A stretch of 64,000 nt of DNA, taken from Levilactobacillus mulengensis (GTDB lineage: Bacteria > Bacillota > Bacilli > Lactobacillales > Lactobacillaceae). Positions 1-64,000 of the stretch are shown here, one piece after another. The notes beneath the pieces were generated by a model, which was not told the origin of the DNA, made no database searches, and worked only from the letters and a program-made list of their open reading frames with translations. Position numbers and translations under genes: made by a program. The stretch lies in NCBI RefSeq assembly GCF_003946045.1, contig NZ_RHNW01000012.1:1-64000 (forward strand), written 5' to 3'. Every line of letters starts with the position of its first letter. Position 1 is the first letter of the stretch.

Positions 1-16
1 TAATCCATGTCTATTT

Positions 17-58
17 TTGTACAGTAAAGGCCCGGCATGCCGGGCCTTTACTGTACAA
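17..58. terminator. Perfect 42-nt palindrome, probable terminator of an upstream gene
   Basis: A perfect inverted repeat of 21 bp per arm, centred between positions 37 and 38, with the GC-rich core CCCGGC/GCCGGG. No long T-run follows on the + strand, and T-rich sequence (positions 12-18) precedes it, so it could end transcription arriving from either side. The gene it serves lies outside the window. Positions 59-274 hold no gene that I can recognise. Confidence 0.55.
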
Positions 59-274
59 TTTAACTTTCAACCTTTAGTTTCTGTGAAATTGATTAAGTAC
101 GGTGAACTAACTTACCGTGTTATCTGGTGTTTTGGTTAGATGGTTTTGCCGGCAGATGAGCGAGGATGTTGATTAAAAATGATGAACCATATTTTGGGTG
201 ACAGATATTCGACGTGTATTTCGTCGCTTGAAGGATGAATTTTAGCGCTGAAAGGGGAAGTGAAACCAGGGAAT

Positions 275-490
275 GGATAAATTGCTGTGTAAGCCGTGAG
301 GGTGGCAAAAATGGACTCAGCCGTGGGAATTCTCTTAACGGCGTAGTCGTTTAGAGAATTGGTGTCTTTGAGACTCGAACTTGGAGGCTCAAAGCAAGTC
401 CGAAGACCGCTCTTTGGCTTCGGGCGTCCGCCCACAGCGTCACGGTCCATTTTTGCCACCCGGTAAGGCGAAACCCAAGACAATTTATCC
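275..490 (+). repeat. Family A structured repeat, copy A1
   Basis: Complete family A element upstream of folC. Private outer stem GGATAAATTG (275-284) pairs with CAATTTATCC (481-490). Internal loop motif GTGA (5') faces GGTAA (3'). P1 is a perfect 16-bp stem, 301-316 with 445-460. P2 pairs AATTCTCTTAACG with CGTTTAGAGAATT. P3 is TTTGAG/CTCAAA and P4 is CCGAAG/CTTCGG. An in-frame extension of folC reaches back into this repeat, but that reading frame is not the real start. Confidence 0.85.
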
Positions 491-491
491 G

Positions 492-519
492 TTCACACCC
501 GGGGGAAATCTGCTACACT
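492..519 (+). promoter_or_regulatory. Putative folC promoter
   Basis: TTCACA at 492-497 and TACACT at 514-519, spaced 16 bp, with an extended TGC before the -10 box. It begins right after the outer stem of repeat A1 ends. Inferred by eye only. Confidence 0.45.
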
Positions 520-554
520 GGGAGGCAATGACTACTATTCGGGAGGTTTTTAAC

Positions 555-1871
555 TTGATTGAAACGTACGCCGAAGCACTACAATTTATTCACGGTCGCG
601 ACCGCTTCAAAAAGAAGCCCACGTTGGACCGGATGCGCGAGTTCATGGCGTTACTGGGGAACCCGCAGGACCAGTTGACCATGATTCACGTGGCCGGCAC
701 CAATGGTAAGGGGTCTACCGTGGCCTTTTTGCGGGACCTATTCATGGCGGAGGGCAACACGGTCGGGACCTTTACCTCACCATTCATCACGCGCTTCAAT
801 GAGCGCATCAGTGTCGACGGCGAGCCCATTAGCGATGCTGACCTGTTGGCCGACGTCCAGCGCATCGAACCGGTGGTGGCGCAATTGGACGCCGAACTGG
901 GGGCCGAGGGACCCACTGAATTTGAAATCGATACGGCCCTGATGTTTAGCTACTTCGCCAGTCATCCGGTGGACATCGTTGTGGTTGAGGTCGGTCTGGG
1001 TGGCTTGTATGACTCGACCAACATCATCACGCCAGTTGTTTCGGTGATCACCACGATTGGCATGGATCACATGAAAATTTTGGGCGACACGATTCCCAAG
1101 ATTGCGGCACAAAAGGCGGGCATCATTAAGCCCGACGTTCCCGTGGTCGTGGGCCGATTGACGCCGGACGCCTTAGCGGTCATGGACGATACGGCCGCGG
1201 CCAACCACACGCAAGTTTGTGCGCTGGACCGAGATTACAAGGTGAAGAATCAACCGGAGGACGAGTGGGGTGAACGTTTTGCCTATGCCTGGGGTGACCG
1301 ACGTTGGCGTCATTTACAAATTGATTTGTTAGGCCCCTATCAAATTGACAACGCGGCAACGGCTTTGACGGCCTTCATCACGTATCATTTGGTCAAGAAA
1401 CAACGCGTCAATATTGCTGAGATTCGGCAAGGACTGGCCCACACGGCATGGCCCGGCCGGTTTGAACGGCTGAACACCGAACCGTTGATTGCGATTGATG
1501 GCGCCCACAACGAGCCGGCCATGGTCGAAATGACCCAGCTGCTGCGGCAACACTTTAAGCAGCATGACGTTTACATTATTCTGGCGGTCTTAGCCGACAA
1601 GCAGTACGACCAGATGGTTCAGACGCTACTCAAGGTCCGCAACGTGCACATCGTTGTGACCCAGTTCCAAGGACCCGGGAAACGGACTGCTGCGACACCT
1701 CAGGCCTTAGAGGATGCGGTGACCTCCAAGCGCGTCACCATGGCCCCAGATTGGCCGACCGCGTTGAAGACGGTACTGGGCACCATTTCAGCCGATGATT
1801 TAGTCTTATTAACGGGATCGTTATACTTTATTTCCGAAGTTCGGCAATATTTTAAGGGAACTGACGAATAA
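555..1871 (+). CDS. folC: Folylpolyglutamate synthase / dihydrofolate synthase
   Basis: Adds glutamate to folates (and to dihydropteroate in bifunctional forms) using ATP in the cytoplasm. The Mur-ligase-type P-loop GTNGKGST lies near residues 50-57, followed by the family features VEVGLGG and the C-terminal domain entry IDGAHNEPAM. I place the start at TTG 555: GGGAGG at 541-546 is 8 nt upstream and the product then begins MIETYAEALQFIHGRDRFKK, as in homologues (438 residues, usual length). ATG 528 is in frame but its GGAGG is only 2 nt away. The frame stays open upstream to 381, but that stretch is repeat A1. The next gene, radC, follows after 43 nt. Confidence 0.92.
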   Translation: MIETYAEALQFIHGRDRFKKKPTLDRMREFMALLGNPQDQLTMIHVAGTNGKGSTVAFLRDLFMAEGNTVGTFTSPFITRFNERISVDGEPISDADLLADVQRIEPVVAQLDAELGAEGPTEFEIDTALMFSYFASHPVDIVVVEVGLGGLYDSTNIITPVVSVITTIGMDHMKILGDTIPKIAAQKAGIIKPDVPVVVGRLTPDALAVMDDTAAANHTQVCALDRDYKVKNQPEDEWGERFAYAWGDRRWRHLQIDLLGPYQIDNAATALTAFITYHLVKKQRVNIAEIRQGLAHTAWPGRFERLNTEPLIAIDGAHNEPAMVEMTQLLRQHFKQHDVYIILAVLADKQYDQMVQTLLKVRNVHIVVTQFQGPGKRTAATPQALEDAVTSKRVTMAPDWPTALKTVLGTISADDLVLLTGSLYFISEVRQYFKGTDE

Positions 1872-1914
1872 TTCGCCTTCTTTTACGGAGTTAACCCGTA
1901 GAGGGGTGAAACGC

Positions 1915-2562
1915 ATGCAACGACCAAAATTATCGACGCGTAATGAACGTCAGTTACTGAACCAAGTGTTAAAGAGTCTCGGCTTACCGGCCGCCACGGA
2001 ATGTGACCGGTTCTTTCGCTATTTTCACAGCATTGCGGATGTCCGCTACGCCAGTCACCGGCAGTGTCGGGCCTATGTGGGAGATCGGCCACAGCGGCGA
2101 AGTCTGTTAACGGCCATCGAATTGGGACGGTGGGTCCAGCGGGCACCACGACCCATTTTAGGGGAGGTCCTGGCCAGTAGCCAGTTGGGCCAGAGCCTGA
2201 TGGATGACCTGCGTTATTTACCACAGGAACAGCTGGAGGTCTTGGCTTTGGATGCCAAACACCAGATTATTGCCCGCCAGACGGTCTTTCAGGGGACACT
2301 AGACAGCTGTCCGGCCCATCCCCGGGAAATCTTCCGGGTGGCGATTCTCAATGGCGCCGCGGCCATTGTGGTGGCTCATAACCATCCCAGTGGCCTGCCG
2401 GAGCCCTCGCACAACGATTTGGCCTTCATGATGCGCTTGGCTGAATGTGGCCAACTCATGGGGATTCCGCTCCTGGATGGCTTTGTGATTGGCGTGCACA
2501 GCTACTTTAGCCTGCGAGAAACGGGGCATTTACCACTCGAGACGGCGGCGGCTCGCAGTTGA
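1915..2562 (+). CDS. radC: RadC family JAB/MPN-domain protein
   Basis: 215 residues of the RadC (DUF2466) family. The N-terminal part is helix-hairpin-helix-like and the C-terminal half is a JAMM-type fold with the metal-binding motif HNHPSG followed by SHND (around residues 160-173). Despite the name, a role in DNA repair is doubtful for the family; the biochemical function is unsettled. ATG 1915 is preferred over GTG 1906 because the AGAGGGG sequence (about 1900-1906) then sits at normal distance. Close spacing to folC suggests co-transcription. An independent promoter for mreB follows. Confidence 0.9.
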   Translation: MQRPKLSTRNERQLLNQVLKSLGLPAATECDRFFRYFHSIADVRYASHRQCRAYVGDRPQRRSLLTAIELGRWVQRAPRPILGEVLASSQLGQSLMDDLRYLPQEQLEVLALDAKHQIIARQTVFQGTLDSCPAHPREIFRVAILNGAAAIVVAHNHPSGLPEPSHNDLAFMMRLAECGQLMGIPLLDGFVIGVHSYFSLRETGHLPLETAAARS

Positions 2563-2693
2563 GGTGTTGTCAAGAAATGCTGGCAAAGTGGCGCCAACCC
2601 TTAAAAACTGTTTAAAATCACTTTTAGCTATTTCTTTCTCGTTAAAAGTTCGGTATTCTTGACATTGACGACGTGTTCTCACGCTGATAGGTA

Positions 2694-2702
2694 TGTTATA
2701 AT
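2694..2702 (+). promoter_or_regulatory. Extended -10 promoter of the mreB cluster
   Basis: TGTTATAAT, a consensus extended -10 element. Two TTGAC-like hexamers (2659 and 2665) lie upstream but too far for normal spacing, so the extended -10 probably carries the promoter. The leader to the mreB start is about 60 nt. Confidence 0.6.
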
Positions 2703-2768
2703 ACGTCTATCAATGTATAAAAATAAAAATCAATTAAAGTTTTGTTGACAATGAAGGGATGAAACACA

Positions 2769-3773
2769 GTGTTCGGATTAGGAACGAAAAATATTGGGAT
2801 CGATCTTGGTACCGCCAATACAATTGTCTACGTTGACGGTAAGGGTATCGTTCTACGCGAACCTTCCGTTGTCGCCAAGAACACAAAGTCTGGGGAAATT
2901 GTGTCCGTTGGTGAAGACGCACGCGCAATGATTGGTCGGACGCCGGCTAGTATTGTTGCCATTCGGCCCATGAAAGACGGTGTGATTGCCGACTACGATA
3001 CAACTGTTGCCATGATGAAATACTTCATCGAAAAGACGGTTGGTAAGTCTAGTGGTAAGCCATATGTCATGGTTTGTGTGCCAAGTGGTGTGACTGAAGT
3101 TGAAAAGCGGGCAGTGATCGACGCCACCCGGGTTGCCGGTGCGCGCGATGCCTACGTAATCGAAGAACCATTTGCTGCAGCCATTGGTGCCGGTTTGCCC
3201 GTTATGGACCCAACCGGTAGCATGGTCGTTGACATGGGTGGTGGGACCACTGACGTTGCCACCATTTCCTTAGGTGGGATCGTTTCCAGCCGCTCAATCC
3301 GGGTTGCCGGTGACAAGTTGGACGATGCCATTGCGACTTACGTTCGGAGTAACTTCAACCTGCTGATTGGTGAACGGACGGCTGAAAAGCTGAAGATGGA
3401 CATTGGTTCCGCTTCCGTAGATGAAGCCAGCAAGATTGACGGTGCCACGATTCGGGGCCGTGATTTAGTGACTGGTTTGCCTAAGGCAGTGGAAGTTTCC
3501 GCTGTTGATGTGGCTAAAGCCATCCAAGAACCCGTTCAAGACGTCATTACGGCTATCAAGGAAACCTTGGAAGAAACGTCACCAGAAATCGCTGCCGATG
3601 TGATTGATCACGGTATCGTGTTGACTGGTGGGGGTGCCTTACTGAAGAACCTTTCTGAAGTCATCGCCGACGCAACCAAGGTGCCGGTTTCCATTGCAAA
3701 CGACCCCTTAGATTGTGTGGCCGCTGGTACTGGTGAATCATTAAAGAGTATCGATGTCATGAAGAAAAAATAG
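2769..3773 (+). CDS. mreB: Cell-shape actin homologue MreB
   Basis: 334 residues. Bacterial actin that forms membrane-associated filaments and positions the elongation (lateral wall) machinery. The phosphate-1 motif GIDLGTANT is at residues 9-17, the phosphate-2 region DMGGGTTD near 158-165, and the adenosine motif LTGGGALL near 283-290. Starts with GTG 2769 after AAGGGATG. It heads the row mreB-mreC-mreD-minC-minD. A 9-bp hairpin after the stop may partly reduce read-through to mreC. Confidence 0.96.
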
Positions 3774-3778
3774 GGACT

Positions 3779-3812
3779 AGCGGGAAGGCAGCTTCCCGCT
3801 TCTTTATTGTGA
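3779..3812 (+). terminator. Hairpin between mreB and mreC, possible partial terminator
   Basis: AGCGGGAAG pairs with CTTCCCGCT around a 4-nt loop, followed by TCTTTATT. The T-run is interrupted, so attenuation or mRNA processing is more likely than full termination. Confidence 0.5.
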
Positions 3813-3856
3813 CGGTACGGGTTAAATAAACCCGACCCACAAGATGGAGGTCAAAC

Positions 3857-4708
3857 ATGCAGAAATTTTCTCTCAATCGGCGACTCGTCATTATCATTGT
3901 CTGCGTGATTGTTAGCTTTGCTTTGATGACGGTGTCCGTGGCAGTTCGTAACAAGAAAGCAACGCCACCCCTGGTTCAACAGTTTGGTAACGATATTGTC
4001 GGCTTAGTCGACCGCGTCGTTGCGATTCCAACGAACGGGTTGAGCGGCTCCGTGAGCTCCATTTCCGAGCTACTGAATACGTATCAAGAAAACCAACAGT
4101 TAAAGAAGCAGGTCAGTGAACTCGCCCAAACCAAGGTGCGTGATCAGACTTTGGCTAAAGAAAATAAACAACTGAAAAAAGAAATTAGTTTAAATAATTC
4201 ATTAACGGATTATACGGCCGTGACGGCTTCTGTCATTACCCGGACGCCGTCATCCTGGCAGAACCAAGTCGTGATCAACAAGGGCGCTTCGGCGGGTGTC
4301 GAGAAAAATATGCCCGTGATGTCCGGTTCCGGTTTAATTGGTCGAGTGGCCGAGGTCAACAAGACCAACTCGAAAGTTGAACTGATTACGGACAACAATG
4401 ACACGGCTAACCGGTTCGCTGTGCAGATTAGCACGAAGTCCGGCAAGACGGTCAACGGTGTCCTGAGCGGCTACAATGCCAATACGGGTCAGGTAACCAT
4501 GAACAACATCACCACCAAAGCCAAGATCACCAAGGGCGACAAGGTCGTCACGAGTGGTCTGGGTGGCGTGACGCCTAAGGGCCTGTATGTTGGGACGGTT
4601 GCGAAGGCCAGTGGGGATGACTACGGTCTGTCTACCAAGCTGTACATTACGCCAGCAACGGACTTAAGCGACCTGAACATCGTGACCGTTGCCGTAACCA
4701 AGCAGTAA
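3857..4708 (+). CDS. mreC: Rod-shape protein MreC
   Basis: 283 residues. A bitopic membrane protein that links MreB and MreD to the extracellular wall-synthesis enzymes. One transmembrane segment at about residues 9-30, then a coiled coil (about 70-115, rich in Q, E, K and L), then the beta-rich extracellular domain containing SSWQNQVVINKG and GLGGVTPKGLYVG. Good ribosome site GGAGG upstream of ATG 3857. mreD starts 13 nt after its stop. Confidence 0.95.
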   Translation: MQKFSLNRRLVIIIVCVIVSFALMTVSVAVRNKKATPPLVQQFGNDIVGLVDRVVAIPTNGLSGSVSSISELLNTYQENQQLKKQVSELAQTKVRDQTLAKENKQLKKEISLNNSLTDYTAVTASVITRTPSSWQNQVVINKGASAGVEKNMPVMSGSGLIGRVAEVNKTNSKVELITDNNDTANRFAVQISTKSGKTVNGVLSGYNANTGQVTMNNITTKAKITKGDKVVTSGLGGVTPKGLYVGTVAKASGDDYGLSTKLYITPATDLSDLNIVTVAVTKQ

Positions 4709-4721
4709 GGGGGAACCAATC

Positions 4722-5249
4722 GTGTATCGCTTATCGAAATTACGTTTTGGCTTTCCTGTCTTCCTGTTCTTGGCTTTATTTCTAGACGGGGCAGTGAGCC
4801 AAGTCTTTAGTGTTCAAATGTTTCGTTACCCAACGACCATGGTCAGCCACTTAGTTGTACTTTGGTTAGTTTGCGGGGTCATCTTTGAAGCCGATGGGGC
4901 TTTTGATATGCCACTCGCACGTTGGGCAGCGGTCGCCGGCGCAGTCTTCGATCTGTACTATACGGGAATTTTTGGGGTTTACGTCTTCATCTTCCCGTTA
5001 GTGATCTATGTGACCCGGCAGTTGGTGGCGTGGATCAGTCCTAACTTTTTAAGTGGGTTACTGATTTATTTCATCGATATTGCTGTGGTTGAAGGATTGG
5101 GGTACTTGGCGAGTCGCGCCGTTCACCTCAATGATGCCGCTGGGAGCGCGTTTCTAGTGAACACGCTGGGACCAACATTGGCTTTTAATCTAGCCATGTT
5201 TGTCATTTTATATTTCCCCATTCGTTGGGTGTATAATTGGTTAAAATAG
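4722..5249 (+). CDS. mreD: Rod-shape protein MreD
   Basis: 175 residues, almost entirely hydrophobic with about five transmembrane segments, matching the MreD family in length and in its place directly after mreC. Part of the elongasome in the membrane. GTG start at 4722 after AAGGGGG. The sequence is weakly conserved across the family, so the call rests on topology and context. Confidence 0.9.
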   Translation: MYRLSKLRFGFPVFLFLALFLDGAVSQVFSVQMFRYPTTMVSHLVVLWLVCGVIFEADGAFDMPLARWAAVAGAVFDLYYTGIFGVYVFIFPLVIYVTRQLVAWISPNFLSGLLIYFIDIAVVEGLGYLASRAVHLNDAAGSAFLVNTLGPTLAFNLAMFVILYFPIRWVYNWLK

Positions 5250-5267
5250 GTGAAGGGAACGAACGCT

Positions 5268-5939
5268 ATGCAGGCTGCCGTACTACGCGGAACGCAAAAC
5301 GGCTATGATTTGGTCCTCAAGCAATCAGCGAGTCTGGACCAAATCTTGGTTGACTTAAAAACATTGTTAGAAAATCTCAAGGTGGATCCTCAAGCTTTGG
5401 AAAGTTCCAAGGTTTCTTTGGACGTCCTGACTGAGGACCGGATTTTGACGGCGGATGAGAAGAGTCGCATCGAACAGATGGTGGCCCAGTATCCGCGCTT
5501 TGAAATCCACAAGATTGCTGCGAACGTCATGACGATTGCCGATGCAATCCAATTGCGTGAGCGGGAGAACGTTCACCTGTTAAGTAAAGTGATTCGTAAC
5601 GGGCAGGAGGTCGCCATGAAAGGGGACGTCCTGTTCTTGGGGACGATTCACGAGGGTGGTAAGCTCCGGACAACGGGCAACATCTTTTCCATGGGGGATG
5701 TCGCTGGAATTCTTCAGGCGGGGTATCCCGATGACGAATCTAAGCTGATTATGGGAAATCTTCAGACCGCGCAACAGGTCCGGATTGCTGAGCAGTTTGA
5801 TATTGTTGAGTCAGATGAATTGACCGACTCACGGCAAACGATTGCCTACGTCAATGACCTTCACGTCTTGTCGTACGGAAAGCTCGGGCAATTGAAGAAG
5901 ATTAATCCGAAGTTGTATAACCAGATTGGAGGAATTTAG
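5268..5939 (+). CDS. minC: Septum-site protein MinC
   Basis: 223 residues. Inhibitor of FtsZ ring assembly, recruited to the membrane by MinD. The C-terminal half shows the right-handed beta-helix signature of MinC (GDVLFLGTIHEGGKL, GNIFSMGDVAG, around residues 115-150) while the N-terminal domain is divergent, as usual in lactobacilli. ATG 5268 is taken as start; the upstream in-frame GTG 5250 abuts the mreD stop. MinD follows 2 nt after the stop, so the pair is translationally coupled. Confidence 0.9.
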   Translation: MQAAVLRGTQNGYDLVLKQSASLDQILVDLKTLLENLKVDPQALESSKVSLDVLTEDRILTADEKSRIEQMVAQYPRFEIHKIAANVMTIADAIQLRERENVHLLSKVIRNGQEVAMKGDVLFLGTIHEGGKLRTTGNIFSMGDVAGILQAGYPDDESKLIMGNLQTAQQVRIAEQFDIVESDELTDSRQTIAYVNDLHVLSYGKLGQLKKINPKLYNQIGGI

Positions 5940-5941
5940 AA

Positions 5942-6748
5942 ATGGGAAAAGCAATTGTGATCACCTCCGGTAAGGGTGGCGTTGGGAAAACCACGACCAG
6001 TGCCAACATCGGGACCGCGTTAGCCTTAATGGGCAAGCGGGTCTGCCTGATGGACTTGGACATTGGGCTGCGGAACCTAGACGTTGTGTTAGGCCTCGAT
6101 AACCGTATCATCTACGATATCGTGGATGTAGCTGAGGGCCGCGCCAAATTACCACAAGCTTTGGTTAAGGATAAGCGGTTTGATGACAAGCTCTACTTGT
6201 TGCCAGCTGCCCAAAACACAGATAAAACGGCCTTACAGCCAGAACAAGTTAAGGAAATCGTTGACGAGTTAAAGCCCGAATACGATTACGTCTTGATCGA
6301 TTGCCCAGCCGGTATCGAACAAGGCTTTATCAACGCTGTTTCCGGTGCCGATGCCGCTATCGTGGTAACGACGCCAGAAATTTCTGCCGTTCGGGATGCC
6401 GATCGGGTCGTTGGTTTGTTGGAACAACACCCCTTGACTGAAGCTCCACGGCTGTTGATCAACCGGATTCGCCGGAACATGATGCAGGACGGTTCCATGA
6501 TGGATATCGATGAGATCACCCATCACCTCGGCATCGAATTGCTCGGTATTATCTTCGATGATGATGCTGTTATCACGACCTCCAATCAAGGGGAACCCGT
6601 GGTTATGCAAACGGACAATCCCGCTGGTCAGGGTTACCGCAACGTTGCTCGGCGTTTAGAGGGCGAAACGGTGCCGTTGATGAAGATTGAAGAACAAGAG
6701 GATACGGGCTTCTGGCACAAAGTCAGCAGCTGGTTCCACCGCGGCTAG
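5942..6748 (+). CDS. minD: Septum-site determining ATPase MinD
   Basis: 268 residues of the ParA/MinD ATPase family. Deviant Walker A KGGVGKTT at residues 11-18, switch regions DLDIGLRNLDV and DCPAGIEQG, and a C-terminal amphipathic membrane-targeting helix (FWHKVSSWFHRG). Binds the membrane in the ATP form and carries MinC. Start ATG 5942 has GGAGGAATT upstream. The last codons and stop (GGC TAG, 6743-6748) form the first arm of the outer stem of repeat A2, an unusual overlap between coding sequence and repeat. Confidence 0.96.
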   Translation: MGKAIVITSGKGGVGKTTTSANIGTALALMGKRVCLMDLDIGLRNLDVVLGLDNRIIYDIVDVAEGRAKLPQALVKDKRFDDKLYLLPAAQNTDKTALQPEQVKEIVDELKPEYDYVLIDCPAGIEQGFINAVSGADAAIVVTTPEISAVRDADRVVGLLEQHPLTEAPRLLINRIRRNMMQDGSMMDIDEITHHLGIELLGIIFDDDAVITTSNQGEPVVMQTDNPAGQGYRNVARRLEGETVPLMKIEEQEDTGFWHKVSSWFHRG

Positions 6749-6960
6749 GCACCTCTGCCGCGCCTTACCGGGTAACGAAAATGGCTCGGAACGCGGTGGG
6801 CAGGACGCCCGAAGCCAAAGAGCGGTCTTCAGGCTCGCTTTGAACCGCCTAAACCGCGTTTCAAAGTCGCCAGTTGGCTTTCAGCTTTTAAGCTGAAAGC
6901 CAACTCCCACGGCTGAAGCCATTTTCGTTACCCTCACGGCTTACACAGTGGTGTCTAGCC
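6743..6960 (-). repeat. Family A structured repeat, copy A2, overlapping minD stop
   Basis: Complete family A element in reverse orientation. Outer stem GGCTAGGCACC (6743-6753) pairs with GGTGTCTAGCC (6950-6960), with one G-T wobble; it includes the minD stop codon. On the - strand the internal loop is GTGA/GGTAA and P1 joins the GGGTAACGAAAATGG region with its complement. P2 is a long perfect hairpin, AGTTGGCTTTCAGCTT with AAGCTGAAAGCCAACT. P4 has CCTGAAG/CTTCGG with a wobble pair. Confidence 0.85.
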
Positions 6961-7079
6961 ACGTGGAACAACTACGTGATGCATATTGTTATTACAGAGT
7001 TGTTGTTAGGGGAGTTATGCAAAATTTATTTGGGTCGATGAAACTGATCAATTGAAAATAATTTTTGTGCCAACTGGTC

Positions 7080-7111
7080 TTGACAGCGCCGTGAAAAAAA
7101 CGTAGTATACT
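7080..7111 (+). promoter_or_regulatory. Promoter of the T-box/ABC transporter operon
   Basis: Consensus TTGACA at 7080-7085. The -10 box is either TAGTAT (7103-7108, 17-bp spacer) or TATACT (7106-7111, 20-bp spacer). It lies just before the T-box Stem I. Confidence 0.7.
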
Positions 7112-7116
7112 GTCAA

Positions 7117-7376
7117 TGAATGAAAAACGTTGAACGGAAGAGTAGAACGGTTAAGGTTCTCCAGAAAGCCCCGATGATGGAAACGGGCGGACTTAACGAT
7201 TCGAACCACATCTGTGAGTTGGCTTTCTGAAATGAGTAAGAAGGTCCGGGTTAGCCCGTTATCGCTGGAGTTGCTAGCAACTCGCTGAGGTTTTCGTAGT
7301 GATACGGAAACAAACAGAGGTGGAACCACGATGTGATCGTCCTCTTAGGTCTTAGGACCTAGGAGGGCGTTTTTTA
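7117..7376 (+). promoter_or_regulatory. T-box riboswitch with terminator
   Basis: A tRNA-sensing leader. Stem I carries AGTA (about 7141-7144), the distal GATG/GGAAAC loop, and the return strand with CTTAAC. The T-box sequence AGAGGTGGAACCACG spans 7316-7330. The terminator GTCCTCTTAGGTC/GACCTAGGAGGGC runs to the T-run at 7376, and AGAGG can pair with CCTCT for the antiterminator. The specifier region reads GAACCACATCTG; CAC (His), followed by a purine and then the closing helix TCTGT, is my best choice. The TGGA bulge would pair with a U73 tRNA end, which does not fit a C73 histidine tRNA, so specificity is uncertain. Confidence 0.85.
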
Positions 7377-7382
7377 TTTCCC

Positions 7383-7507
7383 GCCAAATCTCTCAGCGCT
7401 TGCCGGCAACTCGTTGAGTCGGCGTGGCGTGAGCCCGTCGAGAACATGAGGTGGCACAGCGTTGAGACGCCCTCTTGAGAAGGTTATTTCTCGAGAGGGC
7501 TTTTTGT
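7383..7507 (+). promoter_or_regulatory. Second T-box-like attenuator lacking Stem I
   Basis: A second T-box sequence, ATGAGGTGGCACAGCG (7446-7461), is followed by its own terminator GCCCTCTTGAGAA/TTCTCGAGAGGGC with T5. Upstream it has only a Stem III-like hairpin (CTCAGCG/CGTTGAG enclosing TTGCCGGCAA), similar to the first leader's 3' half (GTTGCTAGCAAC). No Stem I or specifier is present. The bulge is TGGC instead of TGGA. It looks like a partial tandem duplication of the first leader. Confidence 0.7.
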
Positions 7508-7529
7508 CGTTTAAAGGAGGAGAATTGTT

Positions 7530-8171
7530 ATGCACTATGTAAGTCAGATTTTACCATCGTTAATTTCCGGGACCGGAATGACGTTATCGATATTCTTTTG
7601 GACGATTATTATTGCGATTCCGCTGGGAATTCTGGTCGGCCTAGGCATGACCACGAAGTTTAAACCGTTGACCTGGCTGATCAACATCTACGTCTGGTTG
7701 ATGCGGGGCACCCCTTTGTTACTGCAATTAATTTTTGTTTTTTATGGGTTACCCATCATCGGCGTGGTGTTCCAACGGTATGACGCCGCCTTGTTCGCTT
7801 TTATCCTGAACTACACGGCTTACTTCGCTGAGATCTTCCGGGGCGGCCTGCAAGCCATTCCAGAAGGGCAATACGAAAGTGCCCGGGTGTTGCGGCTGAC
7901 CAAGTGGCAGACGTTACGAAAGATTGTGATTCCGCAAGTGGTCAAAATCGTCTTACCTTCCATTGGGAACGAAGTCATTAACCTGGTTAAGGATTCGTCC
8001 TTGGTTTACGTGATCGGGTTGGGCGACCTGTTACGGGCCGGCAACGTGGCCATGGCGCGTGATGTCACACTGGTTCCCATGTTACTAGTCGGGGTGATTT
8101 ACCTCCTGCTGACGGCCGTTTGCACGGTGGTCTTGAAGCGGATGGAAAAGCACTACAGTTTCTGGCGTTAA
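7530..8171 (+). CDS. Amino-acid ABC transporter permease
   Basis: 213 residues of the His/Glu/Gln/Arg permease family (polar amino-acid uptake). Several transmembrane segments and the cytoplasmic EAA loop, seen as FRGGLQAIPEGQYESARVL (residues about 104-122), which contacts the ATPase. ATG 7530 has AAAGGAGGAG upstream. First gene of a three-gene operon under the tandem T-box region. Histidine is a candidate substrate because of the possible CAC specifier; the sequence of the permease itself does not decide. Confidence 0.92.
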   Translation: MHYVSQILPSLISGTGMTLSIFFWTIIIAIPLGILVGLGMTTKFKPLTWLINIYVWLMRGTPLLLQLIFVFYGLPIIGVVFQRYDAALFAFILNYTAYFAEIFRGGLQAIPEGQYESARVLRLTKWQTLRKIVIPQVVKIVLPSIGNEVINLVKDSSLVYVIGLGDLLRAGNVAMARDVTLVPMLLVGVIYLLLTAVCTVVLKRMEKHYSFWR

Positions 8172-8189
8172 GGAAAGGATGGTCAACAT

Positions 8190-8825
8190 ATGTTAGAGCT
8201 TAAAGGAATTACGAAAAAATTTGGTGGCAAGACCATCTTGGACAATATTAATTTGACCGTGACGGATGGCAAGATTTTAACCATCGTGGGGCCATCTGGT
8301 GCCGGGAAGACAACGTTACTGCGGTGCATCAGTGGGTTAGCCTCGGTCGACAGTGGCCAATTTCTCTTAGACGGCAAGGCGTTTGATCCTGCCTCTAACC
8401 GGGACAACGATGCCGTGATTGGCGTCGTCTTCCAGGATTATCAACTCTTTCCCAATTTAACCGTCCGGCAAAACGTGACGCTGGCACCGACGATGGTACT
8501 GAAGCAATCCGCTAAGGACGCCAATGAAGAAGCCGAGCGCCTCCTGAAGCAACTGGATTTGGGCGACAAGGCGGACCTTTTCCCTTACGAATTATCCGGG
8601 GGCCAGAAGCAACGGGTCGCCATCGTGCGGGCCTTAGCCATGCATCCCAAATTGTTGTGCTACGACGAACCCACGTCCGCACTGGACCCTGACTTACGCC
8701 GAGAAGTGCAACAGATTATCGTTAAATTACGGGACGAGGGCATCACGCAAATTGTTGTGACCCATGATATTCCCTTTGCTGAAGCAATTGCGGATCAAAT
8801 GCTCCGCGTGGAACCGAAGAACTAA
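8190..8825 (+). CDS. Amino-acid ABC transporter ATP-binding protein
   Basis: 211 residues, the energising subunit of the uptake system. Walker A GPSGAGKTT at residues 34-42, signature LSGGQKQR, Walker [13 protein letters not shown] and switch histidine THD. Slightly shorter than GlnQ-type ATPases (about 240), losing the C-terminal end, but all catalytic motifs are present. It lies 18 nt after the permease and 12 nt before the binding protein. Confidence 0.93.
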   Translation: MLELKGITKKFGGKTILDNINLTVTDGKILTIVGPSGAGKTTLLRCISGLASVDSGQFLLDGKAFDPASNRDNDAVIGVVFQDYQLFPNLTVRQNVTLAPTMVLKQSAKDANEEAERLLKQLDLGDKADLFPYELSGGQKQRVAIVRALAMHPKLLCYDEPTSALDPDLRREVQQIIVKLRDEGITQIVVTHDIPFAEAIADQMLRVEPKN

Positions 8826-8837
8826 GGAGGCCGCGAA

Positions 8838-9689
8838 ATGAAAAGAATATATCGTTTCTGGGTTCTTCTAGCCGTGGTGGCCGGGTTCGGCACGCTGTTA
8901 GCCGGATGCAACAATGTTACCCAACGCGCCAATACCGATGACACCTGGTCGACCGTTCAGAAGAAAAAGCGGGTGGTCGTGGGTCTCGATGATAGTTTCG
9001 TGCCCATGGGCTTCCGCCAAAAGAGTGGGAAGTTAGTCGGCTACGATATTGATTTAGCCCGAGCCGTGTTTAAACTCTACGGTATCAAGGTTGATTTTCA
9101 ATCGATCGACTGGAGCATGAATGTGACCGAGCTGCACAACGGGACGATTGATTTGATTTGGAACGGCTTTTCCATCACGCCGCAACGGGCCAAGCAAGTG
9201 GCCTTCTCAGATACCTACCTGAACAACGACCAAGTGCTGGTCACGTTGAAGAAGAACCACATTACCTCGTATCGGGATATGACGGGCAAGGTCTTGGGCG
9301 CGCAAACCGGGTCTTCCGGGGCCAACGATATTGATGCGCACCCGAAGCTGTTGAAGAACCGCATCAAGAATCACGAAGCCGTCACGTACGACTCGTTTAC
9401 CAACGCCTTCATCGACCTCAACGTCGGCCGAATTCAGGGGCTACTGATTGACAGTACCTACGCCAATTACTACATCAAACACCAGGCGCACCCCGAGGAT
9501 TACCGCGTCACGGTCGGCAGTTTCCCTAAGGAAAAATTTGCCGTGGGGACACGTAAAGGGGATGTGACCATGCGCAAGAAGATTAATGCCGGTTTGAAAC
9601 GGTTAGCTGCGAATGGCACGTTACGTCAGATCAACAAGAAATGGTTCGGCGAAAACGTCGATACGCCACTCTTACCTGATAATAAGTAA
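8838..9689 (+). CDS. Amino-acid ABC transporter substrate-binding lipoprotein
   Basis: 283 residues. Signal peptide with lipobox LAGC, lipidated Cys about residue 24, then a family 3 solute-binding domain (GYDIDLARAVFKLYG, IDLIWNGFSITPQRA). It captures the amino acid outside the cell and delivers it to the permease. The order permease-ATPase-binding protein differs from the more common binding-protein-first order. Followed by a clear terminator at 9732-9769. Confidence 0.93.
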   Translation: MKRIYRFWVLLAVVAGFGTLLAGCNNVTQRANTDDTWSTVQKKKRVVVGLDDSFVPMGFRQKSGKLVGYDIDLARAVFKLYGIKVDFQSIDWSMNVTELHNGTIDLIWNGFSITPQRAKQVAFSDTYLNNDQVLVTLKKNHITSYRDMTGKVLGAQTGSSGANDIDAHPKLLKNRIKNHEAVTYDSFTNAFIDLNVGRIQGLLIDSTYANYYIKHQAHPEDYRVTVGSFPKEKFAVGTRKGDVTMRKKINAGLKRLAANGTLRQINKKWFGENVDTPLLPDNK

Positions 9690-9731
9690 AAAGTCGTGGG
9701 CTTTCAGTTCACCGGCTGAATGAACTTTTAG

Positions 9732-9769
9732 GTAGTCGTCCCAGAAAATTTGGGAACGACTATTTTTTT
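9732..9769 (+). terminator. Terminator of the ABC transporter operon
   Basis: GTAGTCGTCCCA pairs with TGGGAACGACTA, followed by seven T residues. Confidence 0.85.
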
Positions 9770-9899
9770 ATAAAAATTGTGAGGACGGCCGATAAAGGGA
9801 GACACCCGGGGAAAGAGTTTTACAAATTAATTCATATTTGCGTGCGGTTGCTTGTATTTATGCCGGGCTTCCCTTAAAATTAAACACCGATACGCTTGG

Positions 9900-9984
9900 T
9901 TTTAGTTAGGGTTACTAGCAAAATAGCTGAAAGAGTCATTGTGGAAAAGTAACCAGTGCGAGATGATTTCAAGCTTAACTAAAA
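9900..9984. other. Gene-free stretch with two nested inverted repeats
   Basis: TTTTAGTTA (9900-9908) pairs with TAACTAAAA (9976-9984), and inside it GGTTACT (9910-9916) pairs with AGTAACC (9948-9954). This could fold as one branched hairpin. The rest of the gap 9770-10020 shows nothing I recognise. Confidence 0.35.
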
Positions 9985-10020
9985 CTTTGAGTTGGTATAT
10001 TCAAGAAATAATAAATAAGC

Positions 10021-10242
10021 GGTTGGTGGGTTAAGCCAGTGTCAGCCGTGAGGATGGGTAAAATAGGCTCAGCCGTGGGAGTTTGCTTAGCGGTTTACCG
10101 CTTAGCAAACTGGTATCTTTGAGACTCGCACCCCAGAGACGCAAAGTAAGCCCGAAGACCGTACTATGGCTTCGGGCGTCCGCCCACAGCGTCCCGGCCT
10201 ATTTTACCCATCCGGTAAGGCGCTGGCCTTAACCCACCAACC
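10021..10242 (+). repeat. Family A structured repeat, copy A3, longest outer stem
   Basis: Complete family A element. The private outer stem is a perfect 15 bp: GGTTGGTGGGTTAAG (10021-10035) with CTTAACCCACCAACC (10228-10242). Internal loop GTGA/GGTAA. P1 pairs GGATGGGTAAAATAGGC with GCCTATTTTACCCATCC perfectly. P2 pairs AGTTTGCTTAGCGG with CCGCTTAGCAAACT. It ends 25 nt before the next gene start. Confidence 0.88.
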
Positions 10243-10267
10243 AGATATTTAGAGGAGGCAATTGCGC

Positions 10268-11548
10268 GTGCATTTTCGCATACGAGACGGGGTAACGCTC
10301 GACCTGTTACCCACAAAACAATTTAAAACAATTGGCATCAAGGTGGACTTTGTTGCGCCACTGACGGCCACGGCGATTACCGCGCGAGCCTTGTTGGCTC
10401 AGGTTCTAGAGACCAGTACGGCCGCTTATCCCACGCAGACGGCCTTGGCCCGCAAGCTGTCCCAGATGTATGGGGCCAGCTTCGGCATCAGTGTCGTTAA
10501 ATTGGGGACGAAGCACGTGATTCGGTTGACCTGTTCCGTGGTCGACGAACAGTACCTGAACCAATTTGCGGACCAAACCCCACTCTTTGAACAGGGGATG
10601 GCACTCTTGAAGGCCGTCCTGTTTGAACCGCTGTTGCCCAATGGTCAGTTTGATCCGAACACGTTTACGCAACAACGCCAGAACTTATTAACGGCGATTA
10701 AATCCTTAGATGATGATAAACAATACCTGGCCAACCGGCGTTTACAAGAATTGTTGTTCACCGGTCAACCCGCCCAGGCTATGAGTGCCTTGGGTGACAC
10801 GACCACGCTGGGTGAGCTCAGTTCCGCCGACATCCTGGGCACCTACCATGATATGTTAGCCAACGATGCCATTCACGTGGCCGTCGTCGGTGACGTGACG
10901 ACAGAACGGGTGCAGGCAGCTTTGGCAACCTGGCCCCTGACTGACCGAACAATCACCGATGACTCACCGTACTACCGGTGGGACAAACGCGATGAGGTCC
11001 AGTCCGGGGATGACCTGGCACCGGTCGTTCAAGCCAAATTGAACCTGGCCTACCAGTTGCCGATTTACCGGGACGATGCGGACTTCATGGCCGCCGTTGT
11101 CTTTAACGCGGCCTTCGGGGGCACACCGTTGTCACTGTTGTTCACGAACGTTCGCGAAAAGGCCAGCTTGGCCTACTACGCCAGCAGCTCGTACAATCCC
11201 TTTACCGGGACCATGGGCGTGCAAAGCGGTATTCAGGCCCAGAACCAGGACCGCGTGATTGCCATCATTGGCGAACAACTGGCCGCCGTTCAGCGCGGTG
11301 AGCTCAGTGAATCTCTGTTGGCCGAAGTGAAGGCCAGCCTGCTCAATGCCCGCTTGGCTGGACTGGACAGTCCCCAACGGAAATTAGTCGGGTTGTTGAA
11401 CAGTGAATTGACCCATTTGACGGAACCCTTAAAAACCTGGCAAGAAAAATTAGCGGCGGTGACGGTGGCCGACGTACAGCGTGTGGCGCAACAAGTCACG
11501 CTGCAAGCCACTTACTGCCTGCATGGAGGTGATCAGGATGCTGAATAA
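10268..11548 (+). CDS. M16 family peptidase-like protein without catalytic zinc motif (YmfF type)
   Basis: 426 residues of the insulinase (M16) family. No HxxEH motif is present at the N-terminus, so this is the presumed non-catalytic partner of the downstream gene, as with YmfF and YmfH of Bacillus. Conserved M16 C-terminal elements such as FNAAFGGTPLSLLFTNVREK are visible. GTG 10268 (9 nt after GAGGAGG) is preferred over TTG 10262. It overlaps the next gene by 11 nt. Function in lactobacilli unknown. Confidence 0.85.
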   Translation: MHFRIRDGVTLDLLPTKQFKTIGIKVDFVAPLTATAITARALLAQVLETSTAAYPTQTALARKLSQMYGASFGISVVKLGTKHVIRLTCSVVDEQYLNQFADQTPLFEQGMALLKAVLFEPLLPNGQFDPNTFTQQRQNLLTAIKSLDDDKQYLANRRLQELLFTGQPAQAMSALGDTTTLGELSSADILGTYHDMLANDAIHVAVVGDVTTERVQAALATWPLTDRTITDDSPYYRWDKRDEVQSGDDLAPVVQAKLNLAYQLPIYRDDADFMAAVVFNAAFGGTPLSLLFTNVREKASLAYYASSSYNPFTGTMGVQSGIQAQNQDRVIAIIGEQLAAVQRGELSESLLAEVKASLLNARLAGLDSPQRKLVGLLNSELTHLTEPLKTWQEKLAAVTVADVQRVAQQVTLQATYCLHGGDQDAE

Positions 11549-12827
11549 ACAAGCGTACGACCGGTTGGGCGAAAACGTCTATCAAACCACGTTGACCAAC
11601 GGCTTAAAGGTCATTCTGGTCCCTAAAGTCGGCTTCCACAAGACCTTTGCCGTGATGACCACGGACTACGGGTCCACGGACAATGAATTTGTGCCCCGCG
11701 GACAAAAAGAACCCGTTCGTTTTCCGGATGGGATTGCCCATTTCCTGGAACACAAACTGTTTGAGAAAAAGGACCACGACGCCTTTGACCTATTTGGTCA
11801 GTACGGGGCAAGTGCCAACGCCTTTACTAGCTTCACGCAGACCAGTTATTTATTTGCGACGACCAGCCATCTGCACGAAAACCTGGATATCCTCCTCGAC
11901 TTCGTGCAGGACCCTTACTTTACGGCCCAGACGGTCAACAAGGAAAAGGGGATTATCGGCCAGGAAATTCAGATGTACGATGATGACCCGGGTTGGCAGA
12001 GCTACTTTGGCATGATTGGCCAGCTGTACCCTCGCGAACCCTTGCACATCGACATTGCTGGGACCGTTGCATCCATCGATAAGATTACTGCGGACGACCT
12101 GTATGCCGCCTACAACACGTTCTATCACCCAAGTAATATGAGCTTGGTCGTGGTGGGCCAGCTGGATCCGGAAGAAACGTTAAGTTGGATTACGGCTAAT
12201 CAAGCGGGCAAAACGTTTGCGCCGGTTGAACCGATTCAACGGATTCCGTCTGCGCAAACGCCAGCCACGGAAATCGTGCCAACCACGACGCGGCACTTAA
12301 CGGTCAACCGGCCCAAGGTCAGCATTGGCCTGCGCGGGTACGATCAGGTGCCAGCGGGCAAGGCGGGATTGGCCTACAGCGATGCCATTTCGTTAGCGAT
12401 GGACTTGCTGTTTAACGACAGTAGCGATAATTACCTGCGGCTGTACGATGCCAACGTGATCGATGATAGTTTTGGCTATGACTTCCAAGTCCAACGCGGG
12501 GCCCACTTTGGTCAACTGGCGGGTGATACTGATCAGCCAGAATCTTTCGTCAGTGAACTAACTGCGATTTTAAATGATGGACCCGCACAACTACTGGCTG
12601 CCCGGGAGCAATTTGACCTGGTTAAACGTGAGGCGATTGGTCGGACGATTGGGGCTATCAACTCGGTTGAAGCCATTGCCAATCAGTACGACGGGCCGCT
12701 ATTTGGCGGGACCACGCTCTTCGATGAGCTGGCCGTGTTGGAGGCCATGACGTTCGCCGATGTGCAGGCAGCCTGGGCCCAATTTTCAGACGCCAGCCGG
12801 CAAACCGTCTACACGATTTTGCCCTAA
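11538..12827 (+). CDS. M16 family zinc metallopeptidase (YmfH type)
   Basis: 429 residues with the inverted zinc motif HFLEH (about residues 70-74) and the distal glutamate in EKGIIGQEIQM. Probable partner of the preceding inactive M16 subunit. Start at ATG 11538, with GGAGG at 11525-11529 inside the upstream gene; longer in-frame readings run through the ymfF-like coding sequence. Substrate not known. This pair lies upstream of the RodZ-like gene and pgsA, the usual order in Firmicutes. Confidence 0.88.
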   Translation: MLNKQAYDRLGENVYQTTLTNGLKVILVPKVGFHKTFAVMTTDYGSTDNEFVPRGQKEPVRFPDGIAHFLEHKLFEKKDHDAFDLFGQYGASANAFTSFTQTSYLFATTSHLHENLDILLDFVQDPYFTAQTVNKEKGIIGQEIQMYDDDPGWQSYFGMIGQLYPREPLHIDIAGTVASIDKITADDLYAAYNTFYHPSNMSLVVVGQLDPEETLSWITANQAGKTFAPVEPIQRIPSAQTPATEIVPTTTRHLTVNRPKVSIGLRGYDQVPAGKAGLAYSDAISLAMDLLFNDSSDNYLRLYDANVIDDSFGYDFQVQRGAHFGQLAGDTDQPESFVSELTAILNDGPAQLLAAREQFDLVKREAIGRTIGAINSVEAIANQYDGPLFGGTTLFDELAVLEAMTFADVQAAWAQFSDASRQTVYTILP

Positions 12828-12892
12828 CGGAGGTTAAGAATCCGTTAAATCCTGAATTCTGGGAGTTGTGGCTGAAAATGCGGTGGCGCCTA

Positions 12893-12901
12893 TGCTATAC
12901 T
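12893..12901 (+). promoter_or_regulatory. Extended -10 promoter before the rodZ-like gene
   Basis: TGCTATACT, an extended -10 element 39 nt before the start codon; no good -35 box is visible. Confidence 0.5.
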
Positions 12902-12939
12902 GCTTATAGAGAAATTTTGAACAGGTGGAGAATTAAAAC

Positions 12940-13884
12940 ATGAGTGATAACAGCAAAATTACATTGGGAAAAACGCTGCGTGACGCGCGGATTGCGAAGG
13001 GGTACACCCTGGATGACCTGCAACAGACGACGAAAATTCAAAAGCGTTATCTGATTGCCATCGAAGATCAAAACTTTGATGAGTTGCCTGGGGACTTTTA
13101 CGTGCGGGCATTTATCAAGCAGTACGCCGATATGGTCGACTTGGATGGCGCGGAATTGTTAAAGCAGTTCGACAGCGCCTTGCCAAGTACGCAGACGCAA
13201 GAATACGTGGATAAGGTCAACGAAAACAATCCGGAGACCCGTTCGCAACAACGGCAAGTCGATGAACGTTATGTCAAATTACGCCGGACGATTCCCGTGA
13301 TTGGGATTGTCATCGTCGTCCTCGTGATCCTCGTGGGAATTTGGGTCGCCGCTTCACACAACGGCAACAATACCACCAAGGACAACGTGGACAGCAGTTC
13401 TGTCAGTGTTTCTGGTAGCAGTTCAAACAAGACCAAGAGCAGTAGCAGTAAGAAGTCCTCGTCATCCAAGAAGTCTTCCTCAAAGAAGACCAAGACGCCA
13501 AGCTTTAAGAAGGTCAGCTCAACGACCTCAGGCTCAACTTGGGAAATGACGAACGCTTCCTCGAAGCCAAAGATGAGCTTGTCCGCAACTGGCAGTGCTT
13601 GGATGTCCGTGACCGTTAGTGGGTCGACCGTTTGGCAAGGAACCTTGTCAGCCTCGACGTCACACTCACTGACTATTCCAAGTTCCGCAACTAGCGTGAC
13701 CCTGAAATTCGGAAACGCTCCAGCAACGTCTGTGAAGGTTGACGGGAAGAAGTTTGACTTCACCTCCGATACCAGTACCAGCAGTGCTTCTAGTTCAAGC
13801 AGCACTTCGGGAACGACGACCACGTCTAGCTCAAGCACGACGACGTCTTCTCAAGTACAAACTGTCACGTTGGAATTTAAGTAA
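12940..13884 (+). CDS. rodZ: RodZ-like helix-turn-helix membrane protein
   Basis: 314 residues. N-terminal helix-turn-helix domain (about residues 8-75, LRDARIAKGYTLDDLQ), basic juxtamembrane region, one transmembrane segment (about 116-138), a Ser/Lys-rich low-complexity linker (about 145-190) and a C-terminal DUF4115-like beta domain, ending in another Ser/Thr-rich tail. In E. coli RodZ couples MreB to the wall machinery; in Firmicutes the corresponding protein is YmfM. The Ser-rich linkers are longer than in many homologues. Confidence 0.88.
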   Translation: MSDNSKITLGKTLRDARIAKGYTLDDLQQTTKIQKRYLIAIEDQNFDELPGDFYVRAFIKQYADMVDLDGAELLKQFDSALPSTQTQEYVDKVNENNPETRSQQRQVDERYVKLRRTIPVIGIVIVVLVILVGIWVAASHNGNNTTKDNVDSSSVSVSGSSSNKTKSSSSKKSSSSKKSSSKKTKTPSFKKVSSTTSGSTWEMTNASSKPKMSLSATGSAWMSVTVSGSTVWQGTLSASTSHSLTIPSSATSVTLKFGNAPATSVKVDGKKFDFTSDTSTSSASSSSSTSGTTTTSSSSTTTSSQVQTVTLEFK

Positions 13885-13889
13885 GACTC

Positions 13890-13928
13890 AAGGCGGGTCG
13901 GTCCGTGGCGACCGGCGCGCCTTTTTTA
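13890..13928 (+). terminator. Terminator between the rodZ-like gene and pgsA
   Basis: AAGGCG-GGTCGGTC pairs with GACCGGCGCGCCTT, followed by TTTTTT. The pgsA ribosome site follows closely, so pgsA may depend on read-through. Confidence 0.75.
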
Positions 13929-13955
13929 GTTGGAAAATTTAAGGAGGAACCTTTC

Positions 13956-14543
13956 GTGAATCTACCAAATCGCTTAACCATTGTCCGGATCATCTTAATC
14001 CCGGTCTTCTTATTGTTATTAGTGTTGCCATTAGACTGGGGCCAGGTGACCTGGTTGGGAACGGCCATTCCGGTCACCCAAGTCTTGGGGGCTATCGTCT
14101 TTGCTGTGGCGTCTATCACCGACTTTTTGGATGGTCAAATTGCGCGGCGCAACCATTTAGTCACGAACTTTGGTAAGTTTGCCGACCCACTGGCTGACAA
14201 AATGATCGTCATGACGGCCTTCATTCTGCTGGTGTCGATGAACGCCGTCCCTGCCTGGGGTGTCGCCATCATCGTCTGTCGGGAACTGGCTGTGACCGGG
14301 TTACGGTTGATTGTCGTGGAGACCGGGGGCAAGGTCCTCGCTGCGGCTTGGCCTGGTAAAATCAAAACGACGACGCAAATGGTCGGGATTATCCTGTTGC
14401 TGTTGAACAACATTGGGTTTGGGAGTATCAATGTGCCAATGGCGCTGATTTTCTTCTATATCTGCTTGTTCTTCACGATTTACTCTGGGATCGACTACTT
14501 TGTCCAGAACCGCCAAGTCTTCGCCGAATCCTCCGCAGAATAA
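13956..14543 (+). CDS. pgsA: CDP-diacylglycerol-glycerol-3-phosphate 3-phosphatidyltransferase
   Basis: 195 residues. First committed step to phosphatidylglycerol, in the membrane. The CDP-alcohol phosphotransferase motif D-x2-DG-x2-AR-x8-G-x3-D-x3-D is complete (DFLDGQIARR...GKFADPLAD, about residues 52-76) and the rest is hydrophobic helices. GTG 13956 lies 8 nt after AAGGAGG; the open frame upstream to 13905 runs through the terminator and is not used. Confidence 0.94.
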   Translation: MNLPNRLTIVRIILIPVFLLLLVLPLDWGQVTWLGTAIPVTQVLGAIVFAVASITDFLDGQIARRNHLVTNFGKFADPLADKMIVMTAFILLVSMNAVPAWGVAIIVCRELAVTGLRLIVVETGGKVLAAAWPGKIKTTTQMVGIILLLLNNIGFGSINVPMALIFFYICLFFTIYSGIDYFVQNRQVFAESSAE

Positions 14544-14546
14544 CTG

Positions 14547-14842
14547 GGTTAAACTAGTCTTTGATGGCGCCTCCGGGCTGGTGAAAACTGGGCCTGGTCG
14601 TTTCCGTTCCCGGCGGCGGATTCAAAGTGCCCTGCTGTGGGGCCGGTTCCAGCCGCAGGGGCGGGCTTCCACCTCAACTTTGAGCCTGGGGGGCGGTCTC
14701 AAAGGTTGTCCCATGGTCTAAGCTGAGTGAGAAACCTCAGCTTAGACCATCGACACAGCTGGTCACTTTGATCCGCCTCTGGTCACTAACATCCACCGGT
14801 GTGCCCATTTTCACCAGCCCTGCGGCTAAGACAGGTTTAGCC
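14547..14842 (-). repeat. Composite repeat: family B nested in family A (AB1)
   Basis: Reverse orientation. The outer arms are family A: outer stem GGTTAAAC (14547-14554) with GTTTAGCC (14835-14842), internal loop GCA/GGA and the P1 arms GGCTGGTGAAAA with TTTTCACCAGCC. Inside them sits a whole family B element (B stem GGCGGAT-CAAAGTG with CACTTTG-AATCCGCC, P2 ATGGTCTAAGCTGAG with CTCAGCTTAGACCAT, P3 TTTGAG/CTCAAA). Confidence 0.8.
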
Positions 14843-14937
14843 AGTAATCGTGAGTCTGATTTTTAGGCGGCACTAGCACAATTTTGACGATTGGGTGTAG
14901 GCGTTAGTTACTGATCAAAAATTTAAAAATAATTCGG

Positions 14938-14979
14938 ATGGCGATTCCCAGTTGTTAATGACTGGTGGTCGCCATTTTT
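14938..14979 (+). terminator. Terminator-like hairpin before cinA
   Basis: ATGGCGA pairs with TCGCCAT and CCAGT with ACTGG, followed by TTTTTG. The remainder of the gap 14843-15196 shows no gene. Confidence 0.5.
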
Positions 14980-15196
14980 GTTTGGATTTCTCACGATTTC
15001 TGAGGCAATATTAACCAGTTATGGCGTGATTGTGGTAGGATTTTAGTACAGGTGCCGTTTCTTTGATGTGGTTGAAGAAACGGCTGAACGTTGTATTGTG
15101 GGCGTTTTGCTTGATATTTAAAAATAAATTTGAAAAAAATAAAATAAATCGCGTTTCATTACGAAGTTAACTTTAAGTCATCCAGGAGGGGTCAGC

Positions 15197-16447
15197 ATGC
15201 AAGCAGAAATCATTGCCGTCGGAACCGAAATTCTATTGGGACAAATCGTCGATACGAATTCGGCCTTTATTGCCCGTGAGTTGGCTGAGGCCGGTATCGA
15301 AGTTTATTACCATTCATTGGTTGGCGATAACGCTGACCGGCTGACAGCAGTGGTGAATCAGGCCCGTTCGCGGAGTGACTTGGTGATCATCAGTGGGGGA
15401 CTTGGACCGACCAAGGATGATTTGACGAAACAGACCGTTGCCCACTTGTTAGGTGTGAAACTAATTGAAGATTCTGAAGCGATGGTTAAGATTCGTAAGC
15501 ACTTCGCCACGGCAGAGCGGCCTATGACCCCTAACAATCGCTTACAGGCACTTTACCCTGAAGGGAGCCAACCACTCAAGAACCGGACTGGAATGGCTGT
15601 CGGGGCCTTTTATCAGGATCCTAACGCGGCTGACATCATGCTATTGCCCGGACCACCCAGTGAAGCGGAGCCCATGTTTGCTGAACAGGCGGTTCCCCTG
15701 CTGAAGGCCACCTATCATCGGGACGAATACTTGGTATCACGGGTCTTGCGGTTCTTTGGCATCGGCGAAGGGCAGTTGGTGACCCTGCTGAGTGACCTGA
15801 TTGATGGACAAACGAATCCGACGATTGCACCTTATGCCAAAGTAAATGAGGTCACGTTGCGGTTGACGGCCCAGGCGAAGGATGAGGCTGCTGGTAATCA
15901 GCTGTTGGATGACATGACGGCGACTATTAAGGACCGCGTGGGCGATTATCTCTATGGCTATGGGGATGACAATAGCCTGGCAGCGGTCGTGGTCAACGAA
16001 ATGATTGACCGCCACCTGACGATTACGGGCGCTGAAAGCTTAACGGCGGGGAAGTTCCAGAGTACATTGGGGGATGTCCCCGGGGTTTCGGCCATCTTTC
16101 CGGGTGGCTTCGTGACCTATGCCAATTCAGCTAAGCATGACCTGTTGGGGATTCCGCAAGCCATCATTGCTGAGGATGGGGTCGTTAGTGCAGCCACGGC
16201 TCAGCAGATGGCGGAGCGTTCCCGGGCGTTATTGGATACAGACTTCTCTCTGAGCTTTACCGGCGTAGCGGGGCCGGATGCCCTGGAAGGTCACCCGGCT
16301 GGGACCGTTTGGCTGGGGTTAGCTCAGCGGGGACACGAGCCCCGGGCCCGTCTGGTTCATTTGACGGGCACCCGGGCCGCCATTCGTGAGCGGTCGGTGA
16401 TGACTGGTTTGGATTGGCTCCGCCGTGTCTTACATGGGTCAAAATAA
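15197..16447 (+). CDS. cinA: CinA-like nicotinamide mononucleotide deamidase/ADP-ribose pyrophosphatase
   Basis: 416 residues. N-terminal MoCF-like domain (GTEILLGQIVDTN, SGGLGPTKDD) and C-terminal CinA/PncC amidase domain (TGAESLTAGKFQSTLGDVPG, FTGVAGPD). In other bacteria it deamidates NMN in pyridine-nucleotide salvage and processes ADP-ribose. Lies immediately upstream of recA, the classic competence-linked order. GGAGGGG precedes ATG 15197. Confidence 0.93.
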   Translation: MQAEIIAVGTEILLGQIVDTNSAFIARELAEAGIEVYYHSLVGDNADRLTAVVNQARSRSDLVIISGGLGPTKDDLTKQTVAHLLGVKLIEDSEAMVKIRKHFATAERPMTPNNRLQALYPEGSQPLKNRTGMAVGAFYQDPNAADIMLLPGPPSEAEPMFAEQAVPLLKATYHRDEYLVSRVLRFFGIGEGQLVTLLSDLIDGQTNPTIAPYAKVNEVTLRLTAQAKDEAAGNQLLDDMTATIKDRVGDYLYGYGDDNSLAAVVVNEMIDRHLTITGAESLTAGKFQSTLGDVPGVSAIFPGGFVTYANSAKHDLLGIPQAIIAEDGVVSAATAQQMAERSRALLDTDFSLSFTGVAGPDALEGHPAGTVWLGLAQRGHEPRARLVHLTGTRAAIRERSVMTGLDWLRRVLHGSK

Positions 16448-16451
16448 AAGG

Positions 16452-16465
16452 GGAACTTTTGTTCT
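16452..16465 (+). promoter_or_regulatory. SOS (LexA/DinR) box upstream of recA
   Basis: GGAACTTTTGTTCT fits the Gram-positive GAAC-N4-GTTC core. It lies 8 bp upstream of the -35 box. A weaker half site, GCGAACAAAACCCGT, lies in the promoter spacer. Confidence 0.7.
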
Positions 16466-16473
16466 ATTTTTAC

Positions 16474-16502
16474 TTGCATTTTGCGAACAAAACCCGTATA
16501 GT
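16474..16502 (+). promoter_or_regulatory. recA promoter
   Basis: TTGCAT (16474-16479) and TATAGT (16497-16502) spaced 17 bp. Confidence 0.75.
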
Positions 16503-16538
16503 GATACATGAATATTGATGCAACAAAGGAGGATTTGG

Positions 16539-17675
16539 ATGGCTGACGAACGACAAGCGGCGTTGGATAAAGCGCTGAAGAAAATTGAAAAAGATTTCGG
16601 TAAAGGTTCGATCATGCGGCTAGGTGACAACAGTAACCTGGACATTGAAACCGTTCCATCTGGCTCGTTGGCCCTTGATGTGGCCTTGGGTGTTGGTGGT
16701 TACCCACGTGGACGAATCGTTGAAATTTACGGTCCAGAATCATCAGGTAAAACGACCGTGGCCTTACACGCCGTGGCGGAAGTTCAAAAGCGGGGCGGGA
16801 CTGCAGCTTATATTGATGCAGAAAACGCTCTGGATCCGGCTTACGCAACTGCTTTAGGGGTTAACATCGACCAATTACTTTTGTCACAACCTGATACTGG
16901 TGAACAAGGCCTGCAAATTGCAGATGCCTTGATTTCCAGTGGGGCCGTGGACATCGTGGTTGTCGATTCCGTTGCCGCTTTGGTTCCCCGTGCGGAAATC
17001 GAAGGGGAAATGGGTGACGCCCATGTGGGTCTGCAAGCCCGTCTGATGTCTCAAGCGCTGCGGAAATTATCCGGGACGATTAACAAGACGAAGACGATTG
17101 CACTCTTCATTAACCAAATTCGTGAAAAAGTTGGGGTTATGTTTGGTAACCCTGAAGTTACACCTGGTGGCCGTGCGCTGAAGTTCTACGCCACGGTCCG
17201 GTTGGAAGTTCGCCGGGCTGAACAGATCAAGGACGGCACCGATGTTATCGGTAACCGGACCCGGATCAAGGTCGTTAAGAACAAGGTTGCGCCGCCATTC
17301 AAGCGGGCTGAAGTCGACATCATGTACGGCAAGGGGATTTCTCAAACCGGTGAATTGCTCGACATGGCTGTTGAAAAGGACATTGTTGATAAGAGTGGGT
17401 CCTGGTACTCCTACGGTGAAGACCGAATTGGTCAGGGTCGTGAGAATGCTAAGGCGTACTTGGCTGACCATCCAGACATGATGGCTGAAGTTAACCAACG
17501 TGTTCGGGCAGCTTATGGTGTTGGCGAAGGTGACGATGCCGATGACGGTAAGAAGGCTACTGGTAAAGACAGCAAGCCAACCGACAAGAAGGATGCCAAA
17601 GCCGATGCTTCTAAGGACAAAGGCAAGCCAGAACAAAGTGAATTAATTCCAGACAAGAACAAGCCTGGTAAATAA
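16539..17675 (+). CDS. recA: Recombinase RecA
   Basis: 378 residues. Strand-exchange ATPase and co-protease for LexA cleavage. Walker [10 protein letters not shown] at residues 65-73, Walker B VVDSVAAL, loop L2 region [17 protein letters not shown]. The C-terminal tail (from about residue 325) is unusually rich in Lys and Asp ([18 protein letters not shown]), as in several lactobacilli. ATG 16539 follows AAAGGAGG; an upstream in-frame ATG at 16515 precedes the ribosome site. Confidence 0.97.
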
Positions 17676-17716
17676 AACGAAACGCTAGTCATCCTGTGAG
17701 GTGACTGGCGTTTTTT
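17676..17716 (+). terminator. recA terminator
   Basis: AAACGCTAGTCA pairs with TGACTGGCGTTT, followed by a T-run. Confidence 0.85.
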
Positions 17717-17869
17717 TATTTGGCAGGGTGACCGAAAACGAGCTGGCAACTGGCTGATGCTCACCCGTGAATTCATCTGAGGATGCCGCCTACAATTTTT
17801 CTGGGAACGGTCGTTGGCAGGTCGAAACGAATAAATCCGCTCGGACCCACCAGTTTCCGGTGAGTTTAG

Positions 17870-17898
17870 TTGACAGCGTTCATGGCAACCATTAAAAT
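17870..17898 (+). promoter_or_regulatory. rny promoter
   Basis: Consensus TTGACA (17870-17875) and TAAAAT (17893-17898) with a 17-bp spacer, 82 nt before the rny start. Confidence 0.75.
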
Positions 17899-17979
17899 TG
17901 AAGTTGCGTCAGTTATTAAATCAACATCTTAAAAAGTCTGATTTTAAATTAGTCATTTTGATGATGCGGAGGTGGAATC

Positions 17980-19539
17980 ATGAGTGTTCCAATTATAATC
18001 CTCGCAATCATCGCTATCGTTGTTGGTGTTGTGGGCGGGTATTATTTTCGTAAATCTGTCCACGAGCGAAAGCTAGATGCGGCTAAGTACACTGCTGAAG
18101 GTGTACTGGCTGAAGCTAAGAAGCAAGCTGAGACTGCCACGAAGGAATCTTTATTAGAGGCCAAGGAAGACAGTCATAAGTACCGCGCAGAGGTCGAAAC
18201 CGAGCTGAAAGAACGTCGTGCCGAAGTTCAGAAGCAAGAAGATCGCTTGATTCAACGGGAAGAAACGTTAGACCGGAAAGACAACTCTCTGGAAAAACGC
18301 GAAAACTCCTTGAATCGTCGGGACAAGAAGCTAAGTGCTGAAGAGCAGAATTTAGCTAAGAAGCAACAGCAAGCAGACTCACTGATTGAAAAACGCCAAG
18401 CTGCGGTTGAAGACGTAGCTGCTTTATCCCAGGATGATGCACGGGACCTGATTATTTCCGAGGCCAAAAAGGCTTTGGCAGGCGAACGGGCAAAGATGAT
18501 TAAAGAAAGCGAAGAAACGGCGCGCAAGACAGCTCAGGCCAATGCTAAAGACCTGATTGTCGACGCCATCCAACGGAGTGCTGCCGATATGGTAACCGAA
18601 ACCACCATTACGGTGGTGACGTTACCTAACGACGACATGAAGGGCCGGATTATCGGTCGTGAAGGACGGAATATTCGGACGTTAGAAACTTTGACCGGGA
18701 TTGACCTGATCATTGATGATACGCCAGAAGCCGTCGTTTTGAGTGGCTTTGACCCCTTGCGGCGAGAAGTTGCGAAGATTGCTCTCGAGAAGTTAATCCA
18801 AGACGGGCGGATTCACCCGGCACGGATCGAAGAAATGGTAGCCAAGGCGAAAAAAGAACTGGACGAACATGTCCGGGAGCTTGGCGAACAAGCAACCTTT
18901 GACTTGGGGATTCATTCCATGCATCCCGAAATGGTCAAACTGGTTGGTCGCTTGAATTTCCGAATTTCTCATGGGCAAAACGCGTTGGCCCATTCAATCG
19001 AAGTTGCCAAGATCACTGGGGTGTTGGCTGCTGAATTAGGTGAGGATGTTACGTTAGCAAAACGTGCAGGATTATTACATGATATTGGCCGCGCTGCAGA
19101 GCATGAAGATGATAGCTCGTACATCACGACGGGCACGGAACTCGCAAAGAAGTACCGTGAAAGTTCCGTTGTGGTTAACGCTATCGCAGCTCAAGCAGAT
19201 CAAACGGCACCGCAATCCGTTATTGCGGAACTGGTTGGGACCGCTGATGTTATTTCAGCCACCCGGCCAGGCGCACGCTCAGATTCTCTGGAAAGTTACA
19301 TCCACCGGTTGGACAAGCTGGAAACTGTCGCCAATTCATTTGACGGCGTCGATCACAGCTTTGCCATTCAGGCGGGACGAGAGGTTCGAGTCATTGTGCG
19401 GCCCGAGAAGATTTCCGACACGGATGCCGTTGTCTTGGCACGCGACATCAAGAAACAAATTGAAGGCGACCTGGATTATCCAGGCCACGTCAAAGTTTCC
19501 GTCATCCGGGAAGTCCGGTCAGTTGAATATGCGAAATAA
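17980..19539 (+). CDS. rny: Ribonuclease Y
   Basis: 519 residues. Membrane-anchored endoribonuclease that starts mRNA decay. N-terminal transmembrane segment (about 2-22), long charged coiled coil (about 30-190), KH domain ([15 protein letters not shown], about 227-241) and HD domain with [12 protein letters not shown] (about 364-375). Length and domain order match the family. It is monocistronic, between its own promoter and terminator. Confidence 0.96.
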
Positions 19540-19543
19540 GTCA

Positions 19544-19577
19544 GAGAAGCTAGGCCATTTGGTCCTAGCTTTTTTAC
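19544..19577 (+). terminator. rny terminator
   Basis: AAGCTAGG pairs with CCTAGCTT around a short loop, followed by T residues. Confidence 0.85.
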
Positions 19578-19668
19578 GTCTCTGTAGAAAGCAGTTGGAT
19601 TGACTAGCTACCTTGCGGATGTGTTGTGATAAGAACCAAAAAATTGAAAACAGAAGGGCTAAGCGGCC

Positions 19669-19758
19669 GTTAACCGCAGGACTGGTGAAAATGGGTTCAG
19701 CCGTGGGAATTTTCTTAACGACTGGCCGTTTAGATAATTGGTATCTTTGAGATGCTTT
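19669..19758 (+). repeat. Family A repeat, 5' half only (A4 fragment)
   Basis: Contains the 5' P1 arm (ACTGGTGAAAATGGG), the conserved TCAGCCGTGGG, the P2 hairpin AATTTTCTTAACG/CGTTTAGATAATT and the start of P3 (TTTGAGA), then stops. The 3' half is missing. A complete copy starts 24 nt further on. Confidence 0.75.
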
Positions 19759-19781
19759 TTAAACTTTGTTAGACTGGCAGT

Positions 19782-19994
19782 AAATTCAGAGCTAGTGTGA
19801 GCCGTGAGGGTGGCCAAAATGAGCTCAGCTGGGGGATTTCAGCAGCGGGTTTGGCTGGTGAAATAGCGACTTTGAGACACGTTTTGGGTGGCTCAAAGCG
19901 AGGGCGAAGACCGCTCTTTGGCTTCGACCGGTCCTGCCCCCAGTGTTCCAGCTCATTTTGGCCACCCGGTAAGGTGTCTGTCTAGCTCAGATTT
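19782..19994 (+). repeat. Family A structured repeat, copy A5
   Basis: Complete element. Outer stem GAGCTAG/CTAGCTC with flanking AAATT/GATTT. Loop GTGA/GGTAA. P1 pairs GGGTGGCCAAAATGAGC with GCTCATTTTGGCCACCC perfectly. The junction stem, usually GTGGG/CCCAC, is TGGGGG/CCCCCA here, so it covaries too. P2 is ATTTCA.CAGC/GCTG.TGAAAT. Lies before the ymdB promoter. Confidence 0.85.
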
Positions 19995-20019
19995 AACTCA
20001 CGCAGGATTAGAAAAACCA

Positions 20020-20028
20020 TGGTAAAAT
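20020..20028 (+). promoter_or_regulatory. Extended -10 promoter of ymdB-mutS
   Basis: TGGTAAAAT; -35 box weak. About 70 nt before the ymdB start. Confidence 0.5.
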
Positions 20029-20096
20029 AGAGGTTATTTACGAGAACTGGTCACAAGAGCCAGGCGGGCCAAAACGGTCTAGATAGGGGAACGAAG

Positions 20097-20891
20097 ATGC
20101 GTATTTTATTTGTTGGTGACGTTGTTGGAAACATTGGTGTGGATATGATTCATGAGTACCTCCCCCAATTAAAGCGGGACTTAAAGCCCCAGGTCACCAT
20201 CGTCAACGGGGAAAATTCAACTCCCGTTGGTCGCGGTATCAGTCAAAGTATTTACAAGCAACTCTTAAAAGATGGCGCCGACGTGGTCACGATGGGAAAC
20301 CATACCTGGGACAACGCTGAACTGTATGATTTCATCGGTGGCGCCAACCGGCTAGTTCGGCCCGCTAACTTCCCTGGTGACACACCGGGACAAGGCTGGA
20401 CGAAGGTCAAAGTGAACCAACAAGTGTTGGCCGTCGTCAACATGCAAGGCCGGGTCTTCATGAACCCCATGGACGATCCCTTTGCGAAAATGAAAGAGTT
20501 ACTGCCAGAACTGGACACGGATTTTGTCTTCGTTGATTTCCATGCGGAAACGACCAGTGAGAAACGGGCCTTTGCGATGCGTTATGCCGGTAAGGTTTCC
20601 GCAGTCGTTGGGACCCACACACACGTGCAGACCAGTGACGCGCAGGTTCTGCGTGGCGGCACGGCCTTCATGACCGAAGCCGGCATGACCGGTCCCGCCG
20701 ACAGTGTCTTGGGGATGCAGGCCGATAGCGTCATTGAACGCTTTGAAAACCAACGGCCAACCCGCTACACGGTCCAAGAAGTCGGTCCCGGGATTCTCTC
20801 CGGTGCCGTCATTGACTTAAACGATAAAACGGGGCATGCGGCTAGCATCAAGCCCATCTTGATCAGCCCACAACACCCGTACCAAAGCTAA
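20097..20891 (+). CDS. ymdB: YmdB-like metallophosphoesterase
   Basis: 264 residues of the TIGR00282 family, calcineurin-like. Metal-binding motifs FVGDVVG (N-terminus), NGEN, MGNHTWDN and the late GTHTHVQTSD. In Bacillus the protein is a 2',3'/3',5'-cyclic nucleotide phosphodiesterase that affects biofilm and motility decisions. Its place after RNase Y is conserved in Firmicutes. mutS follows after 28 nt, so the two are probably co-transcribed. Confidence 0.92.
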   Translation: MRILFVGDVVGNIGVDMIHEYLPQLKRDLKPQVTIVNGENSTPVGRGISQSIYKQLLKDGADVVTMGNHTWDNAELYDFIGGANRLVRPANFPGDTPGQGWTKVKVNQQVLAVVNMQGRVFMNPMDDPFAKMKELLPELDTDFVFVDFHAETTSEKRAFAMRYAGKVSAVVGTHTHVQTSDAQVLRGGTAFMTEAGMTGPADSVLGMQADSVIERFENQRPTRYTVQEVGPGILSGAVIDLNDKTGHAASIKPILISPQHPYQS

Positions 20892-20919
20892 ACGATAACG
20901 GAAGGATGAACCATTTTTC

Positions 20920-23625
20920 ATGACGAAAACGAACACGACGCCCATGATGGTGCAGTACCAAAAGATTAAAGACCAGTATCCCGATGCGTTCTTGTTCTAC
21001 CGGCTCGGGGACTTTTATGAAATGTTCAATGAAGACGCCGTCAAGGGTTCGCAATTGCTGGAGCTAACGTTGACGACCCGGAGTCACAGTGCCAAGAACC
21101 CGATCCCCATGTGTGGGGTGCCGCACAAGGCTGTGCAAAATTACATCGATATTTTGGTGGATCAGGGCTACAAGGTTGCCGTTTGTGAACAAATGGAGGA
21201 CCCGAAGTTGGCCAAGGGAATGGTCAAGCGAGAGGTCATTCAACTGGTCACCCCAGGGACTCAGACCGATACCGGCGCTGCCGGGGCCAAGCGCAACAAC
21301 TACTTGACCGCCCTAACCATGAGCACCAAGTCACAATACGGCTTGGCCTACACCGACCTGTCGACCGGGGAACTGAAGGCCGCGGAAATCAGCGGTGACG
21401 ACCCCGTCATGAATGAATTAATGAGCCTGCAGACCAAGGAAGTCGTCGTGGATACCACGATTGACGATGAGCTGAAGGCCCGGATGAAACAGCTCGGGAT
21501 GATGATTTCTAATCAAGACGAGATTCAATCAAGTTCCGAGCTCAGTTACGTGGAGCAGGACCTGCAGACCGATTTGCTCAAACAAGTTGTCGGTGTCCTG
21601 GTGACCTACGTGACGGTGACGCAGAAGCGCAGCCTGGCGCATTTACAACGCGCCGTGGCTTACCGGCCAACCGCCTTTTTGAAGATGGACCACTCCTCAC
21701 AAAGCAATCTCGAAATTACCCAGAATTTACGAACTAAAAGGAAATCTGGGACCTTACTGTGGCTCTTGGACCAAACCAAGACGGCGATGGGGGGCCGGTT
21801 GTTGAAGCAATGGCTGGACCGGCCGCTGATTGACCGGCAACAGATTGAAGAACGGCAGGACAAGGTCGGCGCGTTACTCGACCATTATTTCGAACGCAAT
21901 AATTTACAGGAAGAATTGGTTAAGGTCTATGACCTGGAGCGCTTAGCCGGGCGCGTGGCCTTTGGGAGCGTGAACGGGCGGGACTTGATCCAGCTGCAAA
22001 CGTCCTTGGAACAGGTGCCCCAAATTCAGCACACGATTGAAGAGTTGGACGAACCGGTCTTTGATGATACGCTGGCCGGGTTGGACCCCGTAGAAGATGT
22101 TGCGGCGGCCATTCGTGAAGCCATCGTCCCCGAACCCCCAATCTCCGTTTCCGACGGTGGGGTGATTCGCGATGGCTTTAACGCCCAATTGGACGAGTAC
22201 CGCGATGCCATGCGTAACGGGAAAACCTGGCTGGCCGAAATGGAAGCTCACGAACGTGAAGTGACCGGGATCAATAACCTAAAGATTGGCTACAACCACG
22301 TCTTTGGTTACTACATCGAGGTCACCAAGGTCAACCTGGACAAGCTCCCCGCTGACCGGTACGAACGGAAGCAGACACTGGCCAATGCCGAACGGTTCTC
22401 CACGCCCGAGCTGAAAGACAAGGAACGCTTGATCTTAGAGGCTGAGGAAAAGTCCGTGGCGCTGGAATATAAATTATTCGTTGATCTGCGCGAACAGGTC
22501 AAGCTAGCCATCACCCGGCTACAGAAATTAGCCGCCGCCATTGCCAGTCTAGACGTGCTCCAAAGCTTTGCCGTGGTCAGTGAGGACTATCACTTCATCA
22601 AGCCAACGCTGATTGAAGGGCATAATTTAGCCATTAAACAGGGCCGACATCCCGTGGTCGAAAAGGTTTTGGGTCGTCAATCATACGTCCCTAATGATGT
22701 CATGATGGATGAACAGACCAACATCTTACTGATTACTGGGCCAAACATGTCCGGGAAGAGTACGTACATGCGACAACTGGCCCTAACCGTGATCATGGCA
22801 CAGATGGGCTGTTTCGTGCCGGCGGAGTCCGCTCAGATGCCCATCTTTGACCAAATCTTCACCCGAATCGGTGCCGCAGATGACCTGATTTCTGGGCAAA
22901 GTACCTTCATGGTGGAAATGCAGGAGGCCAACCACGCGTTGAGTCAGGCCACCGCCAACAGCCTGATCTTATTCGATGAAATTGGGCGAGGGACGGCCAC
23001 GTATGATGGGATGGCGCTGGCTCAGGCTATTATCGAATACGTTCACAACCGGGTCCATGCCAAGACATTGTTTTCAACCCACTACCACGAGTTGACGGCG
23101 TTAGACCAGTCCTTAAAGCAGTTACGCAACGTCCATGTGGGCGCTGTCGAACGCGATGGCGACCTGGTCTTCTTGCACCAAATGCAACCGGGCCCCGCAG
23201 ACAAGTCTTACGGGATCCACGTGGCCAAATTAGCGGGGATGCCAGCCAAGCTGTTAGACCGTGCTGAGGTCATCTTAGAGGACCTGGAGCAGTCGGACGA
23301 GGACCAACCCCTATCCACACCAGAAACGGCGCAGACACCAGCCCAGGCGGCTCCAACGACAGCAGAATCGGTGGCACCCGTCCAGGAACAACCAGCGGAG
23401 TCAGTCAAGCCAGAACCAGTTGCCAGTGAACCAACAGCAGAGCCAAGTGAACGAACAGAGCCAGCTACTGATCAACAGCTCTCGTTGTTCACGGAAGAGC
23501 CAGAGCTGAATCCGGCGCAGGCCAAGGTACTCGCCCAGATTTCCGACCTGAACCTGATGGGGATGACCCCAATGGCCATCATGAACCAGGTTTACCAATG
23601 GCAACAGAAATTGGCGAAGAAGTAA
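20920..23625 (+). CDS. mutS: DNA mismatch-repair protein MutS
   Basis: 901 residues. Mismatch-binding ATPase. The mismatch-wedge motif GDFYEMF (Phe about residue 32, Glu 34) and Walker [10 protein letters not shown] (about 607-615), Walker [12 protein letters not shown] and the STHYHEL histidine are all present. Between the ATPase and the C-terminal end is a Pro/Glu/Ala-rich linker of about 70 residues that ends in QLSLF, a canonical beta-clamp binding motif. Upstream of mutL, with family B repeat B1 between them. Confidence 0.97.
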
Positions 23626-23771
23626 ACGGGTTGAATGACGTTAAGTTAGTTGCTTGAAAAGGACTATGAGTCGTTTGGGTGGTAGTCTTAGCAGAGACAA
23701 CTTAAAATTGTTTGCGAGTAGGACTGCGCTAACTGAAAAACAAATTATCGTGAGAATAAAGTAAGACAATG

Positions 23772-23999
23772 AAAAATGGTGGCCAATGTGAGTGACCAGA
23801 GGCGGGCCAACTTGACCTGCTGTGTCGGTGGTCTTGGCTGAGGTTTTTCACTCAGCCTAGAGCACGGGACGACCTTGGAAACTCGTGGGCTTTAGCGAGG
23901 TTTCAAGGCGAGGCCCCAGACCGCTTCTCAGGCTGGAGCCGTTCCTCACAGCAGGGCGAGTTGAGCCCGCCGCCGGGAACGGCATAGACCACCATTTTT
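23772..23999 (+). repeat. Family B structured repeat, copy B1
   Basis: Between mutS and mutL. Private outer stem AAAAATGGTGG (23772-23782) with CCACCATTTTT (23989-23999), perfect 11 bp, followed by further T so it might also terminate. P1 is GGCGGGC-CAACTTG with CGAGTTG-AGCCCGCC, then CCTGCTGTG/CACAGCAGG. P2 is GGCTGAG/CTCAGCC and P3 CCTTG-GAAAC/GGTTTC-AAGG. The rest of the gap (23626-23771) holds no gene. Confidence 0.85.
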
Positions 24000-24029
24000 T
24001 ATTTGTGTAAATGAGAGGAAGGGTCGTTG

Positions 24030-26030
24030 ATGGCCAAAATTCATGAATTAGCGTCGGTCTTAGCCGACCAGATTGCCGCGGGTGAAGTGGTTGAACGGCC
24101 CGCATCCGTGGTCAAGGAACTGGTGGAAAACGCGGTCGACGCCCACAGTAAACAGATTGATATCACGGTCGAAGAGGCCGGGCTACAACGGATTACCGTG
24201 GTCGATGACGGGGATGGCATTGCGGATGAAGATACCGAGATGGCCTTCAAGCGCCACGCTACCAGTAAGATTACCGACCGGCGGGACCTCTTTCGTATCA
24301 AATCCCTGGGGTTCCGGGGCGAAGCGCTGCCCAGTATCGCTTCCGTGGCCGACGTCACCTTGACGACCTCGACCGGTGGCGTCGGCACGTTGATTCACAA
24401 CGTGGGTGGCATCATCAAGGAGCACACCGCCGCGGCCGCGCGCAAAGGGACTACGATTACCGTCAAGGACCTCTTTGGTAACGTGCCGGCGCGGCTGAAG
24501 TATTTGAAATCGCCAGCCACCGAGCTAGCCCGCATCACGGATATTGTCAATCGGCTGGCCCTAAGCTATCCCGACGTGGCGTTTTCCCTGGTCCACAACG
24601 GCCGTGAACTCACTCGGACAGCCGGGCGGGGCGACCTGCAACAGGTGATTGCCGGCATTTATGGCGTCCAGAGCGCCCGGAAAATGGTGGCCATCAACGG
24701 TAAGAACCCGGACTTTCAGGTGAGTGGTTACGTGAGCCTGCCCGAGTTGACCCGGGCCAGTCGGCAGTACATTTCGCTGTTGTTAAACGGCCGGTACATT
24801 CACAATTTTCAGCTGAGTAAAGCCTTGATTGCCGGGTACGGGTCCAAACTGATGGTCGGCCGTTACCCGCTGGCCGTGTTGGATATTAAAATGGACCCCT
24901 TACTGGTGGACGTGAACGTGCATCCAACCAAGCAGGAGGTCCGCATCAGTGAGGAGCCAGAGCTGACGCAGTTGATTCAGGACACTGTCTTTAAGCGACT
25001 CTCCCGGGAGAATTTGATTCCGGATGTCTTCGATGAGATGCCGACGAAAAAGCGGGAAGCCGCAACCACGGATCAGCTGACCATGGCGTTAAACGACGTC
25101 TCGGCCAAGTATGACATGTCGGCGCGCCATACCCAGCCAGCGCCACAACCGGCGGAGAGTGCGGCACCAACTCCCACACCGGCCCAACCAGTTTCAACAC
25201 CGGCCGCTGGCCCGCAACCGTTGTCCACACCAGAAGAGGTTCCGGTTGAGCCCGTGGTCGTGCATGACAAGCAGGATTTCCAGCTGCCAGCCGTCCAAGA
25301 ATTTGATGAGAAATACCAAACGGAACGGGTCGCCGCTCCTCTGGGTGGAAAAACGCCGCCCGTTGCGGAACCGGTCGCCGAAGTCTCTTTGACCGCGCCC
25401 GAACCCCCAGCCCAACGCTTCCCGCAGTTACGCTACTTGGGGCAGGTCCACGGCACGTACCTGTTGGCCGAGGCCGATGATGGCTTATATTTAGTCGACC
25501 AACACGCTGCGCAGGAACGGGTGAACTACGAGTTCTACCGCCAAGCAATCGGTGAGGTCAGTGATGACGAGCAGAAATTACTGGTGCCCATCGTCTTGGA
25601 TTACCCGACGACGGACGTTTTGGAGCTGACCAACCACTTGGAAACGTTAGCCAGTGTTGGCATTAACCTCGAGTCGTTTGGCCCCAATAGTTTCATCGTG
25701 CACGAGCACCCGACCTGGTTCAAGGCGGGGCAGGAGACCGATACCATTAAAGAAATGATTGACTGGGTCTTAAAGGACGGCAAGATTTCCGTGGCCGCCT
25801 TCCGGGAAAAGACGGCCATCATGATGAGCTGTAAGCGCGCTATCAAGGCCAATCACCACCTGGACGACCAGCAAGCCCGAGCGTTGTTGAAGAAATTGGC
25901 TACGGCGGAGAACCCGTTCAACTGTCCTCACGGCCGGCCAGTGCTGGTTCACTTCACGGATCAGGACTTGGAAAAGTTGTTTAAGCGGATTCAGGATCCA
26001 CACCACTCCGGCGACGACTGGGGCGAATAA
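24030..26030 (+). CDS. mutL: DNA mismatch-repair protein MutL
   Basis: 666 residues. GHKL ATPase at the N-terminus ([36 protein letters not shown]) and dimerisation/endonuclease domain at the C-terminus with [12 protein letters not shown] (about 490-501), [10 protein letters not shown] and CPHGRP, so nicking activity is expected. The linker (about 355-460) is rich in Pro, Ala and Glu, like that of MutS here. Start ATG 24030 follows GAGAGGAAGG; the TTG just before is not needed. Confidence 0.96.
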
Positions 26031-26033
26031 CTG

Positions 26034-26170
26034 AGACTGGTTTCTCGCCTACGGCAGCTCAACTTGAGCACCCTGTGGGGCACGCCTGAAGCCAAAGGGC
26101 GGTCTTCAGACTCATCCCAGAGCTTTGCAAGAGCGCAAATCTCTGAGATGGCCCATGGTGTAAGCCGGCA
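26034..26170 (-). repeat. Degenerate fragment of the structured repeat superfamily (family C-like)
   Basis: Reverse strand. The P4-type hairpin CTGAAG/CTTCAG with the conserved ACCGCCCTTTGG loop, the following GCCCCACAG block and a hairpin CATCTCAGAG/CTCTGGGATG are present. The 5' arm of P1 and the usual P2 are missing. The 3' arm region now reads as a short palindrome, GCTCAAGTTGAGC. Confidence 0.6.
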
Positions 26171-26266
26171 AAAGCGCCGACTAACCGCTCAGTTATTGCT
26201 CGACTAGGCCTTGTTTTGGCAATAATAAACTCAGAATAGAATCTGTAGTCTATGTTGCGTCAAGTG

Positions 26267-26275
26267 TGGTACAAT
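26267..26275 (+). promoter_or_regulatory. Extended -10 promoter of ruvAB
   Basis: TGGTACAAT, extended -10; no good -35 box. It lies about 375 nt before the ruvA start. Confidence 0.5.
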
Positions 26276-26283
26276 TTAAAAAG

Positions 26284-26297
26284 CAAACATATGTTTT
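26284..26297 (+). promoter_or_regulatory. Putative SOS box of ruvAB
   Basis: CAAACATATGTTTT has the AAAC-N4-GTTT palindrome, a variant of the LexA core, centred near the expected transcription start. ruvAB is LexA-controlled in related bacteria. Confidence 0.55.
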
Positions 26298-26359
26298 CTT
26301 AAAAATAGATATATGAATGAATAAGACACTTGAAGCTGGCTAAAAAGCAGTCAGTTTTG

Positions 26360-26609
26360 AGCTAGTAAAAATGTTTTGGCCAATGTAAGTGACCAGAGGC
26401 GGGCCAAACTGACCAGCTGTGTCGGTGGTCTTGGCTGAGTGATTTTCTCAGCCTAGAGCACGGGACGACCTTGGAAACTCGCGATTCTTAGCGAGGTTTC
26501 AAGGCGAGGCCCCAGACCGTTTCTCAGGCTGGAGCCGTTCCCCACAGCAGGGCAGTTTGAGCCCGCCGTCGGGAACGGAAGCATCGGCCCGACTTCGTTT
26601 TTACTAGCT
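26360..26609 (+). repeat. Family B structured repeat, copy B2, in the ruvAB leader
   Basis: Private outer stem AGCTAGTAAAAA (26360-26371) with TTTTTACTAGCT (26598-26609), perfect 12 bp. P1 is GGCGGGC-CAAACTG with CAGTTTG-AGCCCGCC. P2 GGCTGAG/CTCAGCC, P3 GGAAAC/GGTTTC. Lies between the SOS-type promoter and ruvA, so it should be transcribed as part of the leader, ending 43 nt before the start codon. Confidence 0.85.
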
Positions 26610-26651
26610 GAATATTAACCCTGGACTCAAGTGCAAAGGAGACTAACTGGC

Positions 26652-27257
26652 ATGTATGAATACCTTCACGGCACGATTGCGGCGGTCTATCCGGACCACG
26701 TGGTCGTTGACGTTAACGGGGTGGGTTACCTGGTCAATACCGCGAACCCTTACCGCTACGCCGTTGGCACCACGCCAGTCACGATTTACGTCTACCAGGC
26801 GGTGAGTGACACGGCGCAGACCCTTTACGGCTTCGCAGATTTTGCTGAAAAACAATTATTCCTAAAATTAATCAACGTCAACGGTATCGGCCCCAAGAGT
26901 GCGCTGGCCATTCTGGCCAATCCGGACCATCAAGGGCTGATGCTGGCGATTAAGACCAACGATATCAGCTTCCTGACGAAGTTTCCCGGAATTGGGAAGA
27001 AGACGGCGGGGCAGATTGTCTTGGACCTGCAGAACAAGTTGGATGACCTGGCACCCGTCGACGATGGCGCCTTGTTCACACCAGAAGCCGTCACGACTGG
27101 CGAGGGGAATCCGAAGTTAGACGACGCGATTGCTGCTTTGACGGCACTGGGTTACAAGGCCGCTGCTGTTAAGAAAATCACGCCGCAGTTGCGGAAATTT
27201 GCCGGGAACTCGACCAATGATTATCTGAGCGAAGGTTTACGCTTATTGACGACTTAG
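26652..27257 (+). CDS. ruvA: Holliday junction DNA-binding protein RuvA
   Basis: 201 residues. Forms the tetramer that binds four-way junctions. N-terminal OB fold (MYEYLHGTIAAVYPDHVVVD), two helix-hairpin-helix motifs (LINVNGIGPKSALAIL and FLTKFPGIGKKTAGQIVLDL) and the C-terminal domain that contacts RuvB. ATG 26652 follows AAAGGAG; the frame upstream to 26631 is not used. ruvB begins 21 nt after the stop. Confidence 0.95.
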   Translation: MYEYLHGTIAAVYPDHVVVDVNGVGYLVNTANPYRYAVGTTPVTIYVYQAVSDTAQTLYGFADFAEKQLFLKLINVNGIGPKSALAILANPDHQGLMLAIKTNDISFLTKFPGIGKKTAGQIVLDLQNKLDDLAPVDDGALFTPEAVTTGEGNPKLDDAIAALTALGYKAAAVKKITPQLRKFAGNSTNDYLSEGLRLLTT

Positions 27258-27278
27258 TTTTTGAAAGGAGGCTGACCC

Positions 27279-28301
27279 ATGACTGATGATGAACGTGTCG
27301 TTTCACCGGAACCAGCGGATGATAACGAAGACTCGATTGAAAAATCATTGCGACCACAAACCCTGGCCCAGTATATCGGTCAGGATCCCATCAAACACGA
27401 ATTGTCCGTCTACATTCAGGCGGCCAAGCAACGGGAGGAATCCTTGGACCACGTGCTGCTGTATGGGCCACCTGGTTTAGGGAAGACGACCTTGGCGATG
27501 GTGATTGCTAACGAAATGGGCGTGCACATCCGCACGACTAGTGGTCCAGCGATTGAAAAGCCAGGCGACCTGGTAGCCTTGCTCAACGAACTGCAACCGG
27601 GGGACATTCTCTTCATTGATGAAATTCACCGGCTGCCGAAAATCGTTGAGGAAATGCTCTACTCCGCGATGGAAGATTTCTACATTGATATCGTGGTCGG
27701 ACAGGGGCCAACCGCCCATCCAGTGCACTTCCCATTGCCGCCATTCACGTTGATTGGGGCCACGACCCGAGCCGGTTTGTTATCCGCACCATTGCGGGAC
27801 CGGTTTGGCATCGTGGAGCACATGGCCTACTACCATACGCAAGACCTCCAAGAAATTGTGACTCGGTCGGCGGACATTTTTAATACGCGCATCGCAACTG
27901 AGGGCGCCCACGAGATTGCGTTACGCTCGCGGGGCACGCCCCGAATTGCGAACCGCTTGTTGAAACGGATTCGAGACTTTGCGGAAGTGTCGCCTGATCA
28001 TACCGAGATTGACCTGGCCATCGTGAACCATGCGCTGAAATTACTGCGGGTGGATTCGGCCGGGCTAGACGCCACCGACATTAAGTTATTAGAGACCATG
28101 ATCGATTACTACAACGGTGGACCGGTCGGGTTAAATACCCTGGCGGCCAACGTTGGTGAGGAAACGGAAACTGTCGCGGCCATGTACGAGCCCTATCTCC
28201 TACAGCGCGGGTATTTGAAACGCACAGCTCGCGGTCGGGTCGTTACGCCAGCGGGATATGAACACCTCGGTCGCCAATTTCCACAACAGGAAAATGGTTA
28301 A
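27279..28301 (+). CDS. ruvB: Holliday junction helicase motor RuvB
   Basis: 340 residues. AAA+ branch-migration motor. Walker [10 protein letters not shown] at about 64-72, Walker [10 protein letters not shown] at about 110-118, sensor 1 GATTRAG, arginine finger region APLRDRFG, and the C-terminal winged helix. Preceded by AAAGGAGG. Co-transcribed with ruvA. Confidence 0.97.
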
Positions 28302-28390
28302 GTGACTGACTGATAGCTTCTGTCCGCGGTGACAAGCCGTTTCTGAAAGGACGCGGCAATGCCGAACGGCTAAAGAATTTCTAGAAATAA

Positions 28391-28420
28391 TTGGACGGAT
28401 TCCCCGTATTCTGGTAAAGT
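28391..28420 (+). promoter_or_regulatory. Putative yajC promoter
   Basis: TTGGAC (28391-28396) and TAAAGT (28415-28420) spaced 18 bp. TTGGAC and the following GTCCAA also form an inverted repeat around the promoter. Confidence 0.4.
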
Positions 28421-28455
28421 TGTCCAATAGATAGAATATAAAGGGGTGAACAAAT

Positions 28456-28905
28456 GTGTTTGATAATTTAAATATTGCTGCTGGCGCTGCCGGTGGTTAC
28501 TCAACGTTGATTATCTTAGTTGTCTTCTTGGGGTTGATGTACTTCTTAATGTTACGTCCACAACAAAAGCAACAAAAGAAGCATCGTGATATGATGAGCC
28601 AACTTAAAAAGGGCGATCACGTCATCACGATTGGCCGGTTACACGGTGTGATTGACGAAATCAACCAAGCTGACCAAACGGTTACCTTGGATTGCGACGG
28701 GATCTACTTGGTTTTTGACCTGCGTGCCATTGCCCAAGTAACGTCTCAAGCACCACAAGCCGTTACGGCCCCAGCCGCTAACGACGCAACCAGTGAAGCA
28801 GCCAGCGCGGATCAACCCGCTGAAGATGCTACTGAAGAACCAGCAAGTGACGCCGCTGCAAGTGACGAAACTGCTGAAAAAACTGACGATGACTCAGCAA
28901 AATAA
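28456..28905 (+). CDS. yajC: Preprotein translocase subunit YajC
   Basis: 149 residues. N-terminal transmembrane helix (STLIILVVFLGLMYFLMLRP, about 15-35), then the basic RPQQKQQKKHRDM segment and GDHVITIGRLHGVIDEI typical of YajC, an accessory of the SecDF complex. The last 55 residues are an acidic, Ala/Glu/Asp-rich tail that is longer than in most homologues. GTG 28456 after AAGGGGTG; the preceding ATG 28454 is out of frame. Confidence 0.9.
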   Translation: MFDNLNIAAGAAGGYSTLIILVVFLGLMYFLMLRPQQKQQKKHRDMMSQLKKGDHVITIGRLHGVIDEINQADQTVTLDCDGIYLVFDLRAIAQVTSQAPQAVTAPAANDATSEAASADQPAEDATEEPASDAAASDETAEKTDDDSAK

Positions 28906-28918
28906 GACATCAAAAAGT

Positions 28919-28945
28919 TCGGTCTCCTAGAGGCCGTTTTTTTTC
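28919..28945 (+). terminator. yajC terminator
   Basis: CGGTCTC pairs with GAGGCCG (one wobble), followed by eight T residues. Confidence 0.75.
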
Positions 28946-29020
28946 GGCCAAATTTTAGGTAACGGTTGCGTAAAAGCCGAATGTTAGGGTGAAAAGATAA
29001 CGGCTTTTGATTGAAGACAA

Positions 29021-29049
29021 ACGTTTGTTTGGGTATAATTTATATACTA
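29021..29049 (+). promoter_or_regulatory. SOS-controlled dinB promoter
   Basis: TTGAAG (29021-29026) and TATAAT (29044-29049) spaced 17 bp. The spacer contains CAAACGTTTGTTTG (29028-29041), a symmetrical variant of the LexA core, so repressor binding would block polymerase directly. Confidence 0.7.
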
Positions 29050-29164
29050 ATAAACGGTAAGCATGTGGCTAGTAAACGTTGTTAGAATTGATAGATTGAC
29101 GGCCAAAGTTACGTGTTGGAATGTTATCTTTGATTAGTGTGTTGTCAATGGGACGAATGATATG

Positions 29165-29380
29165 AGTTAAGCACGCGTGAGCCGCAGGGATGGTGAAAAT
29201 GTGCTCAGCCGTGGGAGTTACCTTAGCGGGTGGGTTGGCCGCTTAGGTAACTGATATCTTTGAGACGGGGGCTTCGGCTCAAAGTAAGCCTGGAGACCGT
29301 ACTTTGGCTCCGGGCGGTCGCCCACCGCGTCACGGCACAGTTTTCACCATCCCGGAGGCGCTGACAACGACTGCTTAACT
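29165..29380 (+). repeat. Family A structured repeat, copy A6, in the dinB leader
   Basis: Outer stem AGTTAAGCA (29165-29173) with TGCTTAACT (29372-29380). Internal loop of the second type, GCA/GGA. P1 pairs GGGATGGTGAAAATGTGC with GCACAGTTTTCACCATCCC (one wobble). P2 AGTTACCTTAGCGG/CCGCTTAGGTAACT. It is downstream of the SOS promoter and ends 34 nt before dinB, so it belongs to the mRNA leader. Confidence 0.87.
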
Positions 29381-29414
29381 GGAAGAATCGAATCGTGGAA
29401 AGGAGGGGACGGCT

Positions 29415-30521
29415 GTGGTCCCAGAAAAATACACGCAAAGAAAAATCATTCACGTCGACATGGATGCGTTTTATGCGTCGATTGAAGAACGGGACCACCC
29501 CGAGTTCAAGGGCCACGCGCTGATTATCGCCCGGGATCCGCGGACAACCGGCGGTCGCGGTGTCGTGACCACGGCCAATTACGTGGCACGGCAACTAGGC
29601 GTGCATTCCGCTATGAATGCCAACGAGGCATTTAAGCTGGCCCCGCACGCCACCTTTAAGACCCCAGACTTTCCCCATTACCGCGAGATTTCCGACCAGA
29701 TTCACGAAATTTTTCATGAGTACACGGATAAGATTGAGACCGTGGCCTTTGATGAAGCCTACTTGGATATCACGGAGAATAAAAAACACATCCGCTCGGC
29801 GGTTCAGGTGGCTCACGATATTCAGGTGGAAATTTTTGATAAGACCCATTTGACCTGCTCGACCGGCATTTCCTATAGTAAGTTCTTGGCCAAGGAGGCC
29901 TCGGACTTCCGTAAGCCGGTCGGGGTGAGCGTGATTCTGCCGGAAGATGCGCACGACTTTTTGATGGCGCTGCCGATTGAACGTTACCGGGGCGTGGGCA
30001 AGAAGACCGTCCCCAAGATGCATGAGCTGGGGATTCAAACCGGGGCGGACCTGTACCAAAAATCCCAATTGGAATTGATCCACGACTTCGGCAAGTTCGG
30101 CTACGTTTTGTATCAGCGGGTACGTGGCATTGATGAGCGACCGGTCGAGTATTTGCGTGAACGCAAGTCAATCGGCAAGGAGCGCACGTACGGGCCACCA
30201 TTGTCGTCGGTCGGCGAGGTAGAAACCCAATTGCAACGACTGGCAGAAATGGTCGCGGCAACGGTCAAGCAAAAGCAACGGCATGGCAAGACGCTGGTTC
30301 TCAAGCTACGAGACAGCGAGTTCAACACTATCACGAAGCGCGTGACCCAAACGGACTTCATCGCCAATGACGCCAACGTCTATTACGACTTAGCCCTGGA
30401 CCTCTACCACAGTGTGGCGGGGGACGACGAACAGGTACGCCTGCTGGGCATCACGTTAACCGGACTAGCCGCGCAAACTTTTGAAAACGTCAAGTTGCCA
30501 CTGTTCGGTGGCGATGATTAG
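29415..30521 (+). CDS. dinB: DNA polymerase IV (Y family)
   Basis: 368 residues. Error-prone translesion polymerase. Catalytic [12 protein letters not shown] (Asp at about residue 15) and the second acidic pair in FDEAYLD (about 112-117). The little-finger domain is complete and the C-terminus has KLPLF, close to the clamp-binding consensus. GTG 29415 lies 6 nt after AGGAGGGG. Likely induced in the SOS response (see promoter). Confidence 0.95.
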
Positions 30522-30626
30522 AGAATGTTGGGTGAGGTCGGGTTGCTGTCAGTTAGAAAGTAAGTCTAGCTTACAGGAACAATGATCGATGACAATTAGC
30601 AACAAGGTTAATAAAATGCGGCGGCA

Positions 30627-30837
30627 CGGGTTCAACCAATATCAGCCGCAGGGGTGGGAAAAATGGACTCAGCCGTGGGATTTCTTAAGGGGGACCCTTA
30701 AGAAATGGCGACTTTGAAACTCATTTCTCAGAGGTTCAAAGCGAGTTCAGAGACCGCTCTTTGGCTCTGGACGTCCTGCCCACCGCGTTCCGGTCCAGTT
30801 TTTCCCGCCCCGGAGGCGATGGTTTAACACTGTCTGG
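30627..30837 (+). repeat. Family A structured repeat, copy A7
   Basis: Between dinB and the nrnA promoter. Outer stem GTTCAACCA/TGGTTTAAC with one mismatch. Loop GCA/GGA. P1 GGGGTGGGAAAAATGGAC with GTCCAGTTTTTCCCGCCCC. P2 ATTTCTTAAGGG/CCCTTAAGAAAT perfect. P3 TTTGAA/TTCAAA in place of TTTGAG/CTCAAA. P4 CAGAG/CTCTG. Confidence 0.85.
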
Positions 30838-30848
30838 ACCGAGTTTTA

Positions 30849-30877
30849 TTGAAATTGGGCGCTAAAACTTGTATACT
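30849..30877 (+). promoter_or_regulatory. Promoter of the nrnA-helicase pair
   Basis: TTGAAA (30849-30854) and TATACT (30872-30877) spaced 17 bp. It lies after repeat A7, unlike dinB where the repeat follows the promoter. Confidence 0.7.
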
Positions 30878-30934
30878 GAAACGCGGTATCGACGCGTCTT
30901 GGTCGAAAAAATCGGATAGAAAACGGGTGAACCT

Positions 30935-31900
30935 ATGGCTATTGAAGCTGCCATTTTAGAAGAAATCAAAAAGTATCAGACAATTATTATTCACCGTCAC
31001 CAGCGGCCTGATCCCGATTGTATCGGGGCTCAACTGGCTTTACGGGACATTTTACAAGCGAGCTTCCCAGAAAAGAAGGTTCTGGCTGTGGGTAAGCATT
31101 ACCCCGGCTTCGACTGGATGGGTCAAGCCGACCAAGACGTGGAAGATGGCGTTTATCAGGGTGCGTTAGTGATTGTTGTGGACACCGCTAACCAGCCCCG
31201 AGTCGACGATGAACGGTGGTCCACTGGGGCCGCGGTCATCAAGATCGATCACCATCCCAATGACGATGCCTTTGGCGACATTCAATGGGTGTTGGATCAA
31301 GCGTCCAGCACGTCCGAAATCATTTATGATTGGTACGCCAAGAATGCCGCGGCACTCACCATGCCTGACGATGCGGCACGACTACTTTATGCCGGCATCA
31401 TTGGTGACACCGGGCGGTTCATGTACCCGGCCACGTCAGCCAACACGTTTGCCGTTGCCAGTAAGTTACTGACTTACAACTTCTCAATGACGGACGTCAA
31501 CCAGGCTGAGGATGAAATTTCCCCAGAAATGGCGCGGTTGTCCGCTTACGTTTACCAGAACTTAGAAATTTTGCCTAGTGGGGCGGCTTATTTGAAGCTG
31601 ACCGACGAAATCGTGGAATCCTTTGGCCTCGCAGCCAGCGACTCCACGTCCGCCGTCGTGCCATTGCCCGGTAAGATCACCTCCGTTGTGGCTTGGGCCA
31701 TCTTCGTTGAAGCCAAGGACAAGACCTTCCGTATTCGATTGCGTTCGAAGGGACCTTCCATCAACGAATTGGCTAAGAACCACGGTGGGGGCGGTCACGC
31801 CCTGGCCAGTGGTGCCACAGCCCACGATCAGGCAGAAATTGACCAAGTTATTCACGAGCTCGATGAGTTAGTGGCTAACACTAAAGGAGAAAATGAATGA
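30935..31900 (+). CDS. nrnA: DHH family phosphoesterase (NrnA-like oligoribonuclease / pAp phosphatase)
   Basis: 321 residues. DHH domain motifs HRHQRPDPDCIG (about 22-33), VVDTAN and IDHHPND (about 103-109), and a DHHA1 domain with the substrate-binding GGGGHALASGA (about 284-294). This set fits NrnA/YtqI, which degrades short RNAs and pAp; some relatives act on pApA from c-di-AMP. The stop overlaps the start of the helicase gene (ATGA), so translation is coupled. Confidence 0.88.
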   Translation: MAIEAAILEEIKKYQTIIIHRHQRPDPDCIGAQLALRDILQASFPEKKVLAVGKHYPGFDWMGQADQDVEDGVYQGALVIVVDTANQPRVDDERWSTGAAVIKIDHHPNDDAFGDIQWVLDQASSTSEIIYDWYAKNAAALTMPDDAARLLYAGIIGDTGRFMYPATSANTFAVASKLLTYNFSMTDVNQAEDEISPEMARLSAYVYQNLEILPSGAAYLKLTDEIVESFGLAASDSTSAVVPLPGKITSVVAWAIFVEAKDKTFRIRLRSKGPSINELAKNHGGGGHALASGATAHDQAEIDQVIHELDELVANTKGENE

Positions 31901-33255
31901 CCGCAGATTTTAAACAATTCAAGTTGCAGCCGTACTTAATGACGGCCTTGCAAAAGATTGGTTTCACGACCCCGACCAAGGTCCAGGAAAAATTAATTCC
32001 CGTGATTGCTTCGGGCAAAGATGTCGTGGGCCAATCCCAAACTGGGAGCGGGAAGACGCATACGTTCTTGCTGCCCATCTTTAACCAGTTAACGTCAGAA
32101 AACCAGGTTCAGGCCGTCATCACCACGCCGAGCCGGGAACTGGCTTACCAAATTCACACGGCCGCTGAGCAATTGGCTGCTGAATCCCCATTTGAAATTC
32201 GGATTGGGAACTACGTCGGGGGAACCGACAAGAAGCGCCAAGTTGAAAAACTGCGGCACTTCCAACCCCAATTGGTTATCGGGACGCCCGGTCGGGTCAT
32301 GGACTTGATTCAATCTGACGCCTTGGACGTGCATACTGCGCGCCAATTTGTCGTGGATGAAGCCGACATGACCTTGGACCTCGGGTTCTTGGACCAAGTC
32401 GACCGGATTGCCGGGCGGATGCCGAAGGACTTGCAAATGATGGTCTTTTCGGCCACTATTCCGCAACGATTGAATCCCTTCTTAAAGAAGTACATGAACC
32501 ATCCAGTCGTTGAAGAGATTCCCACCGATACGATCATTTCTGATACGATTGACAACTGGTTGATTTCAACCAAAGGTCAGAACCGGAACCAATTGATCTA
32601 CCAATTGATTACCATGGGTGAACCTTACCTGGTCCTGATTTTTGCCAACACCAAGACGCGGGTTGAACAAATCCACGACTTCTTGCAGGCCCAGGGCATG
32701 AAGGTCGCCATGATTCATGGGGGCATCAAGCCACGTGAACGGAAGCGGGTCATGCGTGAAGTCAAGAACCTGCAATTCCAATTCGTTGTGGCGACCGACT
32801 TGGCTGCCCGGGGAATTGACATCGAAGGGGTTTCCCACGTCATCAACGATGACATTCCAGAAGACTTAGACTTCTTCGTCCACCGGGTCGGCCGGACGGG
32901 TCGTCAGGGGATGCACGGAACGGCCATCACGCTGTACTCACCAGATGAAGAAGCCAAGGTCGCTGAGATTGAAGCCATGGGCATCAAGTTCCAGCCTAAG
33001 CGAATCAGCAACGGCGAAATCATCGATTCCTACGACCGGAACCGCCGGACGCAACGGAACAAGAGTACCGAAAAGCTTGATCCAGGTTTGATTGGTTTCG
33101 TTATGAAAAAGAAGAAGAAAATCAAGCCAGGTTACAAGCACCAAATCAAGCAAGAAATTCACCGTAGAAAAGACCAAGAACGCCGAATCGCCCAACGCCA
33201 AAGCGCTAGAAATGAACGAAAGCGGCGGAAACGCGAGTCGGATCGGTATCAATAG
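31897..33255 (+). CDS. cshB: DEAD-box RNA helicase (CshB type)
   Basis: 452 residues. ATP-dependent RNA helicase. Q motif region FTTPTKVQEKLIP, Walker A QTGSGKTH (about 47-54), VDEADMT (about 152-158), SATIP, and HRVGRTGRQG (about 328-337). The C-terminal 70 residues are strongly basic (KKKKKIKPGYKHQIKQEIHR, RRKRESDRY), as in cold-shock helicases CshB/YqfR; the exact subgroup is inferred from this and from length. Confidence 0.88.
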   Translation: MTADFKQFKLQPYLMTALQKIGFTTPTKVQEKLIPVIASGKDVVGQSQTGSGKTHTFLLPIFNQLTSENQVQAVITTPSRELAYQIHTAAEQLAAESPFEIRIGNYVGGTDKKRQVEKLRHFQPQLVIGTPGRVMDLIQSDALDVHTARQFVVDEADMTLDLGFLDQVDRIAGRMPKDLQMMVFSATIPQRLNPFLKKYMNHPVVEEIPTDTIISDTIDNWLISTKGQNRNQLIYQLITMGEPYLVLIFANTKTRVEQIHDFLQAQGMKVAMIHGGIKPRERKRVMREVKNLQFQFVVATDLAARGIDIEGVSHVINDDIPEDLDFFVHRVGRTGRQGMHGTAITLYSPDEEAKVAEIEAMGIKFQPKRISNGEIIDSYDRNRRTQRNKSTEKLDPGLIGFVMKKKKKIKPGYKHQIKQEIHRRKDQERRIAQRQSARNERKRRKRESDRYQ

Positions 33256-33297
33256 AGTGCGGAACAGGGCGGTTAGGTCCTGAGCATTAGAGGAATA

Positions 33298-33339
33298 AGG
33301 TGTCCTGTTCGGCAAAGCCGAGCAGGGCACCTTATTTTT
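33298..33339 (+). terminator. Helicase terminator
   Basis: AAGGTGTCCTGTTCGG pairs with CCGAGCAGGGCACCTT, followed by ATTTTT. Confidence 0.8.
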
Positions 33340-33570
33340 CTAAGCGCAGGGACCTGCCCTGTGTAGCACGTTTCAGAAGCCGCAAGTTTCCGGATAAAAT
33401 GGCGAGAGAAAGTCTAACGCAGTGAGCCAATACAATCGGTAAAACGCTTATGCCGGACAGGAGCGTCTTATTTTTCTAAGCGGAGGAGTCTGGCTCGTGT
33501 AGCACGTTTCAGAGGCCGCAAGCTTCCGGATAAAATGGCGAGAGCAAGATTAACGCAGTGAGTCAATGCA
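33331..33570 (+). repeat. Two direct 104-nt repeats, 136-nt period, unknown function
   Basis: Unit 1 is 33331-33434 and unit 2 is 33467-33570, about 85 percent identical by eye with no indels. The best-kept block is TGTAGCACGTTTCAGA and CCGGATAAAATGGCGAGAG. Each unit begins at the 3' end of a hairpin and a TTATTTTT run; the hairpin of unit 2 is only a weak relic. No reading frame is shared. Possible duplicated small RNA or decayed 3' region. Confidence 0.65.
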
Positions 33571-33675
33571 GCCAGCAAAGATACTGCTAGTCAAGGGAAG
33601 TCAGGTTCGGCACAACCCGTCATCAGGCTTAAACATACTGCGGGCAAGTTCAGACGGGAACGTGCCAAACCAGTC

Positions 33676-33853
33676 TGAGCCGAGAGGACGGCCAAAATGA
33701 ACTCAGCCGTGGGATTTAGGGCACGGTACGGGCCCTAAATGGCGACTTTGAAACGCGGCCTTTGGCGGTTCAAAGCGAGTTCAGAGACCGCTTTGTGGCT
33801 CTGGACGTCCTGCCCACCGCGTTCCGGTTCATTTTGGCCGTCCGGCAGGCGGT
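33676..33853 (+). repeat. Family A structured repeat, copy A8
   Basis: Upstream of the alaS promoter. Loop GAGA/GGCA, a third pair type. P1 GGACGGCCAAAATGAAC with GTTCATTTTGGCCGTCC perfect 17 bp, different from every other copy. P2 ATTTAGGGC/GCCCTAAAT. P3 TTTGAA/TTCAAA. P4 CAGAG/CTCTG. I see no clear private outer stem. Confidence 0.85.
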
Positions 33854-33895
33854 GAGGGGGTCGGACAATCAACCAAAGTTTTCCCGAACGTTTAG

Positions 33896-33924
33896 TTGAC
33901 AAGAAAGTGCGCCACACCTATAAT
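33896..33924 (+). promoter_or_regulatory. alaS promoter
   Basis: Perfect TTGACA (33896-33901) and TATAAT (33919-33924) with a 17-bp spacer. Confidence 0.85.
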
Positions 33925-33930
33925 TTCAAG

Positions 33931-34145
33931 TGGACATTTAAATATACTATCGAGGACATACCCTGATCCCATGACTTTCAGAAACGTTTTGGTTGCTGTG
34001 AAAAACGACTCATGGATTCAGTGGCGCTCCCTCAGAAACATCGCGACTCAGCGTTATGAGTTTAAGAGGTTAACGATTAAAACATCGTTGCAAGTAGAGT
34101 GGTACCGCGCTTCGGCGTCTCTACGGGCAACGGTGTTTTTGACAT
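33931..34145 (+). promoter_or_regulatory. T-box riboswitch of alaS
   Basis: The T-box sequence AGAGTGGTACCGCG is at 34096-34109; its TGGT bulge matches an A73 tRNA such as tRNA-Ala. The Stem I return strand contains GGCGCTCCC, which offers an Ala codon (GCG or GCT). The downstream hairpin before T5 (ACCG with CGGT, or GTAGAG with CTCTAC) is weak compared with the first T-box, so the terminator form is not clear. Confidence 0.8.
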
Positions 34146-34164
34146 TTTTGGAGGTATTTGAGAG

Positions 34165-36804
34165 ATGAAAGAGCTAACTAGTAGTCAGATTCGGCAAATG
34201 TACCTCGACTTTTTCAAGTCGAAGGGGCACACCATTGAGCCTAGTGCATCACTGGTTCCCAAGGACGATCCATCGTTACTGTGGATCAACTCTGGGGTTG
34301 CCACGATGAAGAAATATTTCTCCGGCCAAGTTGTGCCAGAGAATCCGCGTTTGACCAGTTCACAAAAGAGTATTCGGACGAACGATATTGAAAACGTGGG
34401 GAAGACCGCGCGGCACCATACGTTATTTGAAATGCTCGGGAACTTTTCCGTGGGTGATTACTTTAAGAAAGAAGCCATCACTTGGGCGTGGGAACTCTTA
34501 ACGTCTCCAGACTGGTTCGGTTGGGATCCAGATAAACTGTACATGACGGTTTACCCGAAAGATACCGACGCTAAGGCTGATTGGGAGGCTGCTGGCGTGG
34601 CCCCTGACCACATCATCGGCGTCGAAGACAACTTCTGGGATATTGGTGAGGGTCCTTCTGGTCCTGACTCCGAAATTTTCTACGACCGTGGTGAAGCCTT
34701 TAACAATTTAGCCGACGACGATCCTGAAAACTATCCTGGTGGCGAAAACGAACGTTACCTGGAAGTCTGGAACATCGTGTTCTCCCAGTTTAACCACGAA
34801 CCCGATGGCAGCTACAAGCCATTGCCACGGAAGAACATTGATACGGGGATGGGTCTCGAACGGGTCGTTTCGATTTTCCAAAATGCCCGGACGAACTTTG
34901 AAACCGACTTGTTTATGCCAATCATTGAAAAGACCGCTGAACTCAGCGATGGCAAGAAGTACGGTGCCAACAAGGAAGACGACGTGTCCTTCAAGGTGAT
35001 TGCGGACCACGCGCGGGCTATCACATTTGCCATCGGTGACGGGGCGTTGCCTGGTAACGAAGGCCGTGGCTATGTTATCCGTCGTTTGATTCGGCGGGCC
35101 GTTGTCAATGGCCAGAAGTTAGGCATCAAGGGCGCCTTCTTAGACCAATTGGTTCCCGTCGTTGGGACCATCATGCAGTCTTACTACCCAGACGTTTTGG
35201 CTCAGGCCGATTACATCGCCAAGGTCGTGCGTTCTGAAGAAGACCGCTTCGGCGAAACGCTGGACGGTGGGTTAACGCTGCTGAACAGTTTGATTGCCGA
35301 CCTGAAGAAGCAGGGCGGCAGCCAAATCGCCGGTCCCGATGCCTTCAAGTTATACGATACGTACGGCTTCCCGGTTGAACTGACCGAAGAATATGCTGAT
35401 GACCAAGCCATCACGGTCGACGTTGACGGCTTCAAGGCTGAAATGCAAAAGCAAAAGGATCGCGCTCGTAACGCCCGTGGCAAGCAAACGGCCATGGGTC
35501 TGCAACACGACCTCTTGATTAACGTCACGACGCCTAGTCAATACGTGGGGTACACCCAACTCGAAACGACGAGCAAGTTAACCGAACTCGTGGTTGACGA
35601 CCAACTGGCTGACAAAGCCACGACTGGCACCGTTGAAGCTATGTTTGACACCACGCCATTCTACGCTGAAATGGGTGGCCAGGTTGCTGACAAAGGGGAT
35701 ATCTTGGACGAAGCCGGTCACGTGGTTGCCCACGTTGCTGACGTGCAACATGCCCCTAACGGCCAGAACCTGCACACGTTGACGGTCGTTGCCCCATTGA
35801 AGAAGGGGGCCACTTACCAACTCAAGGTCGACACCATCTTCCATAGCAAGGTCGAAAAGAACCATACCGCAACCCACTTGTTAGACAAGGCGTTGCGTGA
35901 GGTCTTTGGCGAACACACCCAACAAGCCGGTTCACTGGTTGAAGGCGACTACTTGCGGTTTGACTTCACCCACTTCGGTCAGGTCGATCCTGCCGATTTG
36001 GCCAAGGCCGAAGCCATCGTGAACGAAAAGATCTTCGCCGAATTACCCGTGACGACGGTTGAAACCGATATCGAATCCGCTAAGAAGATGGGCGCCATTG
36101 CCCTGTTCAGCGAAAAGTACGGTAAGGTCGTTCGGGTTGTCAGTGCCGGCGATTTCGTCACCGAATTCTGTGGGGGGAACCACGTCAAGAACACCAATGA
36201 AATTGGGCTGTTCAAGATTACCTCAGAATCTGGTGTCGGTGCCGGTGTTCGGCGGATCGAAGCCGTGACCTCTGCGGCTGCTTACAAGTACCTGCACGAA
36301 CACGATGACATCTTGCATGCCGTTGCGAGCGATTTGAAGGTGACTCAGGTCACTGAAGTCGCCCAGAAGGTTAATGCCCTGCAAGCCCAAGTCAAGAGCT
36401 TAGAACAAAAGCAAGCGGCCTTAGAAGGCAAGTTAGCTAGTCAACAGGCCGGCGCTGTCTTTGACAACGTGGTCACGGCTGGTAACTACAAGTTGATCAG
36501 TGGGACCGTTCAAGTCTCCAAGATGGACCAGTTGCGGGCTTTAGCCGACACTTGGCGTGACCAAGCCCTTTCTGATGTGTTAGTATTGGGTGCGGAAGTT
36601 AATGGTAAGGCTAACCTGATTGTGGCCGTTAGTGCGGACAAGCAAAAGCAGGTCAAGGCGGGCGATTTGATCAAAGCCATCTCACCAAAGATCAACGGTG
36701 GTGGCGGCGGTCGGCCTAACCTGGCGCAAGCCGGTGGGAAGAACCCAGCGGGCTTGCCAGATGCCATGACGGCTGCGGCCGATTGGTTGGCTGATCAAGA
36801 CTAA
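34165..36804 (+). CDS. alaS: Alanyl-tRNA synthetase
   Basis: 879 residues. Charges tRNA-Ala. Class II catalytic core at the N-terminus (SSQIRQMYLDFFKSKGH, TARHHTLFEMLGNFSVGDY), editing domain with the zinc-binding HTATH (about 566-570) and CGGNH (about 668-672), and C-Ala domain with INGGGGGRPNLAQAGG. Length is normal. Regulated by the T-box leader. ATG 34165 has GGAGG upstream. Confidence 0.97.
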   Translation: MKELTSSQIRQMYLDFFKSKGHTIEPSASLVPKDDPSLLWINSGVATMKKYFSGQVVPENPRLTSSQKSIRTNDIENVGKTARHHTLFEMLGNFSVGDYFKKEAITWAWELLTSPDWFGWDPDKLYMTVYPKDTDAKADWEAAGVAPDHIIGVEDNFWDIGEGPSGPDSEIFYDRGEAFNNLADDDPENYPGGENERYLEVWNIVFSQFNHEPDGSYKPLPRKNIDTGMGLERVVSIFQNARTNFETDLFMPIIEKTAELSDGKKYGANKEDDVSFKVIADHARAITFAIGDGALPGNEGRGYVIRRLIRRAVVNGQKLGIKGAFLDQLVPVVGTIMQSYYPDVLAQADYIAKVVRSEEDRFGETLDGGLTLLNSLIADLKKQGGSQIAGPDAFKLYDTYGFPVELTEEYADDQAITVDVDGFKAEMQKQKDRARNARGKQTAMGLQHDLLINVTTPSQYVGYTQLETTSKLTELVVDDQLADKATTGTVEAMFDTTPFYAEMGGQVADKGDILDEAGHVVAHVADVQHAPNGQNLHTLTVVAPLKKGATYQLKVDTIFHSKVEKNHTATHLLDKALREVFGEHTQQAGSLVEGDYLRFDFTHFGQVDPADLAKAEAIVNEKIFAELPVTTVETDIESAKKMGAIALFSEKYGKVVRVVSAGDFVTEFCGGNHVKNTNEIGLFKITSESGVGAGVRRIEAVTSAAAYKYLHEHDDILHAVASDLKVTQVTEVAQKVNALQAQVKSLEQKQAALEGKLASQQAGAVFDNVVTAGNYKLISGTVQVSKMDQLRALADTWRDQALSDVLVLGAEVNGKANLIVAVSADKQKQVKAGDLIKAISPKINGGGGGRPNLAQAGGKNPAGLPDAMTAAADWLADQD

Positions 36805-36952
36805 CGCTGAGGCGTTTTGCTTGAAAACCGTGGTCATTCTGTTAAACTATTAATCATGTTTAAGGTTGATGTTGACGGCAGTGCGGGTGAATTTGCCAGC
36901 GGTGGCGCGGCATTAATTATTGAAATTTAGCTAAAAGCTTAGTCAGGAGGAG

Positions 36953-36978
36953 GGAGCGGCTCGATTCGAGTGGCTCCC
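36953..36978. other. Inverted repeat in the alaS-ireB gap
   Basis: GGGAGC-GGCTCGA faces TCGAGTGGCTCCC, a hairpin of 6 and 5 bp with a central bulge, without a T-run. A short AACGC/GCGTT hairpin over the alaS stop (36802-36818) may be its terminator. The rest of 36805-37086 shows no gene. Confidence 0.4.
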
Positions 36979-37086
36979 TTCCCAGCAACAGTATTACGAA
37001 TAGATTACATTGCTGAAGTGCGTTGTAGTTTGCGCGGTAATCGAGTAAAATTGAGGCTAAGCGAGGAAGTGCGGGGGTGTTTTATA

Positions 37087-37359
37087 GTGAGTTCATTAGA
37101 CAAAACGATGTATTTTGACTTTGGGGCTAACCAACCAAAGGACGTTCATGATACGCTGGTAACGGTCTATCAAGCACTAGAGGAAAAGGGTTATAATCCA
37201 ATTAATCAGATTGTCGGCTACCTACTATCGGGCGATCCTGCATATATTCCACGTATCAATGATGCACGGAACTTGATTCGGAAGCACGAGCGCGACGAGA
37301 TTATTGAAGAGTTAGTGCGTTTCTACCTGAATCAGAATGGACCGGTGAAGCCTTCATGA
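37087..37359 (+). CDS. ireB: IreB family regulatory phosphoprotein (UPF0297)
   Basis: 90 residues, starting [12 protein letters not shown] after the initiator. IreB in Enterococcus faecalis is phosphorylated on N-terminal threonines by the kinase IreK and dampens cephalosporin resistance; the Thr in DKTMYFD is kept here. GTG 37087 lies after GGGGGTG; the longer open frame from 36970 has no family similarity. The stop overlaps the ruvX start (ATGA). Confidence 0.9.
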
Positions 37360-37793
37360 AGTTAATGGGTTTAGACGTGGGTTCCCGTACCGTGGGTATT
37401 GCGATTAGCGATGCTCTCGGGTGGACCGCCCAAGGGATTGAGATCATTCCAATCAAAGAAGAGGAAGAAGTCTTCGGGTTGGATCGGGTCGCAGAACTGG
37501 TGGCGTCACACGAAGTCCAAGGCTTTGTGGTCGGGCTCCCCAAGAACATGAACAATTCGTTAGGTCCCCGGGCCGCGGCATCTAAGCGGTACGGTGAGAT
37601 GTTAACTGAACGGTTCCATTTGCCCGTCGATTTTGAAGACGAGCGGTTGACAACCGTTGAGGCGGAGCGTATGTTAGTGGAACAAGCGGATACTTCGCGC
37701 CGCAAACGTAAAAAAGTAATCGATAAATTAGCTGCCGGACTGATTCTCCAAAACTATTTGGACCGTCACGGCAAGTTAACTCAAGAAAAGTGA
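37356..37793 (+). CDS. yqgF: Putative pre-16S rRNA nuclease YqgF/RuvX
   Basis: 145 residues with the RNase H-like motifs [11 protein letters not shown]-type start ([16 protein letters not shown]), VVGLPKNMN and [10 protein letters not shown]. The family matures the 5' end of 16S rRNA in E. coli. Translation is coupled with ireB upstream; yrzB follows directly. The trio alaS-ireB-ruvX-yrzB order is conserved in Firmicutes. Confidence 0.93.
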
Positions 37794-37801
37794 GGTTTCC
37801 C

Positions 37802-38113
37802 ATGAACGAAGACCAAGAACAAATTACATTAGTTGACGAAAATGGTAACGAAGAACTGTACGATGTCCTGTTTACCTTTGAATCTGACGATTTTGGTAAG
37901 TCATACATCTTGATTTACCCTTCAGGCAAGAGCGACGACGAGGAAGTTGACATCCAAGCCTACGCATTACCTGCAGACGATGATCCAGCTAACCCATCCG
38001 GTGGCGACTTGCAATTGATTGAGTCCGACGAAGAATGGGATATGGTTGAATCCGTACTGAACACTTTCCTGGCTGATGGGACCATTGATCCTAACGCTGG
38101 TAAAAAAGATTAG
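37802..38113 (+). CDS. yrzB: DUF1292 protein (UPF0473, YrzB)
   Basis: 103 residues, very acidic (EDQEQITLVDENGNEELYDV, SDDEEVDIQAYALP). Family function is unknown; it always travels with ireB and ruvX. ATG 37802 is chosen with GTGAGG upstream; GTG 37790 is the ribosome site region itself. Confidence 0.88.
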   Translation: MNEDQEQITLVDENGNEELYDVLFTFESDDFGKSYILIYPSGKSDDEEVDIQAYALPADDDPANPSGGDLQLIESDEEWDMVESVLNTFLADGTIDPNAGKKD

Positions 38114-38121
38114 TCAGTTTC

Positions 38122-38153
38122 AACGAAAGGGCGGAATTTTTCCGTCCTTTTTT
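38122..38153 (+). terminator. Terminator of alaS-ireB-ruvX-yrzB
   Basis: AAAGGGCGGAA pairs with TTCCGTCCTTT (one wobble), then a T-run. Confidence 0.85.
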
Positions 38154-38331
38154 GTATGACGAGAAAGTTTGGTGGGATTAATGGGTAAACGGGTGAAAGC
38201 CAGTGTGCGTGTAGCCGGGAACGGTTAGTGCTGGTGTTTTGTGCAACGCCCACTTGGAGAAACGCACCCATTTAAAGCGTGTGAGTACCCGTTAGCCTCA
38301 AGTTTTGCGAGACAGTACGGGTGCAGCTGGA

Positions 38332-38491
38332 GGCAGTTAAATTCGCAGACCTGTGTCGGTGGCGTTGGGCCGGTGGGGTGCCGGTCTTACACCACGGCCC
38401 GGGGTGAAACTCGGGTCGGGAGGTTCACCCTGGAGGCTGGAGACCTCTCTTTGGCTCCAGCCGTGCCCCACAGGCGGAGGATTTAACTGCC
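38332..38491 (+). repeat. Structured repeat, divergent family C
   Basis: Same plan as A and B with different sequence. P1 GGCAGTTAAAT (38332-38342) with ATTTAACTGCC (38481-38491), then CCTGTG/CACAGG. P2 GGGCCG/CGGCCC, P3 GGGTGAA/TTCACCC, P4 GGCTGGAG/CTCCAGCC enclosing ACCTCTCTTTGG, close to the family A loop. Upstream, ACCCGT/ACGGGT (38287-38322) may be an added stem. The gap 38154-38598 contains no gene. Confidence 0.75.
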
Positions 38492-38557
38492 GGAGGCGGA
38501 ACCCCACAATCTTAGCGGTAATTTAAAGGCCAAAACGTGCGCCTGACCACTGTTTAA

Positions 38558-38566
38558 TGGTAAAAT
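38558..38566 (+). promoter_or_regulatory. Extended -10 promoter of zapA-cvpA-mutS2
   Basis: TGGTAAAAT, 33 nt before the zapA start. Confidence 0.5.
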
Positions 38567-38598
38567 AAGACGTTGCGCAAAACAGGGGGAATTTTAAA

Positions 38599-38862
38599 AT
38601 GACTGAAGAAACACACCGCTTTAAAGCCGTGATTGCCGGCAAGAGTTATACGATTGTCGGTCAGGCCACGGACGAACATATGCGGGCGGTGACTGAGGTG
38701 CTGAATGAACAGTTCACCCAGCTCAAGGAGCTGTCACCCAATATTAGTAAAGAAGACGCGGCAATCTTGATGGCGTTCAACGCTGTTTCGGACCAATTAA
38801 AGATGGCAGCGGCCAACGACCAAGCGGATTCCGCTAAGGACTCATCAGAAACGGAGGAATAG
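38599..38862 (+). CDS. zapA: Cell-division protein ZapA
   Basis: 87 residues. Small FtsZ-binding protein that bundles protofilaments. Contains the ZapA-type start (RFKAVIAGKSYTIVGQATDEHM) and the alpha-helical dimerisation part (DAAILMAFNAVSDQLKMA). The stop is 1 nt from the TTG start of cvpA. Confidence 0.9.
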   Translation: MTEETHRFKAVIAGKSYTIVGQATDEHMRAVTEVLNEQFTQLKELSPNISKEDAAILMAFNAVSDQLKMAAANDQADSAKDSSETEE

Positions 38863-38863
38863 T

Positions 38864-39403
38864 TTGGTTTTAAGCTTAATTATTCTCGCAGTTCTCATCT
38901 TGGGTTTTCGTCGGGGCTACCGGCGGGGACTAGTGTTACAGATTATTAGCACGATTGGCTACTTGATTGTTTGGATTATCGCCCGGCTGGGTGCCAAACC
39001 ACTGGCTAGCGGCGTGGGGCAGTTTGTGGGGAACCTTTCCCTGAACAGTTCCGTCAGTGCCGTGACCGCTGGTGAGAGTAGCAGTTTCTTTTTAAATGGT
39101 CTCGCATTTTCGGCCATTTTGACCGTGGGCTTTTTCATCGTCCGCAAATTAGCTTATGGCATCAACAAGGTGACCTGGTTACCGGTGATTCATCAAGTTA
39201 ATTCCTTAGCGGGTGGCCTGATTAATCTGGTCATTCGTTATGTGGTCATTTTTTTAACCTTAAATTTACTAATCCTGTTACCAATTCAGGGTTTTCAAAA
39301 CAGTTATCAAGCCTCCCCAGTCGCCCAGTGGATCGTCAAACAGACACCCGTGCTCTCAAAGCAGGTGTTCACCTGGTGGCTGACGGAGCATGAATCGAAT
39401 TAG
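38864..39403 (+). CDS. cvpA: CvpA family membrane protein
   Basis: 179 residues, four transmembrane helices, with the CvpA features GFRRGYRRGLVLQI near the N-terminus. Related proteins are needed for colicin V production in E. coli and for envelope stress tolerance; function here unknown. TTG start at 38864, GGAGG six bases upstream. Between zapA and mutS2 as in Bacillus (zapA-yshB-mutS2). Confidence 0.88.
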   Translation: MVLSLIILAVLILGFRRGYRRGLVLQIISTIGYLIVWIIARLGAKPLASGVGQFVGNLSLNSSVSAVTAGESSSFFLNGLAFSAILTVGFFIVRKLAYGINKVTWLPVIHQVNSLAGGLINLVIRYVVIFLTLNLLILLPIQGFQNSYQASPVAQWIVKQTPVLSKQVFTWWLTEHESN

Positions 39404-39430
39404 ATTGATTCGGGAGAGAGGAGTTCGCCG

Positions 39431-41794
39431 ATGAATCAAAAAACCTTAAAAATTATGGAGTACGACCGAATCAAGCAAGCCTTACGCACTTACTTGGTCT
39501 CGGCAGCTGGCCAGCATGAGTTGAGTCAGCTGGCCCCAACCGCGGATGCCAAACAACTGCAGACCTGGTTGGACGAAACCAGAGACGGTGCCGACATTTA
39601 CCGCTTGGAGAGTGGCATTCCACTGCCCAAGCTGGATGACATCCGGCCGCATTTACACCGCTTAGCCATGGAGGCTGCCCTGAACGGGTTGGAATTGGCC
39701 CAGATCAGTCGGGTCTTATGGACGACCGGAACCGTGGTCAAATTTTTCCATGACTTAGCTGAAAAGGAAGTCACTTTACGCCGGCTGGACCGGGTTGTGA
39801 AGGAATTAGTCACGTTACCCGATGTAACGCGGCGGTTGCGGACCTCACTAGAGGGCGACGGCCACATCACGGATGAAGCCTCACCCGCCTTGAAGCAGAT
39901 CCGTCAGCACATCACCCAGACCGAGGCGGAGATTCGCCGAACCATGGACCAATACACCCGGGGCAAGGATGCGAAATATCTGAGTGAAACCATCGTGACC
40001 ATTCGGGATGACCGTTACGTGATTCCCGTTCAGGCCGCTTACAAGCAACACTTTGGCGGAATCGTGCATGATCAAAGTGCCAGTGGTCAAACGCTGTTCA
40101 TTGAACCCCAAGCGGTTGTGGGCTTGAACAACCGGTTACGGCAAAATCAAATCGATGAACGCCATGAAGAGCAACGGATCTTAGCCGAATTGACGGCGTT
40201 ACTTGACCCGTACCAGGATGAAATTTTACGAAATTCAGAAATTCTGGGACATTTTGATTTCATCAACGCGAAGGCCAAGTACGCCCATCATTTGAAGGCC
40301 ACCGAGCCCAAGCTATCCTTGGACAATCAGGTCAGCTTGCGACAAGCCCGTCATCCACTGATCGATCAGCGGAAGGTCGTGGCCAACGACATCACCATCG
40401 GCAAGGACTACAAGGCCATCATCGTGACCGGGCCCAACACCGGTGGGAAGACCATCACGCTGAAGACGTTAGCACTGGTCCAATTAATGGGGCAGTCGGG
40501 GTTATTTATTCCCGCCAATGAAAACAGTGTGATTGGCATCTTCAACGATATTTTCGCCGACATCGGGGATGAACAATCCATCGAGCAGAGCCTGAGTACG
40601 TTCTCCGGGCACATGGAAAATATCGTGGCCATTTTGAAACAGGCCGATGACCACAGTTTAATCGTGGTCGATGAACTGGGTGCCGGAACCGATCCCCAAG
40701 AGGGGGCCGCATTGGCCATTGCCATTTTGGATGAAATCGGCACGTTGGGTAGCTATGTCATGGCGTCGACCCACTATCCTGAGCTGAAGGCTTATGGGTA
40801 CAACCGGCCGGACACGATTAACGCCAGCATGGAGTTTAACGGCGAAACGCTTCAGCCAACGTACAAACTGTTGATTGGGATTCCTGGACGGAGTAATGCC
40901 TTAGACATTGCGGCCCGGCTGGGGATGCCGTCACAGGTAATTGACGCGGCTCGGGGGTTGACCGACCAAGACAGTCAAGACTTGAACGCCATGATTTCCG
41001 ACCTGACCGAACAGAAGCGGCGGGTCGACGATGATGCCGAGAATCTGCGGACCCAATTGGCCGAGGCTGATGAGTTACACGATCAATTACAAAAGCAATT
41101 TGACAGCTATCAACATCAAAAAGATCAGTTGATGACGGACGCCAAGCGCGACGCCAACCGGCTGGTCGATGAGTCCCGGAAACGGGCCAACCAAATCATT
41201 TCTGATTTGCGGAAGAAACAATTGGCTGCCGGTCAGAGCGTGGTTAAGGAAGACGAGCTGATTGCGGCTCAGGGAGCCTTGAACGCCCTGCAACAGGATA
41301 CCAAGCTCAAGAAGAACCGGGTCCTGCGGCGGGAAAAGGCCAAGTTCGATTTCCACAAGGGCGACAGCGTGCTGGTCAAGTCCTATGGCCAAATCGGGGT
41401 CCTGATGCAGCAGCTGGATGACAGCCACTGGGAAGTCCAACTGGGAATCCTGAAAATGAAGATTGCCAACAACGACCTGGAAAAGGCTAAGGACCCAGCC
41501 AAATCGGCTAAGCAACCGCGAGCCAGCGTCAAACGCAGTGGCTCCAACGGCATGTCGCCAACCTTGGATCTGCGGGGCCATCGCTACGAAGAGGCCATGG
41601 CCGAAGTCGACCGGTACATTGATTCCGCCTTGCTAGCGGGTTACCCATCCGTGACAATCATTCACGGGAAGGGTACCGGGGCATTGCGGAAAGGGGTCAC
41701 CGAGTACTTGAAGCGCAACAACCGCATCAAGAGCTTCGGTTTCTCCCCAGCCAACGCCGGTGGTGACGGGTCGACGGTTGTGCGGTTTAAATAG
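39431..41794 (+). CDS. mutS2: Endonuclease MutS2 / ribosome-rescue ATPase
   Basis: 787 residues. MutS-like core with Walker A GPNTGGKTITLK (about 334-345), Walker B LIVVDELGAGTDP and STHYPELK, a long coiled coil (about 515-640) and a C-terminal Smr domain (LDLRGHRYEEA, HGKGTGALRKG). Suppresses recombination in some bacteria and splits collided ribosomes in Bacillus. Repeat A9 begins 11 nt after the stop. Confidence 0.96.
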   Translation: MNQKTLKIMEYDRIKQALRTYLVSAAGQHELSQLAPTADAKQLQTWLDETRDGADIYRLESGIPLPKLDDIRPHLHRLAMEAALNGLELAQISRVLWTTGTVVKFFHDLAEKEVTLRRLDRVVKELVTLPDVTRRLRTSLEGDGHITDEASPALKQIRQHITQTEAEIRRTMDQYTRGKDAKYLSETIVTIRDDRYVIPVQAAYKQHFGGIVHDQSASGQTLFIEPQAVVGLNNRLRQNQIDERHEEQRILAELTALLDPYQDEILRNSEILGHFDFINAKAKYAHHLKATEPKLSLDNQVSLRQARHPLIDQRKVVANDITIGKDYKAIIVTGPNTGGKTITLKTLALVQLMGQSGLFIPANENSVIGIFNDIFADIGDEQSIEQSLSTFSGHMENIVAILKQADDHSLIVVDELGAGTDPQEGAALAIAILDEIGTLGSYVMASTHYPELKAYGYNRPDTINASMEFNGETLQPTYKLLIGIPGRSNALDIAARLGMPSQVIDAARGLTDQDSQDLNAMISDLTEQKRRVDDDAENLRTQLAEADELHDQLQKQFDSYQHQKDQLMTDAKRDANRLVDESRKRANQIISDLRKKQLAAGQSVVKEDELIAAQGALNALQQDTKLKKNRVLRREKAKFDFHKGDSVLVKSYGQIGVLMQQLDDSHWEVQLGILKMKIANNDLEKAKDPAKSAKQPRASVKRSGSNGMSPTLDLRGHRYEEAMAEVDRYIDSALLAGYPSVTIIHGKGTGALRKGVTEYLKRNNRIKSFGFSPANAGGDGSTVVRFK

Positions 41795-41804
41795 CGCTTT
41801 GGCA

Positions 41805-41991
41805 GCGCCTTACCGGGCGGGGAAAATAAGTCGGAACGCGAGGGAAGGACGGTCAAAGCCTGAGAAGCGGTCTTTGACCTCGCTTTGAGCCTCTAAAATC
41901 GAGTCTCAAAGACGCCAATTTCCTTAACAGTAAAAGTCACTGTTAAGGAAATTTCCACGGCTGAACTTATTTTCCCCGCCCTCACGGCTTA
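41805..41991 (-). repeat. Family A structured repeat, copy A9
   Basis: Reverse orientation after mutS2. Loop GTGA/GGTAA. P1 GGGCGGGGAAAATAAGT with ACTTATTTTCCCCGCCC, perfect 17 bp. P2 AAATTTCCTTAACAGTGA with its complement. P4 is GTCAAAG/CTTTGAC instead of CCGAAG/CTTCGG, a full replacement of both arms. The following stretch, 41992-42210, shows no gene. Confidence 0.85.
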
Positions 41992-42212
41992 CATGGTGTG
42001 AGGGCCCAACGGCGGAACCGTCACCGGGGCGTAGGGTGTGTAATAAATTAGCTTATGATTGATGGTCCCTCAGTGAATTACTTACTGGGGGACTTTTTGG
42101 TTAGGAGGACTATTGTCTAGCTGCGTTAATAACCGTGTGAGCAGGACCTGACCACAAATCTAAGAACAAGTGAGTGCGAACTAATTGATTTATGAGTTGC
42201 TTGATGTGGGGC

Positions 42213-42505
42213 AACGTCGTGTCAGTCGCGGGGTTAGTCAAAATGAGCCAATCCGGCCAGTGTAAGTGACCAGAGGCGGGTCAAAATGCCCAGCTGTGTC
42301 GGTGGTCTTGGCTGAGGTTTTTGCTCAGCCTAGTCCACGGGGCAACCTTTGCGACCGCATTTCAGGCGCAAAGTTGAGGTGGAAGCCCGGTCCTCAGGCT
42401 GGAATCGGCCCCATAGCAGGGCGTTTTGAACCCGCCGGCGGGAACGGACAATCGGCACAGCGTCACGGCTCATTTTCACCGACCCGGAGGTGCGGACAAC
42501 GACGT
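42213..42505 (+). repeat. Composite repeat: family B nested in family A (AB2)
   Basis: Outer stem ACGTCGT/ACGACGT. The A arms are GTCGCGGGGTTAGTCAAAA and the 3' block CACAGCGTCACGGCTC with GACCCGGAGG. Inside is a full B element with P1 GGCGGGT-CAAAATG / CGTTTTG-AACCCGCC, P2 GGCTGAG/CTCAGCC and P3 CTTTGCG/CGCAAAG, the last pair replacing TTTGAG/CTCAAA. Confidence 0.82.
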
Positions 42506-42549
42506 CCCCCACACCAAATACAAATGCTAATAAATTGTAAGCAACTTAG

Positions 42550-42577
42550 TTGTGATTTCAAAAAATTCTGGTAGACT
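42550..42577 (+). promoter_or_regulatory. trxA promoter
   Basis: TTGTGA (42550-42555) and TAGACT (42572-42577), spacer 16, with extended TGG. Confidence 0.55.
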
Positions 42578-42623
42578 GAAAGATATGAAGTCGTGATTAA
42601 ATTTGATAAGGAGGCAATTCTGA

Positions 42624-42944
42624 ATGGCAGCAGTAGCAGAAACAACTGATAAGACCTTTGAACAGGACACCGCTAAGGGCGTAACCCTGACAGACTTTTG
42701 GGCAACTTGGTGTGGTCCTTGTCGGATGCAATCACCAGTCGTTGAACAATTATCCGAGGAAATGGACAACGTCACGTTCAACAAGATGGACGTTGACGCC
42801 AATCCTAACACGCCACAATCCTTTGGTATCATGAGTATCCCAACCTTACTCGTGAAGAAGGACGGCCAAGTGGTCGACTCTATCGTGGGTTACCACTCCA
42901 AGGACCAATTGAAGAAGATTTTGGACCAATACGTGGAAGCCTAG
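42624..42944 (+). CDS. trxA: Thioredoxin
   Basis: 106 residues. Disulfide reductase with the active site WCGPC (Cys 30 and 33), the cis-proline region SIPTLLV and normal length. AAGGAGG lies upstream of ATG 42624. Monocistronic, with its own terminator. Confidence 0.96.
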   Translation: MAAVAETTDKTFEQDTAKGVTLTDFWATWCGPCRMQSPVVEQLSEEMDNVTFNKMDVDANPNTPQSFGIMSIPTLLVKKDGQVVDSIVGYHSKDQLKKILDQYVEA

Positions 42945-42954
42945 CGCGTTGGCA

Positions 42955-42988
42955 AACGGTCGTCACTGCGGTGGCGGCCGTTTTTTTT
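42955..42988 (+). terminator. trxA terminator
   Basis: AACGGTCG / CGGCCGTT around a short loop, followed by eight T residues. Confidence 0.85.
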
Positions 42989-42993
42989 GGACG

Positions 42994-43033
42994 AAAAAAG
43001 CACTGACCCTCGTGGTAGCGCGGTCAGTGCTTA
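42994..43033 (-). terminator. Terminator of the yslB-like gene
   Basis: On the - strand AAGCACTGACC pairs with GGTCAGTGCTT, followed by a T-run. Confidence 0.85.
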
Positions 43034-43045
43034 CGTGAAACTTGG

Positions 43046-43564
43046 TTAGTTTTCTTCAGGTGAATCGGTAGGTTCGTCGTGAACCACCGCCAGTGGGGTG
43101 GGCGCATCATAGTCTGGAATGACATCTTCTGGATCGGTGTACACGTCGAAGGTGACGGTCGTGGCCTGCAACTTGTGGGGAGTTTCAATCAGCTCTGCTT
43201 CAGCGGAAACGCCCAGTTGTTGGGCCATCATTTCTGCCAGGAAGCCCGCTTCCAACGTGAAGTCGTCATCGCCCTGTAACTGTTTGCGCAGCTTAACGGG
43301 CGTGCCGCTGAGTTGCCAACGGGTCATTTGCGCCGTTTGTTTGATCAGGGCCAAGTGGCCAAAACCAGCTTGTTCAAAGAAGGTGGCGGCGTCCTTGGGA
43401 TTACCGATTGGGAACCGGCGAGCCAATGATTTGCCAGCCCAGTAGCTGATATCGCCCTGGTCATCGCCCAACAATTCTGGGAGTAAGGCTTCTCTGAGTA
43501 ACATTTGTGGCAGATTTGCGGCACCGTCGGCATCAGCCATGACGGTTTGATATAAGTTTTTCAC
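43046..43564 (-). CDS. yslB: DUF2507 protein (YslB-like)
   Basis: 172 residues. Similar to Bacillus YslB: NLPQMLLREALLPELLGDD near the start, YWAGKSLARRFPI, and the FFEQAGFGHL segment. Function unknown; the fold is related to V4R domains. I choose GTG at 43564 because GAAGGAG lies 9 nt upstream and the protein then starts KNLYQTVMADADG; a longer frame from 43603 runs through that ribosome site. The C-terminal 30 residues are acidic and Pro-rich. Confidence 0.8.
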   Translation of the reverse strand: MKNLYQTVMADADGAANLPQMLLREALLPELLGDDQGDISYWAGKSLARRFPIGNPKDAATFFEQAGFGHLALIKQTAQMTRWQLSGTPVKLRKQLQGDDDFTLEAGFLAEMMAQQLGVSAEAELIETPHKLQATTVTFDVYTDPEDVIPDYDAPTPLAVVHDEPTDSPEEN

Positions 43565-43601
43565 GATGGTGGACTCCTTCATCCAATTAGTTTCTAAACT
43601 C

Positions 43602-43607
43602 ATTATA
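43602..43607 (-). promoter_or_regulatory. -10 box of the yslB-like gene
   Basis: TATAAT on the - strand; the -35 region is weak. Confidence 0.45.
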
Positions 43608-43687
43608 CCGTATTTGTTTCAGGAATATGACTATCCGGTAAATTTTACGGATATTTATGGGAATCGACGTTTTGCCTGGCAGGAAAC

Positions 43688-43716
43688 TTGAAACCGGTTG
43701 ATAAAAAGGCGATAAT
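43688..43716 (+). promoter_or_regulatory. murI promoter
   Basis: TTGAAA (43688-43693) and GATAAT (43711-43716) with a 17-bp spacer. Confidence 0.6.
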
Positions 43717-43751
43717 GGAGATTCAAGAACATCGAGAAGGAGCGTTGATTC

Positions 43752-44582
43752 ATGCAAACAGATCCGATTGGTCTCATGGATTCAGGAGTCGGCGGTTTAA
43801 CAGTTTTAAAGGAAGTTCAGCGGTTATTGCCAGCTGAAAATACGGTCTTTTTGGGCGACCAGGCGCGCTTGCCATACGGTCCCCGGTCGGTCGAAGAAGT
43901 CACGACCTTTACCCGGCAGATTGCGACTTACTTACGCCAACATGCCAACATGAAAGTATTTGTTATCGCTTGCAATACGGCGACAGCTGCGGCCTTAACG
44001 CAGATGCAGTCGGAGCTACCCGTGCCCGTGGTTGGGGTGATTGCCCCCGGGGCCACGACGGCGGCTAAGGTCACCAAGAACCATAAGATTGGGGTGATTG
44101 CAACGGAAGGCACCGTTAAGAGCGGCCAATATCAACAGGATATTTTGGCCGTCGATGCGCAGAATCAGGTCGTGAGTGTGGCTTGTCCCCAACTGGTGAC
44201 GTTGGCCGAACACAACGATTTGACCTCGGCCCACGCCCAAGAAGTGGTTGCCCAAAACTTGGCACCATTTCAGGGAACTGACATTGATACGTTAGTCATG
44301 GGCTGTACCCATTTTCCACTGCTACGAGACGCCATTCAGCGGGCAATCGGCCCCGACGTCACGTTGGTTGATCCCGGCGTATCCGCGGCTGAACAGACCG
44401 CAGCGATTTTGAAGGACAAGCATGAACTGAACACCACGGGGCAACCCGTGACGGCGACGTATTACACGACCGGTGACGTTGACCAGTTTAATCAATTGGC
44501 CAGTGAGTGGTTAGATCTCGCACCGAAGCACGTCACCCACTTAGACATCAGCACGTTAGCGACCCCCGCGGAGGTAGAATAA
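43752..44582 (+). CDS. murI: Glutamate racemase
   Basis: 276 residues. Makes D-glutamate for peptidoglycan. Both catalytic cysteines are present, in IACNTATA (about 74) and MGCTHFP (about 184), together with the N-terminal DSGVGGLTV. It heads a tight row murI-xtp-phosphoesterase. The next gene starts 3 nt after the stop, with its GGAGG inside murI. Confidence 0.95.
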   Translation: MQTDPIGLMDSGVGGLTVLKEVQRLLPAENTVFLGDQARLPYGPRSVEEVTTFTRQIATYLRQHANMKVFVIACNTATAAALTQMQSELPVPVVGVIAPGATTAAKVTKNHKIGVIATEGTVKSGQYQQDILAVDAQNQVVSVACPQLVTLAEHNDLTSAHAQEVVAQNLAPFQGTDIDTLVMGCTHFPLLRDAIQRAIGPDVTLVDPGVSAAEQTAAILKDKHELNTTGQPVTATYYTTGDVDQFNQLASEWLDLAPKHVTHLDISTLATPAEVE

Positions 44583-44584
44583 GT

Positions 44585-45187
44585 ATGGACAACACATTGG
44601 TAATCGCCACGAACAATGCGGGGAAGGCCCGTGAATTTCGTGCCATTTTTGAGCCGAAGGGGCTGACGGTGAAGACACTAGCAGACTTTCCTGACCTCAC
44701 GCAGGTCGCGGAGACGGGGACGACCTTCACGGAAAATGCCACGCTGAAGGCGACCGCGGTGGCCAAACAGACCCAGTTGCCGGTTTTAGCGGACGATTCC
44801 GGTCTGATGGTCGACGCCCTCAATGGTGAGCCGGGCATCTATTCTGCACGGTATGCCGGCGACCACGATGATGCCAAGAACAATGCCAAATTACTGGCAA
44901 ATCTGCAAGGCGTTCCCGCCGCACAGCGGGGCGCTGGGTTTCACACGTCGTTAGTGTTGATCAAGCCAAATGGTAAGAAACTCGTGGCCACGGGTGAGGT
45001 CCGCGGTGAAATTTTAACGGCCCCTCGCGGCGAAGATGGCTTTGGGTACGATCCGTTATTTTATGTGCCCGCCGAACACGCGACCTTTGCCGAAATGAGT
45101 TTGGCCCAGAAGAATCAACACAGCCACCGCGCTAAGGCGACGGCGGCAATGTTACCGCAATTCGATGAATGGTGGGAGGAAAAATAA
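44585..45187 (+). CDS. rdgB: dITP/XTP pyrophosphatase (RdgB/HAM1 family)
   Basis: 200 residues. Removes non-canonical purine triphosphates from the pool. Family motifs ATNNAGKAREF, ADDSGLMVDALNGEPGIYSAR and GEDGFGYDPLF are visible. ATG 44585 is right after the murI stop, with GGAGG at 44572-44576; the frame open from 44507 is within murI. The stop overlaps the next start as TAATG. Confidence 0.95.
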   Translation: MDNTLVIATNNAGKAREFRAIFEPKGLTVKTLADFPDLTQVAETGTTFTENATLKATAVAKQTQLPVLADDSGLMVDALNGEPGIYSARYAGDHDDAKNNAKLLANLQGVPAAQRGAGFHTSLVLIKPNGKKLVATGEVRGEILTAPRGEDGFGYDPLFYVPAEHATFAEMSLAQKNQHSHRAKATAAMLPQFDEWWEEK

Positions 45188-45705
45188 TGACACGTTGGCT
45201 GGTAGTCAGTGATAATCATGGAGACCGGGACATCCTGGTCAGTCTCAAGCAGGCCCTGCAACCGGATACCATTTTCCACTGTGGCGATTCTGAAATGAAC
45301 GCCGATGATCCCTGGTTCAAGGGGGCGTACGTGGTGATGGGCAACATGGACTTTGATAGTCAGTTACCGTTGGTGCAGACGCCCACGGTTGACGGCTGCA
45401 AGGTTCTGTTGACGCACGGCCACTACGATGAGGTGCATTGGGACCTCACCAAGCTGAAATTGCACGCGGATCAGGAACAGGCAGATCTGGTCTTTTACGG
45501 TCACACCCATGAGCTGGCGGCCGAAGCGGTCGGGGGCCACGTTTTCGTGAATCCCGGTAGTATCAGTCAGCCGCGCGGTGAGTTCCGCCAGCTAGGAGGC
45601 ACCTGTGCCATGATTACCGTGGAACCGACGCAATGGGTCGTGCAGTATTACACCCGTGACGCCCAGCCCGTGCCTGATTTAAAATTTACCTTTGACCGTT
45701 CGTAA
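45187..45705 (+). CDS. YfcE/MJ0936 family metallophosphoesterase
   Basis: 172 residues. Calcineurin-like fold: VSDNHGD, HCGDSE, MGNMD, THGHYD and YGHTHE are the metal-ligand motifs. Similar to Bacillus YsnB, which sits with racE and the xtp gene in the same order. Substrate unknown. ATG 45187 after GGGAGG. Confidence 0.9.
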   Translation: MTRWLVVSDNHGDRDILVSLKQALQPDTIFHCGDSEMNADDPWFKGAYVVMGNMDFDSQLPLVQTPTVDGCKVLLTHGHYDEVHWDLTKLKLHADQEQADLVFYGHTHELAAEAVGGHVFVNPGSISQPRGEFRQLGGTCAMITVEPTQWVVQYYTRDAQPVPDLKFTFDRS

Positions 45706-45726
45706 CTAGAAAGGATGACATGACCC

Positions 45727-46218
45727 ATGATTGACCCTGCTGTTGAGCAGCTATTGCGCAATGACCCCAAGAGCTATGTGATTCCGGCCGCGGTCGTTGC
45801 CAACGTGACAGCGACCAATACGCTGGAGCATGCTTTGATGGTGCTCTCTAAGGTCGGGTACAGCCGGATTCCGGTCCTCGACCCCGATGATCACCTGCAG
45901 GGGATGATTTCGCTAGCCGCAATTACCGATAAATTGTTGCATGTGCCAGGCGCTGCGGTGGAACAGCTGAGCAACTACACCGTGGCCGACGCCATGTTAC
46001 CGGTAGAGCACTGGGTAGACGACCCAGCTAAATTAGAAACAATCTTAAGCTATATGGTGGATGAACCCTTTATCCCGTTATTAAATCAGGATAATGTCTT
46101 TCAGGGCATCATTACCCGCCGCGAAATTTTAAAACGCGTAAACTACTTAGCCCACAATTTGGATGACCATTACGAGGTCACCCCACGGGAAAAAGTGATT
46201 GAAAATGGCGACCATTAG
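45727..46218 (+). CDS. cbpB: CBS-domain protein (CbpB/YkuL-like)
   Basis: 163 residues with two CBS domains (FSRIPVLDPDDHLQGMIS-like first motif, here YSRIPVLD, and PFIPLLNQDNVFQGIITRREIL). Related proteins in Listeria and Bacillus bind c-di-AMP and regulate the stringent-response enzyme Rel. Whether this one does cannot be told from sequence. Last gene of the murI row before a small membrane peptide. Confidence 0.82.
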   Translation: MIDPAVEQLLRNDPKSYVIPAAVVANVTATNTLEHALMVLSKVGYSRIPVLDPDDHLQGMISLAAITDKLLHVPGAAVEQLSNYTVADAMLPVEHWVDDPAKLETILSYMVDEPFIPLLNQDNVFQGIITRREILKRVNYLAHNLDDHYEVTPREKVIENGDH

Positions 46219-46260
46219 GCATTGGTGGCCCACAATCGATAAGTGAAGGGGGAATTTCTA

Positions 46261-46419
46261 ATGAAACTGGTTTTAGGCATCCTGATTGGGATCCTCTGGC
46301 TATTTACGATTGGGTTAGCCTTCATGGCAGCCACCGGCGCCGGAAGTTACTGGTCATTTTTGATCCTATTTGTCCTGGTCCTATTCAGCACCATTGATTG
46401 GTGGCGGCTGGACCGCTAG
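46261..46419 (+). CDS. 52-residue membrane peptide
   Basis: ATG 46261 with AAGGGGG 9 nt upstream. The product has two hydrophobic segments, LVLGILIGILWLFTIGLAFM (about 3-22) and WSFLILFVLVLFS (about 31-43), and ends WWRLDR. I do not recognise a family. It lies 42 nt after the CBS gene in the same direction and is followed by a terminator, which supports a real gene. Confidence 0.65.
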   Translation: MKLVLGILIGILWLFTIGLAFMAATGAGSYWSFLILFVLVLFSTIDWWRLDR

Positions 46420-46441
46420 GCAACTGAAAATTACAATTAGG

Positions 46442-46479
46442 AGAACAGGTGATGGCGGCGGCCGTTGCCTGTTTTTTTT
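46442..46479 (+). terminator. Terminator of the murI-cbpB row
   Basis: GAACAGG / CCTGTT closes a longer GC-rich hairpin, followed by eight T residues. Confidence 0.75.
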
Positions 46480-46485
46480 CGTACA

Positions 46486-46522
46486 AAAAAGCTTGACCCA
46501 AGAAGACTCGCGTCAAGCTTCG
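46486..46522 (-). terminator. mscS terminator
   Basis: On the - strand AAGCTTGAC pairs with GTCAAGCTT, then a T-run. Confidence 0.8.
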
Positions 46523-46524
46523 TG

Positions 46525-47394
46525 TTATTTATTCTGGAGGGAATTGTGCGTGGGCAGGAGAATGCCGGCTTCACGAATCGCCTTGAGATAGGCGGTTAGA
46601 AAGGCGGCTTGTAAGCCAAATTGGCTGCCACTCTTGGCGACCAGGTTGACCTGATAGACCAGCTCGCCGGTCGGTAACGTGACCACGCCGGTGATGACGG
46701 GCTCGCCAACCACGCTGGGATGTTCCGGCAACAGGCGGTCGTTTGTGGCGTGAATAATAGCGGGTAACTTTTCGACCGGTGTCGTTGGGGCGATGGGAAT
46801 GTTGATGGTCGCGTGCATGTCGTTACGTGAGCGGTTGGCCACGATGGTGATGTTGCGGTTGGGGATGAAGTTGACGGTCCCATCCGCCTCGGTAACCTGC
46901 GTGGTGCGCAAGCCCATGGCGGAAACGGTCCCGGTGATCAGTCCAATTTTAACCGTGTCACCCACGTCAAATTGTTGTTCCATCAGGATGGAAATCCCGG
47001 TGACCAAATCGCTGACAAAGCCCTGGGCACCCAGGCCTAAAGCCAAACTGAAGATTCCGGCACCGGCAACCAACGTCCCGACCGGCACGCCTAAAGTGGA
47101 GAGCATGGCGTAGGCCCAGAAGAAGATGATGGTGTAGTGAAACAGGTTCATCGTCAGCATGCTGATGGTCTGCAGGCGATTGGTTGGGCCTCCCTTAGGC
47201 ACCAGGTAACGTTTGAAACTCCGGTTCAGAATCCACCGGCCCACCAGGTTGATCACGAAAAACAACAGGGTGAGAAAGAGCAGGCTCAGAAAGCGACTGG
47301 TGATCAGGTGCAGCACCTTTTCCCAATCGAAAGTATTTAAATAATGTTGCAGCCACTTGGAAGAGGTGGCTGTGGTGGTTACTAGGTCCGTCAC
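46525..47394 (-). CDS. Small-conductance mechanosensitive channel, MscS family
   Basis: 289 residues. Three transmembrane helices (about 33-55, 78-98, 103-125); TM3 has the glycine/alanine pattern of the MscS pore (LVAGAGIFSLALGLGAQGFVSDL), followed by the beta domain (FDVGDTVKIGLITGTVSAMGLRTT). Opens on membrane tension during osmotic downshock. Close to Bacillus YkuT. GTG start at 47394 after AAAGGAGGG. One of the few - strand genes. Confidence 0.92.
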   Translation of the reverse strand: MTDLVTTTATSSKWLQHYLNTFDWEKVLHLITSRFLSLLFLTLLFFVINLVGRWILNRSFKRYLVPKGGPTNRLQTISMLTMNLFHYTIIFFWAYAMLSTLGVPVGTLVAGAGIFSLALGLGAQGFVSDLVTGISILMEQQFDVGDTVKIGLITGTVSAMGLRTTQVTEADGTVNFIPNRNITIVANRSRNDMHATINIPIAPTTPVEKLPAIIHATNDRLLPEHPSVVGEPVITGVVTLPTGELVYQVNLVAKSGSQFGLQAAFLTAYLKAIREAGILLPTHNSLQNK

Positions 47395-47427
47395 GAGACG
47401 AGCCCTCCTTTACTTTTTTGATTTTAC

Positions 47428-47719
47428 GGGTTAAACGTATCTTTGCTAACGCCTCCGGGCTGGTGAAAACTGGGCCTCGTCGTGTCCGTTCCCGGCGGCG
47501 CGCTCAAGGAGCCCTGCTGTGGGGCCGGTTCCAGCCTGAGAAGCGGGCTTCCACCTCAACTTTGAGCCTGAGGGGCGGTCTCAAAGGTTGTCCCATGGGC
47601 TAGGCTGGGAAAATACCCCAGCCAAGACCATCGACACAGCCGGGCACCTTGGCGCGCCTCTGGTTACTTCCGCGACTGACCCAGTTTTCCCAGCCCTGCG
47701 GCTGACGCGGGGTTGGCCC
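47428..47719 (-). repeat. Composite repeat: family B nested in family A (AB3)
   Basis: Upstream of mscS, reverse orientation. A arms GGGCTGGTGAAAACTGGG and CCCAGTTTTCCCAGCCC, loop GCA/GGA. B core P1 GGCGCGC-CAAGGTG with CTCCTTG-AGCGCGCC, where GCGCGC replaces GCGGGC with matching changes on both sides. P2 GGCTGGG/CCCAGCC in place of GGCTGAG/CTCAGCC. Confidence 0.8.
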
Positions 47720-47869
47720 GTCAACGGATTTCTTAGCGTGCTGGTGGGCAACTGTAAATGAATACATGTGGGACATTTCTCGGCGGGAAAATCTGATTGA
47801 GTATCAGTTTACATAACGTAAAAAAACTGACGTAAAAATCATAGCTGAATCTTGGGCTGCGACAGTGTT

Positions 47870-48046
47870 AGCCGCAGGGAGGTTGAAAATGAGCTCAGCC
47901 GTGGGAGTTGCCTTAGTGGTTTACCACTTAGGCAACTGCTATCTTTGAGACTCGGTTTTGAGGCTCAAAGTAAGCCTGGAGACCGTTCTTTGGCTCCAGG
48001 CGGGCGCCCACCGCGTCCCGGCTCAGTTTTCAACCTCCCGGAGGCG
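47870..48046 (+). repeat. Family A structured repeat, copy A10
   Basis: Loop GCA/GGA. P1 GGGAGGTTGAAAATGAGC with GCTCAGTTTTCAACCTCCC. P2 AGTTGCCTTAGTGGT/ACCACTTAGGCAACT perfect 15 bp. P3 TTTGAG/CTCAAA. P4 CCTGGAG/CTCCAGG. Sits before the promoter of the DUF948 gene. Confidence 0.87.
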
Positions 48047-48133
48047 CAAGCAAAGACAAAGGTTCAAGAACCAGCGCTATCCCATATTTTACTAGTCTTG
48101 ACGAATAAAACCAATCGAATTCGGGGTTTTAAT

Positions 48134-48161
48134 TGCGTGTAAGCGCTGAGAATGCTATTCT
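48134..48161 (+). promoter_or_regulatory. Promoter with cre-like site before the DUF948 gene
   Basis: TTGCGT (48134-48139) and TATTCT (48156-48161) with a 16-bp spacer. TGTAAGCGCTGAGA (48138-48151) overlaps it and matches most of the CcpA cre consensus, but not the final CA. Confidence 0.45.
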
Positions 48162-48194
48162 ATTGGTAAGTAACGAGCACAAGGAGGGGTTGTC

Positions 48195-48599
48195 ATGACC
48201 GGTGGACAAGTAGCGGGCCTAATCGCGGCGATTGCGTTTTTGATTTTGGTTCTCTTCATTGGCATGTTCTTAGTAAAGATGAATAAAACATTGAGTGAGG
48301 TGAATCGCTCGATGAAGACGATGACTTCGGATGTGGACGTAATCAGCCACCAAGCCGAGGACATCATGGCAAATGCCAACGAACTGTTGGAAGACGTGAA
48401 CAAGAAAGTTGCGACCATTGATCCCGTTTTCCAAGCTGCCGCTGATTTGGGTGAAAGTGTTTCCGATTTAAACACCGCCACTCGTAATTTAACCGACCGG
48501 GTAAGTGAGACCGCCAAGACGACGGCAAAGACATCACTGGCCGCCCGCGCTGGCAAGACCGTGTTTGATTTGTACAAGAACCGCAGAAACAAAGAATAG
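48195..48599 (+). CDS. DUF948 membrane protein
   Basis: 134 residues. N-terminal transmembrane helix (VAGLIAAIAFLILVLFIGMFL, about 5-25) followed by a long amphipathic coiled coil (SEVNRSMKTMTSDVDVISHQ). The family (with YtxG of Bacillus) is membrane-tethered and general-stress associated; function unclear. Paired with the YtxH-like gene 20 nt downstream, upstream of the ccpA locus as in Bacillus (ytxG-ytxH-ytxJ near ccpA). Confidence 0.85.
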   Translation: MTGGQVAGLIAAIAFLILVLFIGMFLVKMNKTLSEVNRSMKTMTSDVDVISHQAEDIMANANELLEDVNKKVATIDPVFQAAADLGESVSDLNTATRNLTDRVSETAKTTAKTSLAARAGKTVFDLYKNRRNKE

Positions 48600-48619
48600 T
48601 TGTTTACGGAAAGGGAGTC

Positions 48620-49021
48620 ATGAAGATGGCAAAACACAAGTTATTAGCAGGATTAGTACTGGGTGGCGCAGCCTATGCGGCTTACCACGCCCTCGACTTG
48701 GAACAACGCGAAGCCTTAAAGGATGCCGCTCGTGACCGGTACAATGCCTTCAAGGACCGCGCTGTCGACTACGCGTTTTACGCAGCCGATGCCGCCGACG
48801 ACTTCAAGGAAGCCTTAGACGACCGGTTGGCCGGTAAGAACGATGCGCCAGCTTGGCGGAACACGGATGCCGATGAAACGGCCGAAGATGAAGACGACGA
48901 TATCGTCTTAAGCAGCGACCAGGTTCCTGATTTACCTAGCGAAGACGCCGATGCCGCTGATGAAGCCGACAACGACGAAACACCCGCTAGCGATGAACCA
49001 ACGGCGGACAAGCCCGTTTAA
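48620..49021 (+). CDS. YtxH-like small envelope protein
   Basis: 133 residues. Short N-terminal hydrophobic stretch (LLAGLVLGGAAYAAYHAL, about 7-24), a helical charged middle (DAARDRYNAFKDRAVDY) and a very acidic C-terminal tail. Resembles YtxH in position and layout but with weak sequence signal. ATG 48626 is an alternative start. Confidence 0.7.
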   Translation: MKMAKHKLLAGLVLGGAAYAAYHALDLEQREALKDAARDRYNAFKDRAVDYAFYAADAADDFKEALDDRLAGKNDAPAWRNTDADETAEDEDDDIVLSSDQVPDLPSEDADAADEADNDETPASDEPTADKPV

Positions 49022-49036
49022 TTTAATGAGACTAGT

Positions 49037-49071
49037 TAGGAGTTGCGACTGCGGTCGTGGCTCTTTTTTAT
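49037..49071 (+). terminator. Terminator of the DUF948/YtxH pair
   Basis: GAG-GCGAC pairs with GTCG-GCTC, then six T residues. Confidence 0.75.
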
Positions 49072-49081
49072 TTGGTCGATG

Positions 49082-49124
49082 AAAAAAATCCCCGCCATTT
49101 TCAACATGTGAAAGGCGGGAACTT
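49082..49124 (-). terminator. pepQ terminator
   Basis: On the - strand CCCGCC pairs with GGCGGG around a larger A/T-rich hairpin, then a T-run. Confidence 0.7.
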
Positions 49125-49140
49125 ATTTGGTAATCATTAA

Positions 49141-50238
49141 TTACCCAACGTAAGTTAATTCCTTAGAGGTGTGGGTGAATGGTAAGCTGCCATCGGCGGT
49201 GACGTGAACACAGTCTTCGATCCGGACGCCGGCGACACCTGGGATGTAGATACCAGGTTCGATGGAGAAGCACATGCCGGGTTCGAGGACCAGGTCGTTG
49301 CCTTCCATGATGGATGGGAATTCATGATCGCTCATGCCCATCCCGTGGCCCAACCGGTGAATGAAGTATTCGCCGTAGCCGGCCTTGGTGATGATGTCGC
49401 GGGCAATCTTGTCGAGTTCAGCGGCGGTCATGCCAGGTTTAACGGCGGCTTGGGCGGTCAATTGGGCTTCCAAACAAACGTCGTAGATTTCCAGCTCTTT
49501 GGCCGTTGGGGTGCCTAAAGCAACCGTCCGGGACGCATCGGAAATGTAGCCATCGTAGACCGTTCCCAGGTCAAACAGCACCAGTTCGTTGTTCTGGAAC
49601 TTGGTGTCGTTGGTGGCACCGTGGGGTTCTGCGGCATGGGCGCCGGCTTGCACCAGGCTACCGAAGGACATTTCCATAATACCTTCTTGCATCAAGGCGT
49701 ATTGGAGTTCGGCAACGGCGGATTGTTCCGTCTTGCCAGCCTTAACTGCAGCAAAGCCGTGTTCAAAGGCGAAGTCGTCCCACTTGCCGGCGATTTCCAA
49801 CTTCTTGATTTCTTCGGCCGACTTGATCAAACGCATGCGTTCGATGAAGCTGGTGATATCCAGGTCGAACTTAGGATTGTCGAATTGGGCAGCCAAGGCT
49901 TCCATCCGGGCAACAGGAAGTTGACCCTTTTCCAACGCGATGTGGTCGGGGTTGACGTGGCGTTGCTTGACTTGCGCGGCAATCATCGCCCAGGGGTTCT
50001 CGTGGTCTAAGTAACCAACGACGGGGAACTGCCAACCGGTTGCCTTAATCACTTCAACCTCTAAGGCTGGTGCGAAGATGAATGGGTCTTGGCCTGGAAA
50101 AATGACCAGGGCTAATACCCGTTCAATCGGGTCACTCCCAAAGCCAGTGAGATACTGGATAGTTTTGGGATTGCTGAGGTAGGTCATACTAGCGTGTTGT
50201 TCTGCGGTCCATTGCTGAATTTGTTCGAGTTTAGTCAT
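49141..50238 (-). CDS. pepQ: Xaa-Pro dipeptidase (prolidase)
   Basis: 365 residues, M24 family. Cleaves dipeptides with C-terminal proline. The metal ligands are all visible: FDLGTVYDGYISDASR (two Asp), RLGHGMG (His), SIEPGIY (Glu) and RIEDCV (Glu). Divergent from ccpA, an arrangement known from Lactobacillus and Lactococcus, where CcpA also affects pepQ. AGGGG is upstream of the ATG at 50238. Confidence 0.95.
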   Translation of the reverse strand: MTKLEQIQQWTAEQHASMTYLSNPKTIQYLTGFGSDPIERVLALVIFPGQDPFIFAPALEVEVIKATGWQFPVVGYLDHENPWAMIAAQVKQRHVNPDHIALEKGQLPVARMEALAAQFDNPKFDLDITSFIERMRLIKSAEEIKKLEIAGKWDDFAFEHGFAAVKAGKTEQSAVAELQYALMQEGIMEMSFGSLVQAGAHAAEPHGATNDTKFQNNELVLFDLGTVYDGYISDASRTVALGTPTAKELEIYDVCLEAQLTAQAAVKPGMTAAELDKIARDIITKAGYGEYFIHRLGHGMGMSDHEFPSIMEGNDLVLEPGMCFSIEPGIYIPGVAGVRIEDCVHVTADGSLPFTHTSKELTYVG

Positions 50239-50265
50239 TCAATCACCCCTTTAAAAGATGTGTTA

Positions 50266-50274
50266 ATTATAGCA
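50266..50274 (-). promoter_or_regulatory. pepQ extended -10 promoter
   Basis: TGCTATAAT on the - strand, 28 nt before the start codon. Further up, 50390-50412 holds a near-perfect A/T palindrome (TATAATT/AATTATA). Confidence 0.6.
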
Positions 50275-50615
50275 TAAGCCAGAGACTAGTTGCACTTGTG
50301 AAAATGGGCGCTGTGTCTCGCAAAAAGCCGCACAGAAATAGGGCCGGTATTGCGGGGAAAATGCTGGTATATCAGGGAAAACCGATGCTAATATAATTGA
50401 AATTATATAGCGGAAAATGAAAATTAACTATTTCTCATAATTCGAGCGAATAAGGTCGGATTAATTTTTTATCACCCGCTAATTGATTTTGTTTTCTGTA
50501 AACGGCTTAACAACGCGGTTAAAGTGACCTATAGTAAACAATATCAGGGCCAAAGATTCTACCGTATGGGGAGATGTGCCTTGAAAATTCGATGAAATTA
50601 AGGTATTCTTTGATA

Positions 50616-50629
50616 TGAAAGCGTTTTCA
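50616..50629 (+). promoter_or_regulatory. cre site (CcpA operator)
   Basis: TGAAAGCGTTTTCA fits the consensus TGWAANCGNTNWCA at every position. It ends 3 bp before the ccpA -35 box, which suggests autoregulation. Confidence 0.85.
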
Positions 50630-50632
50630 ATG

Positions 50633-50661
50633 TTGCGTCCCTGAGTGACTTTCTGTATACT
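50633..50661 (+). promoter_or_regulatory. ccpA promoter
   Basis: TTGCGT (50633-50638) and TATACT (50656-50661), 17-bp spacer. Confidence 0.75.
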
Positions 50662-50721
50662 GGTCAAGTTGCTTGAAAACGAATGAAAACAAACCAAAAC
50701 AAGGAAGAAAGGGCTATCGCT

Positions 50722-51723
50722 ATGGAAAAACAAACAGTTACAATTTACGATGTGGCACGAGAAGCGGCGGTCTCCATGGCCACCGTCTCGCGGGTCGTCA
50801 ATGGAAATCCCAACGTCAAGCCAGCTACACGAAAGAAAGTGCTTGAGGTCATTGACCGTCTTGACTACCGGCCAAACGCCGTTGCACGAGGCTTAGCAAG
50901 TAAGAAGACCACGACGGTTGGGGTCATCATCCCAGACGTCACCAACATTTACTTCTCATCACTGGCACGAGGTATCGATGACATTGCCATGATGTACAAG
51001 TACAACATTATCTTGACCAACTCCGATGAAAACGGCGGCAAGGAAGTTCAAGTGCTGAACACCTTGATGGCCAAGCAAGTTGATGGCATCATTTTCATGG
51101 GTAACCAGGTGACCGATGAGCTTCGTGAAGAATTCAAGCGTTCTAAGGCACCAGTTGTCTTAGCTGGTTCCGTGGATTCTGAAAAGGCGCAACCCAGTGT
51201 CAACATCGACTATGTAGCCGCTGTGGCGGAAGCCGTTAAGAATTTGATCGATCACGGCAATGAAAAGATTGCCTTCGTTTCCGGCTCCATGGACCAAGCC
51301 ATCAACCACGACTACCGGTTGAAAGGTTACAAGAAGGCCCTGAAGGACGCAGGGATTGCTTACGATGACAAATTGGTCTTTGAAACGGACTACACGTACA
51401 AGGCGGGCCAATCACTCGAACCAGCCTTGAGCGCAGTGGGTGCCACGGCTGCCTTTGTCGGCGACGACGAACTGGCCGCTGGTGTGATGAACGGCTTAAC
51501 CGATGCCGGCATCGACGTTCCTGGTGAGTTTGAAGTCATCACCAGCAACGATACGAAGCTGACCGAATTGGTTCGGCCTAAGATGAGTTCAATCACACAA
51601 CCATTGTATGATATTGGTGCCGTTGCCATGCGTCTGCTGACGAAACTGATGAACAACGAAACTGTTGAAGAGAACACCGTTATCTTGCCTTACGGGTTAA
51701 TGAAGCGGAGTTCGACTAAATAA
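50722..51723 (+). CDS. ccpA: Catabolite control protein A
   Basis: 333 residues of the LacI family. N-terminal helix-turn-helix (TIYDVAREAAVSMATVSRVV, about 6-25), hinge helix (NAVARGLASKKT) and periplasmic-binding-type core with VGVIIPDVTNIYFSSLARGI. With phospho-Ser-HPr it binds cre sites and controls carbon use. Start ATG 50722; the frame open from 50683 precedes the ribosome site. A perfect cre site lies at its promoter. Confidence 0.96.
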   Translation: MEKQTVTIYDVAREAAVSMATVSRVVNGNPNVKPATRKKVLEVIDRLDYRPNAVARGLASKKTTTVGVIIPDVTNIYFSSLARGIDDIAMMYKYNIILTNSDENGGKEVQVLNTLMAKQVDGIIFMGNQVTDELREEFKRSKAPVVLAGSVDSEKAQPSVNIDYVAAVAEAVKNLIDHGNEKIAFVSGSMDQAINHDYRLKGYKKALKDAGIAYDDKLVFETDYTYKAGQSLEPALSAVGATAAFVGDDELAAGVMNGLTDAGIDVPGEFEVITSNDTKLTELVRPKMSSITQPLYDIGAVAMRLLTKLMNNETVEENTVILPYGLMKRSSTK

Positions 51724-51726
51724 GCG

Positions 51727-51768
51727 TCATGAAAAGGTTCCGGAACCCGTTTCCAGAACCTTTTCATA
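51727..51768 (+). terminator. ccpA terminator
   Basis: ATGAAAAGGTTC pairs with GAACCTTTTCAT around an inner GGAA/TTTCC stem; no long T-run follows. Confidence 0.7.
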
Positions 51769-51778
51769 TACATAATTT

Positions 51779-52042
51779 TTGCTTTCGTGAAAACTGTGCC
51801 GGTACGCGGTTGCGTGTGCTGTTCGTTCCCGGCGGCGGGCTCAAGACGGCCTGCTATGGGGTCGGTTCCAGCCTGAGGAGCGGGCTTCCACCTCAACTTT
51901 GTGCCCGGGAGGCGGTCACAAAGGTTGCCCGGTGGACTAGGCTGGGAAAGAACCCCAGCCTAGTCCACCGACACAGCTGGCCGTCTTGGCCCACCTCTGG
52001 TCACTGACACTGACCGTGTTGGCGCAGTTTCACTAGCTTTGT
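51779..52042 (-). repeat. Composite repeat: family B nested in family A (AB4, degenerate arms)
   Basis: Reverse orientation after ccpA. The A arms survive in part, GTGAAACTGCGCC facing GGCACAGTTTTCAC. The B core is intact: P1 GGTGGGC-CAAGACG with CGTCTTG-AGCCCGCC, P2 GTGGACTAGGCTGGG with CCCAGCCTAGTCCAC, P3 TTTGTG/CACAAA. Confidence 0.75.
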
Positions 52043-52176
52043 GGCAGGGAATGGATTTACTACGATATTATTGGTGGCTGAGGCCAGTTACTGGTGGGGC
52101 TAAAGTTGCCGAGACAGCTTGTAATATGGATAAAGGCAAAGCTTTGCATGTCGCTGAGTGTCTATCGATGGGGCGA

Positions 52177-52240
52177 TGTTAGCCGCAGGAAGCCAGGAAC
52201 GTAGCCAGCTGTGTCGATGGTGTTAGCTGGTGATTCTCCA
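52177..52240 (+). repeat. Remnant of a composite repeat
   Basis: TTAGCCGCAGGAAGCC (A arm start) runs directly into CAGCTGTGTCGATGGTGTTAGCTGG (B start, cited in two parts here as CAGCTGTGTCGATGG and TGTTAGCTGG). The 3' halves are missing. A short open frame through it (52211-52420) is not counted as a gene. 52043-52176 shows nothing I recognise. Confidence 0.5.
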
Positions 52241-52364
52241 ACCTACATTTTGGGGATTGCTGTATTCTTACTGGTTTTCCTGGTTAGCTTGAAATTTGCT
52301 AGACAGGAGTCGAGTGACTTCGTTAATACTGAAATGGTTAATTGGGATGCCGGTGACATGATCA

Positions 52365-52556
52365 ATGTTAGTGACCAGAGGTGGGTCAAGGTGAACAGCT
52401 GTGTCGGTGGTCTTAGCTGAGTGAATTTTCTCAGCTTAGTCCACGGGGCGCCCTTTGAGACTGGTGGGTTTCCAGGCTTAAAGGCGAGCTGGAAGACCGC
52501 TTCTCAGGCTGGAAGCGTTCCCCACAGCAGGGCACCTTGAACCCACTGCCGGGAAC
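52365..52556 (+). repeat. Family B structured repeat, copy B3
   Basis: P1 GTGGGT-CAAGGTG with CACCTTG-AACCCAC perfect, then CAGCTGTG/CACAGCAG. P2 TTAGCTGAG/CTCAGCTTA in place of TTGGCTGAG/CTCAGCCTA. P3 CTTTGAG/CTTAAAG with one G-T pair. No family A arms and no clear outer stem. Confidence 0.82.
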
Positions 52557-52644
52557 GACACTTTTGAGCGATGGGACAGTAGGGGAACAATTGTGTAAGA
52601 TTTCGCCCAATTAAGCTGCTCTTAACCAATCTGAAATTTAGATG

Positions 52645-52653
52645 TGCTACAAT
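52645..52653 (+). promoter_or_regulatory. Extended -10 promoter
   Basis: TGCTACAAT, 39 nt before the start of the next gene; -35 box weak. Confidence 0.5.
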
Positions 52654-52691
52654 GATAAGCAAATCATATTGGGTAACGGGAGGTGGTTCTT

Positions 52692-53522
52692 ATGAGTGAA
52701 AATAGTCGCATGGCGCGCTACCACTCAGATGAAGAACCGGAACCACAACAAGCACCACAAACAACTGAAACGTATCAACGACGCCCAGCCTTGGCCCGGT
52801 GGGTGGCTTTTCTAATCCTATTATTGACGGTCAGTGTGGGCCTGAAACTCACCGTGTTTAACGCCAACTATACGGCGGGCGTGGTGTCACGCTCGTCGGT
52901 TGGTGAAAAGGTCATCAACCACGTCAACGATGATCTGCAAAACCTGGGTGTCTCCGGGGCGCCGGTCACGTCTAGCTTGATGCAACCGTATTTAGCCATG
53001 GGTGTTGCCAAGCTCTACGGCGAAACAATCGATGCACCGGTCGACACCACGGACCTGTCCGCTGCCATCAGCACGCAGGCCCAAACCATGGGCGTGACCG
53101 CTACTGCGGGAATGACCACGGCCATCGCTAAACAGGCGAAAAAACGGGCCCAGGCGGCGTTTAGCACGTCTGCCATGTCCCAGGCTGCCATCCAGGTACA
53201 ACGGGCCAAGAAGATTAATTTTGCGGTCCTCCTGGGGAGCATCCTGTTACTGATTGTCACGTTCTTCTATGCCTTCAGTGTGCACCACGTGTTTGCGAGC
53301 CTGGGCTCCGGTATGACGGTCGGTGGTCTACTGACTGGTCTAGTCGGTATCGGCGGTTATTTCTTCTTGCCGTACGTGGTAACTAGTACCAGTAAGACGG
53401 CTGCGAACCTGCTAACTACGATTGGCCGCAGTGGTCTCGGCGTCATTATTTTTGCTGGTGTGGCGGAAATTGTGATTGGTCTGGTCGTTATGCTGGGTCA
53501 CCGGACATTTCGAAAAGAATAG
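52692..53522 (+). CDS. Unrecognised membrane protein
   Basis: 276 residues. Hydrophilic Pro/Gln/Glu-rich N-terminus (about 1-35), a transmembrane helix (WVAFLILLLTVSVGLKLTVF, about 36-56), an outside region of about 120 residues, then three more transmembrane helices (about 177-198, 205-230, 243-270). No catalytic motif seen. I do not recognise the family. ATG 52692 lies 8 nt after GGGAGG. It stands alone between its promoter and terminator. Confidence 0.8.
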   Translation: MSENSRMARYHSDEEPEPQQAPQTTETYQRRPALARWVAFLILLLTVSVGLKLTVFNANYTAGVVSRSSVGEKVINHVNDDLQNLGVSGAPVTSSLMQPYLAMGVAKLYGETIDAPVDTTDLSAAISTQAQTMGVTATAGMTTAIAKQAKKRAQAAFSTSAMSQAAIQVQRAKKINFAVLLGSILLLIVTFFYAFSVHHVFASLGSGMTVGGLLTGLVGIGGYFFLPYVVTSTSKTAANLLTTIGRSGLGVIIFAGVAEIVIGLVVMLGHRTFRKE

Positions 53523-53529
53523 AAATTAG

Positions 53530-53563
53530 TTGAGGAGCTGGGTGAAAACCGCGGCTCCTTTTA
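53530..53563 (+). terminator. Terminator of the membrane protein gene
   Basis: GAGGAGC / GCTCCTT hairpin followed by TTT. Confidence 0.6.
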
Positions 53564-53720
53564 ATTTGTGCGCAAAAGACGTTTAGCAATGGTCCGTAGT
53601 CTGGGCTCATCGCTGAATGTCTTTTCATTTACAAATTTTTTAGTGAAAACGGTGTACCCCATGTCGAATTGGTTAAGCGGCAATTCTTTTTATTAGATTG
53701 ACTTTTATTTAAATTATTTG

Positions 53721-53749
53721 TTGACGGGCGCAATTCTTGGGGATAAAAT
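53721..53749 (+). promoter_or_regulatory. Promoter of the first surface-protein gene
   Basis: TTGACG (53721-53726) and TAAAAT (53744-53749), 17-bp spacer. The leader would be about 200 nt. The rest of 53564-53953 holds no gene. Confidence 0.65.
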
Positions 53750-53953
53750 ATGAATAACTTTAATGTGTAAATGGAAAGAACCACCGAATAAATGGCTATC
53801 TAACAGCGTTTGAAAAACGATTTGGCGCCACAAACTAAAATTAGTAGTATTGATTAGTTTGGGCGTTAAAATATCAGGGCAACATGCGGACCGAGAAATT
53901 GGGTAGATGTTCAGTGGGAGTGGCCATCCCCGCCTTAAGAGGAGTAAGGAATC

Positions 53954-56900
53954 GTGCAAGAGAAAAAACATTACAAAATGTACAAGGATGGGAAACATTG
54001 GGTGGTTGCCGCTGTGACCGTTGCCGCCATGGGACTAGGAACCATGATCGGCCAAGGGACAGTTGCCCATGCCGAGACCGCCTCAACCGGGACGGACAGT
54101 AGTCAATCAGCGACCGGGACGCAAACAACGACCGGCTCGACCGCAACTTTGAAAACCAGTGGGGCGGCTGAAGAGACTTCAACAGAAAAAGAGTCACCAC
54201 GGGAAGATGAGACGACTGGTGAGAAAGGCACTGAGACGAGTGGCCTGAATCAAGGGACTAAAGAAGTTACGAATGATACTGAAGCTGCGTCAGGCTCAGA
54301 TGCCGGTTCAGGTGTGGACTCAGATACGGGTAAAGACGTAAATTCAAATACAGATACAAACTCAGATACAGATAAGCAAACGACCGATGCCGATTCGCAG
54401 GCAGCGGCTAAGGAAACGTCTGACGCCGAGGTAGTTGTGGACAAATCAGCTCAGAATAATGATAGCAAAACGTCTGACGGAACCACTGGGACTAACACAA
54501 TTAAGCCAGACGACCGATGACCAGACATCTGATTCAGACAAAAATGGGACTAACGTCAATCAAATCAAGCAAGACGTTTTGGACGTTAACAGTTTAGAGG
54601 ACGCCAAGGTGTCTGATTTAGCAGGCTCATTGTTGCAAATGCCAGCTGGTAAGTTGGGTATGCTGAAAATCATGGACCTGTCAGCCGAGGTGCCAACGAC
54701 TGATGCCAGTTTTGTGTATACCTACCATGATGATGGCACCGCGACCCTGGATGGGGTTGCCAGTGTGGTTAATTCGACCACTCTGACGATTCCGGGAACC
54801 ACGGTTAATGAGGAGAATAAGCAGACGTATGCTGTTACTGCCATTGCCAGTGGCGCCTTTGCCAGTAGCACAGGACGGACGGCTAATGTGTCAACCGTTG
54901 TGATTGGTGATGGTATCAAGAGTATTGGGACTAATGCATTTGCTTACCTGAAAAATCTGCAGGTGGTTGATCTTAGTGAAAATCACACTTTGGAAACGAT
55001 TGGTGATCGGGCGTTTGTTAGTACTGGTGTGACGTCCTTAACGTTACCGGAGACAGTGACTAGTATTGGCGACAGTGCATTTACGTATGATAACTTAACG
55101 ACGCTTGATTTAAGCCAAGCAACGAATCTAAAAACGATTGGCGACGAAGCCTTCTTGGGCAGCAAAATTGATTCCTTAGTCTTGCCTGACAGTGTAACGA
55201 CTATTGGGGATGAGGCCTTTAAGTTCAACAGCAATCTGACAAATGTAAAGCTCTCGAAAAGTTTGACCAAGATTGGGGACTCTGCCTTTGCCGGCGCTAA
55301 GATTACTAGTCTCAACCTTAATGGTGCGACGATTGGGGCCGGGGCTTTTGAGGATAACCAAGATTTAACCACGGTAACCTTGGGTTCTGACGTGACCGAA
55401 ATTGGGGAGTCAGCATTCAATGGTGATAAGAATTTAACGACGCTAAATATTCCGAGTGATAGTCAGTTAACCACTATTGATGCCAGTGCCTTTTATGGGA
55501 CCGGGTTAACGGCCGTGCACTTTCCAGCTACTCTGACTTCAATTGGGACTGCGGCCTTTGAATCGAACACTGATTTGGCTGATGTCACGTTTGCTGGTCA
55601 GGCGGCGAACGACGACCTCACTATTGGGGAAGACGCGTTTGCTTATGATGGGCATATTGTGAACCTGAGTCTGCCAGCTAACCTGGTGACGATTAGCAAG
55701 GAAGCTTTTGCCGCAGATAATTTAAAGGATGCTACCGGTAATACAATTGGTGGGCTGAAAACAGTGACCTTTGCCGATGGCAGTCGACTGACAACTGTGG
55801 GTGACAGTGCGTTTGTTTATGACACGGTTTTGGAAGATATTACTTTGCCAGATAGTGTGACGACAATTGGCACGCAAGCCTTTTTAGCTAATTCAGCGCT
55901 GAAGAGCTTCACCTTACCAGCGAGTCTCCAAAGTATTGGTAATAACGCTTTTACCTATGATGATGGGCTCAAGACGGTAGACACTAGTAAGGCGAATCAA
56001 TTGGAAAAAATTGGCGATGGGGCCTTTGAATATTCTGGGATCACAGACTCTGGTCAAACTGATGCTGATGGCAATCCCATTTTTGTGATGCCAACCAACA
56101 CCCAGACGATTGGAAACTATGCGTTTGCTGGAAGTCATATCAAGACAGTCAGCTTTAATGATGGCCTTCAGACAATTGGCAACAATGCATTTAGCTACAA
56201 TGAGCTGGATGGCAGCCTCAATTTGCCAAACTCAGTGACAACTGTGGGGGCGAAAGCCTTCTATGGGAATCAAATTAAGGGGGTCACAGTCCCATCAGCA
56301 GCGAATGTTGGTGAAGCGGCCTTTGACTATAACCGGATTACCCAGCTGTCAACGAGTGCGGATAACGGGGCAGTTGCCTTGAACCAATTTGCGGCTTACT
56401 TTGGTAATTCTAAGAATGTGACAATTGATACGCTATTTGATACGCAGGTTGGCGATTTAACTAATAAAAACTTGGTTATTGATGCGACTTCTCTGACCAA
56501 TGGTGTGACATACAATCAGGCTGATGGCACTTTCAGTATTCCGGAAGGGACAGCTGGATTTAAATTCAATTGGTCTCTGCCAGGTGCGGATGGTACTAAC
56601 CTCTATGGTGGGGCCTATCAAGTCGTCTTGAATGATCCAGTGATTAAGGTCGTCGATGGGCAAGCCTGGTACAAGGATAATTGGACCCCTGCGGATAACT
56701 TTATTAGTGCCAAAACACTAAATGGCGACGTCATAGATTTTAGTGCGTTAACTGTGACGGCTGCGAAAGTAACAGGAGGTTCTGTGACGGAGCCCGTGAC
56801 AGAATCTGTTCCGGTTAATCAGGTAACACAGACGGCTGGGACCTACCTCATCACATACAGTTATAATGGGGAAGATGCGCAAACAATTACCTTGACCGTT

Positions 56901-58313
56901 TCTAAGCGACAAGGAACCTACACGTTGACGGGTAATCAAACGGTTCAGTATACAGGAACCACCCCAAAACTAGTTGCGGCAGATGGTAACTATCAAGTTA
57001 CGATGTCTGACGGGTTTGTGTACACGGTCAAGGATGATGACCTGGAAATTGTGCCAACTGAGACAGACACTCGTACAGCAACCAGCAACTTACCAAATGT
57101 GGGGACCTACCGGGTGCAACTGAAAGAATCAGCGATTGATCGGGCGATGAGTGAGGCGCCCTCTGCGGACCTTTTTGAATGGACGGATAAGAATTCAACG
57201 GCAACGTTGACCATTACGCCAGCCAAGATTACGGTGTCTGTTAAGGGTGACCAGACCGATGGCGTTACGCAGTTAACCAAGGTTGCCGGAACCGACGATC
57301 CCACACCAACGTTTGTGGTGACAGCCGACGATGACGAAACGCAAACGCCGCTGACTAACTTCCCCTTGACCATTGGCTATACTCGAGAACAGGGTGAGAC
57401 TGTTGGAGTATATAAATACATGCCATCTGTTCAAGGCACTGACGCGGTATCTGCGTCTAACTTTGACGTCACCTACCTGCCGGCAACGTTAAAAATTGCA
57501 GCGGCACCAGTCACGGTGTCTGGTAAGAAATACACCATGACGGTGGGGGATGCAACGCCAACGGCCGCAGACTTCGGTGCCACGGGGACGGATGAAAATG
57601 CCCAAGCCGTGACGGCTGATAAAATTGTTTTGGATTTAAGTAACGCTAACTTGACCAAGGCTGGCGATTACCAAGTTACGCTTAGCTATGGCAAGCAGCC
57701 TAACGAGCAGACAATTTCGGTTCCCCTGCACGTTAATGCGGCCGCAACCGGCGGCGATACCGGTAATTCTGGCAATCAGACCGACCCAGACACGGGCAAC
57801 GGTGGTGGCGCGACGACTGAGCCAACCACACCGACGAAGCCGGTTAAACCAACCACGCCGGTAAAGCCGACGAAACCAGCAAAGCCGACGAAACCAGTAA
57901 CGCCAACGACACCTGTGATGCCAGCTAAGCCGACCCCTGGGCAGAGTGGTGATCAGTATATTGTCAGCGAATCGGGGACACATGAAAATGTCTCCGCTGG
58001 GACGTCTGGAGAACACGATGTGCAACAGTTCTTGGTGAAATCCGGTGGGGCAGCCGCCATGGTTCAAATGGCTGACGATGCGCCAACGGCTAGTCACCAG
58101 ACTGCAGCGACACGGTTAGCTAAGGCAACCATGGCAACCGCGCCAGCAACTACCAAGCGGAACCAAGGCACGCCCGCAACGTCAACCACGGACCAACCGG
58201 CAGCTACTAAACTGCCGCAGACGGGCGACGCGCAAACCCCATGGTGGGCCTTGTTAGGCACCCTATTAGGTGGATTGAGCCTGGTTGGTTGGCAACGAAA
58301 GCGTCATGACTAA
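53954..58313 (+). pseudogene. Leucine-rich-repeat LPxTG surface protein, frameshifted
   Basis: Would be about 1450 residues. Part 1 (53954-54520, GTG start after AGGAG) carries the KxYKxGKxW signal peptide (HYKMYKDGKHW) and a Ser/Thr/Asp-rich region, and ends at TGA 54518. The rest continues in the next frame to 58313: BspA-type leucine-rich repeats (to about 56350), Ig/MBG-like domains, a Pro/Thr/Lys-rich wall segment and LPQTG with membrane anchor. The frames overlap only at 54435-54517; dropping one C at about 54514 joins TIKPDD to DDQTSDSDK. Paralogue of the next gene. A sequencing error cannot be excluded. Confidence 0.8.
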
Positions 58314-58341
58314 ACCACGTTAGAAGTTATTAAATTTAAAG

Positions 58342-58406
58342 CAACGCCTCATCAGAGAAACTCAGCCAGATTAACCGCTGATTTCTCTGATGGGGCGTTT
58401 TTGCGT
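58342..58406 (+). terminator. Terminator after the first surface-protein gene
   Basis: AACGCC-CATCAGAGAAA pairs with TTTCTCTGATG-GGCGTT, followed by TTTT. Confidence 0.85.
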
Positions 58407-59192
58407 TCACTGTCAGGCAAATTGTCGCTCCTTCTTGATTGAAAAAAGTGGCAGGTCCCACTGGTGCCTCCTGATTTTCTAATTTTGTTTGGTTGTTCAC
58501 ATTGATTTGTCATTTTGAGCAATTGAGCCGTGAATTATAGGTGGACAAAGGACTGATGCTATCGATGATTTCGATGACTAAAAATCTAAAGGCTGATTTA
58601 TCAGGGGATAGCCGATAGTTTGTACAGAAACCGTTTTAGACGTGAACTAAAGGTCATCTTAAGTTAAAACAGCTGGCCAGGGAGAGAGTAATGTGCAAAT
58701 TGTATTTTGCCAAAAAACTAGATTAACCAAATTCTAATTGTCAACAAAAATACTGTTACAATGCGACTCTAGACTATTATTTCATTTGATAATATGCTAT
58801 AGTAACGCCATATAACAAAGCAAAAAGTAGACACAATGTCCTAAAATTAATCTGTATTTACACAACGCTTGGTTGCAAGTCAAGAGCGCTAACTAGGAGC
58901 CTAAGTGGCGGCTTGCTTAACCGTGAGTGTGACCTTTCAATCATGGGGTTAGGGACTATTGCGTCGAAATAAGTTTCAAATGAACAGTCGTTAGGGATTT
59001 ATAAAGTTGAGGAAAATGATTAGTGACTTGGTAAGGCTTAGAGCCTAACTTGATTTCACAAGTGGGGTTTAGTTGCACTCATTGATTGAGGCGCTAATAT
59101 GCTAAGTAAGAGATTAACTAGCCGGTCATTTAGTTGTTGATAGACAGGCTTTGGGGGACAAGGGACTCCAACGGTGAGAGGGGTAAACAACG
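58407..59192. other. Long gene-free leader region before the second surface-protein gene
   Basis: About 790 nt, A/T-rich compared with its neighbours, with no reading frame worth calling and no copy of the structured repeats. Extended -10 candidates are TGTTACAAT (58754-58762) and TGCTATAGT (58795-58803), which would give leaders of about 400 nt. Confidence 0.5.
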
Positions 59193-62100
59193 ATGCAAAC
59201 AAAACAACACTACAAGATGTACAAGGATGGCAAGCACTGGGTCTTCGCAGCAATTACGGTCGTGGCGGTTGGTTTGGGAACGCTGGTTGGGCAAGAGACG
59301 GCCCATGCGGACACCGACACGACTAGTGGGGACAGCGTGAGTCAACAGAGTTCAGGTACGGGGAGTTTGACGGATAAAGTCGTGCCTATTGCTAATCCAA
59401 CGAGCGACGCTGAAAATGCAAGCGCTGCCGTGGCGGGCACGGTTACAGAGAACGATGATGCAAGCGAAAATGACGCCGAAACGGGTGCCGGCACCGGGAC
59501 GGAAACGGGGTCATCAGTGGACAATGGTGACATCGCTACCGGCAGTGAGTCGGATAACAGTGTCGACCAGGAAAATGGTAAGACCAGTAGCCAGAATGAT
59601 GATCAATCGGCTGCGGGTGAAAAAGTAGCGCCCACTAATACAGAAAATGGGCAGCAGTCACAGGAAGATACCAATGATGGGTCAACCAGGACTGACACGG
59701 AAACGGGGACACCAGCTTCTGACGCCAACAATCAAGAAAAATCGAATGACCAGTCTGCTTCAGGGACTGAATCAAACAACGATGTTACGAATAATGATCA
59801 AAAATCTGACCAGCCCGGCAATACGTCAGTTCAGCCGGTGTCAGCGGTCGGCTTTTCAGCGACCCAAATGGCGCGGGTAGCCTTACCAGCGACGGATCAA
59901 AGCAATTTTCTGTTTGGCTATGATGACGACACTGAGACGGAGACACTGCTGACGCTGAACAATCAGGCATTGTCGGGCACAGTTGTGATTCCAACGACTG
60001 TGACCAATGGCGGTAAGACTTACAACGTCACGGCTATCGGGGATGGTGCCTTCTACAACCAACCAGACCTAACGAAAAACATTACGGGCCTGGTGATTGG
60101 GGACGGTATCACGTCGATTGGGAACTACGCGTTTGGGTATCTGAACAATATCAAGGTCGTTGATTTAAGTGAAAACCATACGTTAACGAACATTGGTGAA
60201 GGGGCCTTTCTCAGTAGCAGTATCACCGACCTAGTTTTACCGGCGACCGTGAAGACGATTGGGGCCGGCGCCTTTGAATACAACACGCAACTGGCGAACG
60301 TCGACTTCAGTCAGGCGACCCAGTTAGAGAGCATTGGCGACCTCGCCTTTGCCGGAGATGAGTCCTTGACGAGCTTAAACATCCCCACGTTGACCACCAT
60401 GGGCACGGCGGCCTTTGCCGGCACGACGAGTCTCCAGAGCCTGACCCTGGGGGATGGTGTCTTACAAATTGGTGATAACGCCTTCTCAAGCTACCAGAGT
60501 GGGGATGTCAGTTTTGATCCCGACACCGCCCTGACCTCGGTCGACTTTGGTAACGGTCTACAAACGATTGGCAACTACGCCTTCACGTACGATGGCGGCA
60601 TCGGCACGCTGAACCTGCCGGCGAGTCTGACCAGTATCGGCGACTATGCATTCGGTGCCATGACGACCAAGGACGCTGCGGGCAACACGGCCGGTGGCTT
60701 GACCACGGTCAACTTTGCCGATGGCAGCCAGCTGATCACGATTGGCAATTCGGCGTTCATCTACGACACCATGCTGGCCAACGTCACCTTACCCGCCAGC
60801 GTCATGACCATTGGCGATCAGGCCTTCCTGGCGAATTCCTCGCTGACCAGCATCACCTTGCCCGCCAGCCTGGTCACGATTGGCGCTAACGCGTTCACCT
60901 ACGATTCTAAATTAACGACTGTGGACACCAGTGAAGCCACGGCGCTCACCACGATTAAGAGTGGGGCGTTTGAATATGCTGGGCTGACAGGAAAACTGAC
61001 CCTGCCACCGGCCTTAACCACCATCGGTGACCTGGCCTTTGCCGGGAACCATTTGGAAACGTTGACGGTCAATGACAACCTCACGACGATTGGCACGAGC
61101 GCCTTCACCTACAACGCCTTGGGCGGTCAGTTGGACCTCAGTAACACGGCGCTCACGACAATTGGCAAGCAGGCGTTCTTCGGAAATCAATTGGCAGGCG
61201 TTCAGGCGCCAACGTCGACAAAAATTGGCGCCAATGCGTTTGACTACAACCGATTGACCGGTCTGACTGCCGCGGGTGACATGGCGATCCTGGCCCAAAA
61301 CCAGACGGCCACCATCTTCACGAGTAAGGCGAAATTAAATTCAATCGATGATCTATTTGACGTTGCGGTGGGTGACCTCAAAAACGCTGATTTAACCTTG
61401 ACCAAGTTGTCTAACGGCGTGACCTACAGCAATGGCAAATTTACCATTCCGGATAGCGTGGAGAACTTCACGTTTGCCTGGACGCTGACCGACAGTACCG
61501 GCGCCACCTACACCGGGAATTACCAAGTTGTCTTGAATGACCCGAAGATTCAAGTGGCCAACTCGACGGTGTGGTACGGCGATGGCTGGCAACCGACGGA
61601 CAACGTGGTCAGTGCCGTGATGACTAACGGCGACAAAATTGACCCGGCCAACTTGGCAGTTACGATTACCGATGCTAAGGGAAATCCGGTTGCGACAGAT
61701 CAAATGACGCAAAACGCGGGTATCTACGACGTGACCTACAGTTACGATGGGGTTGATTCTGCGACGGCTCAGGTGACCGTCATCAAACGGGAAGCCAGCT
61801 ACAGTCTGTCCGGTAACGCTACCGTCACGTATACCGGCAAGGCGCCCGTCTTTGACGCCTCGCAGTACACGTTAACGTTGTCCGATGGGTTCGTTTACAC
61901 CCTGAAGAGCGGCGATTTAATCGTCACGCCATCCGGATCGACCAGCACGTCTAAATTTAACGGCAAGACCTCCGCCCTGACGGCGGCCTCGCTGCCAAAC
62001 GTGGGGACGTACCAGGTCAGCCTTGACCCGGACGCCATTGCGCGGGTTCAGGCGGAAGCGCCTGCCAGTGACTACTATGACTGGATCGATAACGGGACCG

Positions 62101-63095
62101 ACGCGACGTTGACTATTGTGGCGGCACCGCTGACGGTCAATGTGGCCAGCGCGACTAAGGATGCCGGCACCGCTGATCCAACGCCTGCGTTTACGGTGAC
62201 CGATAGCCAGGGCAATGCGATGACGACTTCTGGTCTGCAGGTGACGCGGGTGCCCGGTGAAACGGCCGGCGATTACGCCTACCTGTTGGATACCAGTCAG
62301 TTGGATGCAAATTACACGGCCGCCAACGTCACCCTTGGCAAATTGACCATCACCCCGGTGGCGGCAACGTTGACCGGGAGTGACTACACCATGCAGGTCA
62401 ATGGCACCGCCCCGACACTCGCTGACTTTAAGGCCGCGGCAACGGATACCAATGCCGTACCGGTCGCCGATAGTGAGCTGACCCTGGATATGGGGGATGC
62501 GGACCCGACCAAGGTCGGTGACTACACTGTGACACTGCATTACGGTGAATTGACCAAGACGGTGACTCTCCACGTCGTTGCCCCAACCACAGGCGGCGGT
62601 GGTGGGACGACGGATCCTGGTAACGGGGGCAACCCGGATGTCACGGACCCAACCGATCCGACTGATCCGACCGACCCCACTGATCCCGTTAAGCCCGTTG
62701 ATCCAGCTAAGCCGACCGACCCGACTGATCCTAACGATGTGCACAAGGTCATTAGTGACCAAGGAGTTCGTAAGAAGGGGGCTGGCGCAACCCTCAACGT
62801 GCAGGCTAAAAAGAGTGCGCAAAAGACGCTTGAACGCTACAATGGCGGCGTTGGCGCCGCGATTACGGGTGACCCAGCAACGGGGACCCTGCACCATGGT
62901 GGGGATGGCGCTTTGATTACGTCAACCGTCACGGCAACAAGCGCTAAGAAGGTGGCCGCACAGCCGGTTGTCGCACCCGTCACGAAGACAACGTTGCCAC
63001 AGACCAACGAGGCCCCGACAACCTGGTGGGCAGCCTTAGGCGTCTTGTTAGGTGGACTTGGCCTTGCAGGATTGCAGAAACGGCGTCATGAATAA
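59193..63095 (+). CDS. Leucine-rich-repeat LPxTG surface protein
   Basis: 1300 residues. KxYKxGKxW signal peptide (HYKMYKDGKHW, about 6-16) with cleavage near TAHA-D, a low-complexity Ser/Thr/Asp/Asn region (about 35-210), BspA-type LRR_5 repeats (about 250-690, recurring TTIGDxAF and SLTSI patterns), MBG/Ig-like domains (about 760-1130), a PTDPTDPTDP wall-spanning segment and the sortase signal LPQTN with hydrophobic anchor and basic tail RRHE. Probably exported through the Sec system and fixed to peptidoglycan; BspA-like repeats often bind host or matrix proteins. Ligand unknown. Confidence 0.93.
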   Translation: MQTKQHYKMYKDGKHWVFAAITVVAVGLGTLVGQETAHADTDTTSGDSVSQQSSGTGSLTDKVVPIANPTSDAENASAAVAGTVTENDDASENDAETGAGTGTETGSSVDNGDIATGSESDNSVDQENGKTSSQNDDQSAAGEKVAPTNTENGQQSQEDTNDGSTRTDTETGTPASDANNQEKSNDQSASGTESNNDVTNNDQKSDQPGNTSVQPVSAVGFSATQMARVALPATDQSNFLFGYDDDTETETLLTLNNQALSGTVVIPTTVTNGGKTYNVTAIGDGAFYNQPDLTKNITGLVIGDGITSIGNYAFGYLNNIKVVDLSENHTLTNIGEGAFLSSSITDLVLPATVKTIGAGAFEYNTQLANVDFSQATQLESIGDLAFAGDESLTSLNIPTLTTMGTAAFAGTTSLQSLTLGDGVLQIGDNAFSSYQSGDVSFDPDTALTSVDFGNGLQTIGNYAFTYDGGIGTLNLPASLTSIGDYAFGAMTTKDAAGNTAGGLTTVNFADGSQLITIGNSAFIYDTMLANVTLPASVMTIGDQAFLANSSLTSITLPASLVTIGANAFTYDSKLTTVDTSEATALTTIKSGAFEYAGLTGKLTLPPALTTIGDLAFAGNHLETLTVNDNLTTIGTSAFTYNALGGQLDLSNTALTTIGKQAFFGNQLAGVQAPTSTKIGANAFDYNRLTGLTAAGDMAILAQNQTATIFTSKAKLNSIDDLFDVAVGDLKNADLTLTKLSNGVTYSNGKFTIPDSVENFTFAWTLTDSTGATYTGNYQVVLNDPKIQVANSTVWYGDGWQPTDNVVSAVMTNGDKIDPANLAVTITDAKGNPVATDQMTQNAGIYDVTYSYDGVDSATAQVTVIKREASYSLSGNATVTYTGKAPVFDASQYTLTLSDGFVYTLKSGDLIVTPSGSTSTSKFNGKTSALTAASLPNVGTYQVSLDPDAIARVQAEAPASDYYDWIDNGTDATLTIVAAPLTVNVASATKDAGTADPTPAFTVTDSQGNAMTTSGLQVTRVPGETAGDYAYLLDTSQLDANYTAANVTLGKLTITPVAATLTGSDYTMQVNGTAPTLADFKAAATDTNAVPVADSELTLDMGDADPTKVGDYTVTLHYGELTKTVTLHVVAPTTGGGGGTTDPGNGGNPDVTDPTDPTDPTDPTDPVKPVDPAKPTDPTDPNDVHKVISDQGVRKKGAGATLNVQAKKSAQKTLERYNGGVGAAITGDPATGTLHHGGDGALITSTVTATSAKKVAAQPVVAPVTKTTLPQTNEAPTTWWAALGVLLGGLGLAGLQKRRHE

Positions 63096-63133
63096 ATACT
63101 GTGAATGCCAGATGACAAACTAGCTCACGAAAA

Positions 63134-63176
63134 AGAGGACCGGCCCCGATGTACGAAATCGTGGGCGGTCCTCTTT
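63134..63176 (+). terminator. Terminator after the second surface-protein gene
   Basis: AAGAGGACCG-CCC pairs with GGG-CGGTCCTCTT, then T residues. Confidence 0.85.
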
Positions 63177-63209
63177 GACTTGTTTTGTGAAAATTAAAAT
63201 CAGGCAGAA

Positions 63210-63247
63210 AAAATGCTCGCCGGCACCTTGTCGACGAGCATTTTTAA
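63210..63247 (-). terminator. Terminator of the - strand ABC ATPase gene
   Basis: AAAATGCTCG and CGAGCATTTTT form a hairpin that can end transcription from either side. Confidence 0.75.
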
Positions 63248-63255
63248 ACGGTTAT

Positions 63256-63996
63256 TTACATCAGAATCTTGGATAAGAAGTCTTGTGCCCGTTCCGTTTG
63301 TGGATTACTGAAGAAGTCGTCCGGGGTACTGTTTTCTTGAATGAAGCCATCGGCCATGAACCAGACACGATCGGCGACAGACTTGGCAAAGCCCATTTCA
63401 TGGGTGACCACGACCATCGTCATCCCTTGTTCGGCTAGCTGTTGCATAACGCTCAACACTTCACCGACCATTTCGGGATCCAAGGCAGAGGTTGGTTCAT
63501 CGAACAGCATGACCTTGGGATCCATGGCCAGGGACCGCGCGATGGCGACCCGTTGTGCTTGGCCACCGGAAAGGCTGGCAGGGAAGGCGTCGGCGTGGTC
63601 GTCTAAGTTGACCTGCTTGAGGAGCTCGTGGGCCCGCTTAGTCGCCGTGGCGTCGTCCATGTGCTTGACCTTCATCGGGGCCAGCTTGATGTTTTCGAGC
63701 ACGGTCATGTTCGGGAAGAGGTTGAAGCTTTGAAAAACCATTCCCATTTGTTCCCGTAACTCGTTAACCCGCTTGGTATCCAGGGTCGTCAGGTTTTCAC
63801 CGGCGAAGTCGACCTCACCAGAAGTGGGTGTTTCCAGCAGGTTCAAGCACCGCAGGAAGGTTGATTTCCCACTACCTGAAGGGCCAATGACGACGATGAC
63901 TTGGCCAGGGGTGACTTGTTCCGTGATATCCTTTAAGACTTGGTTTTTGCCAAAGTTCTTGGCGAGATCTTTAACCTCAATAATTGGTTTAGTCAT
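63256..63996 (-). CDS. glnQ: Amino-acid ABC transporter ATP-binding protein (GlnQ type)
   Basis: 246 residues, complete. Walker [10 protein letters not shown] at about 38-46, Q-loop [17 protein letters not shown], signature LSGGQAQR, Walker [20 protein letters not shown] and switch [13 protein letters not shown]. This is the full polar-amino-acid type, longer than the ATPase at 8190. Substrate (glutamine or glutamate) is by family analogy. The permease and binding protein, if linked, lie beyond the window end. Confidence 0.93.
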
Positions 63997-64000
63997 GTTG

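Follow-up and report, generated by a model that had tools for sequence, protein, structure and literature searches.

A structured repeat family at gene borders in Levilactobacillus that looks like a working genetic part

In the window analyzed here (the whole 64,000-nucleotide stretch of a Levilactobacillus mulengensis contig), gaps between genes hold elements of one common plan, which raises the question of whether such a repeat is a mobile relic or does something where it resides. Judged from sequence, the family looks like a working genetic part, present in hundreds of copies on the chromosome, because it lies next to genes, is almost always directed into them, and has its fold kept by paired mutations. 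The original prediction counted about 19 copies between positions 275 and 52556. Using a model built from 38 A copies (R1) and another built from 40 B copies (R2), we reached the same total of 19 copies with one fold, consisting of nine full A, one half A and nine B or B-like copies (Table 1). R1 recovered the nine full A copies (E 3e-43 to 4e-34) and eight of the B and B-like group (E 2e-12 to 4e-8), R2 supplied one extra copy (26046-26220), and the half A copy, scored by R1 at just 15.5 bits over 19700-19792, completes the count. Neither model matched the window past 52.6 kb, in agreement with the predicted range, and the P1, P3 and P4 arms cited in that prediction were seen in the copies.

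Table 1. Copies of the structured element in the window, with model scores and surroundings.
Feature	Position	Strand	Remarks
A-type core (P1-P4)	292..470	+	R1 193.6 bits; outer stem GGATAAATTG/CAATTTATCC immediately outside
A-type core	6761..6941	-	R1 179.9 bits; 13 nt past predicted stop codon
A-type core	10044..10222	+	R1 193.1 bits; 28-nt outer stem, 86% over ~28 nt, E 1e-4
B-type core	14606..14785	-	R2 197.9 bits (14605-14786); R1 41.6 bits
Half copy, A-type 5' part	19655..19756	+	Repeat families D1, D7; directly upstream of full copy 19800
A-type core, rny/mutS gap	19800..19976	+	R1 157.8 bits; RNase Y and MutS domains in neighbours
B-type core, mutS/mutL gap	23793..23980	+	R2 184.9 bits
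Weak B-type core	26046..26220	-	R2 39.9 bits; R1 caught part (26084-26152); 16 nt past mutL stop
B-type core ahead of ruvA	26390..26576	+	R2 193.4 bits
A-type core	29180..29360	+	R1 172.4 bits
A-type core	30644..30818	+	R1 157.5 bits; promoter-like sequence just downstream
A-type core upstream of T-box leader	33678..33851	+	R1 154.1 bits; T-box by Rfam match
B-like core, third subfamily	38325..38498	+	R2 72.4 bits; R1 60.8 bits; absent from G012
A-type core	41806..41989	-	R1 173.7 bits; 12 nt past mutS2 stop
B-type core before thioredoxin gene	42267..42492 (R2 extent 42266-42446)	+	R2 197.9 bits; divergent partner of 41806
B-type core	47489..47665	-	R2 204.6 bits; divergent partner of 47870
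A-type core	47870..48046	+	R1 187.9 bits
B-type core	51825..52003	-	R2 197.1 bits; divergent partner of 52373
B-type core	52373..52555	+	R2 187.9 bits

Several copies have informative surroundings. The copy at 292 precedes the first predicted gene. Together with its outer stem, copy 10044..10222 has a folding energy of -133.9 kcal/mol (z = -11.7). The mutS-mutL gap, which holds one copy here, measures just 25-76 nt in genomes G007, G024, G001 and G010; a strong terminator in this gap would be costly. Copies 26046 and 26390 are divergent neighbours. Copy 30644 stands upstream of its gene's own promoter-like sequence (TTGAAA, 17 nt, TATACT, recognized by eye), which is conserved across other species. 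The 5' arm of copy 41806 resembles the inverted final coding bases of mutS2, and its site is without an element in L. brevis, G007, G024, G001 and G010.

The core of the element spans about 180 nt, in which P1 closes a junction holding P2, P3 and P4, and is surrounded by a variable outer stem. Among 107 distinct A copies, 99.0% of the cells of the predicted stems are paired vs. 86.9% in shuffles, 41 of 60 pairs show two-sided change vs. 24.8, and the covariation score is 0.371 vs. 0.132, with none of 500 shuffles equally high; slid controls are 31-51% paired. The 140 matches to the B model (including six A copies) give 95.7% vs. 78.5% paired cells, two-sided change in 52 of 57 pairs vs. 36.9, and a score of 0.459 vs. 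0.158. Both alignments were fitted to the model structure and are therefore biased toward it. When 38 A copies are aligned with plain MAFFT and the structure is derived from that alignment alone, 36 of 63 pairs still show two-sided change. Identical rows were counted once in the A covariation, pairing and strand counts, and some of the paired changes may stem from exchange of whole hairpins between copies. Pairing in A is nearly all Watson-Crick (5994 of 6156 cells); unpaired bases and bulges are conserved as well, and A copies carry AAAGTAAG ahead of P4. Covariation is thus strong in sets larger than the copies for which it had been proposed.

The few imperfect pairs indicate which strand folds. 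G-U pairs outnumber A-C pairs about 4 to 1 on one strand of the A copies, with counts of 34:9 adjoining gene ends (p 1.7e-4), 41:8 adjoining gene starts (p 2e-6) and 26:8 in unclassed copies; the B count is 176:68. Two A pairs with common G-U and three B pairs were left out of these counts. Single changes between orthologs lean the same way, at 22:7 in A (p 0.008) and 37:23 in B (p 0.09 for B alone). Since G-U exceeds A-C at gene starts and gene ends alike, the folded strand would be the one that reads into the gene.

The elements also keep a rule of position. In two syntenic genomes, the 3' end is the end closer to the gene in 202 of 214 copies, although these genomes, which underlie most of the counts given here, are close relatives and their copies are therefore not independent. 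Neighbours sharing one gap in the same two genomes are divergent in 44 cases, tandem in 19 and convergent in none. Among the classed copies, overlap with a predicted gene never exceeds 60 nt (gene calls by our own script). One contig carries about 256 copies per Mb. The core ends are conserved, whereas the 5' flanks vary from copy to copy. The 5' spacers contain 51 promoter-like sites vs. 45 in shuffled sequence, and no T-run peak lies directly past either element end. T runs on the minus strand beside gene ends rise broadly 60-120 nt past the 5' end, up to 14 of 103. Under a looser rule, a T run falls within 45 nt past the 5' end in 49 of 215 copies and past the 3' end in 33. With hardly any promoter-like excess and no T run at a fixed place, both an own promoter and intrinsic termination are unsupported. 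Genes with an element at the stop codon have a terminator-like site within 70 nt more rarely than other genes (5/43 and 3/50 vs. 26/160 and 37/177), and one at 70-600 nt about equally often (3/43 and 7/50 vs. 16/160 and 15/177).

The original prediction described the outer stem as private to each copy. The stem is real and varies by copy: over 74 A copies from three sequence sets, its mean score is 12.3 vs. 7.1 when the flanks are taken from different copies. It is not only private, as its 5' arm often resembles the inverted end of the adjacent gene. This resemblance was found in 26 of 102 gene-end copies, counting elements no farther than 130 nt from a gene, and 700-nt flanks show significant inverted similarity in 44 of 202 copies vs. 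8 of 300 controls. Inverted duplication of hundreds of bases was rejected, as the similarity, with few exceptions, extends no more than about 90 nt from the core. A private stem past the stop codon could be accounted for if elements had inserted into native terminator hairpins; this was likewise rejected, because T runs do not peak directly after the 5' arm and because of the terminator-like site counts given above.

Comparison of two close species shows that resident copies are constrained. Divergence is 3.3% in A stems and 6.8% in B stems vs. 10.0% and 12.0% at unpaired element sites, 14-16% in element flanks and 19.7% at 4-fold sites; aligned intergenic sites outside elements, at 9.4%, lie below the unpaired element sites. 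Stems thus change about 3 times less than loops in A and 1.8 times less in B, where the constraint is weaker. These figures come from 17 A ortholog pairs (15 by another alignment method, one of 16 having been dropped). Pairs kept through two-sided change number 14 of 994 in A and 38 of 1260 in B, above chance as calculated by arithmetic on the same ortholog comparison. Together with the covariation and the G-U excess, this constraint supports the proposal that selection acts on a structured RNA, or else on an intermediate of single-stranded DNA.

The elements also turn over. Of 92 elements, 24 fell beyond the aligned range and 6 of the other 68 had no anchors, which leaves 62. For 52 of these, the corresponding interval in the close species carries an element on the same strand. 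In more distant species, many of the gaps that bear an element here are short and empty, and presence/absence variation is seen between species. One site lost in G021 had the look of a pre-insertion state with a clean scar; but G012 has a cut-down copy there and the outgroups are without the whole stretch, so that a deletion in G021 is equally likely. Orthologous copies show internal deletions, 5' remnants are present, and at orthologous sites one close species has A where the other has B. The element is a shared shell with at least two interchangeable inner modules, A and B. Besides keeping its pairing in resident copies, which the original prediction held against a plain mobile repeat, the family spreads and turns over.

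Among the sequences searched, the superfamily is confined to Levilactobacillus chromosomes. Of 35 genomes of this genus, 33 have A copies, with at least 150 copies in that of L. mulengensis, vs. none of 23 genomes of other genera. Within the genus the family is patchy, and the element is evidently not needed, as A copies went undetected in two of the 35 genomes and number just two in another. Plasmid and phage collections searched with single A and B copies gave no match, nor did an R1/R2 scan of two L. brevis plasmids (77 kb). A plasmid yardstick with a Y1 gene gave no match either and is uninformative. As candidate movers, Y1 transposase (PF01797) was found in 22 of 33 genus genomes and reverse transcriptase (PF00078) in 9 of 33, none of them that of L. 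mulengensis. We rejected the former because it was not found in the other 11 of 33, including G012 with at least 47 elements, and the latter, along with an origin as a group II intron or retron remnant, because of its sparse occurrence.

How these observations are best explained depends on whether the fold serves the element or its site. One serious possibility, which we nevertheless regard as somewhat doubtful, is a selfish repeat of the bcr1, NEMIS or REP/BIME kind, mobile but non-autonomous. Its fold would serve its own copying alone, via a plus-strand RNA or single-stranded DNA intermediate, and its gene-side sites would be the surviving insertions. It fits the high copy number, the patchiness within the genus, the gaps that are short and empty in distant species, the in-place module exchange with 5' remnants, and the folding of one strand. 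Dead copies, however, would not have stems constrained between orthologs, random insertion does not give zero convergent neighbours, no plasmid or phage match was found in the searches above, and there is no tie to Y1 transposase or reverse transcriptase. A cruciform or hairpin acting at the DNA level in replication, supercoiling or recombination, and yielding an inverted duplication of the adjacent gene end, appears improbable: nearly pure Watson-Crick pairing, inverted likeness to the gene end and internal deletions among orthologous copies are consistent with it, yet G-U exceeds A-C on one strand, whereas a cruciform in double-stranded DNA has no strand preference, and the conserved unpaired bases and bulges would vanish under fold-back copying.

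The same bulges, which would be removed, argue against pairing kept by mutation rather than selection, i.e., quasi-palindrome correction through template switching; this process would account for very few mismatches and many paired changes but would not make stems accumulate fewer substitutions in total than loops, as they do here, and we consider it very improbable. Independently transcribed small RNA genes are hardly probable either, since the strong fold and covariation that speak for them come with hardly any upstream promoter-like excess, 5' flanks that vary from copy to copy, and the density noted above for one contig.

We lean, tentatively, toward a once-mobile, non-autonomous structured repeat that selection now retains for a role in cis, as an RNA element of gene borders. 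The family would have spread as a non-autonomous mobile repeat. RNA polymerase traveling from the mid-intergenic region into a gene, as read-through at its start or antisense at its end, would produce an RNA that folds where it crosses the element; the fold may then tag the RNA for cleavage or partial termination, and the gene border would thereby be insulated. Such a border element would entail the orientation rule, the strand bias at gene starts and ends, and the constraint at resident sites. Several observations weigh against it: the near absence of promoter-like excess and of T runs at a fixed place, the copies in the mutS-mutL gap and upstream of a gene's own promoter-like sequence, the genus genomes with no or two A copies, the weaker constraint in B, and intergenic sites outside elements that diverge less than the unpaired element sites. 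If the elements gate transcription, they would form a genome-wide, RNA-built insulation system in a genus of food bacteria.

The Rho RNA-binding domain was found in none of 24 genomes of the genus vs. 13 of 16 others of the order, and its connection with the presence of the element is a lead only. Loss of Rho does not force the element, as G022 and G016, two of the three genomes with no A copy or just two, are also without the domain. A more specific version of the border element, which we think unlikely, is that a genus in which the Rho domain was not found fences its genes with RNA modules, so that read-through or antisense transcripts from either side would be folded and stopped or cut, while the modules would carry an inverted gene end along as they spread and would exchange their inner parts at the site.

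The family seems not to have been described previously. No description of such repeats in Levilactobacillus was found in the literature searched, mostly papers outside subscription, and Rfam appears to hold no family for the elements. The original prediction thus withstands both checks that it had named, against Rfam and for covarying pairs in a larger alignment. Rfam 15 searched at E up to 1 gave no credible match to the elements in the window. Its hits were two T-boxes, both off the elements and one of them above gathering; ohsC at 33.6 bits (gathering 50), likewise off the elements; and Ocean-VII, which reaches into the edge of copy 51825 but scores 18.4 bits against a gathering score of 53.5. 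In 63 kb from four other loci, searched at E up to 0.1, the hits were two T-boxes below gathering.

Interspersed repeats of bacteria are usually filed as junk or mobile relics. REP/BIME elements with RAYT form hundreds of palindromic intergenic copies with stem covariation, and the present family resembles them in both copy number and covariation. A REP, however, is one short hairpin preceded by a GTAG-like tetranucleotide and depends on a Y1 transposase, whereas Y1_Tnp was not found in a third of the genus genomes. Like MITEs (NEMIS/Correia, RUP, BOX), which are short non-autonomous repeats adjoining genes, our elements are short and adjoin genes; unlike them, they have no fixed terminal inverted repeats, and the outer stem changes from copy to copy. 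Unlike intrinsic terminators, they have no T run directly after the element. Some bcr types of Bacillus cereus retain an RNA fold.

The repeats bcr1-bcr18 of B. cereus are interspersed, restricted to their group, 100-400 bp long and show mobile features; bcr1 has 39 copies per genome on average, with a maximum of 130, and occurs also on plasmids (PMC6542083). Our family is similarly taxon-limited (33/35 vs. 0/23 genomes) and has many intergenic copies, but differs from these in its density, four-helix fold, interchangeable inner modules, border rule, outer arm resembling the gene end, and in that no plasmid match was found. As a repeat family with a common fold, it is also like the stem-loop families of bacteria, each with a shared fold and Bcr1 included, as treated in a survey whose main text mentions Lactobacillus once, for L. 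johnsonii, with the sole family Lac-1 marked G, which we take as genic (PMC2267715). Because the Levilactobacillus family shows direct constraint at resident sites, a border rule with no convergent neighbours in the sampled DNA, and exchange of inner modules between orthologous copies, it becomes testable, in a harmless food bacterium with many sequenced species, whether repeats of this kind have any function, a question of long standing.

In the window, a model built from a trimmed alignment of A copies (R1; 178 positions, 60 pairs) matched nine full A copies and, far more weakly, eight B or B-like copies; because this A model also matches B copies, the two types are built on a common plan. 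In DNA searches of the source genome (3.11 Mb; G+C of the window 51.6%), one A copy as query gave at least 43 matches (best 40 of 199 candidates scored) and one B copy at least 52 (best 40 of 314 candidates scored). The original prediction had called for a model-based search of the genome and its relatives, and R1 gave at least 150 matches in the whole source genome (all of the best 150 of 1819 candidates matched). Together with R2, a model made from 40 B copies, it located 92 elements (i.e., matches to either model) in 360 kb of contig C12, or 256 per Mb; extrapolated from these 360 kb, the whole genome would hold about 795 elements. Among relatives, A was found by R1 in 33 of 35 Levilactobacillus genomes (source included) and in none of 23 genomes from other genera of the order, and B was found by R2 in 23 of 24 genomes of the genus and in none of 16 from other genera of the order. 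A pattern scan of named genomes matched at least 105 stretches, and the 80 loci listed from it belong to Levilactobacillus species, Lactobacillus sp. HBUAS51381 and an uncultured Lactobacillus. Interspersed repeats with a depth of at least 3 were absent from 80-kb samples of three genomes (G022, G031, and G016), and samples of the source genome and of G021, a close, syntenic Levilactobacillus species, contained 26 and 28 such places respectively. Plasmid and phage collections searched with single A and B copies gave no matches, nor did R1 and R2 match two L. brevis plasmids (77 kb); for comparison, 40 kb of chromosomal DNA from L. brevis contained nine elements.

The prediction that the stems covary and are kept complementary between copies holds for both types. 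RNAalifold applied to an alignment of 38 A copies returned 63 pairs, of which 36 show one or more changes on each side. Of the 6370 cells in 107 distinct A copies, 99.0% are paired, and 41 of 60 pairs have changed on both sides, a covariation that none of 500 shuffles comes close to. Across 140 matches of the B model (including six A copies and a few truncated at stretch ends), 95.7% of 7645 cells are paired and 52 of 57 pairs have changed on both sides. Pairing in A is almost all Watson-Crick (5994 cells vs. 101 G-U, 25 A-C, and 36 others, in a count that leaves out two wobble-rich pairs).

The layout of the elements was examined in the window, 360 kb of the source genome, and 400 kb of G021, with genes predicted by a simple custom script and their borders therefore approximate; as the two genomes are syntenic, the counts are not independent. 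The end nearer to a gene is the 3′ end in 202 of 214 copies, and in the other 12 it is the 5′ end. Among consecutive copies without an intervening gene there are 44 divergent, 19 tandem, and no convergent neighbors, and the six cases of convergent neighbors less than 1.5 kb apart are all separated by a gene. Convergent pairs are absent from the window, and a table of eight other genomes has none within one gap. The distance from core to gene is short, often 12–35 nt at stop codons and about 50 or 120 nt at starts. An excess of G-U over A-C marks the strand whose 5′-to-3′ direction points toward the nearest gene border, with G-U:A-C counts in A copies of 34:9 beside gene ends, 41:8 beside gene starts, and 26:8 for unclassed copies, and in B of 176:68. 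Since this bias is present at gene ends as well as starts, the molecule that folds is not just the mRNA of the adjoining gene.

Locations of individual copies, sites and other features (window positions unless a contig, C, or sampled stretch, L, is named)
Location	Feature	Details
26046/26390; 41806/42267; 47489/47870; 51825/52373	Four divergent pairs	
23793	Copy in mutS-mutL gap	50 nt from gene
30644	Copy beside gene	117 nt from gene, immediately 5′ of the gene's conserved promoter-like sequence
28905-29415	Site occupied in distant species also	G024, G001, G010
41794-42624	Site with variable gap	About 830 nt in source genome; one element, 395 nt in G020; no element in L. brevis, G007, G024, G001 (125-128 nt) and G010 (288 nt)
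38113-38599	Site with ortholog in G012	Element excised near-cleanly between two GTGT motifs in G012, outer parts remaining (vs. G021, by eye)
Beyond 52.6 kb	No element (R1, R2)	
L200:17250-18800 (C12 117277-118795)	Four elements in one gap	Order < < > >, a layered border rule
C12 ~176-215 kb; 283-330 kb	Two long stretches without R1 or R2 match (thresholds used)	Median intergenic gap 84 and 150 nt vs. 239 nt in 0-176 kb
7121-7347 (+)	T-box leader	
33938-34125 (+)	T-box leader	Below gathering score; immediately 5′ of the 879-aa ORF
34165-36804	879-aa ORF	Presumably valyl-tRNA synthetase
33331-33579	113-nt tandem direct repeat	In gap before second T-box; two units lying 136 nt apart and matching at 84%
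54435-58313; 59193-63095	Two very large ORFs	BspA-type leucine-rich repeats in the first
L197:2340-2500; L202:14840-15020; L209:3620-3800	Further intergenic repeat unlike A/B	86-92% alike over 120-155 nt; long inverted arms (by eye)
L195:11270-11540; L206:6090-6450	One more repeat	The two places match at 79% over 254 nt; tandem units in L206

The outer flanks of a copy pair better with each other than with those of different copies (mean score 12.3 vs. 7.1), and a score of at least 9 is reached by 61 of 74 A copies vs. 16% of controls. In the 700-nt flanks, 44 of 202 copies show significant inverted similarity, compared with 8 of 300 controls; apart from a few exceptions, it falls no more than about 90 nt from the core. 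At gene ends, 26 of 102 copies have a 5′ arm that resembles the inverted last 50 coding bases (scoring beyond the controls' 99% point), and at gene starts 1 of 69 does; these counts include orthologous copies from two species. We read the 5′ outer arm as an inverted gene-end copy of long standing. Separately, T-runs rise broadly on the minus strand 60–120 nt past the 5′ end where a copy adjoins a gene end, reaching at most 14 of 103 copies in a 20-nt bin.

Contig C12 and contig C2 of G021 are collinear. The site carries the same family in both genomes for 44 of 62 anchored elements and a different family for 11 (two of these being extra tandem copies next to a shared A, at 19218 and 41483), and seven are shortened or undetected. 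When a narrower interval is taken, a same-strand element is present at 52 of the 62 sites, and the two elements for which only an opposite-strand one is present belong to divergent pairs. In five aligned exchanges the inner module is replaced, with the outer flank and the first part of P1 retained. At one further site, a whole B in G021 corresponds in the source genome to the front half of that B together with another outer-arm copy and an A. The front part of B lies upstream of A in 16 of 74 A copies, and 10-letter shell-like motifs, which could be due to chance, occur upstream of further A copies too. Because gaps in more distant species are frequently short and empty, the elements were probably gained over the lifetime of the genus, with loss occurring too.

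Between orthologous copies, divergence is 3.3% in stems and 10.0% at unpaired sites for A (17 pairs), and 6.8% and 12.0% respectively for B (23 pairs), compared with 19.7% at 4-fold sites, 14–16% in element flanks, and 9.4% at other aligned intergenic sites; the last value is biased low because only BLAST-alignable sites were counted, and, taken at face value, divergence at the element's unpaired sites does not fall below it. Watson-Crick pairing has survived changes on both sides at 14 A pairs (of 994) and 38 B pairs (of 1260). Other double changes number one and seven, and single-side changes 36 and 75, respectively; simple arithmetic on independent single changes would predict about 0.3 and 1.1 double changes. 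Part of the observed double changes may be explained by the exchange of whole hairpins.

The spread and patchiness of the element could be accounted for by a purely selfish repeat, an explanation that we consider possible but that leaves unexplained both the constraint on resident stems and the absence of convergent neighbors. A border element that would act on RNA entering the gene could instead explain layout, folded strand, and constraint together. There was no indication of an intrinsic terminator directly at the element ends, nor of the element carrying its own promoter, and our guess for its processing would be cleavage by RNase III or RNase Y.

Rho acts against antisense and read-through RNA. 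Its RNA-binding domain (PF07497) went undetected in all 24 genus genomes searched, whereas it was detected in 13 of the 16 genomes examined elsewhere in the order; positive controls included Bacillus subtilis and Lactococcus lactis. The absence fits a border element that would substitute for this role of Rho, but it represents one evolutionary event, the three genomes outside the genus (G037, G045, and G046) have neither the domain nor the element, and two element-poor genus members (G022 and G016) lack the domain as well.

In Rfam, where a hit to an already described element would have counted against the original prediction, no credible family match was obtained, and searches of a paper library turned up no literature on such repeats in Levilactobacillus. 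The border rule, the arm resembling a gene end, and the exchange of modules in place are features that we have not met elsewhere. We file the element as a new family within a known kind, the interspersed structured repeats, among which the closest are the bcr repeats (PMC6542083) and other stem-loop families (PMC2267715).
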